DNA from: Runella sp.
GTDB taxonomy: Bacteria; Bacteroidota; Bacteroidia; Cytophagales; Spirosomataceae
Assembly: GCF_027484545.1 (NCBI RefSeq)
Contig: NZ_JAIXST010000084.1
Location: 1 to 58,053 of the forward strand
DNA length: 58,053 bases
Reading direction: 5' to 3'
In this document: positions 1-58,053 of the stretch, in pieces
How the letters are laid out: every line of letters starts with the position of its first letter
Numbering within the stretch: position 1 is the first letter of the stretch
Program-made: the position numbers and the translations under genes
Notes under the pieces: generated by a model
Databases searched by the model: none
What the model was told of the DNA's origin: nothing
Seen by the model: only the letters and a program-made list of their open reading frames with translations

Positions 1-102
1 CTACTTGATAAATTTATTATCGGTCTGGGAATTTGCCCTGAAACCACTAAAAATTCAGACAATTATCAAAATCTAATCAATTATACTAAAATCGCCGCTT
101 AA
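1..102 (+). CDS. C-terminal end of an unidentified protein (partial)
   Basis: An open frame enters from the left window edge and runs 33 codons to a TAA at 100-102, ending in TKIAA. Its start lies outside the window. No motif identifies it. An open frame this short could occur by chance, so this is only a possible gene end. Confidence 0.3.
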   Translation, partial: LLDKFIIGLGICPETTKNSDNYQNLINYTKIAA

Positions 103-231
103 TTCGTAGCGGACTATTGATTAAAAGTACAAACCTAAAAAAATCCAACGTCCTCCACAACTTTTGGTTTTGTTCCAGAAGCAGTACGTTTTTAAAACAA
201 TTACAGTACGTTTTGGAAAGAGCTAAAAATT

Positions 232-265
232 AAAAAGCCCCAAAACGAGCTGTTTTGAGGCTTTT
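232..265. terminator. Bidirectional intrinsic terminator downstream of tRNA-Glu
   Basis: AAAAGCC-CCAAAAC pairs with GTTTTG-GGCTTTT around a short loop, with A and T tracts on both sides. It lies 22 nt beyond the 3-prime end of the minus-strand tRNA-Glu gene and so probably ends that transcript. The tracts would let it act in either direction. Confidence 0.7.
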
Positions 266-287
266 AACGTTACCACGCGCGATTTTG

Positions 288-359
288 TGACCCGTAGGGG
301 AATCGAACCCCTGTTTCAACCGTGAAAGGGTCGTGTCCTAACCGCTAGACGAACGGGCC
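288..359 (-). tRNA. tRNA-Glu (anticodon TTC)
   Basis: Read on the minus strand, a 72-nt cloverleaf starts with GGCCCGT and ends with ACGGGTC plus discriminator A, forming a 7-bp acceptor stem with one G-T pair. The anticodon loop shows TTC in CTTTCAC, and the T-loop reads GGTTCGATTCC. No CCA is encoded. A Bacteroidota-type promoter lies upstream at 398-428 and a terminator downstream at 232-265, so it looks like a single-gene transcript. Confidence 0.96.
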
Positions 360-397
360 GACTGGTTCCATTGTTCGCTGCATTAGTAAAACGTGGT

Positions 398-428
398 GCA
401 AAGGTACGTTTATTTTTGATTGTGTCAA
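398..428 (-). promoter_or_regulatory. Promoter of tRNA-Glu
   Basis: On the minus strand TTGACA (428-423) is followed after 16 nt by TACCTTTGC (406-398). This fits the Bacteroidota housekeeping sigma pattern TTG...TAnnTTTG. The expected transcript start is about 30 nt before the tRNA. The tRNA-Pro promoter at 885-916 has the same layout, which supports both calls. Confidence 0.75.
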
Positions 429-478
429 CCCCTTAGCTATTATTTTTTAAAAACTATTTTATAATCGTTGATAGTCAG

Positions 479-486
479 TACTTTTG
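479..486 (+). promoter_or_regulatory. Possible -7 element for the ModE-like gene
   Basis: TACTTTTG matches the Bacteroidota -7 consensus TAnnTTTG and lies 18 nt before the ATG at 504. No clear -33 TTG is seen at the right distance, so this is weak. Confidence 0.4.
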
Positions 487-503
487 GTGAAATATTTTTT
501 TAA

Positions 504-872
504 ATGTTATCAAAAGTGAAACAAATCTTAAAAGATTCTCATTTTCGTGTAAGTGGAAGCTTGTGGATTGAAGGCGAAGAAAAACGCTTTTTAGGACCAG
601 GACGAGTCGAATTATTGGAACGTATTAATGATACAGGCTCAATAAATCAGGCAGCAAAACAAATGGGGATGTCATATAAGAAGGCCTGGGAAATGGTTAA
701 TTCACTTAATTCTCAAGTAAACACAACGCTTGTAATGACTCAAACAGGTGGAGAAAAAGGAGGAGGTGCTATCATAACGGAAGAAGCTAAACAATTAATT
801 ATGTATTATCATCTTCTCAGAAAAAGATTTGAGACTTTTTTAGAAACTGAAAGTAGGCAATTAGGAGAATAA
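504..872 (+). CDS. ModE-type winged-helix DNA-binding protein
   Basis: A 122-aa protein resembling the N-terminal domain of molybdate regulator ModE. Residues 27-60 carry the typical pattern FLGPGRVELLERI followed by GSINQAAKQMGMSYKKAWEM, the HTH recognition region, and a glycine-rich TGGEKGGGA wing. It ends after the dimerisation helix (about 90-118) and lacks the C-terminal TOBE/MopI molybdate-binding domain of full ModE. Short ModE-like proteins of this form are common in Bacteroidota. It sits alone between two tRNA genes with no mod transport genes beside it, so its ligand and targets are unknown. Confidence 0.85.
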   Translation: MLSKVKQILKDSHFRVSGSLWIEGEEKRFLGPGRVELLERINDTGSINQAAKQMGMSYKKAWEMVNSLNSQVNTTLVMTQTGGEKGGGAIITEEAKQLIMYYHLLRKRFETFLETESRQLGE

Positions 873-884
873 TCAGGTTTTGAG

Positions 885-916
885 TTGACAGTCATATAAA
901 AAAAAACTACTTTTGC
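885..916 (+). promoter_or_regulatory. Promoter of tRNA-Pro
   Basis: TTGACA (885-890), a 17-nt spacer and TACTTTTGC (908-916) match the Bacteroidota TTG/TAnnTTTG promoter. It lies 34 nt before the tRNA-Pro gene and starts just after the stop codon of the ModE-like gene. Confidence 0.75.
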
Positions 917-949
917 ACCCACATAAAAGGCAATAAGCCTTACATGTTT

Positions 950-1023
950 CGGGATATGGCGCAGTCCGGTAGCGTACTTGTCTGGGGGGCAAGGGGCCGT
1001 GGGTTCAAATCCCGCTATCCCGA
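950..1023 (+). tRNA. tRNA-Pro (anticodon GGG)
   Basis: A 74-nt cloverleaf with acceptor CGGGATA pairing with TATCCCG and discriminator A. The anticodon stem is CTTGT/GCAAG with loop CTGGGGG, so the anticodon is GGG. The T arm reads GTGGGTTCAAATCCCGC. CCA is not encoded. The integrase gene 268 nt downstream makes this a natural candidate attachment site, but I found no second copy of its 3-prime end in the window. Confidence 0.93.
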
Positions 1024-1046
1024 CAACAAAGAGTCTAAATACTCAC

Positions 1047-1080
1047 AAAAGCCGTTAAATCGCATGATTTAGCGGCTTTT
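1047..1080 (+). terminator. Terminator after tRNA-Pro
   Basis: A 15-bp stem (1047-1061 with 1066-1080, one G-T pair) with a GCAT loop and a following T run, 23 nt beyond the tRNA. Confidence 0.85.
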
Positions 1081-1132
1081 TGTTTGGAATAAGCTCAAAG
1101 AAAATCAAGGTTTTTCAAAAAATATTACACCT

Positions 1133-1268
1133 ATTCGGTTACCTATTTGTATTATTGAAAAAAGGTAACCGAATCGCCTGTAATAAACAGATTATCAGTC
1201 ATTTATATTGATTCAATTTGTTGGATTTTGGTCATTTCACAAGGGCAACTTTAAACTGTTCGGTTACC
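1133..1268. repeat. Three ATTCGGTTACC-type sites upstream of the integrase
   Basis: ATTCGGTTACCT (1133-1144) is followed by its exact reverse complement AGGTAACCGAAT (1163-1174), making a 12-bp inverted repeat with an 18-nt spacer. A third copy, TTCGGTTACC (1259-1268), lies 22 nt before the integrase ATG in the first orientation. Repeated sites beside a tyrosine recombinase gene are typical of integrase arm-type or excisionase sites, or of an operator for the gene. The role is inferred. Confidence 0.6.
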
Positions 1269-1290
1269 AAAATCATTCAAATTTCGTCAA

Positions 1291-2547
1291 ATGACAACAA
1301 CTACTACATTTAGTGTTCTCTTCTGGGCAAATCAAGCAAAAAGCCGAAATGGTCTCGCTCCCATCTACGCTCGCATCACCGTTGATGGTAAGCGTTCCGA
1401 AATTTCGCTAAAACGCTCCATTTCGTATGAGGCATGGGACAATGTCAAAGGAAGAGCCAGAGGCACGAAAGCGGAGGCCAAAGCCCTCAATGCTTATCTT
1501 GATCAGGTAAAAAGCCGTTTACTTGAGTGTCAGGAAACTTTACTGAGAGAAAAACGCCTCGTCACTGCCGAAGCCATCAAAAATGGCTATCTGGGAACTG
1601 GAGAGCGTGAACATACCCTGCTCAGTCTTATCAAGTACCACAATGAAGAACTATCTACTACCATCAAACCTGGTACCCTCAAAAATTACTTCGCCACCCA
1701 TAAATACGTTGAACGATTCCTGAAAGAGAAACTAAAAACCTCTGACATATTTCTATCCGAACTCAATCATAAATTTGTAGTGGACTTTGAACTATTCATC
1801 AAAAATACGGCAGCACCCTTGGACCCTTTGCGCCGTTGCGGTAACAACACCGTCATGAAACACATTGAACGACTGCGAAAAATGATCAACGTCGCCATCA
1901 GAAATGAATGGATTACAAAGGATCCTTTTCAGAGATACCGCCTTTCATTCAATAAAACCAATCGCCATTTCTTAACCGCCGAAGAATTGACCTTGATTGT
2001 AGAAAAAGCATACCCCATTCAAAGGCTGCAGCAGGTCAAAGATTTATTTGTATTCAGTTGCTACACAGGTCTGGCTTACACTGATTTGATACATCTAACG
2101 TCCGAAAACCTCGTCAGGGGTATTGATGGACAATTGTGGATTGAATCCAGCCGTCAGAAAACTGACCAAGCCATCAAAGTGCCGCTGTTGAACCAAGCGC
2201 TTGAGATCTTGAATCGCTATCAAGATCATCCCAAAGCCGTGGTTTATGGACGTTTATTTCCGCCTATCTCAAACCAACGAATGAACTCTTATCTTAAAGA
2301 AATCGCCGATACGTGCGGAATTTCCAAAAATCTGACGTTTCACATTGCACGTCATACGTTCGCCACAACGGTTACGCTGACTAACGGTGTACCAATTGAA
2401 TCAGTATCGGCGATGCTTGGCCACAGTACCATTCGTACCACGCAGATTTACGCTAAAGTAGTCGAATCAAAACTAAGTGGTGATATGAAGGCTTTGCAGA
2501 AAAAACTGACTCCTTTCCAGACAAATAACGCAGATACAGGGAGTTAA
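1291..2547 (+). CDS. Tyrosine recombinase / integrase (Bacteroidota IntDOT-like)
   Basis: A 418-aa site-specific recombinase with the Bacteroidota layout: N-terminal arm-binding domain (about 1-90), SAM-like core-binding domain (about 105-210) and catalytic domain (about 220-410). Catalytic residues seen are H351-x-x-R354, H378 (in GH) and the nucleophile Y387 (in IYAK). Where classical integrases have the first arginine (TGLR), this one reads TGLAYTD near residues 259-265, as in the CTnDOT IntDOT group, which lacks the canonical Arg I. It is the first gene after tRNA-Pro, is preceded by repeated candidate binding sites and is followed by a terminator. It probably integrates and excises the element holding the next genes. 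Confidence 0.93.
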   Translation: MTTTTTFSVLFWANQAKSRNGLAPIYARITVDGKRSEISLKRSISYEAWDNVKGRARGTKAEAKALNAYLDQVKSRLLECQETLLREKRLVTAEAIKNGYLGTGEREHTLLSLIKYHNEELSTTIKPGTLKNYFATHKYVERFLKEKLKTSDIFLSELNHKFVVDFELFIKNTAAPLDPLRRCGNNTVMKHIERLRKMINVAIRNEWITKDPFQRYRLSFNKTNRHFLTAEELTLIVEKAYPIQRLQQVKDLFVFSCYTGLAYTDLIHLTSENLVRGIDGQLWIESSRQKTDQAIKVPLLNQALEILNRYQDHPKAVVYGRLFPPISNQRMNSYLKEIADTCGISKNLTFHIARHTFATTVTLTNGVPIESVSAMLGHSTIRTTQIYAKVVESKLSGDMKALQKKLTPFQTNNADTGS

Positions 2548-2603
2548 TCCGACTCAATAATCGGAGGTTCACATCCAACCCTCCTCCCAATCCAAATACT
2601 CAC

Positions 2604-2626
2604 CCCCTCTGATAATATCAGAGGGG
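2604..2626. terminator. Hairpin after the integrase
   Basis: CCCCTCTGAT pairs perfectly with ATCAGAGGGG around AAT, 57 nt after the integrase stop. The T run after it is weak (ACTTTAATAATT). Confidence 0.55.
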
Positions 2627-2677
2627 ACTTTAATAATTGATTTTTATCTTTGTCCAACCAAGTCACCCTTTTAATCC

Positions 2678-3766
2678 ATGAACGAAATCAATTATCTGTC
2701 TTTCATACAAGAAGTTAAAGAACATATTGTCAGAAGCCGCTACATCGCGGCTCGACTCGTCAATCGTGAACAACTTTTGCTCTACTTTTTAGTCGGCAAG
2801 CGGCTTTCTGAAAAGGTGGCTGCGGAGAAATGGGGAGCTAAGGTCATTGAGCAGATAGCCGCTGATTTGCAAAAAGAACTGCCCGGACTGCGGGGCTTTT
2901 CTTTTACAAACCTCAAAAATATGAGGCAGTTTGCCGACGAGTATTCTTCTAACGCACTTTTGGAGTTGATAACTGTAAAAGTGCAAGGCGTAGAAAATGA
3001 GAGTATTATAAATAGCCAGTTGACAACTGGCCAATTTGAAGGGCTAACTCCTGACCTGTTTTTTGGGATAGGCTTTACTCAACATATCCTATTGCTAAAT
3101 AAATGCAAAATTTGGCAAGAGAGGCTTTTTTACATGACCCGAACGGTTGAGAACCACTGGACAGGGGAAATGCTGGAATGGCAAATCAAAACCCAATTAT
3201 ATCAAAAACAAGGTAAAACCATTCAAAACAACTTTGGCAAAACCCTGTCGCCAGCTTTACAACAAAGCTCTACGTTGGCTTTCAAAGACGAATATCTACT
3301 TGACTATATCAACATCGAAACGGACGACGAACGTGTGGTTGAAAAAGGTATCGTCAACAACATAAAGGAATTCATCATGCGAATGGGGAAAGGCTTCTCA
3401 TTCATTGGTAATCAGCATCGCTTGGTTGTTGATGAAGACGAATTCTATATTGACCTTTTATTTTATAATCGAATCTTGAAATGCCTTGTAGCCTTTGAAC
3501 TCAAAAAAGGGAAGTTCAGGCCCCAAGATGCAGGGCAGTTAAATTTTTATCTCAACGTCCTCAACGACATCGAGCGACTACCCGAGGAGAATCCCGCCAT
3601 TGGTATCGTACTTTGTTCAGCCAAGAATGATAAGACGGTAGAATACGCCTTTCAGCAAATCTCCAATCCAATGGGAGTCGCCGTCTATCAACTTTCGGAA
3701 CGACTTCCCGAGCATCTCAAAAACGTACTTCCCGACGCTGAAAGCCTTAAGAAACTCTTGGATTGA
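2678..3766 (+). CDS. PDDEXK nuclease domain protein (YhcG / DUF1016 family)
   Basis: A 362-aa protein with the N-terminal DUF1016 helical domain (about 10-180, with LREQLLLYFLVGK-like and LRGFSFTNLKNMRQF segments) and a C-terminal PDDEXK nuclease fold. The nuclease core is visible as DEFYIDLLFYN near 254-264 and AFELKKGKF near 273-281, supplying the D...ExK residues. YhcG proteins are predicted DNA nucleases common on mobile elements and in defence islands. A TATCTTTG box at 2645-2652 could be its -7 element, and a strong terminator follows, so it is probably transcribed alone. No methylase or other restriction partner is adjacent. Confidence 0.9.
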   Translation: MNEINYLSFIQEVKEHIVRSRYIAARLVNREQLLLYFLVGKRLSEKVAAEKWGAKVIEQIAADLQKELPGLRGFSFTNLKNMRQFADEYSSNALLELITVKVQGVENESIINSQLTTGQFEGLTPDLFFGIGFTQHILLLNKCKIWQERLFYMTRTVENHWTGEMLEWQIKTQLYQKQGKTIQNNFGKTLSPALQQSSTLAFKDEYLLDYINIETDDERVVEKGIVNNIKEFIMRMGKGFSFIGNQHRLVVDEDEFYIDLLFYNRILKCLVAFELKKGKFRPQDAGQLNFYLNVLNDIERLPEENPAIGIVLCSAKNDKTVEYAFQQISNPMGVAVYQLSERLPEHLKNVLPDAESLKKLLD

Positions 3767-3818
3767 AAGTAGTTCTACAGCCTCAGATATAGTCTTTCGT
3801 TGTTGTTAACCTATTGAA

Positions 3819-3845
3819 AGCCTCTGATTTGTCAGAGGCTTTTTT
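3819..3845 (+). terminator. Intrinsic terminator of the PDDEXK gene
   Basis: AGCCTCTGA pairs perfectly with TCAGAGGCT around a 4-nt loop and is followed by at least five T. Confidence 0.85.
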
Positions 3846-3956
3846 GTCCAATCCTTGATTTGTCGTAACTTTACCCTCAGAACCAATGCCGTTTTGAATG
3901 AAGATAAAAAAGTAACGTACACTTAAAAATATTGATAGCGTTTAGCTGAAGTTCCT

Positions 3957-4096
3957 GCATCTGAAATCTGGTAAATTTTAATGTAACAGGAGGTAAAGTG
4001 TAAACGCCCATGCCATGCGTGGGCGTTGCTTTACTTTGTTACATGGGCTTACCAGAGCCTCAGATGCAAAGTGTAAGTGGCGTTTCACGCTTTTTT
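3957..4096 (+). other. Long multi-stem palindrome ending in a hairpin and T tract
   Basis: Five nested inverted segments line up on one axis: GCATCTG/CAGATGC (3957-3963, 4061-4067), TCTGGTAA/TTACCAGA (3967-3974, 4049-4056), TGTAACA/TGTTACA (3982-3988, 4037-4043), GTAAAG/CTTTAC (3993-3998, 4029-4034) and AACGCCCA/TGGGCGTT (4003-4010, 4020-4027). Together they make about 36 bp. Then GCGT-TTC-ACGC is followed by eight T (to 4096), like a terminator. The small ORF starts 13 nt later. This could be a structured RNA leader or sRNA, or a DNA cruciform such as an origin or recombination site. Confidence 0.6.
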
Positions 4097-4108
4097 TTAC
4101 TCAACAAT

Positions 4109-4345
4109 ATGATATCAAACTCCATCACTATCCGACTCGAACTCACTCCTCAAGATGCCTTGTTGCTGGCATTTGTCATTGGTCAAGGACTTACTACGGC
4201 TGTATCGCAAAAAATCATCAGTTCCAAAGGAGTAGAAATGATTGAAACGGCGGCCCAATCCATTGTTAACCAAATTCAAAGTAAGACTGATTTTGACCAA
4301 CTGCGTACCCAAAATGACCTCTTGGGGGGCTTAGATTCCAATTGA
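4109..4345 (+). CDS. Small conserved-looking protein, unknown function
   Basis: A 78-aa protein beginning MISNSITIRLELTPQDAL and ending LLGGLDSN. I chose the ATG at 4109 because the frame upstream runs through the long palindrome and terminator-like hairpin. Residues 8-30 are hydrophobic (DALLLAFVIGQGLTTAV), possibly amphipathic, and the rest is polar helix. It resembles no family I can name. It lies between the PDDEXK gene and the convergent primase gene, separated from the latter by a 19-bp inverted repeat. Confidence 0.55.
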   Translation: MISNSITIRLELTPQDALLLAFVIGQGLTTAVSQKIISSKGVEMIETAAQSIVNQIQSKTDFDQLRTQNDLLGGLDSN

Positions 4346-4351
4346 AAAGAG

Positions 4352-4403
4352 TTTGGGCAATTTGGGCAATCACTTATATAGTGCATTGCCCAAATTGCCC
4401 AAA
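4352..4403. terminator. 19-bp perfect inverted repeat between convergent genes
   Basis: Positions 4352-4370 pair perfectly with 4385-4403, and each arm is itself a tandem TTTGGGCAA. The inner CAC/GTG can extend the stem. It sits between the ends of the plus-strand small ORF and the minus-strand primase, so a shared terminator is likely. Confidence 0.6.
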
Positions 4404-4410
4404 AACAGAA

Positions 4411-6435
4411 TCACTCAGCAAACGCCATTCCCAAACTGAAAGTCCGACCCTTTTTATGGTGTTCAATAATTCCATGTTCTACCATGAATCCAATGTAGTT
4501 TTTCGCCATCCGCTCTTTTACACCCATCATTTCAGCCAGTGAATTCATCAGTTCTGTATAAGTCACCGTTTCGTTTGTCTTAAAAACTTCCTCAGCCAGT
4601 GAAGCTAAGTCTTCAATCTTACGCTGCAACTTATTATCCTTGGATTTTTCACCAAGATAAACGTGATACCCTTTCTCTTTATCCCACGCAAATTGAATCA
4701 ATGGCACATCCAACGGGCTTCCACTCCTAACCTTCAAGGCTCGCACACAACTCACATCAGTATTTTCCTCTTTCTCAATACACAATATACCCGCTGATTT
4801 CCGCTGTAACTCCGACCCTAAATGCCCCCGTAGCTTTACCCCATTTGGTACCAAGTGCAATACACATAAAATGCACGTGTGGTAAATTCCCGCCATGCGA
4901 TGCAATTCTTCAATAAGACTGATGCTCTCCCGTTCGTCGTTCAGGCTGCCAATCAAATCACCAATCCCATCAATCACTATCAAATGCACCCCACCAAATT
5001 GATGATGAAATTGATCTACCGACTGCAAAATCACCTGTAAGCGTTCTCTACGACTGAGATTGGTCAGGCAGTAGGCTTTAAACCATTCAGGTGGACTGTT
5101 CAATTCACAGCGTTGCAGCACAATGGTCAAATTGCGGTACAATTGGTCTTCCGACTGTTCCGTATCAAAATAAAGCACCGCCTTACCGGCCCTGTTGGGT
5201 AATACCCGTGTTCCCAAACTATCTACTTCTTGAGCAGGTTTGGCCAATGCTCCCGCCAACATTCCGCCTAAGAAGTTTGATTTCCCTGACCCCTCGCTCC
5301 CCGTGATGCCCAGCAAGTTTCCAGGACTCCCAATGGTCACCCCCGCAATCGTGACCAGCGGGTTGGGTGTAATCGGTGGATTGTCAAAGTCAATTTCGCA
5401 CGAACGGAGCATGGCAAAAGTTTGGGCGTACAGGCTCTCCAACAATTGATTGAATAGCCGCTTCAATTCCTCAGATGTCTTGCCCAAACGAAAAAAATCC
5501 GATATATCCTTTTCCTGCTTTGTACCTGCTAACGGTAGCAACAGTGCCTTCACCTCCAACTCTTTCAAATGATTTTGGTGGTATGTCATGGCTTCTAACC
5601 CAGCCTTGTCCACGTCGTAGAGCAGCACAATGTGCCGAAAGCGGTAAGATAGCTTTTTAATCACTTCGGCTGGTATCGCTGCCGACTCGGAGTTAAAACA
5701 AATAGCGGAGAAACCTCGCGCCGACAAACTCAAAACATCCTTTTCACCCCCCGTAACAAACAACATATCTCCTCGCGGTGGCAAATAATCCAAGCCAAAA
5801 ATGTAAGTACCGGGCTTATGTCCCAAAAACTGAAATCGTGGCTCTGAAAACGGACGATAGACCTTCACGTAGCTTTGATGGACATAGCCAAACAGCGGTT
5901 CTTGTTCATTGCTTCGGATGATATAGGGTTTGCCCTGTTTGTTGATGGCCGTGTAGTAAAGAATACTGACCACATTGTACCGCCGTAAAACCTCCGGTCT
6001 GATACCATAGGACTGCCAAAACCGCTGCTCTGTTTCTGAGTAACTTTTAGGCTTTACCTCATACTCCGTTGCGGACAGTTCTTCCTTTTGAAACTGCGCC
6101 ACTAAGGCCACTTTGGGAAGAACTTCCACCCTCTGTCCTGAATTGAGTCCCATTTCAGACGCAATAACGCGCAACACCTCCCCAAAATCCGTTCGTACGT
6201 CTAATTGATGCAACAGGGCTACCAGCGTAAAGCAGTCTCCGTTAAAACGGACATCACCAAAATCTTTGATTTTGTACTGTTTCGAGCCCTTATCAAAATA
6301 AACATTACAGGAAGCTTTTTTGTCATCATAAAATGGATTCAAAAAATTCTTTCCTACTTTCCAGTCACCCGTCATGAAATGTCTAAACACAGCAAGCCCC
6401 CCTCGGGTCTTACCCAATATTTCCTCCTTTGTCAT
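4411..6435 (-). CDS. Primase-helicase-like replication protein (TOPRIM plus RecA-like ATPase)
   Basis: A 674-aa protein with three parts. Residues 10-90 form a degenerate CHC2-like primase N-terminus (NPFYDDKKASCNVYF, with no clear zinc cysteines). A TOPRIM-type region has GGEKD near 228 and DVDKAG near 272. The C-terminal RecA/AAA_25-like ATPase has Walker A GSEGSGKSN near 380 and Walker B VIDGIGDL near 488. It resembles RepA/gp4-type primase-helicases of mobile elements, so it probably primes or unwinds the excised element. I start at MTKEEI (6435) rather than the more upstream ATG because the extra 28 residues overlap structured repeat A and do not look conserved. Confidence 0.8.
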   Translation of the reverse strand: MTKEEILGKTRGGLAVFRHFMTGDWKVGKNFLNPFYDDKKASCNVYFDKGSKQYKIKDFGDVRFNGDCFTLVALLHQLDVRTDFGEVLRVIASEMGLNSGQRVEVLPKVALVAQFQKEELSATEYEVKPKSYSETEQRFWQSYGIRPEVLRRYNVVSILYYTAINKQGKPYIIRSNEQEPLFGYVHQSYVKVYRPFSEPRFQFLGHKPGTYIFGLDYLPPRGDMLFVTGGEKDVLSLSARGFSAICFNSESAAIPAEVIKKLSYRFRHIVLLYDVDKAGLEAMTYHQNHLKELEVKALLLPLAGTKQEKDISDFFRLGKTSEELKRLFNQLLESLYAQTFAMLRSCEIDFDNPPITPNPLVTIAGVTIGSPGNLLGITGSEGSGKSNFLGGMLAGALAKPAQEVDSLGTRVLPNRAGKAVLYFDTEQSEDQLYRNLTIVLQRCELNSPPEWFKAYCLTNLSRRERLQVILQSVDQFHHQFGGVHLIVIDGIGDLIGSLNDERESISLIEELHRMAGIYHTCILCVLHLVPNGVKLRGHLGSELQRKSAGILCIEKEENTDVSCVRALKVRSGSPLDVPLIQFAWDKEKGYHVYLGEKSKDNKLQRKIEDLASLAEEVFKTNETVTYTELMNSLAEMMGVKERMAKNYIGFMVEHGIIEHHKKGRTFSLGMAFAE

Positions 6436-6507
6436 AAAATTTAGTTGAATAACCTCTTCCGAAAAGTAGAGGGATAGTAAAAAAACATAATTCCATTGCA
6501 AAGAGTA

Positions 6508-6645
6508 ACCCCAACGCAACTCTGTTGCTTAATTTTCCAGCTATCTGTTACAACACATTAGGAATTTGGGATAAGTTGCGGCAGCAACCCCAAAGGCCGA
6601 AGTGTTGTAACAGATAGCGAGGCCCAGCGGCCGGGAGCGACACAA
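6508..6645. repeat. Structured repeat, copy A
   Basis: The 5-prime hairpin is GCAAC-TCT-GTTGC (6516-6528). The outer stem 6540-6556 pairs perfectly with 6602-6618 (17 bp). The 45-nt centre holds TTTGGG/CCCAAA enclosing GTTGC-GGCA-GCAAC. GGCC at 6595-6598 can pair with GGCC at 6621-6624. The 3-prime part ends GAGCGACACAA, as in copy B. It sits antisense between the HTH gene and the primase gene. Copies B-D at 53.6-57.4 kb share this plan. Confidence 0.85.
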
Positions 6646-6647
6646 AA

Positions 6648-6914
6648 TCACCCCTTTTTATTTCCTTCCATCATCCCCTCAATATCCTCCATCTCATAAA
6701 AAATCTTGCCCCCAATCTTGGTAAACGGCAACTGCCCCGTTACCCGTAAATGTTGAAGTGTACCCGGAGATATGCCCAGGAGTTCTCTGACTCCGGACGA
6801 TTGAAGATACTTTTTGTTACTGCCCGGCTGATCTTTCAAAGCCTCCTTAATTTCGGCCACTAACTCTTTTTTAAAATGCTGCAAATCTTCTTTGGTAATG
6901 ATTTCTACTGCCAT
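6648..6914 (-). CDS. Excisionase-like helix-turn-helix protein
   Basis: An 88-aa protein with an N-terminal helix rich in Lys and Glu (about 5-30) and a MerR/HTH_17-like DNA-binding domain (about 38-80). The latter shows SSGVRELLGISPGTLQHL and the wing LPFTKIGGKIFYEMEDIE, typical of the small HTH proteins paired with integrases and primases on Bacteroidota mobile elements. It lies upstream of the primase on the same strand, with structured repeat A between them. It may be a recombination directionality factor or a regulator of the primase. Confidence 0.85.
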   Translation of the reverse strand: MAVEIITKEDLQHFKKELVAEIKEALKDQPGSNKKYLQSSGVRELLGISPGTLQHLRVTGQLPFTKIGGKIFYEMEDIEGMMEGNKKG

Positions 6915-7116
6915 ACATATTGGTTTGATGTGAGAAAATTTGAGGATAAATGAGCCCCTTTACCCTCGTTTAAACTCCCTTGAAAGGAGTGGCAAAGTTC
7001 TCAATCAATTTCCAACTAATTTCCCAAGATGAACAACTGGGGAAAAACATTTTATTTGATATACTTTGGGTAGAATTATCTAACAGAAGCAAAAGCAAAG
7101 AAGAAAATAGGAGTCG

Positions 7117-7161
7117 AAAAGCCAAAACTCCCAAGTTCACATATTGGGAGTTTTGGCTTTT
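7117..7161. terminator. Strong terminator after the rteC-like gene
   Basis: An 18-bp perfect stem (7117-7134 with 7144-7161) with A and T tracts on its two flanks. It overlaps the stop codon of the minus-strand RteC gene by one base. Confidence 0.85.
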
Positions 7162-7976
7162 TAGGTATTTTGTTGCTCTTCTCTAATCCGTTCAACCAAC
7201 TGCGAACGCAGTAGATTTAGAAATTTCGTAGAAGTCTTGCGGCTTTTGATGTCGGCAAAGGTTCGGTAAAAGTCTTCCAATTCAATGTGGAATACCTGCT
7301 CAAAAACAAGGGCTATTTCGCTCAACTCCACATTGCCGTTGTTCAAAGACTGTGCCGAGTGCAGCGCATAAATCAACTCTACCAAATCCACTTTGGAGTC
7401 CGTCCAATTTAATTGGCTCACTGATGAAGACCTTACCGGATGGCCTTTTACTTTTAACTCGTCTTGAATATAGGCAACTATGGACTTGTTGGCTAATAGC
7501 TTTGCTAACACATGGTCGTAGGAGGTACTGAAACTACGTTCAAAACAATAATAGTCCGGGTCGACGAGGTACCTATTCATTTCGCTATTGCCTCGCATAA
7601 ACAATTTCTCATCTAAGAAAGTATCGCCCGACTTTATATAGCGGTAAAAGCTATGATGACGTTTGCGATATTCCCGAATTCGCTTGAGCGTCTTGTGGTA
7701 TTGATTTCTCACACTTTCCGTTGTGTCTTCTGCCTTGCGGGCAGATGAATTATAGAGCCAAACGTGGTAGAGCAATTTCGCCAAAAACTTAGGCTTCACT
7801 TTTTTGAAAAAATTAATTTCCTCCTCCGCAGACTCAAAACCCGTCTTCAGTACCTGTTGCCTCAATCGTTCAAGGTATTTATCACAAATGTTGACCGCTT
7901 GGTTAGCATATTTTATCTGATTTCCCTCCTGAATCTGGGCTAATTCTTTTTCTAATGATTGATAAAGTTCCTCCAT
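7161..7976 (-). CDS. rteC: RteC-type regulator of mobile element transfer
   Basis: A 271-aa protein matching the RteC family. The C-terminal half carries the conserved stretch WTDSKVDLVELIYALHSA (about 190-207), then EIALVFEQVF, LEDFYRTFADIKSRK and KFLNLLRSQLVERI. In CTnDOT, RteC activates transcription of the excision genes, so here it probably controls excision or gene expression of this element. It is at the far end of the element from the integrase. An ATCCCC/GGGGAT hairpin (7999-8029) lies just upstream of its start and may belong to its leader. No rteA/rteB pair is present. Confidence 0.85.
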   Translation of the reverse strand: MEELYQSLEKELAQIQEGNQIKYANQAVNICDKYLERLRQQVLKTGFESAEEEINFFKKVKPKFLAKLLYHVWLYNSSARKAEDTTESVRNQYHKTLKRIREYRKRHHSFYRYIKSGDTFLDEKLFMRGNSEMNRYLVDPDYYCFERSFSTSYDHVLAKLLANKSIVAYIQDELKVKGHPVRSSSVSQLNWTDSKVDLVELIYALHSAQSLNNGNVELSEIALVFEQVFHIELEDFYRTFADIKSRKTSTKFLNLLRSQLVERIREEQQNT

Positions 7977-8273
7977 TATTTTTTAATTATAGTTATTGAA
8001 ATCCCCCAAAGGAAGGTCAGAGGGGATTTAAGTATGAAACAAAACTTTATGATTATTTACTACAGCTCTTTCGATGTTGATAATTCTACAAATCCCTCAA
8101 CCGCATGGTTTGCGGCTCTTTAAGTCAGCGTTAAATAGGTCAAAGAAGGATTAACGCAGGGACCCTCCTCCGTCGGTGACGAACACGTTTTTGCAGCCCT
8201 GCACCTATTTGTATTTGTTCCATGCCGATGTTTTAGTATCTTTATCTATATGGGCGGTTCCCATTTCGTGATT
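7977..8273. other. Intergenic stretch at the inner edge of the left mobile element
   Basis: It contains the AAATCCCC/GGGGATTT hairpin (7999-8029), a short CCGCA/TGCGG hairpin followed by TCTTT (8101-8120), and a small GMC-like coding remnant (8151-8204). I looked here for a copy of the tRNA-Pro 3-prime end as attR and saw none. Confidence 0.5.
8151..8204 (-). pseudogene. Possible remnant of a GMC oxidoreductase C-terminal motif
   Basis: The minus strand reads GCKNVFVTDGGGS within an 18-codon frame bounded by stops on both sides. GCKNVFVTDG resembles the conserved C-terminal segment of Bacteroidota GMC/glucose-dehydrogenase-type flavoproteins. Nothing else of the gene remains. It may have been lost when the element to its left inserted. 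The stretch is short, so chance resemblance is possible. Confidence 0.3.
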
Positions 8274-10895
8274 CTACTTCCCAAACTCCAGCCATTGAAG
8301 ATTCAGTGTTTTCCAAATATTGGCACCTCCCAATGCTTCACGGTACACCACATATACATCATGTGGTCCTTCCTGTGTACGAAGGGGAGCCGTAGTTTGT
8401 TCCGTATCTTTTCCGTTGACGGGCACTTCTGCAATGACCAATCCTGTCGGGCTGCCCGTTCTAAATTCCAGCGTACCTACCAGTTTCGGCGTATAAATAC
8501 TGGTTTTTACGGTTTTCAATCCCGTTAAATCCAGGTTCTTAAAGCAGATCCACGCACCGTTTTCGTTATAACTCATGGTGGAAGTGAACGGGGTGTTTTT
8601 CTTGGCTACCTTATAGAAAACATCCGCTTCGGCAGCCATAAATTTTGCTGGACGCAATCGAACAATGTCCTGCCCTAACAGCCCCCCGGCATCGGTGTAG
8701 CGGGCAATCAGGAAATAGCTTCCCTGCGGCTGACTCAGTTTTACACTTCCTTTTGATGAGATCTGCGGACTCGGTTTAGTAAGGGAAAGAATATACCGAA
8801 CCATCTCGGTAGCATCTTCCCTCAGGAGTTGAGGGTGCGCCGACATCACGTGGTCTTTGGTCCATACCCCTACTCCGCCATTGATGATTTTTTCGGCAAG
8901 TTTCGGAATGTCGGCCTCGGAATAACGTTTGGCTACCTCCCGATAACTCGGCCCGACGGATTTATTGTTGAGGGCGTGGCAGGCTTTGCAGTCACTTTGT
9001 TCCATCAGCGTTTTGCCCTTCAGCGTCACTTCTCCGGTCGCCATCATTCCTGCCGCGTCTTCGCCCTCGGGCAGGTAGTGAAACAGCACCTTGGTGCGTT
9101 TAGGATCCGTGGTTTTGTCTTCGCGGTCCGTCACTTTTACCTGATAATCCACTTCGCTTGCCCCGAAATAAAACGAACGGTTTCCCTGCCAATCCACCCT
9201 AACTGTTGGCGGTTCATTACCGACGCGTAATGTCAGGCTGTTTTCCGTCGCTTTTCCCTTGGGGTCGGTGACCCGTACGCGGCTTCGGTAAATACCGGGC
9301 TTGGTAAAGGTAAAGGTTGGCTCAGGCCCCCGGCCCTGCAAGGTGTTGGTCGTAAAAAACCACTCGTACTTCAGGGAGTCGGTTTTGTCGTAATCAAACG
9401 AGCCTTTGGCCGAAAACCGGACTTTCAGCGGTGCCGCTCCCACGGTTTTATTCGCCGTAATTTTGGCTACCGGCGCACGGTTACCTTCGTTGTATTCGAT
9501 GCGAACCAGCCTGGCATCGGTATTTTTGGCCCGCCAGTAAGTGCCGTATTCCAGCATGTACAGCTCGCCCTTTTTTGAAAAGGCCATATCGACAGGATGG
9601 TTAAATTCCGTCTCCGGCAGAAAACGCTCCAATTTTTCCAAATCACCGTTTTCTTTCATTTTTACCGTAAAGACCCACCCGCGCATCCAGTCATATACAA
9701 ACAGTTTTCTGTCAAAATACCGGGGAAACTTTCCCGCAAAATCATCATAATCATCGTAATAATAGACCGGTCCGCCCATGGCGTTGCGCCCGCCGGTACC
9801 CAGCTCCGGAAATTCGGGAGAATCGGCATACGGATACCAAATGAAGGCGTTTTGGGCGGGAGGAAGTTCTTTCAGCCCCGTATTGTTACGGGAAAAATTG
9901 ATGGGTTTCCGCGCATCAAACAGTTCTCCCGATTTCTTTGCGTCAAAATCATAGCGGTAATACGGCTTGTTGTTGCCGACAAACATCGGCCAACCGAAAT
10001 TTCCTGCCTGACGAGCCTGATTGATCTCGTCATGTCCTCTCGGGCCGCGCGTCAGGCTGTCATTGCCGGCATCGGGCCCTACTTCTCCCCAGTACAGAAA
10101 GCCGGTGCGACGATCTACCGATATCCGGTAGGGATTGCGACAGCCCATTACGTAGATCTCCGGACGGGTACCGGGCGTACCTTTGGGAAACAGGTTTCCA
10201 TCCGGAATGGTATAGGTGCCGTCGGATGCGGCAACCTCCGTTGTGGGATGAATACGCAGAATTTTGCCGCGCAGATCATTGGTATTTCCGGATGATTTGA
10301 GGGCATCAAAGCGTAAGCGACCGGGACGGTCATCCGAAGGAGAATAACCGTCAGATTCAAACGGACTGGTGTTATCGCCGGTGGAAAGATACAGATTCCC
10401 TTTCGCGTCAAAGGCAAGCGAGCCCGCTGAATGATTGACTCCTTCGTGCAGCAGCGGTACGCGCAGAATTTCTTTTTTGTTGATCAATCCGGTGGCTGTG
10501 ACCTCAAAACGACAAAGCACGTTGGCATACCCCTCTTTTTGAGGTACCGGGTCGCCGTAATACATATAGAGCCAATGATTGGTGCTGAAGTTCGGATCGA
10601 GGGCCAGACCCAGCAGGCCGTCTTCGGCGGTGGCACGGACATTCAGCTTGGCAATGAGCTTTTTCTTATTGGTTTTCGGGTCAAAACTATTGAGGTTACC
10701 GATCCGTTCGATATAATAAACAACCCCGTCGTCGGCAATCGCCAGTTCCATGGGTTCATTCAGGTCATCGTCCAGCACAATCTTGGTAAAACGGCTGTCG
10801 TCGGGTTTGGTGGGAACATCTGTCGCGACCGTGAATCCAGTAAAACACAAGGTCAGTAACAGAAATTTCAACGCAGTCATTTTCATTTCGTTCAT
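8274..10895 (-). CDS. PQQ-dependent sugar dehydrogenase with PKD, cytochrome c and CBM6 domains
   Basis: An 873-aa secreted protein with four modules. After a signal peptide (ALKFLLLTLCFTGFTVA) comes a GDH/sorbosone-dehydrogenase beta-propeller (about 35-450, with EDGLLGLALDPNF and GEVGPDAGND motifs). A PKD-like domain follows (about 480-560), then a cytochrome c domain (CKACH near 640, Met ligand region MSAHPQLL), then a C-terminal CBM6-like lectin domain (about 735-870). It should oxidise a sugar in the periplasm and pass electrons to its own haem. I start at MNEMKM (10895), giving the signal peptide at the N-terminus. It is the last gene of a minus-strand run of glycan genes. Confidence 0.88.
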   Translation of the reverse strand: MNEMKMTALKFLLLTLCFTGFTVATDVPTKPDDSRFTKIVLDDDLNEPMELAIADDGVVYYIERIGNLNSFDPKTNKKKLIAKLNVRATAEDGLLGLALDPNFSTNHWLYMYYGDPVPQKEGYANVLCRFEVTATGLINKKEILRVPLLHEGVNHSAGSLAFDAKGNLYLSTGDNTSPFESDGYSPSDDRPGRLRFDALKSSGNTNDLRGKILRIHPTTEVAASDGTYTIPDGNLFPKGTPGTRPEIYVMGCRNPYRISVDRRTGFLYWGEVGPDAGNDSLTRGPRGHDEINQARQAGNFGWPMFVGNNKPYYRYDFDAKKSGELFDARKPINFSRNNTGLKELPPAQNAFIWYPYADSPEFPELGTGGRNAMGGPVYYYDDYDDFAGKFPRYFDRKLFVYDWMRGWVFTVKMKENGDLEKLERFLPETEFNHPVDMAFSKKGELYMLEYGTYWRAKNTDARLVRIEYNEGNRAPVAKITANKTVGAAPLKVRFSAKGSFDYDKTDSLKYEWFFTTNTLQGRGPEPTFTFTKPGIYRSRVRVTDPKGKATENSLTLRVGNEPPTVRVDWQGNRSFYFGASEVDYQVKVTDREDKTTDPKRTKVLFHYLPEGEDAAGMMATGEVTLKGKTLMEQSDCKACHALNNKSVGPSYREVAKRYSEADIPKLAEKIINGGVGVWTKDHVMSAHPQLLREDATEMVRYILSLTKPSPQISSKGSVKLSQPQGSYFLIARYTDAGGLLGQDIVRLRPAKFMAAEADVFYKVAKKNTPFTSTMSYNENGAWICFKNLDLTGLKTVKTSIYTPKLVGTLEFRTGSPTGLVIAEVPVNGKDTEQTTAPLRTQEGPHDVYVVYREALGGANIWKTLNLQWLEFGK

Positions 10896-10959
10896 AAAAA
10901 TAATAACGGAAAAATGATTAATAAAGCAATCAAAAATAAAGGATAATCTGAAGTGAAAG

Positions 10960-12195
10960 TTACTCCTGTTTGATGCTGATCTCCTTACTTTTTGCGCTTT
11001 CAAGATTTTGATGATTTACGGCCGTAACCGTGATTTTATCCGATTGACTCAGTGAAGTAAATACATACTCAAAAAGCGGAATCGCAGGCTCTGGAGCATC
11101 GTGAAAGTTGGATTTTTGCCCCGGGACAGTTCCGGCCAATGCACCATTCCTATAAATATTAAACTGCTTTATACCGCTCTCCAAGTCAATGTCTGCCGCC
11201 CATTTCAACATGACGCCGTTCGGTGTTCCCGTACTAAGGGACAGGTTTTGCGGAGCGGGCGGCGCTGATGTATCCGTCACCCATCCCGTACGCCCAAATT
11301 CCTGCCAGTTTTGAGCCACTGACTCCGTAGGCAGCCACACCCATTTATTACGGTCGGTCTCCACTTCGTTAAAAGGTCTGATTTCGTAGGTGGTTGGATG
11401 TCCTAACCAACCTTTCAATGAATCCAACGGCATCGGTATATTTCCTGAATCAGGCAACCGCAAAGAAAGAATGGTATCAAACCACCGTACGTAAAAGCTT
11501 CGACCGTCACGGTTTCCGTGGTCAGCTTTAGGGTCAATGGCCACGCCCCATAATGCCCCCAATCGGCGGTAAGTGGCAAAGGATTTAACGGTCAATGCCC
11601 GAGCGTATTCCTGATTGTCAACAATGTCTTTTTCACCCGCCATCCACATCACAGGGACTTGTTTTACCGCTGGGTTCCACTCCATGGAGGAATACCCGCC
11701 TGACCGTGGGAGGGCGCATAAAATACGCTCGTGATATTCAAACAGCATACTCGTACACCAAAAGCCGCCCCCCGAATGCCCCCACAACGCCAAGGGTACT
11801 TTGGTAAGTTCAGGGTGATTGGTTTGTTTTGCCAACGTATCCAATCCCCTCAAAAACGCTTTCCCCGAACCGCCTGCCAAGTTAAACCATTGGGCACAGA
11901 GTTCGTAGTTGGTCAGTTCTGTTCCTATTAGCGCCATTTGGTGCTTTTGCGCCAATGCCTCCCATTGCAAATCATTAGCGTGGTTTAACCCGTGTTTGGA
12001 TGCACCGATCCCGCAGCCGTGCTGTTTGACAATGATGCCGCGAATGGTTGCGGTGTTGCGGGGCAGCCATAGCCGATATACGGCCGATTTGAATTGTTCC
12101 CCGCTCTCGGGTTGGATGTTGACTTCGAAGTATTGCCCCAATGCTCTCTGCGCACTGACCAGAAGTATAAAGAAAAATTGATAAAATGATTTCAT
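10960..12195 (-). CDS. Secreted alpha/beta hydrolase with C-terminal Fn3-like domain
   Basis: A 411-aa protein. The ATG at 12195 gives a clean signal peptide (KSFYQFFFILLVSAQRALG); the 78 residues upstream in frame are not protein-like. The nucleophile elbow is GHSGGG, preceded by KQHGCGIGAS, which may supply the oxyanion hole, and followed by GEKDIVDN and KADHGNRDG, which may hold the acid and histidine. Residues after about 320 resemble an Fn3-like domain (PPAPQNLSLS, then LKWAADIDLESGI). It is probably an esterase of a glycan or aromatic ester. It lies 103 nt after the esterase/DUF1080 gene on the same strand. Confidence 0.78.
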   Translation of the reverse strand: MKSFYQFFFILLVSAQRALGQYFEVNIQPESGEQFKSAVYRLWLPRNTATIRGIIVKQHGCGIGASKHGLNHANDLQWEALAQKHQMALIGTELTNYELCAQWFNLAGGSGKAFLRGLDTLAKQTNHPELTKVPLALWGHSGGGFWCTSMLFEYHERILCALPRSGGYSSMEWNPAVKQVPVMWMAGEKDIVDNQEYARALTVKSFATYRRLGALWGVAIDPKADHGNRDGRSFYVRWFDTILSLRLPDSGNIPMPLDSLKGWLGHPTTYEIRPFNEVETDRNKWVWLPTESVAQNWQEFGRTGWVTDTSAPPAPQNLSLSTGTPNGVMLKWAADIDLESGIKQFNIYRNGALAGTVPGQKSNFHDAPEPAIPLFEYVFTSLSQSDKITVTAVNHQNLESAKSKEISIKQE

Positions 12196-12298
12196 AGTGA
12201 AAGTTAAAGAAATGCCGTACAATTTCTTGTGGAAATTGTACGGCAAATAACCTTGGTTTCCCTTGGGTTTACTCCGCACATGTTGGCAAATTTTTCCA

Positions 12299-13810
12299 CT
12301 ATCTTGGCTTAACGCCCGTTTTGATTCTGATATTTCTGAACCATATCGGTTTACCCGCATGTTTTCCCTGAAAACCAATATGGCCTCGGGTCGGCAATTC
12401 CGACAGTGGAAACGACAGCCACGAAGCAATCGGTGTACCGTCCGGATTGGTTTTGGCAGAAGTGAACCTGTTCATTGACAGTTCATTGACCAACGTTTCG
12501 TTGAGGAATACCTGCACTTTTTGCCCCCTGCATATAATCTGGTAATGATTCCATTCTCCCGCCGGCCTGACTGCCTGTTTAATTGCCGGTTGATGCCCGA
12601 AGATCGCTCCGCACTGCCAGCTTTTGGGTTTATTGGCCCAAACCGAATCATAATCATCGGCAATCTGAACCTCGACCGAATGCGATATCCAGCGTGAGGT
12701 ATCGGCATAGACAAAAACCCCGCTGTTGGTACCCGCCGCATTTTTGAATTCAAGGTCCAGCTCAAAATTTTCATAGACTTCCTGAGTCCAGATCGGTTGG
12801 TCTTCAGTGGCCGTCAGTTCGCCGTTCTCTACACGCCATATACCCTTGGGAAAAACGGCGTTGGAAAGTGAATTTGTAAAAAGGGGTTTCCATTCCGACT
12901 CCCGTTCCTGTTTAATATATCCGAGCGCGGAAAGAAAGGCCGCTGTCTTTTCCATCGCTTCTTCATAAAGCGGTTTCTGAAACATCATGTACCCGTGAAT
13001 GCCGCCCTCGTTTACATATAACTCGCAGCGGTTGCCGGCTTTGTCCATTACCTTTTTAAAGGCGGCCGCTCCTTCGAACGGAGTCACGGTATCGCCGGTT
13101 CCGTGAAAAACGACGACGGGAGGCATCCCACTCCTGACACGGTGGAGCGGCGACAGCGTTTGCCATCCCGAACCGATCGTCTTATTGCCGTATCCTTCGG
13201 GGGAAGTATCAATCACCGGGTAATACAGCACCAAGGCATTGGGAACACAGGAAACCTTCAAATCATCCTCGGGTTCGTTTATTTCGTCAAAAAGAGCCGT
13301 TCCAATCGCTAAATGTGCACCGGCCGATCCACCGCTGACAATGATTTTGTCGGGGTCTATCCCCAGTTCATCGGAATGGCGGCGTAGATAGCGAATGACG
13401 GAACGGGCATCCTTCACACAGTCATACACCGTAGTGGGGTCTCCTTTTTTCAGCAGCCGGTATTCAGCACTGATACCTACCATTCCTTTTTCTGCCATGT
13501 GACTGACAATGGGGTAAAAACGACGCGGCTCTCCACCGGCCCAGGCTCCGCCGTGAAAGGCCACAAACACTGGCTTTTTTTCAGGGATCGCCACACCTTT
13601 CGGTTCAAAAATGTGCAGCGCCAGACTTCTGTCCGGCAGCGTTTTATAAACAACTTTTCGGTCAGGCTCCAGGGTAACCGCCAATGATGCGGCATAATCT
13701 TCCTTTTGGGTAGTTTGGGCAATAACAAAGGTTCCCGTGAAAACCGTCAGAAAAGCACCTAAAAACAGCAGCTGCCGCCCGAATGCGCCGAATTCAGCTT
13801 TTTTTCTCAT
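12299..13810 (-). CDS. Esterase fused to a DUF1080 (3-keto-glycoside hydrolase-like) domain
   Basis: A 503-aa secreted two-domain protein. Residues 35-310 are a BD-FAE/carboxylesterase-type alpha/beta hydrolase with HGGAW (86-90), GGSAG (160-164, nucleophile S162), HGTGDTVTP and the catalytic-His segment GGIHGYM. Residues about 315-500 form a DUF1080 jelly-roll domain (GIWRVENGELTATEDQ, TNSGVFVYAD, WNHYQIICRG, HIGFQ). Its start codon overlaps the stop of the upstream beta-helix gene by one base (TAATG), so the two are translationally coupled. A shorter paralog without DUF1080 lies at 26966-27841. Substrate unknown; probably deacylation plus cleavage of an oxidised glycoside. Confidence 0.87.
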   Translation of the reverse strand: MRKKAEFGAFGRQLLFLGAFLTVFTGTFVIAQTTQKEDYAASLAVTLEPDRKVVYKTLPDRSLALHIFEPKGVAIPEKKPVFVAFHGGAWAGGEPRRFYPIVSHMAEKGMVGISAEYRLLKKGDPTTVYDCVKDARSVIRYLRRHSDELGIDPDKIIVSGGSAGAHLAIGTALFDEINEPEDDLKVSCVPNALVLYYPVIDTSPEGYGNKTIGSGWQTLSPLHRVRSGMPPVVVFHGTGDTVTPFEGAAAFKKVMDKAGNRCELYVNEGGIHGYMMFQKPLYEEAMEKTAAFLSALGYIKQERESEWKPLFTNSLSNAVFPKGIWRVENGELTATEDQPIWTQEVYENFELDLEFKNAAGTNSGVFVYADTSRWISHSVEVQIADDYDSVWANKPKSWQCGAIFGHQPAIKQAVRPAGEWNHYQIICRGQKVQVFLNETLVNELSMNRFTSAKTNPDGTPIASWLSFPLSELPTRGHIGFQGKHAGKPIWFRNIRIKTGVKPR

Positions 13811-15537
13811 TATTCGTTTCGATATTTGGGTTTACCACCGTCCTGACTAATCATCACTTTTACCCCGCTGTTTTTACCGAAGGAAATAGTGGTATCGGCG
13901 GCATCCATATTGATTATTCCTGTGTGTCCCTTAAAGATATTTCCTTCCACCAGTACGTCTGCTCCATTTTTTTCAAACTGAATGGCGGCGGCCGCTCCTT
14001 GCCCCGTTTCAAAAATATTGTCTTTGAGGATCACCGGCCCATATTTTCCTCCTTCCTGCCAGGTGGTAAAATAGATTTCGGCGTAGGTCTCCCACGTACC
14101 CGTTTTGAAGGTTTTTCGTCCTTTCCACGGGTCAGGCTCGCATTTGGTGGTATTGTTGATAAACACGTTCCCCTGCATAATGAGGTTTTTGGGCTGATTG
14201 ATCCAGCTTCCGCGCCCGCCGTTTCGGAAGGTATTGCCAATCACCGTTACATCTTCGTTGGAGCGTTCGATACTGATGACGCGTGAACCGTTGGTGCCGT
14301 CCACGGTATTGCCGATGATGGTGGAGTTTTTTGAATATTCCGCCAGAAAAAAAGCCCCCATGCGGGCTCCTTGAATCTGATTGTTGGAAAACACGTTGTT
14401 GTGGCAACTGAAAATGTGCATGGCATCGCCAAGTGCACTGATTTTGCAGCCCGTTATCCGGGTGTTCTTACAGGCCACCAGGTCAATGCAGCCCTTGCCA
14501 GGGCCGGCTCCTTTGGGGGCATACAGCCACAAAAACGTCTCGAACAGGTTAGTCATCAGTTTGGTCTTCGGGCCGGCAGCTCCTTTGAACTGAATGGGTT
14601 TTCCGTCGAAGGAATCGCTGATTTTAAGGTAATCGGCAGCCGCTTCAACCACAAAGTACTGTTTGCCGCGCACAATGTTATGGGGCAGAATATCATCGTA
14701 AAAACAAACCGCCTGCGTAGGAGCATTGGATATACTTTTGAAAATGGGCGCCCTGATGTTGTTGAGATACACTTTGTCGTCGGAATCCGCCATCCGTATT
14801 CCTTCCCGAATCAGGTCATTTCGAAAGTACTTTTTAGCCATGGCCAGATCGGCAGCGGTATATTCGTCCGAAAAAACGATGATCTGCCAGAGAAGACCGT
14901 AGTCCCACATAAATTTACCCGTATTGAGTAATGTACAGTTCTCTACCGTCACGTTGGTGGCAAACCGCTGCGTTTCGGGAGACATGTGTACTTTTTTGAA
15001 GCCCTCGACATTGACCGCCGCGCCGGCGACTTTCTCGGAACTTATATCCCGGAAAAGCAGATTGTCGGTTGTGCCCGTTTCGGAGGTATGAATCACAAAC
15101 AGGCGGGTATTAACGTTGGGCTCCCACGTATTGGGCGGATTGCGGTGGTCAAAGCAGTAACCTTTAAAATGGCCGCCGAACCAAGTAAAATTTTTCACAT
15201 TCTCCCCTTTAAAAAGGACAATTCGTGCGCTGTCGCCCAGGGTTTCGGGTAAAAGAAAAGTGGCTCCGTAGGCAAATACCGTCGTATTGGAAGGAATGAC
15301 AATGGATTGTTTTCCCTGCAGTAGATACTTACCTGGAGGGATGGTCACCCTGCCGCCGCCGGCGTTGGTGACATCCCTGAAAAGTCGCTGAAAAGCGCCC
15401 GTATCATCCGTGCGTCCCGTAGCCTCCGGCTTATAGGAGGATAAATGAAACGAGGTTTTGTGAACAGCCTGCGCGCGGACCTGCCCGTGCAGGCACATAA
15501 AAAGAATGGATGCGAGATAAAAAAAACGATTGTTCAT
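13810..15537 (-). CDS. Secreted right-handed beta-helix protein (pectate-lyase-like)
   Basis: A 575-aa protein with a signal peptide (to about 22). The N-terminus matches the pectate_lyase_3 entry segment: DDTGAFQRLFRDVTNAGGG, VTIPPGKY and IPSNTTVFAYGAT. Repeated beta-helix rungs follow (NVTVENCTLLNTG, CKNTRITGCKISA, HNNVFSNNQIQGA, NSTIIGNTVDGTN, DVTVIGNTFRNGG). This fold is used by polysaccharide lyases and GH28/GH110-type enzymes; I cannot assign the chemistry. It is coupled to the esterase/DUF1080 gene. A truncated N-terminal copy lies at 26501-26773, again beside a paralogous esterase. Confidence 0.82.
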   Translation of the reverse strand: MNNRFFYLASILFMCLHGQVRAQAVHKTSFHLSSYKPEATGRTDDTGAFQRLFRDVTNAGGGRVTIPPGKYLLQGKQSIVIPSNTTVFAYGATFLLPETLGDSARIVLFKGENVKNFTWFGGHFKGYCFDHRNPPNTWEPNVNTRLFVIHTSETGTTDNLLFRDISSEKVAGAAVNVEGFKKVHMSPETQRFATNVTVENCTLLNTGKFMWDYGLLWQIIVFSDEYTAADLAMAKKYFRNDLIREGIRMADSDDKVYLNNIRAPIFKSISNAPTQAVCFYDDILPHNIVRGKQYFVVEAAADYLKISDSFDGKPIQFKGAAGPKTKLMTNLFETFLWLYAPKGAGPGKGCIDLVACKNTRITGCKISALGDAMHIFSCHNNVFSNNQIQGARMGAFFLAEYSKNSTIIGNTVDGTNGSRVISIERSNEDVTVIGNTFRNGGRGSWINQPKNLIMQGNVFINNTTKCEPDPWKGRKTFKTGTWETYAEIYFTTWQEGGKYGPVILKDNIFETGQGAAAAIQFEKNGADVLVEGNIFKGHTGIINMDAADTTISFGKNSGVKVMISQDGGKPKYRNE

Positions 15538-15547
15538 TGATATTAAG

Positions 15548-17554
15548 TCAATTGGAGATTTCCTTCCGGTTTGACATTCTGCCGGCCATTTTAATAATTT
15601 TAAGTGCCGCCTCGGGGCGATTATTTCCCTGATAAACGGTATGGTTGGTTAGGGGACACAAAACGCCTTTATTGATATATTTGGCACTGTTACTGAAATT
15701 ACCCTCCACTTTTATATTGTGGTGATTGACTGACCACAGGTGCAGCCATTTCCCCTTTTCGTATCCTTCCACATTTTCCGCCACATTGCCCGATATTTCA
15801 TAATAACAGCTGCCTTCGTCGGGGTATAAAGCCCCATGAGCATAACCTGTATCTTTAATAAAATTATACCTGATTTTACCAGTTAAGGAATCAGGGTCGG
15901 TTCTTGATTTGCCGATTCCGATCGTATAAATACCCCCGCCGTCGCTGCATTTTTGGCAAATATTCTGAATATAATTGTACTCAATGACGTTTCTGCGATT
16001 ACTCGTCGTCCAGGCGGTTTTTCCTTTCCACGACCCCCAACCGGACGAAATTCCGCTGTAAGGCACATCAACGATTTCGTTATGGGCAATCAACATATTA
16101 TCCGTAAAAAAAGCGGTAATGCCCGGTGAGTTATAATATTCCTGCCCGATTTTATGAATATAATTATCGGTAATGGAAACATCTTTACACACTTCTTCCC
16201 CGTCGCTGATATAATCCTGGTCCCAGCGACCGATGACAATGGCCGTAGCCGACAGATCTTCAAACACATTGTTGTGTATTTTTATGGAATTACATCCCTG
16301 CATCAGGTCAATACCGACCGCTCCGAGGTGTTGGAAAGTACAGTTTTGGAATGAAATATTTTCGGCCGCATCCAATTCCACACAGGCATCCGGTTTAAAG
16401 CCTTCCGCTTCGCCGTTGCTGTCTACGACAAAATCATAGGCAGGGTCAAAAAACGATTCCTTTCGGTGGATGGCTTTGTGTGCTCTCCCGATCTGACCGT
16501 GCCCGTTGATATACCGGTCGGCCTGTCCTGAGCAGGCCCCTAACCTGCTGCTGCTCGGACGCAGCCAGGAGGTGTGCTGAAAAGTGATTCCGCTGAAAGT
16601 TAAATTTTTAATTTTCTGAGTGAGGGAACTGCCTTTTATACTTAAGATTGTCTCAACCTTCGACGGGATCACTGCCTCAACGGTGCGTAAATCCTCCCCC
16701 GGCCGGGGCATGTAGTAAAGCACATGCGCGCTGCGGTCATAATACCACTCCCCGGGTTTGTCGAGCAGTTCCAATGCATTTTCAACGTAAAACGGGCTTT
16801 CGGGCAGCGGACGGGACATCGAAGCACCCGTAAGCGGAAAACCGTAATTATCTAACTTAATGATGGTTGAGTCCGGGCCGCCGGCAATGAGTTCATTGAC
16901 CAATATTCGGTGACTGCGCCAGGTACAGTTAGACTCTTTACCGATCCAGACCAGTTCAATGTCCCGCTGATTTTTCCACTCTGGTTTCAGCGCTGCTGCC
17001 GTTATTTTGATACCGTCCGGATGAAACTGCTTTTCCAACTGCCAATCGTCATTGGTAAAGAAAACGTAAGGCTTAGGCCAACCCGAACCGGTATATTTTA
17101 GGGAAGAACGGGCCCGGTCGGCCCGTAAGCCGTTGACATACAACTGCCGAAAGTTATCTACGGAAATGTTTTCAGCTTTCCATATTCCCCTTTCTGCCAA
17201 CTTCCAACCTTTGACCGACAGGCCGGCTTCAAAAATCGGTTTTTCATTCCTGTATGCCTGATAGATGACCTGACGGCCGTTTTTCCCGCCATCGACTTCC
17301 GTAAATTGAACTGTTTCATCAAAAAAGTATTTACCGCCGCGTAAATAAACGGTGATGTCTTTCTGCATGGAGTTGGTTTTGGCCCTGACGGCATCCCTTG
17401 CCCGTTCTACAGTACGAAAAGGAGCGCCGAGGGTTCCCGCATTTTGATCGTTTCCTTTCTGCGGGTCTACGAAATACTGGGCCTTACACATGAAGTGTAT
17501 AAAGCAGAAAAAAAGGATTGCTGCTTTTCGGAGACTTGTTCCTTGCGGTTTCAT
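15548..17554 (-). CDS. Secreted beta-helix protein, DUF1565-like
   Basis: A 668-aa protein with a signal peptide followed by YFVDPQKGNDQNAGTLGAPFRTVERARDAVR, the entry motif of right-handed beta-helix (DUF1565/Beta_helix) carbohydrate enzymes, here in residues 26-57. The central region has beta-helix rungs (NISFQNCTFQHLGAVG, SIKIHNNVFEDLSA, DVSITDNYIHKIG, NVIEYNYIQNICQ). The C-terminal segment from about 610 (NFSNSAKYINKG, CPLTNHTVY) recurs as a broken copy at 51757-51909. It lies 10 nt from the next beta-helix gene, so they probably share an operon. Likely a lyase or glycosidase; substrate unknown. Confidence 0.8.
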   Translation of the reverse strand: MKPQGTSLRKAAILFFCFIHFMCKAQYFVDPQKGNDQNAGTLGAPFRTVERARDAVRAKTNSMQKDITVYLRGGKYFFDETVQFTEVDGGKNGRQVIYQAYRNEKPIFEAGLSVKGWKLAERGIWKAENISVDNFRQLYVNGLRADRARSSLKYTGSGWPKPYVFFTNDDWQLEKQFHPDGIKITAAALKPEWKNQRDIELVWIGKESNCTWRSHRILVNELIAGGPDSTIIKLDNYGFPLTGASMSRPLPESPFYVENALELLDKPGEWYYDRSAHVLYYMPRPGEDLRTVEAVIPSKVETILSIKGSSLTQKIKNLTFSGITFQHTSWLRPSSSRLGACSGQADRYINGHGQIGRAHKAIHRKESFFDPAYDFVVDSNGEAEGFKPDACVELDAAENISFQNCTFQHLGAVGIDLMQGCNSIKIHNNVFEDLSATAIVIGRWDQDYISDGEEVCKDVSITDNYIHKIGQEYYNSPGITAFFTDNMLIAHNEIVDVPYSGISSGWGSWKGKTAWTTSNRRNVIEYNYIQNICQKCSDGGGIYTIGIGKSRTDPDSLTGKIRYNFIKDTGYAHGALYPDEGSCYYEISGNVAENVEGYEKGKWLHLWSVNHHNIKVEGNFSNSAKYINKGVLCPLTNHTVYQGNNRPEAALKIIKMAGRMSNRKEISN

Positions 17555-17606
17555 AAAAGGTCTATTAAATTTTATGGGATGTTAACATGCGGTATTCATT
17601 TAGTTG

Positions 17607-19865
17607 TCAGAGGGTCAGATTTATTGCCTTACCTGCTTCAATTTTAACTTTCCTCCACCCCAAAAAAGCATTCTGTCTCAGTGGTTTTGCCCTCTGCTCA
17701 TTGGTTTCAATCAATACTTTTACGACGGCATCGTATTGGGTAGGATTGGTTATTTCCAACTGTCCTTTCGGGTTGAGTTTGGCTTCCACGTGATCGATCA
17801 CAAATACTTCTTTTTTTTCTTTGTTGACGTACACTCCCGGCAATTCAACCGCAGAGAGTAACATGGAGGTTTCGGCCCAGCAGGAGCCGGCACTCATGGC
17901 TCCGATGCCTTTTTCCCAATCGGTCAGGTTGCAGCGTTCATAGATCCATCCGTCTTTATACCCGGGAAGCTGATGCTCCGGCCACGACATAAACTGAGGA
18001 ATGGTATGGGCAATATCCCGCAGCAGATTCAGGTAAAAGGCATCTCCCGAGGCACGGTACAATTTGAGCAGAGCCACCCCCGAATGGGTACAGATGCCGG
18101 CAGGAGCGGTTTTGTTTTGGGTATTGGCAAATACCGTTCCCGTTGATTTCGTACCCGCCTTCGCGTTGTCCGATTCGGCCGGAAATTTGTAATCATAGGC
18201 GACAACCCAGGTGGCAAACTGGTCTGCCGTTTCCCGGGCGGCGGTGAGCCATTTGGGATCGAGCGTGGATTCGTACAGCTCCATAAAGCTCTCCAGCAAA
18301 CCGTAGCAGGATTCGCTGTCGAAACACTGAAGCGCATCCGCCGGGCCGCCGTTGGTAATGCCTTTTTGAACAAAATGGGTGTAGTAGTACTCTCCGATGA
18401 CCTTGGCCGTTTCGAGGTAGTCGGCATTGCCCGAAAATTGATAAGCGGCACAAAGCGTTGCCGGAAAAATACCCGAACAGGTTGTTCCGCCAATCACCAA
18501 TTCGCCCGTTTGCTGATTGACATACTGCCCAAGCTGTTTGTACTTAGCATACGTAGCCAATTGAGCATTTAATGCTTTTTGGGTGGTTGTAATCCATTCA
18601 TTCTTTATAGGAATGTTTTGTTTTTTACAATAATCATAATACCTGAAACCGTAGTAAATCCCCTCCGCATTTTTGCGGGTAAGCACAAGGTCAGTACCGA
18701 AAGGCAAATCATCGCCCTGAGAACCGAACCCACGGTTGTTCCAAAAAACATCGTAAAAATACCCCGAAGGAGAAAGTGCATTGGCACTCATCCAATCAAA
18801 ACTTTTTCGAACCCGCTGCTGGGTAAGCGTATTCCCTTCGACAAACATGGCAAAGCTCGGCAGAAAGCCCCCGCACCAGCCCGCCATCCAGTTGAGATTC
18901 GTGTTATTGCCATAGTATCCCTTCTCATTCCAAATGTCAATGTTTTTATGATTTTCAATAATTTCATACACCTTTGAGAACGGAATAAGGTCAGCCGCTG
19001 GCGGTGCGGGATAATGCTTTTTTCGTATATCCCTCAGTTCGGTGTACAGTGACTGAACACTTGAACTCTCGAAAAAATCAATCAGAAAGGCAATGGTTAC
19101 TTCACTTCCCGCTTTAAAATGAGCCGGAACATCAGACGAGGGCTTTTCGTCCATCCGGGTCATACTGTGTTTGTACAGTTGCCGCACCACTGGACTTGTA
19201 AGGGTAACGACGGCTTTCGTTCGGCCTTTGTTTTCTTCAATATCGACGCCATAATCACCCAGAGAATTTCCCTGCGTAAAACAAACCCAAACCCCTTTTT
19301 GAGCGGCAGGAGCATGAAAGCCGACGGAAGGCAACGCCATGCTGCCGCTGCGTTCCTGAATGCGGGAGTAACCGTCTCGGAAATTCAGGCGTGGATGATC
19401 GGAAAGGAGAAGCGGTTTGTTGAGGCCAATCTGCGATTTATGCACAAAAAACGGGGTATAGCTCCGTTGTACGGCTTCGTAACGGTTTCCGTTATACGCA
19501 GCCGAGGGCATAAGTACATAATTGTCCCTGTTCCATTGTTCTATGTCAAGATCCACGGAAACGGAGGCATTCGGCACTTCGCCCGAAATACATTTAAACG
19601 TAACCTCCACCTGAAACTGTCCGTTTTTTTCCAGGGTTTTTACCCGTGAGTTGATCTGCCAATGAGCTCCCTGAAAGTCAAGCACCTGTTTGTCGGCTTT
19701 CAATTCAATACGCCCGCTCTCAACCAACAGGTTATAGCGGTCGGGATCGTATTGATTTAAACGCGCATACATACGCGCATGATTCATCTCCAATTGCCGG
19801 CCAAAGTCCTGAGCGTAACCCGCTTTTGCAATAGCTATAAAAACCAAAAAAAGGAATCGTACCAT
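17607..19865 (-). CDS. Secreted protein of unknown function with (alpha/alpha)-barrel-like C-terminal half
   Basis: A 752-aa protein with a signal peptide (FLFLVFIAIAKAGYA). Residues 20-290 look beta-rich (LELDIEQW-like, YTPFFVHKSQIG). Residues 300-690 contain many helix segments with aromatic and Gly-Trp motifs (GWCGGFLPSFAMF, ADALQCFDSESCYGLLESF, GICTHSGVALLKL, GSCWAETSMLLSAVELP), as in six-hairpin glycosidases. I cannot place it in a named GH family. Its position after the beta-helix genes in the same direction suggests action on the same glycan. An araD/sulfatase fragment cluster lies just upstream. Confidence 0.6.
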   Translation of the reverse strand: MVRFLFLVFIAIAKAGYAQDFGRQLEMNHARMYARLNQYDPDRYNLLVESGRIELKADKQVLDFQGAHWQINSRVKTLEKNGQFQVEVTFKCISGEVPNASVSVDLDIEQWNRDNYVLMPSAAYNGNRYEAVQRSYTPFFVHKSQIGLNKPLLLSDHPRLNFRDGYSRIQERSGSMALPSVGFHAPAAQKGVWVCFTQGNSLGDYGVDIEENKGRTKAVVTLTSPVVRQLYKHSMTRMDEKPSSDVPAHFKAGSEVTIAFLIDFFESSSVQSLYTELRDIRKKHYPAPPAADLIPFSKVYEIIENHKNIDIWNEKGYYGNNTNLNWMAGWCGGFLPSFAMFVEGNTLTQQRVRKSFDWMSANALSPSGYFYDVFWNNRGFGSQGDDLPFGTDLVLTRKNAEGIYYGFRYYDYCKKQNIPIKNEWITTTQKALNAQLATYAKYKQLGQYVNQQTGELVIGGTTCSGIFPATLCAAYQFSGNADYLETAKVIGEYYYTHFVQKGITNGGPADALQCFDSESCYGLLESFMELYESTLDPKWLTAARETADQFATWVVAYDYKFPAESDNAKAGTKSTGTVFANTQNKTAPAGICTHSGVALLKLYRASGDAFYLNLLRDIAHTIPQFMSWPEHQLPGYKDGWIYERCNLTDWEKGIGAMSAGSCWAETSMLLSAVELPGVYVNKEKKEVFVIDHVEAKLNPKGQLEITNPTQYDAVVKVLIETNEQRAKPLRQNAFLGWRKVKIEAGKAINLTL

Positions 19866-19886
19866 TAAAAATCGGTTTTAAAAAAG

Positions 19887-20205
19887 TTAAAGAATCAGTG
19901 CACGGCCATTGCCTTTTTCAGTTGTTTGACACTTCAGTTCGAACTTATCCACCGATTCATTTAAATCGGCGAGATAAGGGCCTTTGGCGGGTAGGGGTGT
20001 AATGACCGGTTTATTGACCGGACTGGGGTACTGCGTTAGCCAGTGGACCATCAGGCCGTACCCCACCTTCATACACGCTGCCTTTGGTGCCCCGCAAACC
20101 GGCATTATACAATGCCTTTTCTTTGCGTTTTCCTCCCTGAAGGCCATTGTCGGACATAAAAATGACCAGCGTGTTTTTGTCCAGCCCAAGTTTGTTGGTA
20201 AGTCA
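19887..20205 (-). pseudogene. Sulfatase fragment, frameshifted and joined to an araD fragment
   Basis: One minus-strand frame from 20202 down reads [16 protein letters not shown], the conserved arylsulfatase core segment, then [15 protein letters not shown] and, after about 68 codons, a stop. Sulfatase similarity ends near PDGPLANAV. The remaining sequence to 19887 is open in another frame (ending NGRALIL) but unrecognised. It is a piece of a sulfatase gene lacking both its N-terminal catalytic Cys/Ser region and its C-terminus. Confidence 0.7.
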
Positions 20206-20426
20206 CTTGAAGGCTTAAGTTTTCCTTCAACAACTTTTCCATCCATATCAACCACGACCATATCTGAAGTTTTCATCATATCATAGGAAACACCACTGGG
20301 TTTTATCACAACCAGGCCTTCTTCCCGATCTATGCCGCTTACATTTCCAAAGGTAAATATGACCAGCCCCTAATCAAACAATTTGAGATTTGCATTAAAT
20401 ACTTTATCTTTCAATTCTTCCAACAT
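20200..20426 (-). pseudogene. araD: 5-prime fragment of L-ribulose-5-phosphate 4-epimerase gene
   Basis: Starting at ATG 20426 the minus strand reads MLEELKDKVFNANLKLFD, then an in-frame TAG, then [47 protein letters not shown] and LKPSSDLPT. This is the start of AraD (class II aldolase family). The gene carries a premature stop near codon 19 and is cut near codon 76, where sulfatase sequence begins in another frame. It cannot encode a working enzyme unless the stop is read through, and the rest is missing anyway. Confidence 0.82.
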
Positions 20427-20698
20427 AAACTTTTTTATTTTAGTGTTACACCTGCGTATTTTCTTCGGTAGTAGTAATATTCATTTTTCGTAAAAACTTA
20501 GCCATAATAACCTTTTGAAAATCAATAAGTTACAAAAATATTTTTCAAAAATTGGCAAACCAAAAAAAATACAAATACTTGATTATCAGTATTTTAATTT
20601 TTTTAGAGGTTTTGAAAAATGACGTAACTGCCTGATTATCAAGCCCAAGTTGTGCTAAGTAATTACCATTTTTCAATGGTTAATATTTTATGCAAATA
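20427..20698. other. AT-rich intergenic region with a possible minus-strand promoter
   Basis: The minus strand has TATTTTTG (20540-20533), a fit to the Bacteroidota -7 box, pointing to the araD fragment and the downstream glycan genes. The TTTG upstream of it is not ideally spaced. I see no other features. Confidence 0.35.
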
Positions 20699-21526
20699 TT
20701 ATTGGCTAATACAAATCCGGTCGAAGTAATTGCTATCCTGCATTTTGTCTTTCCAAAATTCAGCCCGCGCTAGAATACCTGATTTATAAACCTCTTCGAC
20801 CTGGCTGATATAATGTTTAAAAGCCAAATCGATAATCGCTTGCGGATCGTAGGCATAGAGGCGGCTTTCCAGTTGGTTCTGATAGATAAAATCTTCTATC
20901 CGGCCTAACTCTTCCCTTGTTGCAATGCCACCGTATGGTTTGTCTTCCTGAAAATAAAACCTGGCTTTGGCTTTGTCTCCCAATTCTTTGGCAACTTCCA
21001 ACCCGGCTTCCCGGGTGATGAAATGGTCAATGTGTTCCTTGATGGCCATTGGAAAAATCAGGGCTGTATCTTCATGGCTGGCCCATTGGATTACCCGTTG
21101 TTTCATACGTTCAAAAATTAACTCATCGGCTGGAGAAAAGTCTTCGTACATGCCGTGGGGAAATTCCATTTCACTGTCGGCCATTGCTTTTCCACGGGTA
21201 AAGCATTCATCTTCACCGATGATCTGGTACACGTAGTTAAATGCACCCAGCAGCTCATTGTTGCACTGCTGGTCTTCAATAATTCGATTACCTGTTGCCA
21301 ATTTAATTCGCTCCAGGCTTGTATCAAAATTGGCGGAACCAGAGCCCGCCTGGTAGTTGCTCCTTGAAAACAACAGGTTGACATGGAAATGCTTTGTATC
21401 AAGCAGACCTGCCTTTTTTAGCTCAAGGATATAGCCTCCAAGCATAAACAGGACATCGTCAAAATGGGGCGAAAATACCACTATATGTTTTTCAGGAATA
21501 ATCTCTTGTATCGGATATATCTTCAT
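20699..21526 (-). CDS. PIG-L / LmbE family N-deacetylase
   Basis: A 275-aa cytoplasmic protein (no signal peptide). The PIG-L zinc motif appears as SPHFDDVLFMLGGYI (about 19-33, HxDD) with a second ligand segment EHIDHFITREA (about 164-174). The family removes N-acetyl groups from GlcNAc-containing substrates. It is the last gene of an operon with a NagB-like deaminase/isomerase, a PfkB kinase and a NIPSNAP-like protein. This suggests it deacetylates an N-acetylhexosamine or its derivative inside the cell. There is no NagA in the window. Confidence 0.85.
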   Translation of the reverse strand: MKIYPIQEIIPEKHIVVFSPHFDDVLFMLGGYILELKKAGLLDTKHFHVNLLFSRSNYQAGSGSANFDTSLERIKLATGNRIIEDQQCNNELLGAFNYVYQIIGEDECFTRGKAMADSEMEFPHGMYEDFSPADELIFERMKQRVIQWASHEDTALIFPMAIKEHIDHFITREAGLEVAKELGDKAKARFYFQEDKPYGGIATREELGRIEDFIYQNQLESRLYAYDPQAIIDLAFKHYISQVEEVYKSGILARAEFWKDKMQDSNYFDRICISQ

Positions 21527-21552
21527 AACTTATAATTTTAGGTTAACGTTTT

Positions 21553-21864
21553 TTAGGAATTATACGGACGGTAAATCTCTGTATAGGCATCAATCATGTA
21601 TTGAGATTGTACCTGAAACAATTCTTCATGTCGATTGTCGTTCATTAAAAAATTGTGTGTTGCATGTAGCTCTTCTAAGGTATCAAAATCACATTCCCAG
21701 ATCAGCGTATTGGAAGGGTGCATGCCTGTTAGCGGCAGGTATCGCCTGCCTTTCGGAAACTCTGGATACTGCTCCTCAAACTTGGCAAACTGCTTCTCGA
21801 TATCGAGAAATTCTGAAGATTTGCCCAGTTCAAATTTTTGTACAAAGCGTAATTTATAGCTCAT
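21553..21864 (-). CDS. NIPSNAP-like dimeric alpha-beta barrel protein
   Basis: A 103-aa protein in which LRFVQKFELGK at the start and SNTLIWECDFDTLEELHATHNFLMND in the middle fit the NIPSNAP/dimeric alpha-beta barrel pattern of one beta-alpha-beta-beta unit. Such small proteins are often accessory enzymes, but no catalytic residue can be assigned. It lies 14 nt after the PfkB gene and 26 nt before the PIG-L gene, so it belongs to the hexosamine operon. Confidence 0.6.
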   Translation of the reverse strand: MSYKLRFVQKFELGKSSEFLDIEKQFAKFEEQYPEFPKGRRYLPLTGMHPSNTLIWECDFDTLEELHATHNFLMNDNRHEELFQVQSQYMIDAYTEIYRPYNS

Positions 21865-21878
21865 GGAATTTTCATTTT

Positions 21879-22970
21879 TTAATTAAAAAGATTCTCAAAT
21901 GACTCAGACATCAATAAACCTGACTGCTGGATATAATTGCATAGGGCGGAAGCGCTTGCTCCTTCATGTATCGTATCTGCCGAGGTGACCGAGTAAGAAG
22001 CCAGCAGTGTCCCCAGTTCAACAGCTGTTTGCAGGGGAAATTCATTCAGTTCAGCAGTGCTAATTCCTTTGGATAACGGTAAACCACAACAAAGGCCTGC
22101 AATGGTTCCCGAAAGAAATGCGTCGCCTGCCCCTGCTGTGGAAACAACAGTTGTTTTCAGCGAGGGTGTAAACTCAACGACCCCTTTGTAATAACAATAA
22201 CTGCCCCGTGAACCATCGGTTATCAATACACGCATTTCAGGATTTGCCTTTTGTAACCGGGAGGTGCATGACTGAACAATATCCCCGGTCTCTGGTTGGT
22301 CGCCTTCTATCTTAGCTATGCGTTGGGCTTCATCAATATTAACGGCCAAAAGATCGGTAAGCTCAAATCCTTTCATTTGCTCAAACTCTTCAATTTCAGA
22401 TGAAAGTACCGAAGCCACATTCAACATTCCGTGATTTTTACCTTGTTCCAGCATGCGGATTCGGGCTATTAAAGGAACTTCCGGAGCGGCCAACACAATA
22501 CCTTCTTTTCCATTCATTGTATAATTGTCAAAAAAGGCATCAATATCCCGGGGGTGCACCAGGTTACTGGCACTGTTGGCGCTTGTAATGTTACCCCCCG
22601 AATGGTCGGGATATTGATAGCATACGCTAAAAAGAGTGGCGGCATTGTTACTGACTTTGACATGACCGATATCCATGCCTGCCTTTTCCATCATAGACCG
22701 CAAACGATGGCCAACATCGTCGTTCCCAATTTTACCAATAGGAAAAGACTGGAAAGAACCTGTTTTACCAGCCCCCAGCAGTACTGCTATGTAGTGCATA
22801 ATGATGTGCTGCTTGCAGTAATCCCTGAAAGGTTCCAGTCTTCCCATCCGGCTTTCATTTCTCCCAAGGGTGTGGTCACCTTCGAGCGAAAAGAAAATGC
22901 CAGAACCAATGCCCCCGGTACCAACAATATGATTATAGAATAGTTTACCTATAGGTTTTAAGGTTATCAT
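21879..22970 (-). CDS. PfkB-family carbohydrate kinase
   Basis: A 363-aa sugar kinase of the ribokinase/PfkB superfamily. The N-terminus has the substrate-binding pattern VGTGGIGSGIFF (about 16-27). The C-terminal signature TVVSTAGAGDAFLSG (about 274-288) carries the catalytic Asp and anion hole. Its ATG overlaps the stop of the NagB-like gene by 4 nt (ATGA), so the two are coupled. With NagB-like and PIG-L partners the likely substrate is glucosamine or a related hexosamine; that is inference. Confidence 0.85.
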   Translation of the reverse strand: MITLKPIGKLFYNHIVGTGGIGSGIFFSLEGDHTLGRNESRMGRLEPFRDYCKQHIIMHYIAVLLGAGKTGSFQSFPIGKIGNDDVGHRLRSMMEKAGMDIGHVKVSNNAATLFSVCYQYPDHSGGNITSANSASNLVHPRDIDAFFDNYTMNGKEGIVLAAPEVPLIARIRMLEQGKNHGMLNVASVLSSEIEEFEQMKGFELTDLLAVNIDEAQRIAKIEGDQPETGDIVQSCTSRLQKANPEMRVLITDGSRGSYCYYKGVVEFTPSLKTTVVSTAGAGDAFLSGTIAGLCCGLPLSKGISTAELNEFPLQTAVELGTLLASYSVTSADTIHEGASASALCNYIQQSGLLMSESFENLFN

Positions 22971-23866
22971 GCATTGATACCTTTAAATTCCCAGTCCAGA
23001 TTTTCCGAAATGGGGTGTGATGCTGTTTCAATAGTTGCAGTTATGAGCGCATCCGGATGTTCCTGTAGCAGGGTCATAGGATATTCAGAGGTAATTTCAG
23101 AGAAAAGCCCAACCCGTAATGCCGTCTGTTTCCATGTTCCGGTGTCACTGTAAAGGCGTACCTTTTTGGCTGACAAGCATTCTTTGATTCCAAGGGTAAT
23201 GGACATGGGCGGAACAAACTGGTAAGCAGCTCCAAATGACCTTTGTCCAAGAGTGATGATTGTATCCAGATTATTCTCCTGAACCCGTAACTCAGAATTT
23301 CGCAAGTCTTCAATAGAGATTTTGCTGAATGGGTGCCGCCGTGTCTGATTGTAGGCAATATGCCCATCCTGTCCCCAGCCACCAAGGGTTATGTCAATAG
23401 GCGCTTCTGCTATTTTGCCCTTGATAAGTTCAATGGATTTGGGCTCTGGAAAAAATTGCTGTTCCTGCGGGACTGAGAGTTCAGGACGAATATCCCCGTA
23501 AAAATGTTTTTCCATAAAGGTTCTAAAATTATAGGGATCATTCTTGGCCAACAGATTTCCTTGCCAGTCGAGACATTCGTCCATGTGAAAAACAGTGAGG
23601 TTTTTTAATGATACTTTTTCACAGTTTACCATTCTTGCAAAAGGAGCGTACCAGCATTTGGGTCCGCAGGGAACTATGGCTCTGATAGGTCGATTGTCAT
23701 TATTTGCCTGTTTGATTTCTTCAATAAAATCACGCGCCATTACTTCGCCCATTTCTACAGAATCCTTTACCATTCGAAAAGGTGTTTTAAGCTGGGGGTG
23801 ATTCTCAAGTTGGTTGACCGGAATGCTGCACCAGTGGTATAAATCTTTTAAATTCAGTCCACTCAT
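22967..23866 (-). CDS. Glucosamine-6-phosphate deaminase-like isomerase (NagB/RpiA superfamily)
   Basis: A 299-aa protein with NagB landmarks: FHMDECLDW (about 91-99, active-site Asp/Glu region), GGWGQDGHIAYN (about 163-174, general-base Asp and His), a SITLGIKECLSAKKV segment and HPDALI near the C-terminus. It should convert a hexosamine-6-phosphate to the keto-sugar phosphate and ammonia. It is the first gene of the four-gene hexosamine operon and is longer than E. coli NagB by about 30 residues at the N-terminus. The proposed route with its neighbours is deacetylation, phosphorylation, deamination. Confidence 0.82.
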   Translation of the reverse strand: MSGLNLKDLYHWCSIPVNQLENHPQLKTPFRMVKDSVEMGEVMARDFIEEIKQANNDNRPIRAIVPCGPKCWYAPFARMVNCEKVSLKNLTVFHMDECLDWQGNLLAKNDPYNFRTFMEKHFYGDIRPELSVPQEQQFFPEPKSIELIKGKIAEAPIDITLGGWGQDGHIAYNQTRRHPFSKISIEDLRNSELRVQENNLDTIITLGQRSFGAAYQFVPPMSITLGIKECLSAKKVRLYSDTGTWKQTALRVGLFSEITSEYPMTLLQEHPDALITATIETASHPISENLDWEFKGINA

Positions 23867-23925
23867 ATGTGTTAGTTTTTAATAAATCAGTTTAATTGTC
23901 TAATTTTTTTTTCTCTCTTTGGGAA

Positions 23926-24075
23926 TTATTCCTCCAAATAATAAATACCATTTCTGTCCCAATACAATTTTAGATTTGATAGTGCTTTGGAAAATCGTAC
24001 AAAGTCCTTATTTTCATCCTTTGTCCAGCCTACTTCGGCATAAGCTGCAATACGAGGGAAAGTATTTTGGTAAAC
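23926..24075 (-). pseudogene. C-terminal fragment of a GH20 beta-hexosaminidase
   Basis: The minus-strand frame ends with TFPRIAAYAEVGWTKDENKDF, then LKLYWDRNGIYYLEE and a stop. This is the usual C-terminal end of GH20 enzymes (PRLAALAEVAWT... WDRMGI). The sequence upstream in this frame is not GH20. A complete GH20 gene lies at 24492-26369, but its own C-terminus is intact and different, so this is a separate broken copy. Confidence 0.75.
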
Positions 24076-24076
24076 A

Positions 24077-24481
24077 TCAACAATTCGTTGTGTACATTCT
24101 CCACACATCTGGGATACAGAAATAAGGCTTAGTGCCGGCTTTCGGAACTTTGAAATAGTTGTATATAACGAATGATTCATCAGTTTTACCTTGTACCGTA
24201 ATATTACCAATGAACTTGAACCCCTGTTTTCTTATCGACTCATTATAATAGCAAAACGATTTTAAATCTGCATAAAAAGCACCATTCTTAAAATGTATCG
24301 GATATGTAAATATCTGACCTTGTCCATTTTTAACACAGATAGAATCTCTAAAGAACATCAGTTCACCATCACTATTGAAAAAATATCCTTGGGTCTTGTC
24401 ATCCATTGTAATTTCAAAACTCTGACACAATCCGGTTGTGTATACTAAAAAAAATATTATATAAATTAATATTGGTCGCAT
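24077..24481 (-). CDS. Secreted small protein of unknown function, possibly truncated
   Basis: A 134-aa product from the ATG at 24481 (MRPILIYII), which gives a signal peptide ending near GLCQS. An upstream ATG would overlap the end of GH20. The middle is beta-rich (GYFFNSDGELMFFRDS, GAFYADLKSF, FKFIGNITVQGKTDESF). The last about 25 residues run into the GH20 fragment in another frame, so the natural C-terminus may have been replaced. I recognise no family. It follows GH20 by 10 nt. Confidence 0.5.
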   Translation of the reverse strand: MRPILIYIIFFLVYTTGLCQSFEITMDDKTQGYFFNSDGELMFFRDSICVKNGQGQIFTYPIHFKNGAFYADLKSFCYYNESIRKQGFKFIGNITVQGKTDESFVIYNYFKVPKAGTKPYFCIPDVWRMYTTNC

Positions 24482-24491
24482 TATTTTGTAT

Positions 24492-26369
24492 TTATTTCTG
24501 ATTAATTCGGGTTTGTAATTCATCCAATGAAACCGAAATTATCCTGCCAACTGGCTTACCATTTCGATAAGTAATGACCCTGAAGGTTTCAGCATCTTTG
24601 GGTATACTTATATGTTCACCAGCTATATATTTCTTACAATGGTGATCTGGATAAAAATTCTCGAACGAATAATAAACATCAAGCCCCTTAATTTGGGTTT
24701 CAACATCAATCAACAAATTGCCTTTTGAACCTTTTGACGGAACGATGGTGGCATCATAATGCGAGCGTGAATAAACAATATCATTTTTTAAAAAATAATC
24801 CAAATGCCTCTCAAGCCTATGCGTAAACCCCTCCCAGTTTTTTAATTGACTGGATGACCATAAAACCTCTGAAAGAGCCAATGCACGTGGAAGCAACATA
24901 TATTCCAAGTATGGATACGTTGAAATTTCTTCCGTCCAAATGCTTCCCTGCCCACCTAAAATAAATTTAGGGTCACAGCCTTCTGGCAATGGATTAAATT
25001 TATACACATCTTTTAATAGTAAAATACACTTACCATATGTAGCGGCAGGTGGCTCAATAGCAGGATCTCCCTGTCGGAAATCAAAATATGTCTCCCTTGT
25101 CGGGTTCATAACTACATAATGTCCTTTTTTTGATGCTTCTATACCAGGCTCTATCCCAGTCCAACTGGTTATTGCTGCATTTGGCGGCAGCCCACCTTTC
25201 ATAATCTCGTCCCAACCAATCAGCATTTTCCCATGCTTTTTCAAAATATCGCTGACCCTTTTTGTAAAGTAACTCTGCAATGCGTGAGCATCATTTAAAC
25301 CATTTTCTCGCATCCTTGCCTTACATTTATCACATTTCTCCCACCACTTATAGAAAGCTTCATCACCTCCAATATGTACATATTTATTAGGAAAAAGCAT
25401 AGCTACCTCCGAAAGTACATCTTCAACAAACGCAAATGTTGATTCTTTGCCGGCACATAAAATATTTTCACGAATACCTCCGATTGGACAGCCTGGACTA
25501 ACAAACTGGGAATCACCAGAACACGACAATTCTGAATACGATGCTATGGCAGCCAAGCTATGCCCCGGAAAATCGATTTCAGGCAAAATAGTCACATTTC
25601 GAGAATTTGCATATTTTATTAGTTCTCTCATTTCATTTTGAGTATAGAAACCTCCATCTGATGCAACTTCTCCCTTTTCCGGACAATCCCTTTTAGCCCA
25701 TAAACCAGTTCTTGGAACTCTCCATGCTCCAATAGTGGTTAGTTTAGGGCGTTTTTTTATCTCCAATCTCCATCCATGGTCATCTGTCAAATGCAACTGT
25801 AATGTGTTTAGTTTGTAAATGCCCATGTAATCAATTACATTTCTAAGTTGATTTAGGGTATAAAAATGTCTACTTACATCAATCATTATTCCTCTCCAGG
25901 CAAAGCGTGGCTCATCAATAATATTAACACAAGGAATTTTCATGCTCCCAGTAATGGGTAATAGTTGAAGTAAACTTTGAATCCCATAAAAAATCCCTTT
26001 CTGATCGATGGATTTTATAATGATCTGTTTTTCGGTTACCGTAAGCTCGTAGCCCTCTTTGTTTCCTATGGACATAGAAGGGTTGACTATTAAATTTATT
26101 GCCTTGCTCAATGGAGCATTTCTATTTATTTGTTCAAGTTTATATGAGGATCCAATGGCTAATTGTAGCCCTTTTGATAAATATTCGGATAAACTGTTAA
26201 GTTCACGGTGGTTATAACAAACTAAGGTATTCTTATTAAGAATGAAATCACCTTTACCAATTTCAACTTTTGTTGGCCACGGTATAATATTTATTCCTTT
26301 AGCAAAAGAATAATTTAGGGAGCAAATAACAACTATTATTAGATACAAAAAAAAATTACTATTTTTCAT
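24492..26369 (-). CDS. Beta-N-acetylhexosaminidase, GH20
   Basis: A 625-aa secreted enzyme with signal peptide (FLYLIIVVICSLNYSFA), an N-terminal GH20b domain (about 25-145) and the GH20 TIM barrel (about 150-510). Landmarks are RGIMIDVSRHF, LHLTDDHGWRLEI, LPEIDFPGHS and the catalytic Asp-Glu pair in HIGGDEAFYKWW (about 327-338), then LIGWDEI and QGSIWTEE. It should release terminal GlcNAc or GalNAc from glycans outside the cytoplasm, feeding the NagB-like/PfkB/PIG-L operon next to it. A promoter-like box and a 17-nt inverted repeat lie just upstream. Confidence 0.93.
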   Translation of the reverse strand: MKNSNFFLYLIIVVICSLNYSFAKGINIIPWPTKVEIGKGDFILNKNTLVCYNHRELNSLSEYLSKGLQLAIGSSYKLEQINRNAPLSKAINLIVNPSMSIGNKEGYELTVTEKQIIIKSIDQKGIFYGIQSLLQLLPITGSMKIPCVNIIDEPRFAWRGIMIDVSRHFYTLNQLRNVIDYMGIYKLNTLQLHLTDDHGWRLEIKKRPKLTTIGAWRVPRTGLWAKRDCPEKGEVASDGGFYTQNEMRELIKYANSRNVTILPEIDFPGHSLAAIASYSELSCSGDSQFVSPGCPIGGIRENILCAGKESTFAFVEDVLSEVAMLFPNKYVHIGGDEAFYKWWEKCDKCKARMRENGLNDAHALQSYFTKRVSDILKKHGKMLIGWDEIMKGGLPPNAAITSWTGIEPGIEASKKGHYVVMNPTRETYFDFRQGDPAIEPPAATYGKCILLLKDVYKFNPLPEGCDPKFILGGQGSIWTEEISTYPYLEYMLLPRALALSEVLWSSSQLKNWEGFTHRLERHLDYFLKNDIVYSRSHYDATIVPSKGSKGNLLIDVETQIKGLDVYYSFENFYPDHHCKKYIAGEHISIPKDAETFRVITYRNGKPVGRIISVSLDELQTRINQK

Positions 26370-26409
26370 AATTTTAAATTAATATTAAAAATCTAATTTG
26401 AATTTTTGA

Positions 26410-26441
26410 ACCGAAAATGTTTCGGTATGTGAGCAAAAATA
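26410..26441 (-). promoter_or_regulatory. Possible promoter and operator of GH20
   Basis: On the minus strand TATTTTTGC (26441-26433) matches the Bacteroidota -7 box. Just downstream, where transcription would start, ACCGAAA-ATG-TTTCGGT (26426-26410) is a perfect 7-bp inverted repeat, a plausible operator. The GH20 ATG follows about 40 nt later. The -33 element is not clear. Confidence 0.45.
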
Positions 26442-26500
26442 ATTCATATGTAGCCAAATTAGTTTAACTCCACACATAGAATTTTCTTTACAGCAGTTGC

Positions 26501-26773
26501 TCATGGTGGTATGGTGTTAGATGGTATTTTAATCGAGCCTAAGCCTGATAAATAATACTCGCCCGATGGAATAGTTGCCGTCCCCCCACCGACCTTTAAA
26601 GTAGTATCAAAAAGCATCAAAAATGCAGGCGTATTATCTGATTTTTCACTAGTTTTTGGATTAAACTGCGATAAATTAAAGGATGTCTCGAATATAGATT
26701 GACTCATAACATTCCCCGAAGAAACATACATAAAATAACCAACTAAAAGGGTAAATAAAAATCTTTTTTTCAT
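26501..26773 (-). pseudogene. N-terminal fragment of a beta-helix (pectate-lyase-like) gene
   Basis: Ninety residues with a signal peptide, then TSFNLSQFNPKTSEKSDNT, GGGTATIPSGEYYLSG and IKIPSNT. These align segment by segment with the first 90 residues of the 575-aa beta-helix protein at 13810-15537 (TSFHLSSYKPEATGRTDDT, GGGRVTIPPGKYLLQG, IVIPSNT). Similarity stops right after SNT and the frame ends three codons later, so the other about 485 residues are lost. Confidence 0.8.
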
Positions 26774-26965
26774 AATGTTTTGAATTAATGATTTAGTATT
26801 TTAATTAATTATTAAATCTTTAAATGTCAATTCACCTTACATTTCAACCATTTTGTTTGGGCAAGCCATAATTAAAAATCGGACTTGAGCAAAAGCCAAA
26901 TTAAAACCTAAAATAACGCCTAAAAGCTAACCAAAAATTGTAAGTATAAAATATTGATTATTAGA

Positions 26966-27841
26966 TTATTGTTCAAAATTCAATGACTTAAGAAATACTG
27001 ATGTTTTCATCATGGCCTCCTGATAAAATTTCTTTTCAAACATCATATAACCATGAATTCTTCCTTCGTTTGAGTATAGTTCGCAACGGTTCCCAGTATT
27101 TAACATGGTATCGCAAAAAGCTTTTGCTCCTTGATAAGGAGTTACTGTATCGCCGGTTCCGTGAAAAATGATGGTTGGTGGAAGTCCTGCCCGGACCTGG
27201 TGCAAAGGCGAAATTTTCTGCCAATGTTCTCCGATAACTTTATTTCCATATCCTTCAGGTGACGTATCTATTACAGGATAATATAATACCAGCGCATTGG
27301 GAACAGGCGAAATGGATAGATTGTCGTTACTTTCATTAAAAAGGGCTGTACCAGCAGCAATGTGTGATCCTGCAGAACCTCCACTGACAATGATTTTTTG
27401 TGGATTAATTCCCAATTCATCTGCATGTTGCCTAATGTATCGCAATCCTGTACGACCATTTTTCACACAATAGAAAACAACTGTACTTTCCCCTTTTTTT
27501 ATCAATCGGTATTGTATACTAATACCTACCATTCCCTTTTTAACAAACTCATTAATTATAGAGTAAAACCTACTAGGCTCACCACCTGTCCATGCACCGC
27601 CATGAATGGCGATAAAACAGGAACGTTTGTCGGTATTTTTATATCCCTCAGGTTCAAAAAAGTGCAGATATAATTCCTTTTCATCTACCGTTTTGTAAAG
27701 AATTTTACGATCAGGTTCCAGTTTAGCTGATTCTTCTGCTGCGTAATCTCTTATTGGCCTCTCTTGCGCATTGATAAAATATGAGAAGAAAACAAGAAGA
27801 ATAAAAACTAAAAAACTGCATTTAAAAACACTGTTTTTCAT
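26966..27841 (-). CDS. Secreted esterase (alpha/beta hydrolase), paralog of 12299-13810
   Basis: A 291-aa protein with signal peptide, HGGAW (80-84), GGSAG (154-158, nucleophile S156), FHGTGDTVTP and GRIHGYM. It aligns along its full length with the esterase half of the 503-aa protein (shared runs such as YYPVIDTSPEGYGNK) but stops where the DUF1080 domain would begin. It is therefore either the ancestral single-domain form or a copy that lost the second domain. It lies upstream of the beta-helix fragment, so an ancestral esterase/beta-helix pair seems to have been duplicated and then decayed. Substrate unknown. Confidence 0.85.
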   Translation of the reverse strand: MKNSVFKCSFLVFILLVFFSYFINAQERPIRDYAAEESAKLEPDRKILYKTVDEKELYLHFFEPEGYKNTDKRSCFIAIHGGAWTGGEPSRFYSIINEFVKKGMVGISIQYRLIKKGESTVVFYCVKNGRTGLRYIRQHADELGINPQKIIVSGGSAGSHIAAGTALFNESNDNLSISPVPNALVLYYPVIDTSPEGYGNKVIGEHWQKISPLHQVRAGLPPTIIFHGTGDTVTPYQGAKAFCDTMLNTGNRCELYSNEGRIHGYMMFEKKFYQEAMMKTSVFLKSLNFEQ

Positions 27842-27934
27842 ATCGTAATTTCTATTTAATTCTTTATTTTGGTGAAATCTTTACTCATAATAACTTCAGT
27901 CCCTGTTCTATTTACCTAAATTAAATATGTCAAC

Positions 27935-29374
27935 TTATCTATCTGTAAAAGGTCCGCCTCCATTTTTAACAAGGAGTTCCCTTACCCTTATACCATCAAT
28001 TAAGCCTACTTCTTTATTTAGTTTGGTCGCAATAGCGGCGGCTGTTCCAGCGGCTTCGCCCAATGCCATGGCAGTAGCTGTTACCCTTGAAGATGCCGCA
28101 GCATTGGCGCTTGCTGAATGACAACGACCTGCTACCAGTAAATTCGATATTTTTTGAGGTATAAGAGAGCGATAGGAAATATCATAAGGCAGGGGCTGGA
28201 AACCAGAACCTTCGTAGGGCTTATCGGTGGTAGCTTTATTGGGGTGAATATCTAAAAACCAGCATCCTGACGCAATGGCGTCATCATGGCGGCGATTGGT
28301 ACGCAGGTCTTCGACGGAAAGCACATATTTTCCCACAATCCGACGGCTTTCCCGCACGCCTATATACGGACCGCTGCTGATGAAATAACTGTCCTCAAAA
28401 CCGGGCACTGATTTCTTCCACGCCTGAAACATCGTCCAAGCGTCTTTTCGGCCTTGCATTTCGGCTCGGGTCAAATCGGCGGCATCACTGGCATCGGCGG
28501 CCACGCGTACGGCATGGACATAGGCTTCGTCTTTGGCAAAGGCAAATATGAGTCCGGGACCGTAAAACGCGGGCAACTCTCCCCGTTTATTTGCATTGAT
28601 CATTTCCTGCTTGGCAACCTCGGTCATTTCTGCCCGGCCGCTGTTGTTGGATGATTGGTCTTGCCTTTTCACATTGCCGATTCTAAAATGCAGGGTCAAA
28701 GGCATTAAAGGGGTCGTTTTTTCTACCACCGCTCCCGACCAAGTCGCTACATCGGCATCTCCCGTACAGTCAATGACCTGATTGGCTTCGATACGCGTAA
28801 TTCCGTCTTTATTGGAAATCATTACGGCCGTAATTCGCCCGTCTTTTACTTCGGTGTCACATACCATGCTGTGGTACAATACACTCAGATTTTTTTGTTC
28901 CAATATCAACGAATCGCAGAGCAATTTAAATTGCTCTACATTGTCAATAATTACGGTACTCCACTGTTTTGAAATCAACTCCGAACGGCAGTCGTCAATG
29001 TGTTTTGCGCCTTTGGGGGTAACCCCCATTTTATGAAGAAGTTCAGTCACGATTCCAAAGGTGACAAAACGACCCGTCGTTTTATCAATGAGGCCGTCAA
29101 AATACGGCAACCCTACGCAGGTAATGATCCCCCCCGAAAATCCTGCCCGTTCTACCAATAGGGTTTTGGCTCCGTTACGGGCAGAAGACAATGCCGCTGC
29201 GATACCGGCGCAGCCGCCACCGCAAACCAATACGTCAGTTTTGACGGTTTTTAAAGGCAATCGTGACAATGAGGAATGGGAAAGCAGCGGATTGGCAAGG
29301 CTCAGCGACCCCGTGGCTGTGGCCGCTACGGTGTTTTTGACAAATTCACGGCGGCTGTTTTTTGAGGATGACAT
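27935..29374 (-). CDS. Tat-exported FAD-dependent oxidoreductase
   Basis: A 479-aa protein beginning SRREFVKNTVAA, a twin-arginine signal. A Rossmann FAD-binding motif follows (VLVCGGGCAGIAAALSSARNG, about 46-66) and a C-terminal FAD contact SNLLVAGRCHSASANAA (about 420-436), as in FAD_oxidored family proteins. These are often found in Bacteroidota and Planctomycetes sugar and glycan loci. It follows susD by 84 nt on the same strand. It may oxidise a sugar ring hydroxyl, which would fit with DUF1080 in the region; the substrate is not visible. Confidence 0.85.
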   Translation of the reverse strand: MSSSKNSRREFVKNTVAATATGSLSLANPLLSHSSLSRLPLKTVKTDVLVCGGGCAGIAAALSSARNGAKTLLVERAGFSGGIITCVGLPYFDGLIDKTTGRFVTFGIVTELLHKMGVTPKGAKHIDDCRSELISKQWSTVIIDNVEQFKLLCDSLILEQKNLSVLYHSMVCDTEVKDGRITAVMISNKDGITRIEANQVIDCTGDADVATWSGAVVEKTTPLMPLTLHFRIGNVKRQDQSSNNSGRAEMTEVAKQEMINANKRGELPAFYGPGLIFAFAKDEAYVHAVRVAADASDAADLTRAEMQGRKDAWTMFQAWKKSVPGFEDSYFISSGPYIGVRESRRIVGKYVLSVEDLRTNRRHDDAIASGCWFLDIHPNKATTDKPYEGSGFQPLPYDISYRSLIPQKISNLLVAGRCHSASANAAASSRVTATAMALGEAAGTAAAIATKLNKEVGLIDGIRVRELLVKNGGGPFTDR

Positions 29375-29458
29375 ATCAGATCAGGTGTTTTGTTTAAAAA
29401 AAGTGGAGCAGTATAGTAGTTTTCGATAAAACTGCTCCACCGTGTAAATGATAAAAGA

Positions 29459-30901
29459 TTAGTAACCGGGATTCTGCTTCAGGGCTGGATTGACATCAAT
29501 CTCATTTTGAGGAATGGGGTACAGCAGATTTTTTTCGGCTACCGGTACTCCCGCTTTTGTTAAAGTTTCAATGTATTTGCCTGTACGCAGCAGATCCCAG
29601 CGGCGGTGCCCTTCAAAGCACAGCTCCCAGCTGCGTTCCTGCATTACAGCATCCCGGAATTGCTCCTTGGTAAGCCCTTTTAGATCCTGCGGACCCGTGG
29701 TAAGGGCGGCTCCGCCTCTGGCACGAGCCCGGATCTGGTTGATGGCCGCGTAAGCGTCGGCAGTTGGGCCGCTGAGTTCATTCAGTGCTTCGGCATACAT
29801 CAGCAGCACATCCGCATAACGCACCACCATGAAATTGTTTCGAGCCTGATTGACCCCACAGGCCAGCGGATCCCAGTACTTACCGGAGCCGGGGCCCTGA
29901 TCGGCTCCTGGTTTAATAACAGCGCCGGTGGAGGGATTAATGCCTTGGGTGACCACGTTTATTTCTTTACGGGTATCTCCAACAATATAAGAATTGACAT
30001 GCAGAGGAGTAACGTAATGAAAACCTCCTGCCTGCTGAATGGGATACGTAAAAACAATGGCAAAAGATTGAGCCATCGCACTGCCGTAAGTGGCTAAAAT
30101 GCAACTGTACTGTACTGAAAAAATATGCTCAGGGCCATTTTTCTTTTCAGGCGGAAAAACGTCCTTATAGGCGGCTACCAAGCTATAAGCCTTAGAATCA
30201 ATAACCTCTTTGGCTTTGGAAGCGGCATTGGCATAGTCCTTACGCGTAAGATAGACTTTGGCCAAAATTGACTTGGCAGCCCCTGAGGTGGCACGACCGA
30301 TTTCACTTAATACCGTGTATTTTAAGGGTAAAACGCCTTCTGCTTCTTTTAAATCCAATATAATTTGGTCATATATTTTATCAACCCCGTCACGAGGGCG
30401 CTGTACATTGACAACATCTGCGGTAGGGGTTGTAATAAGCGGCACATCACCAAATACCCTTACTAAATTGAAATATGCCAAAGCACGAAGAAATTTTGCC
30501 TCTCCCACTACCTGAGCACGGAGTTTGGTATCCATAGCTATGGTAGGAACGTTAATAATTGCCCGATTTGCCCGGTCAATAAGCAGGTATGAGTTGGTAT
30601 AAAACCCATCAAAAATGGTATTGGCGGAGGTATAACGATTGAGGTCAATCTCACGAGCTTCAGCCAGAAACGGATTCACTTCCAATTCTTCACCGCTTAC
30701 ATCAGACAGGTTAATGATATTCATATTATAAACAGTTCTTAACCGGTCATACACACCATTTATCGCCGAAGTGGCATCTTTAGCCGATTTAAAAGAATTT
30801 TCCTCAACAAAGAAACTTTCGGGTGTTTCTTCCAGTAAGCTCTCACAACTCATCGTGATGAGCAGCAGAAAACCTATTAATAGCGTATGTTTGATTTTCA
30901 T
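29459..30901 (-). CDS. susD: SusD/RagB-family outer-membrane glycan-binding lipoprotein
   Basis: A 480-aa lipoprotein with lipobox LLITMSCES, TPR-like SusD helices (AINGVYDRLR, AKFLRALAYFNLVRVFGDVPL about 134-154) and the C-terminal SusD signature QERSWELCFEGHRRWDLLRTG (about 430-450), ending NPALKQNPGY. It forms the lid of the SusC transporter and binds the glycan at the cell surface. It lies 20 nt after susC in the same operon. Confidence 0.95.
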   Translation of the reverse strand: MKIKHTLLIGFLLLITMSCESLLEETPESFFVEENSFKSAKDATSAINGVYDRLRTVYNMNIINLSDVSGEELEVNPFLAEAREIDLNRYTSANTIFDGFYTNSYLLIDRANRAIINVPTIAMDTKLRAQVVGEAKFLRALAYFNLVRVFGDVPLITTPTADVVNVQRPRDGVDKIYDQIILDLKEAEGVLPLKYTVLSEIGRATSGAAKSILAKVYLTRKDYANAASKAKEVIDSKAYSLVAAYKDVFPPEKKNGPEHIFSVQYSCILATYGSAMAQSFAIVFTYPIQQAGGFHYVTPLHVNSYIVGDTRKEINVVTQGINPSTGAVIKPGADQGPGSGKYWDPLACGVNQARNNFMVVRYADVLLMYAEALNELSGPTADAYAAINQIRARARGGAALTTGPQDLKGLTKEQFRDAVMQERSWELCFEGHRRWDLLRTGKYIETLTKAGVPVAEKNLLYPIPQNEIDVNPALKQNPGY

Positions 30902-30921
30902 TTGAGTTAGTCGGTTTAAAG

Positions 30922-33900
30922 TTAAAAAGTAAGATTTGCACCAAAAGTGACGGTACGGGAGGCAGGGTAAGCAAAACGGTCAAATCCGTAAAGCGTATTG
31001 CTGTTAAAATCAGAATTGACTTCAGGGTCGTACCCACGGTAGTTGGTGAAGGTGAGGAGATTTTGACCGCTTACGTAAACCCTTGCTCGCTTCATCCATT
31101 TTGTTTTAAGGGGCAACTGGTAACTCAAAGATACGTTTTTGACTCGCAGAAAAGAGCCGTCTTCCACCCAATAGTCACTAACCGGTATTGTCCATTGACG
31201 GCTTGCAGGTATGGTGTTTGAGGGTTTATCACTTTTCCAATGGTTATCGTACCATTCCTTTAATACTCCACCTCCCTGATCACCGCCGTAGATCTGACGA
31301 AATGTAGAATTAAAAATGTCATTGCCATACACTCCTTGCAGGAAAATAGATAAATCAAAGTTTTTGTAAGACAGGTTATTGGTTAGACCAAAAATCGCTT
31401 TAGGCAAACCGTTCCCTACGATGGTTCTGTCGGTGGAAGCGTTATAAACCCCATTACCATTTACATCCTTATAACGAGGTGCTCCGGGAAGTGAACCCGC
31501 CACCGCCAAAGGCCCGGCAGCCTTGATTTCGTCGGCAGTCTGGTAAATACCGTCAAAGATAACACCATACATGGAACCCAGAGGCTCACCAACTCTGACA
31601 ATTACTTCGCTTTCGCTGCCTACAAAGTATTGAGAAACCCCGTCAGCTAATTTCGTTACCTTGTTTTTATTGAAGGACACGTTGCCGTTGGTCGTCCATT
31701 TCAATCCTTTGGGAGTATTAATATTGGTTGAACTGATTCCTAATTCAAACCCACGATTTTCTACACTGCCAATATTACGCAGTACCGATGTAAAACCGGT
31801 AGTAGCAGGCAATTCTACGTTTAACAACAAATCGTTGGTCGTTTTGATGTAGTAATCAGCCGTGATTTGAATTCGATTATTCAATAATCCAAAATCCAAA
31901 CCGGCGTCAAACTGAGCGGTTTTTTCCCACCGTAAATCCTGATTGGCAATGCGACTGGCCTGAATGAACAATTGTTCCTGATCATTCAGCACGGTGCGCC
32001 CCGTACTGTAAGCAGAAAGCGAGTTGTATAATCCAATGCCATCGTTGCCCGTTAGGCCGTAACTCACCCTTAGTTTTAAATCACTGATTGTGGTGGTGTT
32101 ACGAAGAAAATTTTCGTCGGATACCCGCCAGGCAAATGCTCCTGAAGGGAAAAATCCGTATTTATTGTTAGCCCCGAATCGGGACGAACCATCCATACGA
32201 CCAGTAAACGTGAATAAATACCGGTCTTTCAGGCGATAATTGACCCGACCCAAATAGGAAGCCAAACCCCACTGAGCAATAGAGCCGGAGGGCGCAAGCA
32301 ATTTGTTCCCAAGTCCGAGATTTCCCGCACCGAGCGAGAAATTAGGGAAATCCTGCGCTTCGGTATAGGTACGTACTTCACGGTTTTTTTGAAAGGTAAC
32401 TCCCGCTAATACATCAAATCCGTGATCTTTGTTCAATGTTTTGGAGTAATTGAGGGTATTTTCATTAAGTAGGTTAGTACTTACTGCGTTACCTACGCTT
32501 CCGTATCCATTTAATGTATTGGCAAGTGATGTTTGAGGGGTGTAAAATACATTGCGACGGGTGTTAATAATGTCTCCACCCACACTGATACGCCCTGTTA
32601 AGCCTTCTGCCAGGTTGATTTCGCCAAATAAAGAACCTAAAATACGGTCGCTTTGCAGGGTGTTGGTACTGGTTTTAAGCACCGCTACGGGATTTGCCGC
32701 TGCCGACATCCCCAAAAAATTCAGCGTATAGGTGCCATCAGGATTGAAAATGGTCATGGCTGGGGTTGCGGCAAGCGCTGATTGCACAGGAGAAGAAGTA
32801 CTTCCCGCTCCGCTTACGCTCGGTTCACTTACTAAATTGTTGTCACTTCGGGTCATGGTAAAATTGGTACCCACTTTGATGCGGTTTGTCAGGCGTGCAT
32901 CCAAATTCATTCGGGCTGAGTAGCGCTTAAAGTTGTTAGTAAGTACAATCCCGTCTTGATTGAAGTAGTTTCCACTCACCAAATAGCGAAGTTTATCGCT
33001 TCCGCCTGAAAGAGTAAGTTGGTAGCTTTGTGTAGGTGCATCCCGATAAATTTCCCGCTGCCAATTTGTACCCGGCAGGTAATCATCGGGTTTTTTAGTT
33101 CCGTAGGCAGGGTCTGTACCAAAGCGTTCGGTACGGCCTAAATTCACCAACTGTTCGTTCTTTGCTTTCAGTGATTCTGAGGCATTAACAAGCTCGTGCA
33201 TTTTAGTGATTCGGGAAATACTGTAAAAAGTTTCAAATTCAATATTGGATTGTCCTTCTTTGCCCCTTTTGGTGGTTATCAATACCACTCCATTTGCCCC
33301 CCTTGACCCGTAAATAGCCGTGGCAGAGGCATCTTTCAATACCTCCATAGATTCAATATCATTCGGATTGAGCGTTGCCAGTACGTTGGGAAATGCATCA
33401 GATCTGGTATTGCCGCTATTGAGTCCCTGTGCCGGCGTGGGGTTGGTGACAGGAAAGCCGTCAATGACATACAAAGGCTCGTTACTGGCCGAAATGGAAT
33501 TACCTCCCCGCACTCTTACCTGTACGCCGCCACCTGCAGCATTAGATGATTGGGTTACCTGAACCCCCGATACGCGCCCCTGTAAGGCCTGATTCAGGCC
33601 GGAAACCGGCTGTGCTTTAATTTCAGCCGAACCGATAGAAGCAACCGAGCCGGTCAGATCCCGTTTTTTTACGGTCCCGTATCCCACCACTACCACTTCA
33701 TTCAGGGCTTTTGTATCGGCTTTCAGAGAAATAGTGAATGTAGTTTGAGCGCCAACGTTAACTTCCTGCGCGAGGTAGCCCACATAACTGAAGATCAGTA
33801 TGGAATTGGCAGTGGGGATGTCAATTTTGAATTTACCTTCGGGATCTGTGGTGGTTCCGAGGTTTGTTCCTTTCACCACAATACTGACCCCCGGCAGGCC

Positions 33901-34368
33901 GCTGCCGTTATCGTCGGTCACGGTTCCTTTGACCGGAATATCGACTTTGGCTTCACTGCTTTTTTCGACGCTGATCACCGCCGGGCTCTGTCCGTTTCCC
34001 ATGACCGGCGCACGACTCAGTACAATTTGATTATTTCTGAATAAACGATACGAAATATTGCGAGGTGACAGTACTTTCTGCAAAACGCTTTCCAGCGTTT
34101 CATTCTGTAACTCTATCGTTATCGGTGCCTGCGACGCAATGATCTCCCGTTCGTACGAAAATATCACATCCACCTGTTTTTCAATGGTATTGAGCAGGTT
34201 TTTAAAGCTCCCGTTTCTGAGCGAGAGCGAAACGCGTTCCTGTAGGCGTTCCTGTCCGTGACCGGGGCGGGCATTGCCCACCCCCACAATACAGACCATT
34301 AACATGAGTTGGGCGACCGAGATTTTCATAAGCCTGCCAATCGCTTTTTTGGTAAATAAATTTGACAT
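30922..34368 (-). CDS. susC: SusC-type TonB-dependent receptor with STN signalling domain
   Basis: A 1148-aa outer-membrane receptor. After the signal peptide comes an STN domain (about 40-115, VSLSLRNGSFKNLL to SYRLFRNNQIVLS), a carboxypeptidase-like beta-sandwich (KGTVTDDNGSGLPGVSIVVKG), the plug (YGTVKKRDLTGSV, IESMEVLKDASATAIYGSRG) and the barrel to the final VTFGANLTF. The STN domain marks it as a transducing receptor that talks to FecR (34550-35644) and the ECF sigma factor. I choose the ATG at 34368; the frame can be extended only to a TTG at 34398. Confidence 0.95.
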   Translation of the reverse strand: MSNLFTKKAIGRLMKISVAQLMLMVCIVGVGNARPGHGQERLQERVSLSLRNGSFKNLLNTIEKQVDVIFSYEREIIASQAPITIELQNETLESVLQKVLSPRNISYRLFRNNQIVLSRAPVMGNGQSPAVISVEKSSEAKVDIPVKGTVTDDNGSGLPGVSIVVKGTNLGTTTDPEGKFKIDIPTANSILIFSYVGYLAQEVNVGAQTTFTISLKADTKALNEVVVVGYGTVKKRDLTGSVASIGSAEIKAQPVSGLNQALQGRVSGVQVTQSSNAAGGGVQVRVRGGNSISASNEPLYVIDGFPVTNPTPAQGLNSGNTRSDAFPNVLATLNPNDIESMEVLKDASATAIYGSRGANGVVLITTKRGKEGQSNIEFETFYSISRITKMHELVNASESLKAKNEQLVNLGRTERFGTDPAYGTKKPDDYLPGTNWQREIYRDAPTQSYQLTLSGGSDKLRYLVSGNYFNQDGIVLTNNFKRYSARMNLDARLTNRIKVGTNFTMTRSDNNLVSEPSVSGAGSTSSPVQSALAATPAMTIFNPDGTYTLNFLGMSAAANPVAVLKTSTNTLQSDRILGSLFGEINLAEGLTGRISVGGDIINTRRNVFYTPQTSLANTLNGYGSVGNAVSTNLLNENTLNYSKTLNKDHGFDVLAGVTFQKNREVRTYTEAQDFPNFSLGAGNLGLGNKLLAPSGSIAQWGLASYLGRVNYRLKDRYLFTFTGRMDGSSRFGANNKYGFFPSGAFAWRVSDENFLRNTTTISDLKLRVSYGLTGNDGIGLYNSLSAYSTGRTVLNDQEQLFIQASRIANQDLRWEKTAQFDAGLDFGLLNNRIQITADYYIKTTNDLLLNVELPATTGFTSVLRNIGSVENRGFELGISSTNINTPKGLKWTTNGNVSFNKNKVTKLADGVSQYFVGSESEVIVRVGEPLGSMYGVIFDGIYQTADEIKAAGPLAVAGSLPGAPRYKDVNGNGVYNASTDRTIVGNGLPKAIFGLTNNLSYKNFDLSIFLQGVYGNDIFNSTFRQIYGGDQGGGVLKEWYDNHWKSDKPSNTIPASRQWTIPVSDYWVEDGSFLRVKNVSLSYQLPLKTKWMKRARVYVSGQNLLTFTNYRGYDPEVNSDFNSNTLYGFDRFAYPASRTVTFGANLTF

Positions 34369-34549
34369 AATTTTGTTTGTTTTTGTTTGAATAAGCAAAA
34401 CACTCTCATCCTCCTGCCTTGCCGGGCAGCGGTGAAAATCAATCGGGAATGATGTAGCCGCATCGTTCCCTTTTTTGTAAATCCGGAAAAAGGTTATTTG
34501 TTCATAGGGTATAAAGTTGGGTTGAACGGGAGAAGGTTAACGGTTTATT

Positions 34550-35644
34550 TTATTTACATCCTTTGGATTCGATTACGATCTGGGCATCCACTTCTTTGTA
34601 CGTAGCACCGATGATACCGCAGATCAAATCAAGCTTATCATACAGCGACTCATTGCCCAACGCCGTAGTGATGACACAACCCGCCAGCGCCTCTTCATTA
34701 TACAGCATTTTGACGCCATAGCGGGTTTCAACGGCCTTCAATACTTCAATCACCGATACATCTTCGTAGCGAACCGGGAGCGTTGACACCTGTGGCTGTA
34801 CAATCGGCATGGGAACTTCCACCAATTTACGATTGAAGTTTTCCGTCTCCCTGCTGTAAACCACCTGCTGATTGGGCAACAGAATAACCCCTTTGGTTTC
34901 AGGGTCGGTCAGGTTGATACGTTTCTGTTGAAAAACCGATACCCGACCGCTGCTGACTTTTACAGACACCTGTTTATCCCCCTCAAAAGCTCTGATTCGA
35001 AAACTTGTCCCCAGTACTTTCGTCACTACTTCATTGGCATAGACGTAAAAGGGACGGTGGTGGTCTTTGGCAATGTCAAAGGAGGCTTCGCCGCTTAGAA
35101 AAACCGTTCGTTTTTCTTTTTCAAAATGAGAGGGGTAACTGAGGCGGCTGTTTTTTTCCAGCCAAATCACACTTCCGTCTTCCAGATTCACCCGGAGGGG
35201 CGCATCCTTAGCATTCATTTTTTCAATTAATGAATTTTTATCCTCCACCGCAGCCACCAAATCTCCGTAGGTTACGGTATCAATTTGCGGATTCTTCTGA
35301 AGATACCATCCCAAACCGAGGGCCAGCGCAATCCCGGCGGCCCAACGCAGGGCTGGCAGGCCCGGAAGTCGGCGAACAATCGGCAATTTTTCCGAGACTG
35401 TTTCCGTTACTTTATCTCTTTGAATATCTGCCCAAATCCGATTCAGATCAAATTCAGGAAGGTCACGTTCTTCCGCTTCCTTCATTTCCAGTACCAGCCG
35501 ACGGGCTTCCTGCATAAGCTCAGTCTTCATCGGGTATTGACCCATGAAATGCTGCCAGTAGGCATCGTCTCCACCCGTTAAGGCCCAATTGACAAAACGG
35601 TCGTCGTTTAGAAAGTCCTGAATCTGATAATAGTGATAATTCAT
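34550..35644 (-). CDS. FecR-family anti-sigma factor
   Basis: A 364-aa inner-membrane protein with a short cytoplasmic N-terminal domain (about 1-90, FVNWALTGGDDAYW), one TM helix (WAAGIALALGLGWYL, about 99-113), a periplasmic FecR domain (VNLEDGSVIWLEKNSRLSYPSHF, GEASFDIAKDHHRPFYVYANE, VKVLGTSFRIRAF) and a C-terminal DUF4974-like domain (YEDVSVIEVLKAVETRYGVK). It should hold the ECF sigma factor inactive until the STN domain of SusC signals substrate. It lies between sigma and susC. Confidence 0.93.
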   Translation of the reverse strand: MNYHYYQIQDFLNDDRFVNWALTGGDDAYWQHFMGQYPMKTELMQEARRLVLEMKEAEERDLPEFDLNRIWADIQRDKVTETVSEKLPIVRRLPGLPALRWAAGIALALGLGWYLQKNPQIDTVTYGDLVAAVEDKNSLIEKMNAKDAPLRVNLEDGSVIWLEKNSRLSYPSHFEKEKRTVFLSGEASFDIAKDHHRPFYVYANEVVTKVLGTSFRIRAFEGDKQVSVKVSSGRVSVFQQKRINLTDPETKGVILLPNQQVVYSRETENFNRKLVEVPMPIVQPQVSTLPVRYEDVSVIEVLKAVETRYGVKMLYNEEALAGCVITTALGNESLYDKLDLICGIIGATYKEVDAQIVIESKGCK

Positions 35645-35726
35645 CTTGATTGAAGTCTAAATACTTCTCTATAAGTAGAGGTACTGTGAATTGAAAATAG
35701 TAACCGAAAAAAGAAAACTTTTTTAT

Positions 35727-35763
35727 AAAAAAGCCTGTAAACATTACAAAACGTTTACAGGCT
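35727..35763 (-). terminator. Hairpin terminator between sigma and fecR
   Basis: AGCCTGTAAAC (35732-35742) pairs perfectly with GTTTACAGGCT (35753-35763). On the minus strand the stem is followed by six T. It could attenuate transcription from sigma into fecR. Confidence 0.75.
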
Positions 35764-35796
35764 ATACTAAAGTAATGTATTTAAGGACAAAAATAT

Positions 35797-36420
35797 CTAT
35801 CGCAGGATGAATAACAGTAAAACGGAGATGAGGGTTCTGAGGCTCAGGCGAAGAACGGCGTAGGACTTGGACAGAAGATTTTTCACTACCTGTTTGGGCA
35901 GTGCCATGAGTTCAGCGGTTTCGTCCAGTGTCAATTCCTGATAGAAACGCAGGTGGATCGCTTCCCGCTGCCGATTGGTCAGTTTACCGAGGGCCGTTTC
36001 AATAACTTTCGAGCGGTTGACCGCCGCTTCCACCTCAAAGGATTGGTTCTCGCCGGAGAGCGTCACCAAATAATCCAGAAAATCGTTAACATCTTCCGCC
36101 CCTTCCAATACATCATTTTTTACAGTACGCGAAAGCTGATTCCGCAGGGCACGAAAGAGATAGAATTTGACATTAGATACTTCGCTTAAAAATTCACGGC
36201 GACGCCATAGATCCATGAACAGGTCATGGATGGCGTCTTCCACCAACGATCGGTTTGACACGATTCGATACCCATATCCTGCCAATGATTTGGCATACTG
36301 TCGGTAAAGTTGCTCAAATGCCTGATCGCTGCCCTGCTTAAAGGAAAGCCATAGCTCGGTATCCGTTTGATTTGTAGCCAAAGTAGGTAAGTTAATTACA
36401 TTTGTATTACTTTTTGACAC
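35797..36420 (-). CDS. ECF RNA polymerase sigma factor
   Basis: A 207-aa sigma-70 factor with region 2 (about 35-105, FEQLYRQYAKSLAGYGYRIV, DAIHDLFMDLWRRRE) and region 4 (about 140-190, LGKLTNRQREAIHLRFYQELTLDETAELMALP). It starts with GTG at 36420; no in-frame ATG exists before residue about 69. With FecR and the STN-bearing SusC it forms the standard Bacteroidota trans-envelope system controlling this glycan locus. Confidence 0.93.
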   Translation of the reverse strand: MSKSNTNVINLPTLATNQTDTELWLSFKQGSDQAFEQLYRQYAKSLAGYGYRIVSNRSLVEDAIHDLFMDLWRRREFLSEVSNVKFYLFRALRNQLSRTVKNDVLEGAEDVNDFLDYLVTLSGENQSFEVEAAVNRSKVIETALGKLTNRQREAIHLRFYQELTLDETAELMALPKQVVKNLLSKSYAVLRLSLRTLISVLLLFILR

Positions 36421-36639
36421 AAATGTAATTGTTTTATTCGATAAATAAATAGACTTATTCTAAGATTATCTGCCGCAATTTTAGCGTATAATTCCACTAT
36501 TTTGGCAAAGGGTTAAACAAATATTGTATTGACTCTGACTTAGCGACACTTTAATTTACAAATAAAAAAGAGCAGTTAAATAACCACCCTTTTACATTCA
36601 TCACTTTATCTATCTACTTTGATTCTCAACTCCCATTTC
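36421..36639. other. Intergenic region, AT-rich, nothing recognised
   Basis: It separates the end of the MFS gene from the start of the sigma gene, both on the minus strand. I see no tRNA, strong hairpin or additional ORF. It should hold the sigma promoter, but no convincing one was found. Confidence 0.4.
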
Positions 36640-37878
36640 TTATTTTTCCAGAAAATCGAGGTCTTTATCGTGGGTTTCGGCCATGGTCAGCGTGCAGTAA
36701 AGGCCAATCACAAAACATACCGCCCCCACCAGCGCCCCCGACTCCGTCACACTGAATGTGTTTTTGAAATAGCCGAACAGCGTCGTCATCAACACCACCG
36801 TGCCCCGAACCATGTTCGGGATTGTCGTCGCTGCCGTTGCCCGAAGGTTCGTACCGAACTGCTCGGCACCAATTGTGACAAACATCGCCCAATACCCGAT
36901 GCCGATGCCTAACAGCATCGTCAGCCCGTAAAACACCTTCGCCTTTTCAATGCCTCCGAATAAGTACACTACACTGCATACCAACGTAAACAACATTAAA
37001 TACAGTACGGCTTTTTTGCGCGATTGCAGCCAATGACTCAGAAAACCACTCCCTAAATCACCCGCCGAAAGCCCGATGTAACACCACATGATGGAAAGAC
37101 CCGGTTTGACGGGCTCAGTGATGTTCAACGCTTTGCCGAATTCATTACTGAAAGTCGCCAAAATGCCAATCACAAACCAAGTCGGCAAACCCATACCAAT
37201 ACATTTCAAATAGCGAATCAAGCGGTCCCGATTAGTAAACAGCGAAAAGAAATTGCCTTTCCGGATATGCTTTTGTTCTTTGATAGCTGCAAATGCCCCG
37301 GATTCAAACACACCTATTCTGAGCAACAATAATGCGATGCCCATACCGCCACCAATAAAATAAGCAGTTCGCCATGCGAAGATTTCCACTGTAAAATAGG
37401 CAAATACTGCCCCTAAAAGCCCTATACCCGCAACCAAAGATGTCCCTATCGCGCGTAATTGTTTTGGTAAACTCTCTGACACGAGCGTAATACCTGCACC
37501 CAATTCGCCTGCCAAGCCAATACCTGCGACAAAACGAATCACTTTGTACATTTCGGGGTTTTGAACAAATCCGCAAGCGATATTGGCAAGAGAATAGGTG
37601 AGGATTGAGCCAAAAAGCACCGAAAGTCGACCTTTTTTGTCACCTAAAACTCCCCATAAGATGCCGCCCAGCAAAAGGCCGGTCATTTGCCAATTGAGAA
37701 TGCTTGCTCCAACTGTGGAAACCTCTTGTTCACTGAGACCTAAATCTTTAAGGCTTGGTATTCTTACTATTCCAAAAAGAAGTAAGTCATAAATATCTAC
37801 AAAATAGCCCAGCGCCGCTACAATGACCGGGATACTAAATAATTGTTGAAGCTTTGTACGGTCAGCATTTAAAATCAT
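36640..37878 (-). CDS. MFS transporter (sugar/organic acid type)
   Basis: A 412-aa permease with 12 predicted TM helices and the MFS loop-2/3 motif GVLGDKKGRLSVLFG (about 76-90). The central TM region RFVAGIGLAGELGAGITLVSE resembles the sugar/sialate/metabolite:H+ symporter branch. It follows the SIS-ROK-SIS genes on the same strand with an 80-nt gap, so it may be the last gene of that operon and import a sugar or sugar acid. Confidence 0.85.
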   Translation of the reverse strand: MILNADRTKLQQLFSIPVIVAALGYFVDIYDLLLFGIVRIPSLKDLGLSEQEVSTVGASILNWQMTGLLLGGILWGVLGDKKGRLSVLFGSILTYSLANIACGFVQNPEMYKVIRFVAGIGLAGELGAGITLVSESLPKQLRAIGTSLVAGIGLLGAVFAYFTVEIFAWRTAYFIGGGMGIALLLLRIGVFESGAFAAIKEQKHIRKGNFFSLFTNRDRLIRYLKCIGMGLPTWFVIGILATFSNEFGKALNITEPVKPGLSIMWCYIGLSAGDLGSGFLSHWLQSRKKAVLYLMLFTLVCSVVYLFGGIEKAKVFYGLTMLLGIGIGYWAMFVTIGAEQFGTNLRATAATTIPNMVRGTVVLMTTLFGYFKNTFSVTESGALVGAVCFVIGLYCTLTMAETHDKDLDFLEK

Positions 37879-37958
37879 TATAAATGAAGGTTAGCAATTT
37901 ATATTTTTCGTTCAGGTGGAAAACGGAGATATGAAGCGGTTTTGAAGGAGACAATGTC

Positions 37959-38528
37959 TTAAATAACAGCGTTTTCCATAAAGGCATAACAAATCAAATG
38001 GCAAATTCCCATGTGGGCATCTTCTACCCTTCCGAAATGCGTGTCTTCTACAACAATCACAAAATCGGCGGTGTCGGCCAGTTTTCCCCGCTGTTTTCCG
38101 ACCAGTGCAATGGTAAAAACACCCGCTTTCCGCGCCCAGTCGACGGCTTTGATTAGATTGGGGGAATTACCGCTGACGCTCATCACCATGAGCAGGTCTC
38201 CCGGTTGGGCAAAATTCATGAGTTGTCTTACAAACACATCGTCGTAGGCGTAATCATTACCCAGAGCAGTCATCCAGGCGGTATTGTCATTGAGCGACAT
38301 ACCCCGAAATCTTCTGTTGAGTTTGTCAGACGCCCCTTTGCTCAGATCGGTGATAAAATGAGACGCGTTGGCGGCACTACCGCCGTTACCGCACACAAAA
38401 ATCTGACGATTTTCGTCCAGCGCCTTTTTATACAGGGCAATAAGCTGCTTGATTTGTTCGTGCGGGAGGCTGCTTATTACCCGTTGATGTTTTTGAAGAT
38501 AATCGGTAATAAATTCAGTATTTTCCAT
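37959..38528 (-). CDS. SIS-domain isomerase, GmhA-like (first copy)
   Basis: A 189-aa SIS-domain protein from the ATG at 38528 (MENTEFI), 2 nt after the ROK stop codon. The phosphosugar-binding motif FVCGNGGSAANASHFITDL (about 44-62) and SVSGNSPNLIKAVDWAR (about 117-133) match sedoheptulose-7-phosphate isomerase GmhA. It is clearly paralogous to the SIS protein at 39448-40035 on the other side of the ROK gene. No heptose genes are nearby, so a catabolic isomerase role for a phosphorylated sugar seems more likely than LPS synthesis. Confidence 0.83.
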   Translation of the reverse strand: MENTEFITDYLQKHQRVISSLPHEQIKQLIALYKKALDENRQIFVCGNGGSAANASHFITDLSKGASDKLNRRFRGMSLNDNTAWMTALGNDYAYDDVFVRQLMNFAQPGDLLMVMSVSGNSPNLIKAVDWARKAGVFTIALVGKQRGKLADTADFVIVVEDTHFGRVEDAHMGICHLICYAFMENAVI

Positions 38529-38530
38529 TA

Positions 38531-39451
38531 TTATTTCTGTTCGGTATTTTGATGAATAAGGCATAAGGCACCGACCGGCACCGCTTTTTCTTTGAGTTCG
38601 GAAAGACGAACCTCGGGTCCGGGCCGATAGGCGCTGACCAAATGCCGGGGCAATGCACGCTGTACCGCTTCGGCCAGCGGCTCACCAATCAGCGACACCC
38701 CGCCGCCCAGCACAATCACCTGAGGGTTGAAAAGATGAACGCAGTGCGACAGACCCCAGGCCAGCGTATCGGCGTAGTCAGCGAGTATCTCTTCGGCGAC
38801 GACATCTCCCTTCAGAAGTGCCGGATGCAAAAATTCCGCTTCTCCGGTATTCTTTCCCCCGGCCAGTTGTTTTAATGCCGAATCCTCAGGCAATTGCGGT
38901 AATACCTTTCTGATGACGGCATCCAGTGCCCAGCCGGAGCAGTATGATTCGAGCGTATTTCCCTGTCGGTCAAGCGTCATGAGCCCAACCTCCGCTTCAC
39001 CGGGCGCGTTGCCGTAATAAAGGCGGCCGCCGACAACCATCCCTCCGCCGACCCCGCTGCCCAGCGTAACGTACAGTTGCTGTTCAAATCCCCGACCCGA
39101 CCCGTAATGAGCTTCCCCCAGGGCCGCTGTGTTGGCATCATTTTCAATAAACACATCAGCGGAATAACGAAGGTTGAACCATTTTTTCAGTTCAAAACCC
39201 GACCACCCGCCGATTTGATGAGAAGCGGCAACAACTCCTGTCTTTCGGTTCACGGGCCCGCCGAAACCCACGCCGATGTGACACGACGGTTGTGCAAGGT
39301 CATTGAGGGTTTCCTCAATTTTTTCTAAAATACCTGCCGCTCCCTTCTCTTTTTCAACGTTGAATCGAAACAGGGTCTCAATTTCTCCGGTGTCAGGGTT
39401 GCCGACGGCAATCTGCAGTTTGGTGCCGCCGATCTCAATTCCGATGTTCAT
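38531..39451 (-). CDS. ROK-family sugar kinase
   Basis: A 306-aa ROK protein without a DNA-binding domain, so a kinase. The ATP site is [14 protein letters not shown] (about 3-16). The active site [19 protein letters not shown] (about 104-122) contains the catalytic Asp of the END motif. [17 protein letters not shown] follows. The usual zinc-binding CxCGxxGC motif is replaced by LESYCSG. Its ATG overlaps the stop of SIS copy 2 by 4 nt and it is followed after 2 nt by SIS copy 1, so all three are co-translated. Confidence 0.88.
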
Positions 39452-40035
39452 GGCTGTTCGATTAATAATTGTTCAATGCCTAAAATAAGGCTGTGGATGA
39501 TTTTGATATGGATTTCCTGAATACGGTCTGCGTATCCGAAATGCGGAACCCGTATTTCGACATCGCCGATATCGGCCAGTTTTCCGCCGTCTTTTCCGGT
39601 CAGAATGACCGTTTTTATTCCCTGACGACGGGCTGTAGTTATCGCATTGACAATGCTGTCGGATTGACCGCTTGTGCTGATGGCCAGCAGTATATCACCG
39701 GGGCGACCCACGCCTTCCACGAAGCGGCTGAATACGTGGTCATAACCGAAATCATTGCCGACGCAGGAAAGGTGGGAAGGATCGGAAATGGCCAGTGCCG
39801 CCAGCGGCCGACGGTTGTTTCGGTACCTTCCGGTAAGTTCTTCGGCAAAATGCATAGCATCACAGTGTGAGCCGCCGTTGCCGCAACTCAGTATCTTACC
39901 GCCTGACTGAAGGCTCTCAGCCATCATTTCAACCGCTTTCCCGATCTGAAAAAAATGGTCATTGTTATTCACAAAATCCTGAAGCACTTTCTGTGCTTCC
40001 ATGAACTCGTATCGAACGGTTTCCTGTAAAGTCAT
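39448..40035 (-). CDS. SIS-domain isomerase, GmhA-like (second copy)
   Basis: A 195-aa SIS protein with [29 protein letters not shown] (about 50-78) and [18 protein letters not shown] (about 119-136). The [15 protein letters not shown] pattern is very close to true GmhA, more so than the partner copy. It lies 15 nt after the DUF2231/cytochrome gene and is coupled to the ROK gene. Confidence 0.85.
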
Positions 40036-40050
40036 TTTAAGTTCTGCATT

Positions 40051-41436
40051 TTATTGGGTTACTAATTCCGTTGAAGGCCACCCGGATTTAATTTTTTCAA
40101 TTCCTGTCGGCGTCACATTTGTATGGTACAGATAGATTGCCTTTAAATTTTTAAGTGCTGAAAGTTTCTGAAGGCCCGCATCACTTACCTGTGTATCATA
40201 CAGATTGAGCGTTTGCAGATTTTTTAAACGGGCAATGTATTCCATTCCTCTGTCCGTCACGGAAGTATGATCCAATTCCAGGCGGGTCAGCTGTTCAAGC
40301 TTTGCAATATCCGCCAACCCGCCGTCCGTAATTTCGGTATCGCTCAGGCGCAGCCACACGAGCTGTTTAGACAGCGGCAAAAGCAGTTTTGTCTGTCGGT
40401 CATTAAAGGAAGGCAGATTGATAAAATTGGCGGAAAGGTAATTGTTGTCTGCGGCAATGGGTTTAAGGTAAGCCCCCAATTGAAGCAATGCATCAATATC
40501 GCGGTCATTGGCCTTGTCTACTTCAGATACAGGCACCAACGATGAGCCTTTCGGCTCTCCTTCATTCCCGGCAGGTCCCCCGACTGTTAGTTTAGACACT
40601 ATTTTCCTGATCAGATCGGATTTAGGAACCTGTGCTACCGTCTTATCGAAACTTGCTCCCTGCTCCAGCCACCAGTGAATCAGGGCTGTTTCATTTTCAT
40701 TAAGCTGCGGTTTTCCTTTCGGAGGCATGTGCTTTTCATCTTCTTCCGGCAGCAGCAGCCGGGTATACAAGGCAGATTCGGCAGGATTTCCGGCAGTAAT
40801 GACCGGACCGTTCTTACCTCCTTTTTTAAGAAAATCAATATTATCCAGTCGTAAGTTTCCCTTCTGTTTTTCGGCATTATGACACTGACGGCATTTTTGT
40901 TCCAGTACCGGTTCGATGAGATCGGCATAGACGAGCGCTTTTGTCGAATCGGTAACGGGTACTTTTTTAGGAAGCGGAGAGGAAGCGGCTCCTCTTCCCG
41001 CCATGGCAAGGATAGGTTGGGTTAAATAATCAGAGCCGTGGGTCAGATTGCCGCCGAAATGCCCTGCAAGCACAAGCAGAAGCCCGATGCAGACACTCAG
41101 CGCTTTTGAAACAGTCGCCTTGACGGGAAACCTTTTCAACAAATAAGCCGTACAGGCGGCGACGGCCAAGGCTATGCCCGACCATTGGTGGTAACTGACG
41201 GCCTCATCATTGTAACCGCCTTCCTGTTTGAGTAAAAAACCCGCTGCACAGCCTGCAACGGCACTTACCGCTCCCCAGAAAAGGAGTATTTTTTGGGCAG
41301 GCATCAGGTTTTGATTTGCAGGTTTATGGATAAAAAATTCCAAAACAACGGCAATGGCCAAAATACCGATTGGCAGGTGAATAATCAGGGGATGTAATCG
41401 GCCCGCAAACTGTACCAGAGCTTCTGAAGGAGACAT
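40051..41436 (-). CDS. DUF2231 membrane protein with cytochrome c and leucine-rich repeats
   Basis: A 461-aa protein. Residues 5-140 hold about four TM helices of DUF2231 type (FAGRLHPLIIHLPIGILAIAVVLEFF). A Planctomycete-type cytochrome c segment (PVLEQKCRQCHNAEKQKGNLRL about 175-196, then KHMPPKGKPQL) follows. Leucine-rich repeats (LTRLELDHTSVTDRGMEYIARLKNLQTLNLYDTQVSDAGLQ-type, about 340-450) end the protein. The three-part form is known from Planctomycetes and some Bacteroidota. It lies in the same operon as DUF1549/DUF1553 and DUF1501 proteins and probably anchors a haem for electron transfer. Confidence 0.85.
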   Translation of the reverse strand: MSPSEALVQFAGRLHPLIIHLPIGILAIAVVLEFFIHKPANQNLMPAQKILLFWGAVSAVAGCAAGFLLKQEGGYNDEAVSYHQWSGIALAVAACTAYLLKRFPVKATVSKALSVCIGLLLVLAGHFGGNLTHGSDYLTQPILAMAGRGAASSPLPKKVPVTDSTKALVYADLIEPVLEQKCRQCHNAEKQKGNLRLDNIDFLKKGGKNGPVITAGNPAESALYTRLLLPEEDEKHMPPKGKPQLNENETALIHWWLEQGASFDKTVAQVPKSDLIRKIVSKLTVGGPAGNEGEPKGSSLVPVSEVDKANDRDIDALLQLGAYLKPIAADNNYLSANFINLPSFNDRQTKLLLPLSKQLVWLRLSDTEITDGGLADIAKLEQLTRLELDHTSVTDRGMEYIARLKNLQTLNLYDTQVSDAGLQKLSALKNLKAIYLYHTNVTPTGIEKIKSGWPSTELVTQ

Positions 41437-41458
41437 TTATGAAAAGTAAAAGGATGAT

Positions 41459-42508
41459 TTATACCCTTTCCAACTTAATGGGATAGGTCTTTTCGGATAA
41501 CCACTGCGCAACGTATACATTCTCGTCGCTGTCAATATAAACATCATGGGGGTGCATAAACACTTTAAACGGGTCTTCCTTTTGCTGGGGTTGCAACACT
41601 CCGTTTATATAGGTTGGTGCTGAGCCTCCGGGGGTAGAAATCACTTTGTTTTCTTTATCTAAAATTTGAAAGTATCCTGAGTTGGCATATTCCTGCGAGG
41701 TGGAGCGGAACACTGCCGCAAAAATGTAGTCTTTATGAATACGGGGACGACAAACAAATGAGCCCGGCAAAGGAACGGCACTTAAGTATTTCCCGTCCAA
41801 AGTGAAATATTTTAAGCAGTTTCTTTTGCGGTCGGTAATGAACAGTCGATAATTTCTGCTGTCTCTGGTATCGACGGTGATCCCGTGGCAGCAGTCAAAT
41901 TTTTCCGTAAGACTTTCCCCGCCTCCCCCGAAGTGACGAATCAACTTTCCGTGTCTGTCGTAGTGCAATACATAATTCAGTCCGTATCCGTCCACCACGT
42001 ACATATCGCCGTTGGCAGGGTTCACTGCCGTTTCAGTAGGACGATACTGATAAGGAGCTTCGTATAATCCTGTTTCTCTCGGGTAATCCAGTTTTAAAAT
42101 TTCTCGCCCTTTCAAGTCGGTTTTGATGACCTGATTCCGTTTGTGATCCGTAATTAATAAAAACTGGTCGCTGCCTTCCCCGGCAATTGTAAACCCATGC
42201 GCTCCCGGATAGGAATTCCCCCAGGTCTCCACTAATTTCCCTGACTTGTCGTACACCAAAACATTGTTTTTAACTTCATCGGTCAAAAGCAAAATTCGGC
42301 CTTTAGAATCTTCGATCAGTTCATGGCAGTTATTCACCGGATTTTTACCGGCATCCAAAATTCCCCAGCCGGGAACAACTTTGTAACGATGACTTCCGTG
42401 ACCGATAATGACCTCGTTACCCCGGCGTGATGCAGCGCCTGCTTTTGGCAGAAATGCAGCCGTAACGGCCAGTGATCCTGCGCGTAAAAATGCTCTTCTT
42501 GATTTCAT
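41459..42508 (-). CDS. Tat-exported NHL-repeat beta-propeller protein
   Basis: A 349-aa protein starting MKSRRAFLRAGS, a twin-arginine signal. NHL-type blades follow: GRILLLTDEVKNNVLVYDKSG, GAHGFTIAGEG, NGDMYVVDGYGLNYVLHYDRHG and VYIDSDENVYVAQW. Such propellers in these operons resemble peptidyl-alpha-hydroxyglycine lyase-like or 6-bladed NHL proteins, but no activity can be assigned. It lies 6 nt after the DUF1501 gene. Confidence 0.8.
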   Translation of the reverse strand: MKSRRAFLRAGSLAVTAAFLPKAGAASRRGNEVIIGHGSHRYKVVPGWGILDAGKNPVNNCHELIEDSKGRILLLTDEVKNNVLVYDKSGKLVETWGNSYPGAHGFTIAGEGSDQFLLITDHKRNQVIKTDLKGREILKLDYPRETGLYEAPYQYRPTETAVNPANGDMYVVDGYGLNYVLHYDRHGKLIRHFGGGGESLTEKFDCCHGITVDTRDSRNYRLFITDRKRNCLKYFTLDGKYLSAVPLPGSFVCRPRIHKDYIFAAVFRSTSQEYANSGYFQILDKENKVISTPGGSAPTYINGVLQPQQKEDPFKVFMHPHDVYIDSDENVYVAQWLSEKTYPIKLERV

Positions 42509-42514
42509 TGATGA

Positions 42515-43963
42515 TCAGGTTAAAATGGGTTTCACTACGTGACCGTGTACATCGGTGAGTCGGTAACGCCGCCCCTGGTGTTTAAATACCAGACGCTCAT
42601 GGTCAATGCCCATCAGGTGCATGACCGTTGCCTGAAAATCATGCACATGGACGGGATCCCGGAGAATGTTATACCCAAACTCATCGGTTTCGCCGTAAAT
42701 CATTCCCTTTTTGATGCCCGCCCCGGCCATCCAGATTGTAAAGCAGCGCGGATGATGGTCACGTCCGTAGTTTTCTTTCGTGAGTTTACCCTGTGAATAG
42801 TTCGTTCGGCCGAATTCGCCGCCCCAAATCACCAGCGTATCTTCGAGCAGCCCCCTTTGTTTAAGGTCTTTGATAAGTGCCGCTGACGCCTGATCCACAC
42901 TTTTGCACTGAATCTGAATATCTCTGGGCAGGTTGCCGTGCTGGTCCCAGCCCTGATGATAAAGTTGAATGAACCGAACGTCTTTTTCCGCTAATTTTCG
43001 GGCCAGAAGGCAGTTGGCGGCGAATGTACCCGGCATGCGGGATTCTTCCCCGTACATATCGAAGATGTAGTCGGGCTCTTTACCGATGTCCAGCGTTTCG
43101 GGCACCGAAGTCTGCATGCGATAGGCCATTTCATACTGCGCCATTCGCTGATTGATTTCGGGATCCAGCACCTTTTGAGCCTGATTTTGGTGCAGTTTGG
43201 CCAAATAATCCAACATCATTCTGCGGTCGGATTTATCAACTCCTGCGGGATTGTTAAGGTAAAATACCGGATCGGGACCCGACCGAAAAACGACTCCCTG
43301 ATGAATGGAAGGCACAAATCCATTATTCCACAGTTTGGCATACAGCGGCTGATCACCGTTTCTGCCCTTGCTGAGCAGCACCACAAAAGCGGGCAGGTTG
43401 CGGTTTTCGGAGCCCAGCCCGTAGCTGACCCATGAGCCGAAACTCGGCCGCCCTGCCTGTTGCGAGCCCGTCTGAAAAAAAGTAACGGCGGGGTCATGAT
43501 TGATAGCCTCCGTATGCATGGAGCGAATAAAACAGAGTTCGTCCGTTATTTTGGCCGTATGGGGCAATAACTCGCTGACCCACATCCGGTTTTTGCCGTG
43601 CTGAGCAAATTTGAAGGTTGAGCCAGCCAACGGAAATTTTGACTGCGAGGCCGACATGCCCGTTAGTCGCTGCCCGTTTCGAACCGACTCCGGCAAATCC
43701 TGCCCCCACATCTGTTCCAGTTTGGGTTTATAGTCAAAAGTTTCCAACTGAGAAGGGGCACCGCTCTGAAACAGGTAGATGACCCGTTTTGCGCGGGGAG
43801 CAAAATGCGGTTTACCGAGCGATTGGTTTTCGTCCGATGCCGCCAGTGCCCCAAAAGGGTTGAGCAGGGAGGACAGGGCCATGGCTCCGAGTCCGGCACT
43901 TGTCTTTCCCAAAAAAGTCCGGCGGCTCATTTGGTCATGCAATTCATCAATAAGTGTATTCAT
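42515..43963 (-). CDS. DUF1501 protein (alkaline phosphatase/sulfatase-like fold), Tat-exported
   Basis: A 482-aa DUF1501 protein with twin-arginine signal (MSRRTFLGKTSAG, about 11-23) and typical family segments: VIYLFQSGAPSQLETFDYKP (about 59-78), MHTEAINHDPAVTFFQTGSQQAGRPS, QLYHQGWDQHGNLP and TLVIWGGEFGRTNYSQG, then GRDHHPRCFTIWMAG. DUF1501 and DUF1549/1553 proteins occur as a pair in Planctomycetes and Bacteroidota, as here (12-nt gap). The function is not established. Confidence 0.88.
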   Translation of the reverse strand: MNTLIDELHDQMSRRTFLGKTSAGLGAMALSSLLNPFGALAASDENQSLGKPHFAPRAKRVIYLFQSGAPSQLETFDYKPKLEQMWGQDLPESVRNGQRLTGMSASQSKFPLAGSTFKFAQHGKNRMWVSELLPHTAKITDELCFIRSMHTEAINHDPAVTFFQTGSQQAGRPSFGSWVSYGLGSENRNLPAFVVLLSKGRNGDQPLYAKLWNNGFVPSIHQGVVFRSGPDPVFYLNNPAGVDKSDRRMMLDYLAKLHQNQAQKVLDPEINQRMAQYEMAYRMQTSVPETLDIGKEPDYIFDMYGEESRMPGTFAANCLLARKLAEKDVRFIQLYHQGWDQHGNLPRDIQIQCKSVDQASAALIKDLKQRGLLEDTLVIWGGEFGRTNYSQGKLTKENYGRDHHPRCFTIWMAGAGIKKGMIYGETDEFGYNILRDPVHVHDFQATVMHLMGIDHERLVFKHQGRRYRLTDVHGHVVKPILT

Positions 43964-43975
43964 TGTAAAGGCACG

Positions 43976-46900
43976 TTAACGTTTTACAATTGCTTCGTCA
44001 AAATTCATTACCGTAGATGCCACCAGGGCCCAGGCCGCTGTTTCGGCGGCGGGCAAGCCCATAGGCACAGGGTATTCACCCACACTCAGCACCTGTCGGG
44101 CTTTTGCGGGCTTGTCACTGTACCGGCCGAGGGCATTTTTATACATTTCGGCCATTATTGTTTTTTCATCGCTTCGGGCACGACGGCTGATAAGAGATTG
44201 AAAAATAAAATCAACCATTGCGTCATTTTTAAGCCCTTTTTCCATGCCTCGCTGCGCCAGCACGCGGGCTGCCTCAAAAAACTGAGGATCGTTGAGGGTT
44301 ACCAGTGATTGCAGCGGAGTACTTGTCTTCTGCCGTTTGATGACACAACTGAACCGATCCGGTGAATCAAAATTGACCATGGCCGGGTGCGGGGCATTGC
44401 GTTTCCAGAAGGTGTACATGCTTCTTCTGTACAAGTCTTTTCCGTGATCCTGCACATACCGGCTGTTAATTACATTACCGTTACCCAGCGCTTCCCATAT
44501 ACCGTCGGGCTGATAGATCTTTACACTCTTTCCGCCCACGGTTCTGTTGAGCAGGCCGGCTCCGGCCAGCACATTGTCGCGCACAATCTCGGCACTCATC
44601 CGATAAGTCGGATAACGGCTCAGAAGCAAATTGTCGGGGTCTTTTTCAAGGCTTGCCCGCGATGGTACAGAACTTTGGCGATACGTGGCTGACATGACCA
44701 TTTCTTTCAGCAGCGCTTTGGTATTCCAATGCTGCCGGAACCTGAAGGACAGCCAATCCAATAATTCCGGATGAGTGGGCAGCGCCCCCTGATTGCCGAA
44801 GTCATCCGAAGAATTTACCAGCCCCCGGCCAAACATCATTTGCCAGTAACGGTTAACGGTCACCCGGGCAAAAAGCGGGTGTTCATCGCTTAACAGCCAC
44901 TGTGCCAGTCCAAGCCGGTTGCGCGGAAGCCCTTTAGCCAGCGGCGGTAACTTATGAGGGACATCGGCGCTGACTTTCTCGCCCGGCGCGTCGTAGGCAC
45001 CACGGTTGAGGACAAAGGAAGAGCGAGGGGTTTGCGTTTCACGGTAGATCATTACCTCCGGCTGCGTGCTCAGGATACGGTTTTCCGCCTCCCTAAGGGA
45101 ACGAAGTGCCGCCTGGGTTTCGGCATAGGCGCGGTCAGAGGTTAGCCGATACCATTCCGCCCGCAGTTCACGCTGCTGAGGAGTAGGGCTAACGGCGGCA
45201 ATCATTTGCTGAACGGCCTGTTTATCTCCGCCAAGGTACTGTATTTCGGCGCGGGAAAGAACGCGGTTATAGGCACTGAATTCATCCACGGCCACTCCCT
45301 TTATGCTCGCCTGAATACGGGAACCGATGCGGAATGCCTGTTGGGTTTTCAGCAGGTAATTTTCCCCGAACGTATATAACAGACTGCGTTCGAGCTGATC
45401 GTTAAGAACGGTAAACCCGAGTCGTTGACCGTCTGCATAGGCCGAGATTCCTTTCGCCGAACTGCTGCCGTCGTAGGTAAGCACCAAATGTTTCCACTGC
45501 CCTGGCGTGATTTTCTCCCTGCTCTTCATTTCGATGCCGTTGGCAGGGTAGGAATGAGCGAAAATAACCGACAGCGTGCGGTCCGGATTTAACTGCACGC
45601 AGTAACCCCGGTAGCCGTCAATCATGCCGTTCATGACGGTACCCAGCACAATACCGTTGGCAGCGCGGTCGAGAAGATTGAGCCAAATACTAATGCTGAA
45701 TGGCTCAAAACGGTCAAAAAGCAACTTTTCGGTGTAGTTTACGGATTGTTCGTTTTCCAGCCGCAGGGCTTTTCCCACTTTTCCCGGAATGAAAGTTACG
45801 GGAGAATTGCCGCTGTTTTTAAATATTCCTTTAGCCCCGATATTTTTTACCTTTCCACCGGTAGTATCATCAAACCCATGCCGGGTCAGCAGCGCCGAAT
45901 TCAGGGCTTTTTCCACCGTATTTTCATTGGCAACGGTCCGTACGGGCAGATCAGGATAGGAAGCCGTATTTTTACTGAGCTTGGCAATCCACTGCCGAAT
46001 GGACTTTAGCGAATCTTCCGCCGAACGAGACAGCAATACCATGGAGGGCGAAGGCTCGCCGGCATGAGCCACCTCGCCAATTTCACGATTATTGTTAAAA
46101 AACGCATACAATCGGTAAAAGTCTTTTTGTGAAATGGGGTCATATTTGTGATCATGACAGCGTGCGCACTCCACACTGTGGGCCAGAAATGCTTTGCCGA
46201 ACGTATTCACCCGGTCAATGACATACTCCGTACGATATTCTTCCGGGATAATGCCCACTTCTATATTTTGGGGGTGAAGCCTTAAAAAGCAGGTGGCCAG
46301 GAGCTGACGGCGGGTTGGGTTGGGTAACAGATCGCCCGCCAGTTGCCATTGGATAAACTTATCATACCGCAGATTTCGGTTGAATGCCTCAATGACCCAA
46401 TCACGGTACGGAAATACATTCTGAAAGGGGTCGGACTGATAGCCGCGGGTATCGGCATAACGGGCCACGTCCAGCCAATTTGATGCAAGATGCTCGCCGA
46501 AATGCGGTGAGGCTATTAATCGGTTAACAACCTTTTCGTACGCATTTTTATCTTTATCATTTATGAAGGCGGTCTGTTCTTCCGGAGTGGGCGGCAGACC
46601 GGTCAAATCAAGTGATACCCTTCGCAGCAAAGTAGCCTTATCGGCCGGCAGACCCGGTTTTAACCCTTTTTCTTCCAGCTTTTTCAGAACAAATCGGTCA
46701 ATATCATTAATGGCCCAAGCTTCATTTTTTACCTTCGGAACCTCAGGGTTTTCAATTTTGGACAATGACCAGTGCTCCTGCCATTCGGCCCCCTCTTTGA
46801 TCCATTGAAGCAGAATAGCCTTTTCCTGCGTCGAGAGGGTAAGATGAGACCCGGGCGTGGGCATCACCATATCGGGGTCTGATGAGGTAATACGGTGAAA

Positions 46901-47200
46901 GACGTCACTTTTGGTAAGATTCCCTTTCACAATGGCTTTTCGGCCGCTTTCACATTCCTTGTCATACCCTTCGGGCACATCCAGCCGAAGGTTGGCCTTT
47001 TGTTTGTTTTTATCCGGTCCGTGACAGGCAAAACACCTGTCTGAAAGAATTGGCTTTACATGAATATTATAGTCAAGATGCTCGGGCAATTGCTCCATCG
47101 CCGTCTGAACATCGTTAGGTATTTCGGCAGTATCACACCCAATCGCGCAAAAACTTGCCCATCCAATCAGCAAAAAGTTTACAAAAGCGTTGTTTCTCAT
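43976..47200 (-). CDS. PSCyt1-DUF1549-LamG-DUF1553 lipoprotein
   Basis: A 1074-aa lipoprotein (lipobox FCAIGC near 22) with four modules. A Planctomycete cytochrome C domain (DRCFACHGPDKNKQKANLRL, about 54-74) is followed by DUF1549 (IDRFVLKKLEEKGLKPG to ECARCHDHKYDPIS, about 165-355). A concanavalin-like LamG domain follows (about 470-650), then DUF1553 (ARVTVNRYWQMMFGRGLVNSSDDFGNQG, about 785-1030). The second CxxCH in DUF1549 may bind another haem. Its ATG overlaps the permease stop by 4 nt. Such proteins are thought to act in glycan processing coupled to electron transfer; substrate unknown. Confidence 0.88.
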   Translation of the reverse strand: MRNNAFVNFLLIGWASFCAIGCDTAEIPNDVQTAMEQLPEHLDYNIHVKPILSDRCFACHGPDKNKQKANLRLDVPEGYDKECESGRKAIVKGNLTKSDVFHRITSSDPDMVMPTPGSHLTLSTQEKAILLQWIKEGAEWQEHWSLSKIENPEVPKVKNEAWAINDIDRFVLKKLEEKGLKPGLPADKATLLRRVSLDLTGLPPTPEEQTAFINDKDKNAYEKVVNRLIASPHFGEHLASNWLDVARYADTRGYQSDPFQNVFPYRDWVIEAFNRNLRYDKFIQWQLAGDLLPNPTRRQLLATCFLRLHPQNIEVGIIPEEYRTEYVIDRVNTFGKAFLAHSVECARCHDHKYDPISQKDFYRLYAFFNNNREIGEVAHAGEPSPSMVLLSRSAEDSLKSIRQWIAKLSKNTASYPDLPVRTVANENTVEKALNSALLTRHGFDDTTGGKVKNIGAKGIFKNSGNSPVTFIPGKVGKALRLENEQSVNYTEKLLFDRFEPFSISIWLNLLDRAANGIVLGTVMNGMIDGYRGYCVQLNPDRTLSVIFAHSYPANGIEMKSREKITPGQWKHLVLTYDGSSSAKGISAYADGQRLGFTVLNDQLERSLLYTFGENYLLKTQQAFRIGSRIQASIKGVAVDEFSAYNRVLSRAEIQYLGGDKQAVQQMIAAVSPTPQQRELRAEWYRLTSDRAYAETQAALRSLREAENRILSTQPEVMIYRETQTPRSSFVLNRGAYDAPGEKVSADVPHKLPPLAKGLPRNRLGLAQWLLSDEHPLFARVTVNRYWQMMFGRGLVNSSDDFGNQGALPTHPELLDWLSFRFRQHWNTKALLKEMVMSATYRQSSVPSRASLEKDPDNLLLSRYPTYRMSAEIVRDNVLAGAGLLNRTVGGKSVKIYQPDGIWEALGNGNVINSRYVQDHGKDLYRRSMYTFWKRNAPHPAMVNFDSPDRFSCVIKRQKTSTPLQSLVTLNDPQFFEAARVLAQRGMEKGLKNDAMVDFIFQSLISRRARSDEKTIMAEMYKNALGRYSDKPAKARQVLSVGEYPVPMGLPAAETAAWALVASTVMNFDEAIVKR

Positions 47201-48639
47201 TGCTTTAACAGCTTTAATTCGATTGATTTTATTTTCTTTTCCCGTCCCGCTTTATACCCCAAAAAACCGTAAAAAACCAAGTAAGCATAACAAAGGACGG
47301 GGATAAAAAAAGAGTATTGTAAGCCATAAGCATCGGCAATGGCTCCCTGCAAAACAGGAAGTAAGGCCGCTCCTAAAATGGCCATGATCAACAAAGAAGA
47401 CCCTTGTGAGGTATATTTTCCCAGCCCCGCAATCGCCAACGCAAAAATATTTGACCACAGAATTGAGTTGAACAGCCCGGCTCCAATCAAACACCACATA
47501 GCTATGGGGCCGGTGGTGAAAATCGCTGTCGAAATCAACACGACCAGAATGAATGAAAACACGCCTAACGTGCGGGCAGGCAGCGATGCGCCAACAAAAA
47601 AAGCGAGAAGGGTCAGTAATAAAAAGATGCTGTAAAAACCTGCCGTTGTCCAATCGGTCAGCAAGCCAATTGCTACAAAAGACACGAGCGGAATCAAAAT
47701 CATCAGGCCTGTTTTTTGCGTCCTCGCTAATCCTGTACTTAACGAAACAGCCCCAATAAACCGACCGATCATCAAACCGCCCCAGTAAAACGCTACATAC
47801 CGACTTCCCTGAGCTTCAGTCAATCCTGCAATTTCGGGCAGTTTGAAAAAATTAATCAACAAACTGCCTACGCCTACTTCTCCGCCCACATAGGTAAAAA
47901 TGGCTAAAATGCCCAAAACTAAATGGGGGTACTTCAATGCCCTGGCTCCTTTTACCAATTCAGTTTCAGATTTGAAAGCAGGAAGTTTAATGAATCGAAA
48001 GACCAACGCCATTACAAAAAATACCCCGGCAAACAGCAGATACATCGTTTGGATGGTACTGCTTCCCAAATCAGCATCGGACGTTCCGGAATGACTGAAT
48101 AAAAAGTAGCCTCCAATCAAAGGCGCAATCGTGGTGCCGAACGAATTAAGCCCCTGCGCCAAGTTTAACCGCCCCGAAGCACTTTCTTCCGAACCTAAAA
48201 TGGCAACGTAAGGATTGGCGGCTATTTGCAAAAGCGTAAAACCCAAACCAAGACAAAACAAAGCCCCTAAAAACAGGCCATAGATCCGAAAACCAGCGGC
48301 CGGATAAAAAAGCAAACAGCCCGCAGCGGCGATCAGCAGCCCCCAAATGATACAGTCTTTATACCCGATTTTTTCTATTAAATCACCGTATTTTACCGAA
48401 GACAAAAAATACACCACTGACCCAATAAAGTACGCTCCGAAAAAAGCAAACTGTACGAGTGTCGCCTGCAGGTAATTCAGAACAAATTGGTGTTTGAGAT
48501 AAGGAATAAGAATATCGTTGAGGCAGGTAATAAACCCCCAAATAAAAAATAGACCCGTAATGACACTAAAAGCAAAAACATTGCTTTGGGCCCGCTTATC
48601 TTTGGAATGTAATGCAGTTTTTGTGGGTAAAATTGCCAT
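47197..48639 (-). CDS. FucP-like sugar MFS permease
   Basis: A 480-aa, 12-TM permease of the FHS family. The N-terminus FFIWGFITCLNDILIPYLKHQF (about 32-53) is the hallmark of FucP/GluP glucose-galactose-fucose:H+ symporters. GGEVGVGSLLINFF lies in the second half, equivalent to the conserved region of TM7. It sits directly behind GH92 (stop and start adjacent) and probably imports the mannose or related sugar released. Confidence 0.88.
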   Translation of the reverse strand: MAILPTKTALHSKDKRAQSNVFAFSVITGLFFIWGFITCLNDILIPYLKHQFVLNYLQATLVQFAFFGAYFIGSVVYFLSSVKYGDLIEKIGYKDCIIWGLLIAAAGCLLFYPAAGFRIYGLFLGALFCLGLGFTLLQIAANPYVAILGSEESASGRLNLAQGLNSFGTTIAPLIGGYFLFSHSGTSDADLGSSTIQTMYLLFAGVFFVMALVFRFIKLPAFKSETELVKGARALKYPHLVLGILAIFTYVGGEVGVGSLLINFFKLPEIAGLTEAQGSRYVAFYWGGLMIGRFIGAVSLSTGLARTQKTGLMILIPLVSFVAIGLLTDWTTAGFYSIFLLLTLLAFFVGASLPARTLGVFSFILVVLISTAIFTTGPIAMWCLIGAGLFNSILWSNIFALAIAGLGKYTSQGSSLLIMAILGAALLPVLQGAIADAYGLQYSFFIPVLCYAYLVFYGFLGYKAGREKKIKSIELKLLKQ

Positions 48640-50985
48640 TTATTTAAGATTTTTAAGTTCATCGGCCAGCGAAGGGGGAGCCGCTGCCGCATCAGCCGCC
48701 CATTTCGTATTGGGATAGGCACCCATTGTAAACTCAATTTTTCCGTTGTTTACCAAATCAAAATGATTGAAATAAGCTTTGTTGTAAGCCTTACCGTTGA
48801 GCCTGACCGATTGAATGTATATGTTGTTTTTACTGAGATTTTTGGCCGTTATCTCCAGTATTTTTCCCGCTGGCAAATGAACCTTTGCACTTTTAAACAG
48901 GGGCGAACCGATGACGTACGTACCATCGCCGTGACGAACGGGGTAAAAACCCAACGCACTCAGTACATACCAGGCCGACATCTGCCCCGTATCGTCGTTG
49001 CCGCACAACCCCGTCGGTGAATTGTTATAAAGCGTTGTACGAATTTTGTCGACGTATTTTTGGGTTTTCCAGGGTTGCCCCAAGTAAGCATACATATAAG
49101 CCGTATGGTGGCTCGGCTCATTGCCGTGGGCGTATTGTCCGATCAAACCCGTAATGTCTCCCGATGTATTTTTACCGGCTATGTCCGATCTTAAGCTGAA
49201 GAGGGTATCCAGGCGGGCAATTAATTTTTCTTTGCCTCCCATGATTTGGGCAAGCCCTTTGACATCGTGCGGCACAAAAAAGCTCCACTGCCAGGCATTG
49301 CCTTCACAATAATCGTCCCGCCGGTGATTGGAAGCATAAGGATCAAAGGGGGTTCGCCAACTACCGTCGGCAAAACGACCCCGCATCAATTGCGATTCCT
49401 TACTGAATATATTGCGGTATGAAGAAGCCCGGTTGAGAAAGTACCGATAATCCGCTTTTTTATTAAGCATTTTGGCCATTTGCGCCAAACTCCAGTCATC
49501 GTAGGCGTATTCAAGGGTGCGCGCTACCGCCTCCATTTCCAGATCTGCCGGTACGTAGCCGTACTTTTTGTAATTTTTGAGTCCTACAAAATACCGCATC
49601 GAAAAGCCGGACGTATCTTTCATGGCGGAGGTTTTCATGGCCTCAAAAGCATGATCGGCATCATAGCCGCGAATGCCCTTAAAATAACTGTCGGAAATAA
49701 TGGGAATACTGTGCAAACCCAGCATCTGAAAAGTCTCCTGCCCAGCCAGCACATTGATGGGCAATTGCCCGAAAACGTCGTAGTGTTTGAGAAAGGTTTT
49801 GACATAATCGTTGATCACATCGGGCTGCAGAAAACTCAGCAGCGGTACGGCTCCCCGAAATGTATCCCAAATACTGACCACCTGCCCGTAATAGGGGAAG
49901 TCAGCACGGTGTACTTTCATATCGGGCCCCCTGTACTTTCCGTCCACGTCCGAATACAGCATCGGATACATCAGCGTAAAATAGAGCGTCGAATAAAACG
50001 TGGATTTGTTGGCCTCATTTGCATCACTTATTTCAATGCGGGAAAGTTCTTTGTTCCACGCCTGCTGATTTTGCCTGATAACTTCTTCAAAATCCCATGC
50101 TTTGAGTTCTGAAGTAAGGTTTTTTTCCGCTCCCTCCATGTCTACGGACGAAAGGGCAGTTTTGATCAAAACCTGCTCCGTCGTGCCTGCTTCAAAATAA
50201 AATACCGCTTTTACGTCCGTTCCGGTCACTGACTGTTGATTGGTTTGGCGTTGATTTTTAAAAAATAAATCCACGCTTTTGATAGGCTTAGAGAACTTGG
50301 TATAGAAATAAACGTGCTGCTCCGGGGCAAAACCATTGGAGATTCGATAGCCTTTTACCGTATATTTATCCACTACTTCCAAATGCGACACGCGTACTGT
50401 ATCATAACTGTCCTCTTTGACAATGGTACAAGCCCCCGTACTGCCGTATTTTAAATCAATAAGTAACCCCTGAGCGTCATTTTTTTGGTAGGAATATCTG
50501 TGAAAACCGCAGCGGGCAGTAGCTGTGAGTTCCGCTTTAATGCCGTAATCATCCAAAAAAACGCTGTAATGCCCGGGTTTGGCCTGCTCTCTGTCATGGG
50601 AGAATGCCGACTTTAACGCATAATCAGGATAGTTTGCTGCTCCGGCGGGGAGATTTCTGCCGTTGAGGGGTACAAAAAGCAAATCCAAAAAGTCGCCGCA
50701 ACCCGCCCCGCTCTTGTGAACGTGGCTGAAACCAGTAATGGCTTTGTCGTCGTAATGATAACCGGAGCCGCTCATTTTGTTATAACCGGAACCACCCGTT
50801 CGGGTATCGGCTCCGAGTTGGACCATGCCGAAAGGGACGCTAACGATGGGACTTATACGTCCGTCGAATCCGGACCCCATTAACGGGTTGACGAGGTCAA
50901 TCGGACGAGTGGACGGGGATTGGGCCACGGCACAGTAAACGGTGCCTAAAAACAGTGACAGTCGAAAAAAGCTTAATACATTCAT
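48640..50985 (-). CDS. GH92 alpha-mannosidase
   Basis: A 781-aa secreted enzyme with signal peptide ([16 protein letters not shown]) and GH92 landmarks: [30 protein letters not shown] at 32-61, [32 protein letters not shown]-like [14 protein letters not shown], and the C-terminal active-site region [27 protein letters not shown]92 enzymes are calcium-dependent exo-alpha-mannosidases of N-glycans and yeast mannan. Its ATG overlaps the transaldolase stop by 4 nt. Confidence 0.92.
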
Positions 50986-51638
50986 TGATTTCCTTTGTTA
51001 TAATCAGCCAGAAATTTTGCCAGACCGCTGTCGGTTAGCGGATGGTTGAGCAGTGCCGTAATGGCATTGAGCGGACAGGTTACTACGTCGGCTCCGAGTT
51101 CGGCGCATTTGAGAATATGAACGGGATGCCGTACGGAAGCAGCCAATACCTGCGTTTTAAATCCGTAATTCCGGTAGATGGTGATGATCTGCGCGATAAG
51201 TTGAATCCCGTCCATTGAAATATCATCCAGCCTTCCCACAAAGGGTGAAACGTAGGTGGCACCCGCTTTGGCAGCCAGCAGCGCCTGCCCGGCTGAAAAG
51301 ACCAGCGTGCAGTTTGTTTTGATGCCACGGTCGCTGAGGGCTTTAATGGTTTTGATCCCCTCTTTGATCATGGGTATTTTGACGACAATTTTTGGGTCAA
51401 TGTTGATGAGTTCTTCGGCTTCTCGAAGCATACCCGCACTGTCGGTGGATACCACCTCGGCACTTACATCGCCCTCCACAATGGCGCAAATGGCTTTATA
51501 ATGCTCCAAAATGGTCTGTTTTCCAGTAATCCCTTCTTTGGCCATCAGGGAAGGGTTGGTGGTAACGCCATCAAGTACTCCGAGGTCATGCGCTTCCTGA
51601 ATTTCCTTTAAGTTTGCCGTGTCTAAGAAAAATTTCAT
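50982..51638 (-). CDS. Transaldolase (TalC / FSA-like small family)
   Basis: A 218-aa transaldolase of the small decameric family with [10 protein letters not shown] (4-13), [13 protein letters not shown] (24-36), the Schiff-base Lys in VVKIPM (K87) and [11 protein letters not shown] (129-139). Position 133 is Phe where E. coli fructose-6-phosphate aldolase has Tyr131; in this family Phe goes with transaldolase rather than aldolase activity. It is the first gene of the GH92 operon and would link the phosphorylated sugar to the pentose phosphate pathway. Confidence 0.88.
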
Positions 51639-51756
51639 ACTGAATGGAGAAAATAGATTCTATACAAAAGGAGAGGTACATCGTTTAACAAAAAGTAACC
51701 TCGGGAATTGAATTATTTTTGGAAATAACCGAAGGATTCCTGTACGGCTTCCCTGA

Positions 51757-51909
51757 TTATCGTATCCTGCCGGCCTGACGGATGATTTGGAGGGCTTTGG
51801 GAGGGCGGTCAGTTCCCAGATAGTTCGTATGGTTGGTCAGCGGGCAGTTTATTCCTTTGTTGATAAACTTTGTGCTGTTACTGAAGTTGCGATGCACACG
51901 TATTTTGCC
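51757..51909 (-). pseudogene. C-terminal fragment of a beta-helix gene, cut by the accessory region
   Basis: Minus-strand translation gives RNFSNSTKFINKG, CPLTNHTNYLG, RPPKALQIIRQAGRIR and a stop. It aligns with the last about 50 residues of the 668-aa beta-helix protein at 15548-17554 (GNFSNSAKYINKG, CPLTNHTVYQG, RPEAALKIIKMAGRMS). Homology ends abruptly near 51908, and the HTH gene of the accessory region follows. The rest of the gene is missing from the window, so this marks a recombination or insertion boundary. Confidence 0.85.
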
Positions 51910-51949
51910 TTAAAATAGCCAATGCGAAAGTAGTACTGCCGCAAAGAAC

Positions 51950-52210
51950 CTACTTCACCTGAACCTCCCGTAACTGCTCCCGTCGAATCACCGTTACGTC
52001 CAACGACGCTTTTCCTCGGTTCAAAGCAAATAATACCTCCTCGTATTTCAAATAGGTAAACTCACAAAACTCCGAGACCGATACGTGCGACTTAGACGGC
52101 TTTTGCTTCTCGCGTCGAATCTTTCGAATCAATCGGTAGGCCGAAGCCTCCGAACAGCCTAACATGGCTACAATGTCCGAAGCGTACAAAACAATTCGCA
52201 GGGGTGTCAT
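51950..52210 (-). CDS. Small helix-turn-helix DNA-binding protein
   Basis: An 86-aa protein with an HTH near the N-terminus (YASDIVAMLGCSEASAYRLIRKIRREK, about 9-35), followed by a basic segment and a second helical part (SEFCEFTYLKYEEVLFALN). Small HTH proteins of this kind open many Bacteroidota mobile elements and phage-like loci. It is divergent from the thermonuclease gene, with the promoters of both in the 89-nt gap, so it may regulate the right-hand cluster. Confidence 0.75.
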   Translation of the reverse strand: MTPLRIVLYASDIVAMLGCSEASAYRLIRKIRREKQKPSKSHVSVSEFCEFTYLKYEEVLFALNRGKASLDVTVIRREQLREVQVK

Positions 52211-52299
52211 AATCGGTCAGTTTAAGTCAGCAGTCACGCAAGCTAAAAATATTCTGTTTATAGGTGTTAAAGTTGTGTCAAAATTAACCAATCAACACC

Positions 52300-52830
52300 A
52301 TGAAACGAATATTTTTCTGTCTTATCATTGCTCTGGCCACGCTCACAGCCCAAGCACAACTCCCGCTGATGCAGGGCCGCGTCGTACGCGTACTCGACGG
52401 CGACACCTTTGAATTGCTGCAAAACAGCGATGCAACAGGGGCTCAACGTATTCGTTGCCGCATCGTCGAAATTGACGCTCCCGAACGTGACCAATCCTTC
52501 GGGCGTGAGTCAGGCGACTCCCTGAAAGCCTTGCTTCTAAATCAATGTGTCACTTGTCGCCCCATTGCTCACGACCAATACCACCGTTGGCTGGTCAAAG
52601 TTACCCACCTTAATTACCACCCGGTAGCACTCGACAGCATCCTTATCTCGCGTGGTTGGGCTTGGTCGGTACGTGGTTGGAATACCAAAGGCTATCAGGC
52701 AGATGCCGATCCTGTGCAGGCCGATGCACGCTGGTTCGACCGCGGTCTGTGGAAATGTCACCATCCTGTCCCTCCATGGATTTGGCGCCGCTTCAAAGCC
52801 CCTGTCAAACGTCTTTATCAATGTCAATAA
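52300..52830 (+). CDS. Secreted thermonuclease-family (SNase) nuclease
   Basis: A 176-aa protein with signal peptide (FFCLIIALATLTAQA) and an SNase domain: VVRVLDGDTFEL (about 28-39, Asp metal ligand), IRCRIVEIDAPERDQSFG (about 50-67, Asp and Glu) and ALDSILISRGWAW. It should degrade DNA or RNA outside the cytoplasm. It is the first gene of the plus-strand block and lies 10 nt before the first of two paralogous small genes, so they are probably co-transcribed. Confidence 0.9.
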   Translation: MKRIFFCLIIALATLTAQAQLPLMQGRVVRVLDGDTFELLQNSDATGAQRIRCRIVEIDAPERDQSFGRESGDSLKALLLNQCVTCRPIAHDQYHRWLVKVTHLNYHPVALDSILISRGWAWSVRGWNTKGYQADADPVQADARWFDRGLWKCHHPVPPWIWRRFKAPVKRLYQCQ

Positions 52831-52840
52831 CTTAAAAGAA

Positions 52841-53215
52841 ATGGTCACTATCACCTACCTCACGGGCGAGAAACGCTTTTCCCTCGTTTACAATTATACC
52901 ACCAAACGAAAAGCTGTTCGCAGCGCCAATCCGAAACCAAAGACGTTCCGTTCGCTGGCTACTCAGGTGATAAGAGCCCAAGGCAGAGGTAAAACCACTT
53001 TCTCTTGGCAGCATACCACGGACAACCCTGTACTGTCATTGGAAGGAAATGCAGCCGAGGCGTATCTCTATCGCTATGAGAATGGAAACCCGCTTACAGT
53101 CACCTCTGGGTCATTACTCCAGGTATTGCAGTATCTGTTTATGCTCTCAAAAAATGGCACGGAATACCACCGGAATGCCGTTAAAACCCTCCAAATCAAC
53201 ATTAACATTGCATAA
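52841..53215 (+). CDS. Small protein of unknown function, paralog 1 of a tandem pair
   Basis: A 124-aa protein from the ATG at 52841, chosen because the longer frame upstream overlaps the thermonuclease gene. The first 55 residues (VTITYLTGEKRFSLVYNYT, NPKPK, LATQVIRAQG) align with the next gene product (TNITYDTAAKQFMLAYSYT, APKPR, LTNQVLKAQQ). The C-terminal half is distinct. It has no signal peptide or TM helix. I do not recognise the family. It lies 10 nt after thermonuclease and 6 nt before its paralog. Confidence 0.7.
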   Translation: MVTITYLTGEKRFSLVYNYTTKRKAVRSANPKPKTFRSLATQVIRAQGRGKTTFSWQHTTDNPVLSLEGNAAEAYLYRYENGNPLTVTSGSLLQVLQYLFMLSKNGTEYHRNAVKTLQININIA

Positions 53216-53221
53216 AAACCC

Positions 53222-53614
53222 ATGACAAACATCACTTATGATACTGCTGCCAAACAATTCATGTTGGCTTATTCTTATACCAATGCCAAAGGCAGAATGT
53301 TTAACGTCGCTCCCAAGCCGCGCGGCCTGACGGCCCTCACTAATCAGGTTCTCAAAGCCCAACAACGCTTGATTATTGAATTTGTCGCTAACATTACAAG
53401 TCAGGACCTTTCCACCCTCGATGCCGTGGCCACGGTGACAGGTTCAGGCAGTAATTTCATCGTGGCCATTATTGGCTACGGGGGAGAAGCCTCAAATTGG
53501 TCAACAGTAGGCGAAGCCCTGCGCGAACTGGTTCGTCTCGGCAAAGAATACTCCGACCCCAATTTCCGCAAAGCCCTCCGCAAAAAACGGTTCAGCCTGA
53601 CACTCGGAGCATAA
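53222..53614 (+). CDS. Small protein of unknown function, paralog 2 of a tandem pair
   Basis: A 130-aa protein sharing its N-terminal layout with the preceding gene product. The C-terminal part (GYGGEASNWSTVGEALRELVRLGKEYSDPNFRKAL) is mostly helical. It is followed directly by structured repeat B, which begins 26 nt after its stop. Confidence 0.7.
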   Translation: MTNITYDTAAKQFMLAYSYTNAKGRMFNVAPKPRGLTALTNQVLKAQQRLIIEFVANITSQDLSTLDAVATVTGSGSNFIVAIIGYGGEASNWSTVGEALRELVRLGKEYSDPNFRKALRKKRFSLTLGA

Positions 53615-53640
53615 GCAGGTTAATAAGTGACCCAAGAAAC

Positions 53641-53786
53641 CCCAACGGGCGTCAGCCCTGAATTTCCAGCGTTCCTATGAAGCACATTAGGGATTTCGGA
53701 TAAAGTGCGAAGCACCCGAAAGACCGAAGTGATGAATGGGAACGCGAGGCCCAGAGGCGGGGACGCCCAGTCCCAGAGCGACACAA
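53641..53786. repeat. Structured repeat, copy B
   Basis: The 5-prime hairpin is GGGC-GTCA-GCCC (53647-53658). The outer stem 53669-53685 with 53729-53745 has 17 positions per arm: GCGTTCC/GGAACGC at the base, TGAA facing TGAA in the middle and CAC/GTG at the top. The 43-nt centre has TTTCGG/CCGAAA enclosing GTGC-GAA-GCAC. The 3-prime part ends GAGCGACACAA, as in copy A. It separates the small paralog pair from the 244-aa gene. Confidence 0.85.
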
Positions 53787-53947
53787 CCAAACAAAACCCT
53801 CAGTAGCAGAAATACAAGAAATAAATCCCTACGAGTGACAAAAGGAGAAACTGCAAAACCTAAAATCAATTTTTTACTTTTTATACAACCCTCACAATTC
53901 ATACTAAACAACATGCCCCCTTCGGGGGTGGGGGCTATCAACAGCAC
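53787..53947 (+). other. Leader region of the 244-aa gene with a C(5)-TTC-G(5) hairpin
   Basis: After repeat B the sequence is A-rich and unremarkable up to a GC hairpin CCCCC-TTC-GGGGG (53916-53928), which can also pair with the following GGGGGC. It ends 20 nt before the ATG and could affect translation. No other gene is seen. Confidence 0.45.
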
Positions 53948-54682
53948 ATGGCAAAAAACGTCGGAGTCGTTCAGTTACAAGGTAACCTCGGCAACCTAAA
54001 CTTTACCAAAGACGGCCAAGTCCGTCAAAAACCTACCTCACGTCCTATCACGGCAGAGCGTACGTTGGAAAACAACAGCGAATTCAGTACCCAGGCAAAG
54101 GCCACTTCCCTGATTGGAGAAGCCTTCCGCACCTGCATCGCCAACGCCAAATCTTCCGATTGGCACAATCGTTTATCCAAAGTCACCCGTGAGGTGTTGA
54201 AACTTGATTTGACCAACCCACGCGGTCAGCGCGGCATCATTGACGACGAAACCTCGCTCTATCAGGGTTATGATTTCAACGGCAATGCTCCCATCGGCCG
54301 CGTATTGTACGCGCAGGTGTCCACTACCCTCGACCGCACCACGGGCGATTGTCAGGTCATTATTCCTGCGCTCACCCCTGCCGTGGCCATTGCTGCACCG
54401 CAGGGAGCTACCCACGTGCGTTACATTGCCTGTTCGTCCGAAGTGGATTTTGAGAACGGCAGCATCAAGGCGGCCAACGCGACCTCGGGATATACTACCC
54501 TTAACAATGCCCCACAAGCCGCCATACCACTTGCTGTGAACGTGGACGTTAATGCTGCTAAACCTATTTTCATCGGAGTGGGTCTGGAGTTTTATCAAGA
54601 GGTCAATGGTCAAAAGTACTTGTTACAAAATGGGCAATTTAACCCTTTTCAAATTGCCTCGGTAGATACGGGTATCCTGTAA
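53948..54682 (+). CDS. Conserved Bacteroidota protein of unknown function, 244-aa family
   Basis: The N-terminus VGVVQLQGNLGNLNFTKDGQVRQKP with ENNSEFSTQAKATSLIGEAFR, and the C-terminus GVGLEFYQEVNGQKYLLQNGQFNPFQIASVD, match in pattern a family I recall as widespread in Bacteroidota (usually starting with a K-G-x-I-x-L-K-G-T-I-G-D-L-x-F-Y-type motif and ending FFQEVNGxxYxLxNGxxNALxI). Members are annotated hypothetical. The central region is beta-rich with no TM helix or signal peptide. The start and end are complete. It is flanked by repeat B and a strong terminator, so it is a single-gene unit. A structural or coat-like role is only a guess. Confidence 0.75.
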   Translation: MAKNVGVVQLQGNLGNLNFTKDGQVRQKPTSRPITAERTLENNSEFSTQAKATSLIGEAFRTCIANAKSSDWHNRLSKVTREVLKLDLTNPRGQRGIIDDETSLYQGYDFNGNAPIGRVLYAQVSTTLDRTTGDCQVIIPALTPAVAIAAPQGATHVRYIACSSEVDFENGSIKAANATSGYTTLNNAPQAAIPLAVNVDVNAAKPIFIGVGLEFYQEVNGQKYLLQNGQFNPFQIASVDTGIL

Positions 54683-54688
54683 AATCAA

Positions 54689-54740
54689 ATTCACCTAATG
54701 AAAAAGCCGACTCATCATCGGCTTTTTTCATTAGGTGAAT
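54689..54740. terminator. 22-bp inverted repeat, strong bidirectional terminator
   Basis: Positions 54689-54710 pair with 54718-54740 with one bulged base. The stem contains AAAAAGCCGA/TCGGCTTTTTT. It begins 6 nt after the 244-aa gene stop. Confidence 0.85.
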
Positions 54741-54832
54741 TCCGTGCTTTACCCGTCCATAATAGCAGCTATATCCCAGCGATAAGGCTTCTGACTTGTT
54801 TACGGTTTTCCAAGTTAACCATTCAAAACAAA

Positions 54833-54861
54833 AAAGGTCGCAGCCAACGGCCACGACCTTT
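54833..54861 (-). terminator. Terminator of the holin-like/CHAP minus-strand block
   Basis: AAAGGTCG pairs with CGACCTTT, with an inner GCC-AAC-GGC. On the minus strand the stem runs into a T run, about 90 nt after the stop of the 83-aa gene. Confidence 0.65.
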
Positions 54862-54951
54862 CCGCATTACGGTTACCGAATATTTCTTCAAGAAAATCAA
54901 AGCCAATTTTAACGCTGTAGGCTGGGGACACACCACTTGGCATAAGAAAGG

Positions 54952-55203
54952 CTAAATCCCCCTGAATTGCTGTCGCTCGTATGCTTTCCAATCCACAGTC
55001 GTCTGACTGACCACCGCCGCTACTGCCCCTGCCGTCACCATATACCCTGCAATGGTTGTCACCACCACAGGCAGTGCCGCACCTGCGGTGAAAATCGTTG
55101 TTCCCACCATCCCTAAAACTAATCCCACATTCCGAATCACTCGGAAAAACTTGGGAGTAGGCGCTTTTACCCGCTCAAGTACATTCAAATCCGTGTTCTG
55201 CAT
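54952..55203 (-). CDS. Holin-like small membrane protein
   Basis: An 83-aa protein from the ATG at 55203 (MQNTDLN); the longer frame upstream is an AT-rich leader. KAPTPKFFRVIRNVG (about 13-27) precedes two hydrophobic segments (LVLGMVGTTIFTAGAALPVVVTTIAGYMVTAGAVAAVV, about 28-65) separated by a turn at about 45. The size, short N-terminus, two TM helices and position next to a CHAP amidase suggest a holin-type or export pore. I recall similar KAPTPKFF-type proteins in Bacteroidota; their function is not known to me. Confidence 0.65.
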   Translation of the reverse strand: MQNTDLNVLERVKAPTPKFFRVIRNVGLVLGMVGTTIFTAGAALPVVVTTIAGYMVTAGAVAAVVSQTTVDWKAYERQQFRGI

Positions 55204-55316
55204 AATCAGATAAATTTTAAGTATGACTGCCAATAGATAAAACTCAACTCGATGTTTCAACATGTTCATAAAAAGCCAAATCGAAGCAAACACTTCCTAA
55301 CGTCAGGGTCATAAAT

Positions 55317-55940
55317 CTAAAAAAGCGGTCGTGGCTTCGGTGCAATCCCAAACGAAACATGATCCGAAACCGTCGCCTCCTCCTTCTCCCTTAACTTCCG
55401 ATGCACTCCTTCCCCTTTAACTTTTACAAAAGAAGGAGCCGAAGTATTGCCTCCAACTGTCACAAAGTCCTCCGTTTCTTCGTCGGAGTCCCACTCCAGT
55501 ACCAGTTCTGAATGATACCGCACTCCACCTGTCCGCTGCCGCCATGCAAACACGGCTACATCTCCCGGTTGGGGTAGTTTCCTGCCACCCGACGGGCCGT
55601 TTCTCCAAATCACTCGATTGGGATAACGTATCCAGCTATATGCTACCGCAGGAGACTGTACGTTTGATTGGAGACCGCACTGTTGAAAGACCCATTCGAT
55701 AAAAGCCCCACAATAAGGCGTACCTTCTGGCAAATGTAGAATTTTCAGATACTTCATTACCTGTCCCCCGTCATTCCTCCCCGTCCGCTCCCGTACCCGC
55801 GTCTGTGACAAAGCCGTCCTTACCAAACACTTCCGCAATTCGGCTCCCCCACTGGGGGCGGGGGGGGCTGTTACCACTTGACCGTAAGCACCATCACAAA
55901 TCCCCAGAAAAAAAGCCCAATAAAAAAGCAGGTAACGCAT
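55317..55940 (-). CDS. Secreted CHAP-domain peptidoglycan amidase/peptidase
   Basis: A 207-aa protein. I choose the ATG at 55940, giving signal peptide RYLLFYWAFFLGICDGAYG; the alternative ATG is at 55952. The CHAP/NlpC-like catalytic Cys is in TPYCGAFIEWVF (C77), followed by PQPGDVAVFAW (about 123-133), the catalytic His in YHSELVLEW (H143) and the third-residue segment TVGGNTS (about 161-167). It should cut cell-wall peptide or amide bonds. Its start overlaps the end of the upstream 173-aa membrane protein gene by about 70 nt in another frame. Confidence 0.82.
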   Translation of the reverse strand: MRYLLFYWAFFLGICDGAYGQVVTAPPAPSGGAELRKCLVRTALSQTRVRERTGRNDGGQVMKYLKILHLPEGTPYCGAFIEWVFQQCGLQSNVQSPAVAYSWIRYPNRVIWRNGPSGGRKLPQPGDVAVFAWRQRTGGVRYHSELVLEWDSDEETEDFVTVGGNTSAPSFVKVKGEGVHRKLREKEEATVSDHVSFGIAPKPRPLF

Positions 55941-56392
55941 ATCAATTGCCATGGTTGAAGTTGTTGAAGATGAGTCGAAAAATCCTGTTCTGACGCGCGG
56001 TCATTAACAAAGTACTGGTGTAGATACGGCACAAAATACCGTAAAGCTTTTTCTACGAGTAACAACGCTGAGAAAAACACAATCACCGACAGCAATACTT
56101 TTTGAAAGCCTGCTATGTCAATCGGTCGCATTGAGAGGTCGTTGATAACAATATAATTGTACAGAAACCCTGCTGCCAAGAGCAAGAAAACCACCCACGA
56201 CAAACTCTTTAAACGACCCACCGTGTTAGTTGGCATAGAGGAGGTAGGCTTTTCCCGGGCTCGTCGTTGTATCTCTTTGCGTTCCTCAATCAGTGCTGCC
56301 AAAGCATTGTGCTGATTCTCCAATTCTTCGATTGGTATTTCATCCATTTTGAGGTTTTTTGAAACTCCATTCAAACTCTCTGTTCGTTTCAT
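55871..56392 (-). CDS. Three-TM membrane protein of unknown function
   Basis: A 173-aa protein from the ATG at 56392 (MKRTESLNG). A charged coiled-coil-like region (about 21-47, EELENQHNALAALIEERKEI) is followed by three TM helices (about 64-84, 98-115 and 149-170). Its 3-prime end overlaps the CHAP gene start by about 70 nt, so the two are coupled. With the holin-like 83-aa protein this forms a block resembling a lysis or wall-crossing module. Repeat C begins about 50 nt upstream of its start, in the opposite orientation. Confidence 0.7.
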   Translation of the reverse strand: MKRTESLNGVSKNLKMDEIPIEELENQHNALAALIEERKEIQRRAREKPTSSMPTNTVGRLKSLSWVVFLLLAAGFLYNYIVINDLSMRPIDIAGFQKVLLSVIVFFSALLLVEKALRYFVPYLHQYFVNDRASEQDFSTHLQQLQPWQLICVTCFFIGLFFWGFVMVLTVKW

Positions 56393-56440
56393 AAAATTGT
56401 TTAGTTTGATTAATGTTATCCCTTGCAAACGATAGAAAAA

Positions 56441-56620
56441 GTCAACGGGCGTCAGCCCTTCATTTCCGGCTTATTGCATCCTCACTTCAGGAATTTCGGA
56501 AAAGCTTCGATAGCAGCCCGAAAGGTCAAAGTTCGAATACAACAAGCGAGACCGCCCAGACCTGAAGCGGCTTTGTCCTCACAAGCAGTGAAACAAAATA
56601 ACTCCTCAAACCCATTCACA
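56441..56620. repeat. Structured repeat, copy C (most diverged)
   Basis: The 5-prime hairpin is GGGC-GTCA-GCCC (56447-56458), as in B and D. The outer stem 56469-56485 with 56531-56547 pairs GCTTATTG/CAACAAGC (one A-C mismatch) at the base and more weakly above. The 45-nt centre has TTTCGG/CCGAAA with GCT/AGC inside. GGTC (56524-56527) is complementary to GACC (56550-56553), replacing GGCC/GGCC of copies A and D. The 3-prime boundary is uncertain. Confidence 0.7.
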
Positions 56621-56815
56621 AAGAAACACGCGCCACAATTGCCCATTCCTGCCTAACAAATTCCGCTCAACCCCTATCATCCCTGACAGTCTCAACCCAA
56701 CTACTGCACTAATCACTCTAATTTCGTCAAGCAGTTCTCCAAGCACTATATGCTTTTTGCTGACTGCTAACTGCTAACTGCCAAAACAATCGTTCACTTA
56801 TTAACAGCTTCTTTT
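56621..56815 (+). other. Intergenic region before the 151-aa gene
   Basis: Besides a short tandem repeat (CTGCTAACTGCTAACTGC, about 56765-56782) I see no gene or hairpin. It may hold the promoter of the plus-strand 151-aa gene; no convincing box was found. Confidence 0.4.
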
Positions 56816-57271
56816 ATGTCTTTTAATCCCTCACACGGTATCGCCATTTTACGCCATTGTGGCATTCATGTCAACATCGCTGGCGCACATTCACCCAACA
56901 CCAGTATTTTTACTAATTGGGAAGAATTTTATCAATGGTTTCAGGACTACGTCACCAATCACCCCGATTCCCGCTTTCACCTCATTGGTTGCGGCGATGG
57001 CTATAACCTTGATGCCCCTTTTCGCATTGAATGGTTTGGCGCAGGTGTATGTCCCATTGAACACCGCAATACCTGCACCCTAAGCCGCTGGCATTACGAA
57101 ACGAATCAGTATGTAGAAATCAACCCCGAACTGACCACCCATGGTACGGTAAAAGCCACGCTGGATCGCCTCCATTTTATCTATTGCAACGGCACCGAAG
57201 GCCACCGTACGGCCATCGCTACCTTCAACATAGACGCCGTCTTCATCAACTCCAACGGAACCGCTGTTTAG
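56816..57271 (+). CDS. Orphan protein of unknown function, 151 aa
   Basis: A complete ORF without signal peptide or TM helix. It starts SFNPSHGIAILRHCGIHVNI, contains WEEFYQWFQDYVTNHPDSRFHLIGCGDGYN (about 37-66), then FGAGVCPIEHRNTCTLSRW, and ends in a Thr/Asn-rich strand. The cysteines are dispersed and no catalytic motif is recognisable. It is bracketed by structured repeats C and D, one gene per block. Confidence 0.6.
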   Translation: MSFNPSHGIAILRHCGIHVNIAGAHSPNTSIFTNWEEFYQWFQDYVTNHPDSRFHLIGCGDGYNLDAPFRIEWFGAGVCPIEHRNTCTLSRWHYETNQYVEINPELTTHGTVKATLDRLHFIYCNGTEGHRTAIATFNIDAVFINSNGTAV

Positions 57272-57305
57272 CCCTATAAAACAAGGAAAGCGGAGTATAT
57301 ACAAC

Positions 57306-57440
57306 CTTAATGGGCGTCAGCCCTTCATTTCCAGCTCTCTCGTGAAGCACATTAGGAATTTGGGATAAGTTGCGGCAGCAACCCCAAAGGCCGCAGTGCT
57401 GAATGAGAGAGCGAGGGCCGTCCGCCCATGAGGACAACAA
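57306..57440. repeat. Structured repeat, copy D
   Basis: The 5-prime hairpin is GGGC-GTCA-GCCC (57312-57323). The outer stem 57334-57350 with 57396-57412 reads GCTCTCTC/GAGAGAGC, then G-T, TGAA facing TGAA, and GCAC/GTGC. The centre is identical to copy A at 44 of 45 positions, although the outer stem is unrelated to A. GGCC at 57389-57392 can pair with GGCC at 57416-57419. Confidence 0.88.
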
Positions 57441-57498
57441 CCAAGCTAAAGCAATAAAATAAGTCAATGCGAAGCAACCTACTCAAACCATCATCCTT

Positions 57499-57957
57499 AT
57501 GCAATCCTTCCAATCCACAGTATCCCAAGTAAACCACCATCCCAGCCCTTATCACGGCTACGGCCTCGTCACCAACCCTAAGGGAATCAGCAGCCGCGTC
57601 AAGTTCAATGAAACAGCCATCTATAACCTCGGAAACCGTGACCAATTCGACTGGAACAAAACCTTCGGACTCAATGGCTCACAAATAGGCACCGAATGCC
57701 GATGGGGGTGGCGTTGGAATCTCGAAAAAAATACGCTGGAGTTGTACCCCTATGTGCGTATCAACAATACCATCCACTTCGACGACAGCCTCATTATCAG
57801 CAATATCCCGCTGCACGAGTGGTTAAACTTGAAGATTGAGTTAAAATCCGACCGCTACGTGTTCACCGCCAACGGCCAAGTCAAAGAAGTGTGGGCAGAC
57901 ATTGCCAACAAGTACAACGGCACGTGCAGTTTCAAGGTTCATCGTCACATTTGGTGA
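57499..57957 (+). CDS. Lectin-like orphan protein, 3-prime end replaced by an IS
   Basis: A 152-aa ORF. The central and C-terminal region (ENTLELYPYVRINNTIHFDD, HEWLNLKIELKSDRYVFTANG, about 75-135) has the beta-strand pattern of a concanavalin/LamG-like domain. The last residues KVHRHIW and the stop overlap, on the opposite strand, the end of an ISL3-like transposase gene. The natural C-terminus is therefore probably lost to the insertion and this ORF is truncated. It follows repeat D by about 60 nt. Confidence 0.6.
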   Translation: MQSFQSTVSQVNHHPSPYHGYGLVTNPKGISSRVKFNETAIYNLGNRDQFDWNKTFGLNGSQIGTECRWGWRWNLEKNTLELYPYVRINNTIHFDDSLIISNIPLHEWLNLKIELKSDRYVFTANGQVKEVWADIANKYNGTCSFKVHRHIW

Positions 57958-58053
57958 AAGTCGGGGTTTCCCATCAGGATGACTCTTTTGCGGAGCAACT
58001 CAAAACTCGCTCTTCCATACATCTGACGCTTGATATTTTTGAGCCTGTTTACC
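57945..58053 (-). CDS. C-terminal end of an ISL3-like transposase (partial)
   Basis: The minus strand reads NRLKNIKRQMYGRASFELLR, then KRVILMGNPDFHQM and TGA. NxLKxxKRQMYGRAxFxLLRxRV is the typical C-terminal end of ISL3-family DDE transposases. The rest lies beyond the right window edge. The IS end is expected near 57930-57945 (GGTTCATCGTCACATTTGG is a candidate terminal repeat). Confidence 0.75.
   Translation of the reverse strand, partial: VNRLKNIKRQMYGRASFELLRKRVILMGNPDFHQM

What the first reader, a model, noticed from the sequence alone, without database searches (positions are those of the whole stretch)
6508..57440. A family of four structured repeats with covarying helices, restricted to the two accessory regions
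Copies A (6508-6645), B (53641-53786), C (56441-56620) and D (57306-57440) share one plan: 5-prime hairpin, TTCC-A/G-GC, 17-position arm, 43-45-nt centre with an inner hairpin, 17-position arm, GCGAG. Base changes keep pairing in every helix: 5-prime hairpin GCAAC/GTTGC against GGGC/GCCC; inner helix TTTGGG/CCCAAA against TTTCGG/CCGAAA; tip GTTGC/GCAAC against GTGC/GCAC against GCT/AGC; outer arms unrelated yet complementary. This is strong evidence that a folded nucleic acid is selected. I recognise no known riboswitch, ribozyme, attC, REP or retron msr-msd. None of the copies lies in the 45 kb between the accessory regions.
Basis: partly seen in the sequence, partly recalled or inferred. Interest (0 to 1): 0.9.

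Follow-up and report, generated by a model that had tools for sequence, protein, structure and literature searches.

The report
Dispersed pseudoknotted RNA repeats in Cytophagales
The folded repeats are real and belong to an apparently undescribed family of structured, RNA-like repeats that lie mostly just after genes in one order of bacteria, with around a hundred copies in some genomes.

Summary
The four repeats are real. A, B and D fold strongly; C is a decayed copy. The window's genome holds two more, E (contig C343) and F (C332, between ordinary genes), so the family is not confined to accessory DNA.

A covariance model from A-E found copies in five other species of the genus. A second found the family in two more Cytophagales families. 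A third gave 104 matches, the cap, in each of two genomes. No Rfam family matches. Of 395 genomes sampled across the class, 4 had a hit, all of this order.

The fold is under selection: 188 double-changed cells against 51 ± 7 in shuffles. The P2 loop pairs downstream through three interchangeable base-pair types: a pseudoknot. In 60 further copies the main helix holds 117 G·T pairs and one A·C, so one strand folds. The gene before the repeat runs in its direction in 74 of 100 copies, by simple ORF calls.

I read it as a small interspersed repeat of the BOX/ERIC kind whose RNA folds in the 3' part of messages. Transcription, function and the moving enzyme are not shown. Four copies of one Pontibacter genome lie inside miniature transposons.

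The parts
6512..6640 (+). Copy A, whole core (5' hairpin to GAGCGA)
   Evidence: model R3 84.5 bits. It lies antisense to both neighbours (HTH_17 gene and toprim/AAA gene, both on the - strand)
6516..6528 (+). A: 5' hairpin GCAAC-TCT-GTTGC
   Evidence: equivalent seen in the genus only
6540..6556 (+). A: P1 5' arm (17 nt, pairs with 6602-6618)
   Evidence: 17 of 17 Watson-Crick pairs
6602..6618 (+). A: P1 3' arm
6621..6632 (+). A: P2 hairpin GGCC-CAGC-GGCC
   Evidence: its loop keeps only 2 of 4 pseudoknot pairs
53641..53781 (+). Copy B, whole core; between ORFs 53222-53614 and 53948-54682, both +
   Evidence: R3 80.6 bits
53669..53685 (+). B: P1 5' arm (pairs with 53729-53745)
   Evidence: 13 WC + 1 G.T + 3 G.A
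53729..53745 (+). B: P1 3' arm
56441..56592 (+). Copy C, decayed copy, between divergent ORFs
   Evidence: 12 WC, 3 A.C, 2 other of 17 in P1; fold z -0.91; R3 19.6 bits, E 0.0026, C not in the training set
57306..57436 (+). Copy D, whole core; between ORFs 56816-57271 and 57499-57957, both +
   Evidence: R3 79.9 bits
57334..57350 (+). D: P1 5' arm (pairs with 57396-57412)
   Evidence: 14 WC + 1 G.T + 2 G.A in tandem
57396..57412 (+). D: P1 3' arm
57415..57427 (+). D: P2 hairpin GGGC-CGTCC-GCCC
57420..57435 (+). D: pseudoknot, loop GTCC 57420-57423 with GGAC 57432-57435, 4 bp

Best explanation
The repeats are members of a family of small interspersed repeats of Cytophagales whose plus strand folds, most likely as RNA. 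SHOWN by sequence: (1) one strand folds into a long helix P1 (17 positions with a common tandem G·A), an inner helix with a variable tip, and a short hairpin P2 whose loop pairs just downstream (pseudoknot), followed by a conserved GAGCG-like word. (2) The fold is kept by compensatory change between families and between copies of one genome. (3) Copies lie mostly between genes and preferentially downstream of a gene read in the same direction. (4) Presence and copy number vary between species. INFERRED: the repeat is transcribed as the 3' untranslated end or intercistronic spacer of the gene before it. There the pseudoknotted hairpin blocks exonucleases, or is cut by a double-strand RNase, and so sets the life or the end of that message. 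It spreads rarely, as a passenger: by DNA transposases when it lies inside a miniature element (four copies of one Pontibacter genome lie in such elements), and by recombination between copies, which exchanges helices. In the window, A, B and D are sound copies and C is decaying.
For: Structure: covariation; within one genome (32 copies of G528) 40 double-changed cells against 12.7 ± 2.5. Pseudoknot: in 122 of 132 copies where the script found P2, loop base 3 and its downstream partner are G-C 69, T-A 29, C-G 16, i.e. 114 of 122; 358 pairs against 294.7 ± 5.4 in 2000 shuffles. Strand: P1 G·T 94 against A·C 12 in 72 copies (of the 12, 7 come from rows with misplaced arms and 3 from C); 117 against 1, and G·A 130 against C·T 3, in 60 further copies. 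Position: upstream gene in the same direction 47 of 60 and 27 of 40 (ORFs of 100 aa or more), together 74 of 100 (p 2e-6); ++ against -- 39 to 17 (p 0.005), a test that a mere excess of convergent sites cannot produce; convergent 35, divergent 9. Occupied and empty sites in the genus. Module exchange: 17 helix combinations among 29 fully classified copies of G528.
Against: There is no transcription or decay data. The position bias may show where an insertion is tolerated, not what it does; the authors of PMC3049150 (passages read) argue this way for BOX, RUP and SPRITE. Copy A is antisense to both neighbours and C lies between divergent genes. The 40-copy set alone shows no significant ++ / -- bias (13 to 8, p 0.38), and at ORF cut-offs of 130 and 160 aa its upstream count falls to 25 of 40 (p 0.15). 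Genes were called by simple ORF rules; at 80 aa an ORF overlaps the repeat in 15 of 40 loci, one of 551 aa. Seven of 13 genus genomes lack the repeat, so no essential role. Two P1 positions give 87 of the 117 G·T pairs and are inherited, so the counts are not independent events. In G528 the number of doubly changed pairs (7) and of pair types (16) is not exceptional (44 and 146 of 500 shuffles reach them), and P2 and the pseudoknot change together there, so they may be one exchanged block.
Confidence: 0.5

Rival explanations
1. Single-stranded DNA element: the folded plus strand is recognised as DNA by an HUH (Y1, IS200/RAYT-like) transposase, and selection on the fold is selection for mobility.
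For: Strand-specific folding is also what such enzymes need (recalled). Y1_Tnp genes occur in 13 of 13 genus genomes, 9 matches in G000.
Against: G006 and G007 carry the repeat and have one weak Y1_Tnp match each (E 2.9e-5 and 4.5e-4), though their copies may simply be inherited. No recurrent neighbour gene in the 25 largest of 72 neighbour clusters. The bias towards the direction of the gene before it is not what a replication-strand substrate predicts, but replication direction was not tested. REP tag tetranucleotides were not looked for.
Confidence: 0.15
2. Purely selfish miniature element: DNA transposases move it, the structure matters only for tolerance or for its own upkeep, and it does nothing for the host.
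For: In G351, 4 of 8 examined copies lie in 306-321 bp elements with 13/13 terminal inverted repeats that match a 1028-bp IS with a DDE_Tnp_1_3 transposase in the same genome. Two of them show 8-bp flanking repeats by eye (L206, L212). Position bias can be tolerance.
Against: Those ends are scarce in G431, G499, G506 and G528. Unselected miniature elements decay, yet copies 9-29% apart (45 best pairs) keep pairing and a pseudoknot.
Confidence: 0.18
3. Independent small RNA genes (a multi-copy trans-acting ncRNA).
For: Complex conserved fold with conserved stretches downstream (such as ATGAAACAAT); in G528 and G501 some sequence just upstream is conserved too.
Against: No upstream sequence is shared between genomes by eye; no promoter scan was run on the copies. 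Sense bias to the gene before it.
Confidence: 0.1
4. Retroposed RNA (a bacterial SINE): the folded transcript is copied back into DNA by a reverse transcriptase made elsewhere.
For: Structured RNA-like core at high copy without common DNA ends; sense bias.
Against: By eye no target duplications or A-tails in 18 flank pairs (18 of 43 copies tried gave both ends). No reverse transcriptase search was run.
Confidence: 0.05
5. Guide RNA scaffold of a TnpB-type nuclease.
For: Hairpins plus a pseudoknot occur in such RNAs (recalled).
Against: PF07282 found in 3 of 22 carrier genomes (G499, G506, G528), none in G518 (104 matches to R3) or G000.
Confidence: 0.02

Closest known systems
BOX, RUP and SPRITE repeats of Streptococcus pneumoniae (PMC3049150; passages read)
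   Same: Intergenic, 125, 110 and 30 copies in one genome, predicted to fold as RNA, enriched between convergent genes, BOX modular and in some cases shown there to be transcribed, novel insertions now slow.
   Different: Different phylum and sequence plan. Here one asymmetric strand folds with a pseudoknot, and compensatory change spans families. No fixed terminal inverted repeats in the family as a whole.
ERIC / RU-1 repeats of enterobacteria (PMC2229807, PMC2759123: search listings and abstract starts only)
   Same: About 127-bp intergenic mobile repeats; an effect on co-transcribed messages is cited in PMC3049150 (passage read).
   Different: ERIC is an imperfect palindrome (recalled). Here there are several nested helices with internal covariation and a pseudoknot.
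REP / BIME / REPIN and RAYT (PMC3733652, abstract start and passages; PMC3116915, listing and abstract start only)
   Same: Repeated hairpins outside genes, possibly message stabilisers.
   Different: REPs are 20-40 bp (abstract start of PMC3733652); this core is 110-170 nt.
BRE of Betaproteobacteria (PMC3110155; passages read)
   Same: Short repeat of about 90 bp in many copies; one copy overlaps detected small RNAs.
   Different: Unrelated lineage; fold not compared here.
Miniature elements of a DDE_Tnp_1_3 IS (IS982-type by recall) in G351 (this work)
   Same: Some copies of the repeat are their cargo.
   Different: The inverted ends belong to the transposon, not to the repeat family.

Membership tests
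Rfam families (release 15) | Score at or above the family's gathering cut-off | tested here: not met
   Window: only 2 tRNAs. 16 loci at E up to 5: best hit over a repeat is MIR8562, 23.3 bits against a cut-off of 211
Small interspersed repeat (BOX/ERIC kind) | Short, many similar copies at unrelated loci, mostly between genes | tested here: met
   Counts; no recurrent neighbour in the 25 largest of 72 clusters; loci; overlapping ORFs of 80 aa or more in 15 of 40
Small interspersed repeat (BOX/ERIC kind) | Extensive secondary structure on transcription | tested here: met
   (sequence evidence only)
Small interspersed repeat (BOX/ERIC kind) | Actually transcribed | not testable with these tools
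   No RNA data at hand
[quoted passage not shown]
   Present in 4 of 8 examined copies of G351 and in neither of 2 of G391; the same end is scarce in G431, G499, G506, G528; flanks viewed in other genomes differ
MITE | Target site duplication | tested here: inconclusive
   8 bp by eye at L206 and L212, weaker at L208 and L209; none evident by eye in 18 flank pairs or at the genus empty sites
REP/RAYT | 20-40 bp palindrome with GTAG- or CGTC-type tag | tested here: not met
   Core is 110-170 nt with nested helices; the tag itself was not searched
REP/RAYT | Linked Y1 transposase | tested here: inconclusive
   Y1_Tnp in 13 of 13 genus genomes, with and without the repeat; no recurrent neighbour
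TnpB guide RNA | TnpB gene in the genome | tested here: not met
   PF07282 in 3 of 22 carrier genomes, 2 over the cut-off
attC (integron) | R'/R'' core sites and integron integrase | not tested
   Conserved ends TTTCCAG and GAGGCC do not look like attC cores (recalled motif); not searched

The most novel reading that the evidence does not exclude
A bacterial counterpart of a SINE: a pseudoknotted non-coding RNA that multiplies to around a hundred dispersed copies. The fold of every copy, not only of a master copy, is under selection, because the folded transcript is both the functional part in host messages and the thing that is recognised when the element spreads. Its helices act as interchangeable modules.
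Probability: 0.15. Interest if true: 0.85.

Novelty: new variant of a known kind. Interest (0 to 1): 0.62.

Why it matters
Small interspersed repeats are often seen as decaying parasites whose hairpins are by-products. Here a complex fold with a pseudoknot is kept by compensatory change across several genera and between copies of one genome, on one strand only, with a preference for the 3' side of genes. That makes testable whether a repeat family has become a general message-end element in a bacterial order, and how it spreads. The covariance models allow the family to be annotated in Cytophagales genomes, where it can reach about a hundred copies and could disturb transcript-end maps and ncRNA screens.

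Tried and rejected
Tried without result: BLAST of D against phages and plasmids, of one Pontibacter copy (L344) against both and of one G518 copy (L237) against plasmids: no match. First exact patterns against viral contigs and genome contigs found nothing because I had written 19 instead of 18 free positions. A looser pattern gave 69 viral stretches, none of which fits model R2 at E up to 1. A further pattern gave 0 viral stretches. Two proteins of the right-hand region gave no relative in viral contigs. Weak hits in G034 and G037 (E about 0.08-0.1) were 52 and 64 nt and dropped as chance. The G382 hit (E 0.015) was left out. The Thiodictyon hit was not examined and may be chance.

Considered and rejected: Rfam classes; TnpB guide RNA; gene-linked element; family-wide MITE with fixed ends. 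The idea that the family belongs only to mobile DNA was rejected by copy F and those of relatives. For alignment A7 I chose 55 of 72 copies by hand, leaving out C and near-duplicates.

Weak points: rows with misplaced arms stayed in the wobble counts (L188, one row of L197, L210, L224, L230; L354, L388). The script looked only for downstream words of the form (A/G)A-G.., so the last loop pair there is partly forced; the loop-3 pair is not. Model E-values are rough (short calibration). Above 40 genomes the search uses stricter filters and scores few candidates, so may undercount. The counts can include the same copy read on both strands: for G010 it gives 3, but a direct search shows 2 copies, one of them matched on both strands. 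The neighbour comparison held some places twice, and only its 25 largest clusters were printed.
Full report
WHAT IS THERE. The RNA fold of A, B and D beats all of 200 shuffles (z -6.9, -4.8, -6.9); C does not (z -0.91, 35 of 200 shuffles as good). With DNA energies A, B and D again fold (z -8.9, -5.1, -5.0), C does not (-0.95), and copy E does (-5.3). The window is a whole contig, G000:C151, of a 7.1-Mb genome. BLAST of D against that genome adds a fifth copy, E, on C343 (5828-5938, 78% identity). A covariance model of A-E (R1) adds a sixth, F, on C332 (18393-18501, minus strand, E 8e-15). C is a decayed copy: 12 of 17 P1 pairs, 3 A-C mismatches, and 19.6 bits in a model that was not trained on it.

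WHERE THE COPIES LIE. A sits between an HTH_17 gene and a toprim/AAA gene of an integrase-bearing left region and is antisense to both. B and D each lie between two plus-strand ORFs without family hits; C lies between divergent ORFs. E lies between a DUF932 gene and a DUF3799 PDDEXK gene. F lies between a 186-aa gene (no Pfam hit) in an efflux-type operon and an FtsX-like permease, in the direction of both (operon and permease labels are mine from the translations). The copies of G001, G004, G006 and G007 lie just upstream of a GFO/IDH-type oxidoreductase gene and in its direction; one of the two copies of G010 shares a flank with them. In the 10 genomes aligned at that place, G002, G003, G011 and G012 are empty; G000 and G005 have other sequence upstream and cannot be compared. 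At the permease site G000 and G010 carry the repeat and the other 6 of the 8 genomes aligned do not (5 of 13 were not placed by my script). So the family varies by presence, inside otherwise conserved gene neighbourhoods. The restriction to accessory DNA is a feature of this window only.

SPREAD. Model R1 over 222 genomes of the family: 6 genus genomes, plus two weak hits that I drop. Model R2 (12 genus sequences) over 390 genomes of the order: 30 genomes in 6 of 129 genera at E 0.1 or better, including one (G382) that I leave out. Model R3 (55 sequences) over 395 genomes sampled across the class: 4 genomes, all of this order. R3 with finer filters over 29 chosen genomes: 22 positive. Matches: 104 each in G518 and G528 (the number of candidates scored, a cap), then 64, 52, 50, 45, 44, 35, 28, 20 and 19 in nine other genomes of the same two genera, 6-9 in five genomes of family f19, 5 in G000, 3 in G010, 1 each in G001, G004, G006 and G007, none in 7 of 13 genus genomes. 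Matches can count one copy on both strands: G010 has 2 copies. Pontibacter belongs to the order Cytophagales, whence the name of the order here. No copy was found with the queries used in phage or plasmid records or viral contigs.

THE FOLD IS SELECTED. In 12 genus sequences 87.3% of cells pair and 38 cells have changed on both sides, against 10.7 ± 2.8 in shuffles. In 55 of 72 copies across genera the figures are 88.1% and 188 against 51.1 ± 7.4; sliding the partner by 1-3 columns gives 29-60. Inside one genome (32 copies of G528) 40 cells against 12.7 ± 2.5, though the numbers of doubly changed pairs (7) and of pair types (16) are not exceptional there (reached by 44 and 146 of 500 shuffles). 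The outer arm occurs in that genome as GUCUUUGGG/CCCGAAGAC, GUCCUUGGG/CCCGAGGAC, GCCUUUGGG/CCCGAAGGC and a wobble form between them. Shuffles ignore relatedness, so they are not probabilities.

PSEUDOKNOT. In 122 of 132 copies in which the script found a P2, loop base 3 and its partner are G-C in 69, T-A in 29 and C-G in 16 (114 of 122). All pairs together: 358 against 294.7 ± 5.4 in 2000 shuffles, maximum 314; over the 29 distinct combinations 73 against 62.9 ± 3.2, reached by 4 of 2000. D shows it fully: GTCC with GGAC, 4 bp. Genus copies with loop CAGC (A and F among them) keep only two of these pairs, so the pseudoknot is weak or different there.

WHICH STRAND. G·T pairs fold, their complements A·C do not. 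In P1, 72 copies give G·T 94 and A·C 12, of which 7 come from misplaced rows and 3 from C. Sixty further copies give 117 and 1, and G·A 130 against C·T 3; 87 of the 117 stand at two positions. This fits RNA and would also fit single-stranded DNA; the gene-direction bias leans to RNA.

POSITION. With simple ORF calls (100 aa or more) the gene before the repeat runs in its direction in 47 of 60 new copies and 27 of 40 earlier ones; the gene after it in 30 of 60 and 18 of 40. Together 74 of 100, p 2e-6; for repeats between two genes of one direction 39 sense and 17 antisense, p 0.005; convergent 35, divergent 9. At cut-offs of 130 and 160 aa the 60-copy set gives 45 of 60 and 45 of 59, the 40-copy set 25 of 40 (p 0.15). 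The 40-copy set alone is not significant for the sense/antisense test (13 to 8).

NEIGHBOURS AND MOBILITY. ORFs around 76 loci (some places twice) were compared all against all. In the 25 largest of 72 clusters no neighbour recurs around many copies: the two largest are translations of the repeat itself, the others join two to four places. In G351, 4 of 8 examined copies lie in 306-321 bp elements with 13/13 inverted ends. The same ends, ACGTGAACTCNGGAAT, bound a 1028-bp IS whose protein is a DDE_Tnp_1_3 transposase (the name IS982 is mine, from recall). Eight-bp duplications are seen by eye at L206 and L212. Flanks viewed in other genomes differ. Among the 45 best-scoring pairs of copies the identity is 71-91%, so no recent burst is seen there. 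In G528, 29 fully classified copies show 17 combinations of four helix types; some types go together, such as inner type I2 with tip T3, so exchange is not free. This is expected if copies exchange segments by recombination.

MECHANISM. I take it to be a small interspersed repeat that acts, if at all, at RNA level in the 3' part of the preceding message; confidence 0.5, with the steps marked in the best explanation. The position bias may be tolerance only, as argued for the pneumococcal repeats (PMC3049150, passages).

COMPARISON AND NOVELTY. BOX/ERIC-type repeats are the nearest kind. No Rfam family matches. Ten literature searches in the open PMC library showed, among the rows listed, no paper on such a repeat in Cytophagales; several searches had far more papers than rows. 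I read listings and, for PMC3049150, PMC3110155 and PMC3733652, passages. Subscription papers are not covered, so 'not in print' is not claimed beyond those rows.

Noticed in passing
window 1291-7976: Left region: tyrosine integrase near tRNA-Pro, YhcG/DUF1016 nuclease, toprim/AAA protein, HTH_17 and RteC genes, an integrative-element look.
   Followed up: partly
window 52652-57957: Seven ORFs (52652-53215, 53222-53614, 53948-54682, 54952-55293, 55871-56428, 56816-57271, 57499-57957) without a convincing Pfam, PHROG or NCBIfam hit, beside an SNase and a CHAP-like protein; two of them without relatives in viral contigs.
   Followed up: partly
L009 (G000:C343) 1246-16018: Island with AAA/DUF4143, SLOG, DUF932, DUF3799 and ThiF genes and, by its translation, a subtilase-like gene around copy E; may be a defence island.
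   Followed up: no
L256 and G351/G391 genomes: 1028-bp DDE_Tnp_1_3 IS with miniature relatives of about 200-370 bp in two Pontibacter genomes; copies of the repeat inside them seen in G351 only.
   Followed up: partly
L023/L019 downstream flank, L154: Short repeats with ATGACAAA words next to the permease gene in the genus, like the CGTC-tagged repeats of PMC3733652 (resemblance by eye).
   Followed up: no
L226, L210, L212, L219, L223: The tip of the inner hairpin is invaded by other short palindromes (e.g. GAGGGCCCCTACCCCC, CCTGCCTGCCGGTAGGCAGG).
   Followed up: no
L287: One exact pattern hit in a Thiodictyon MAG, outside the order; chance, contamination or transfer.
   Followed up: no
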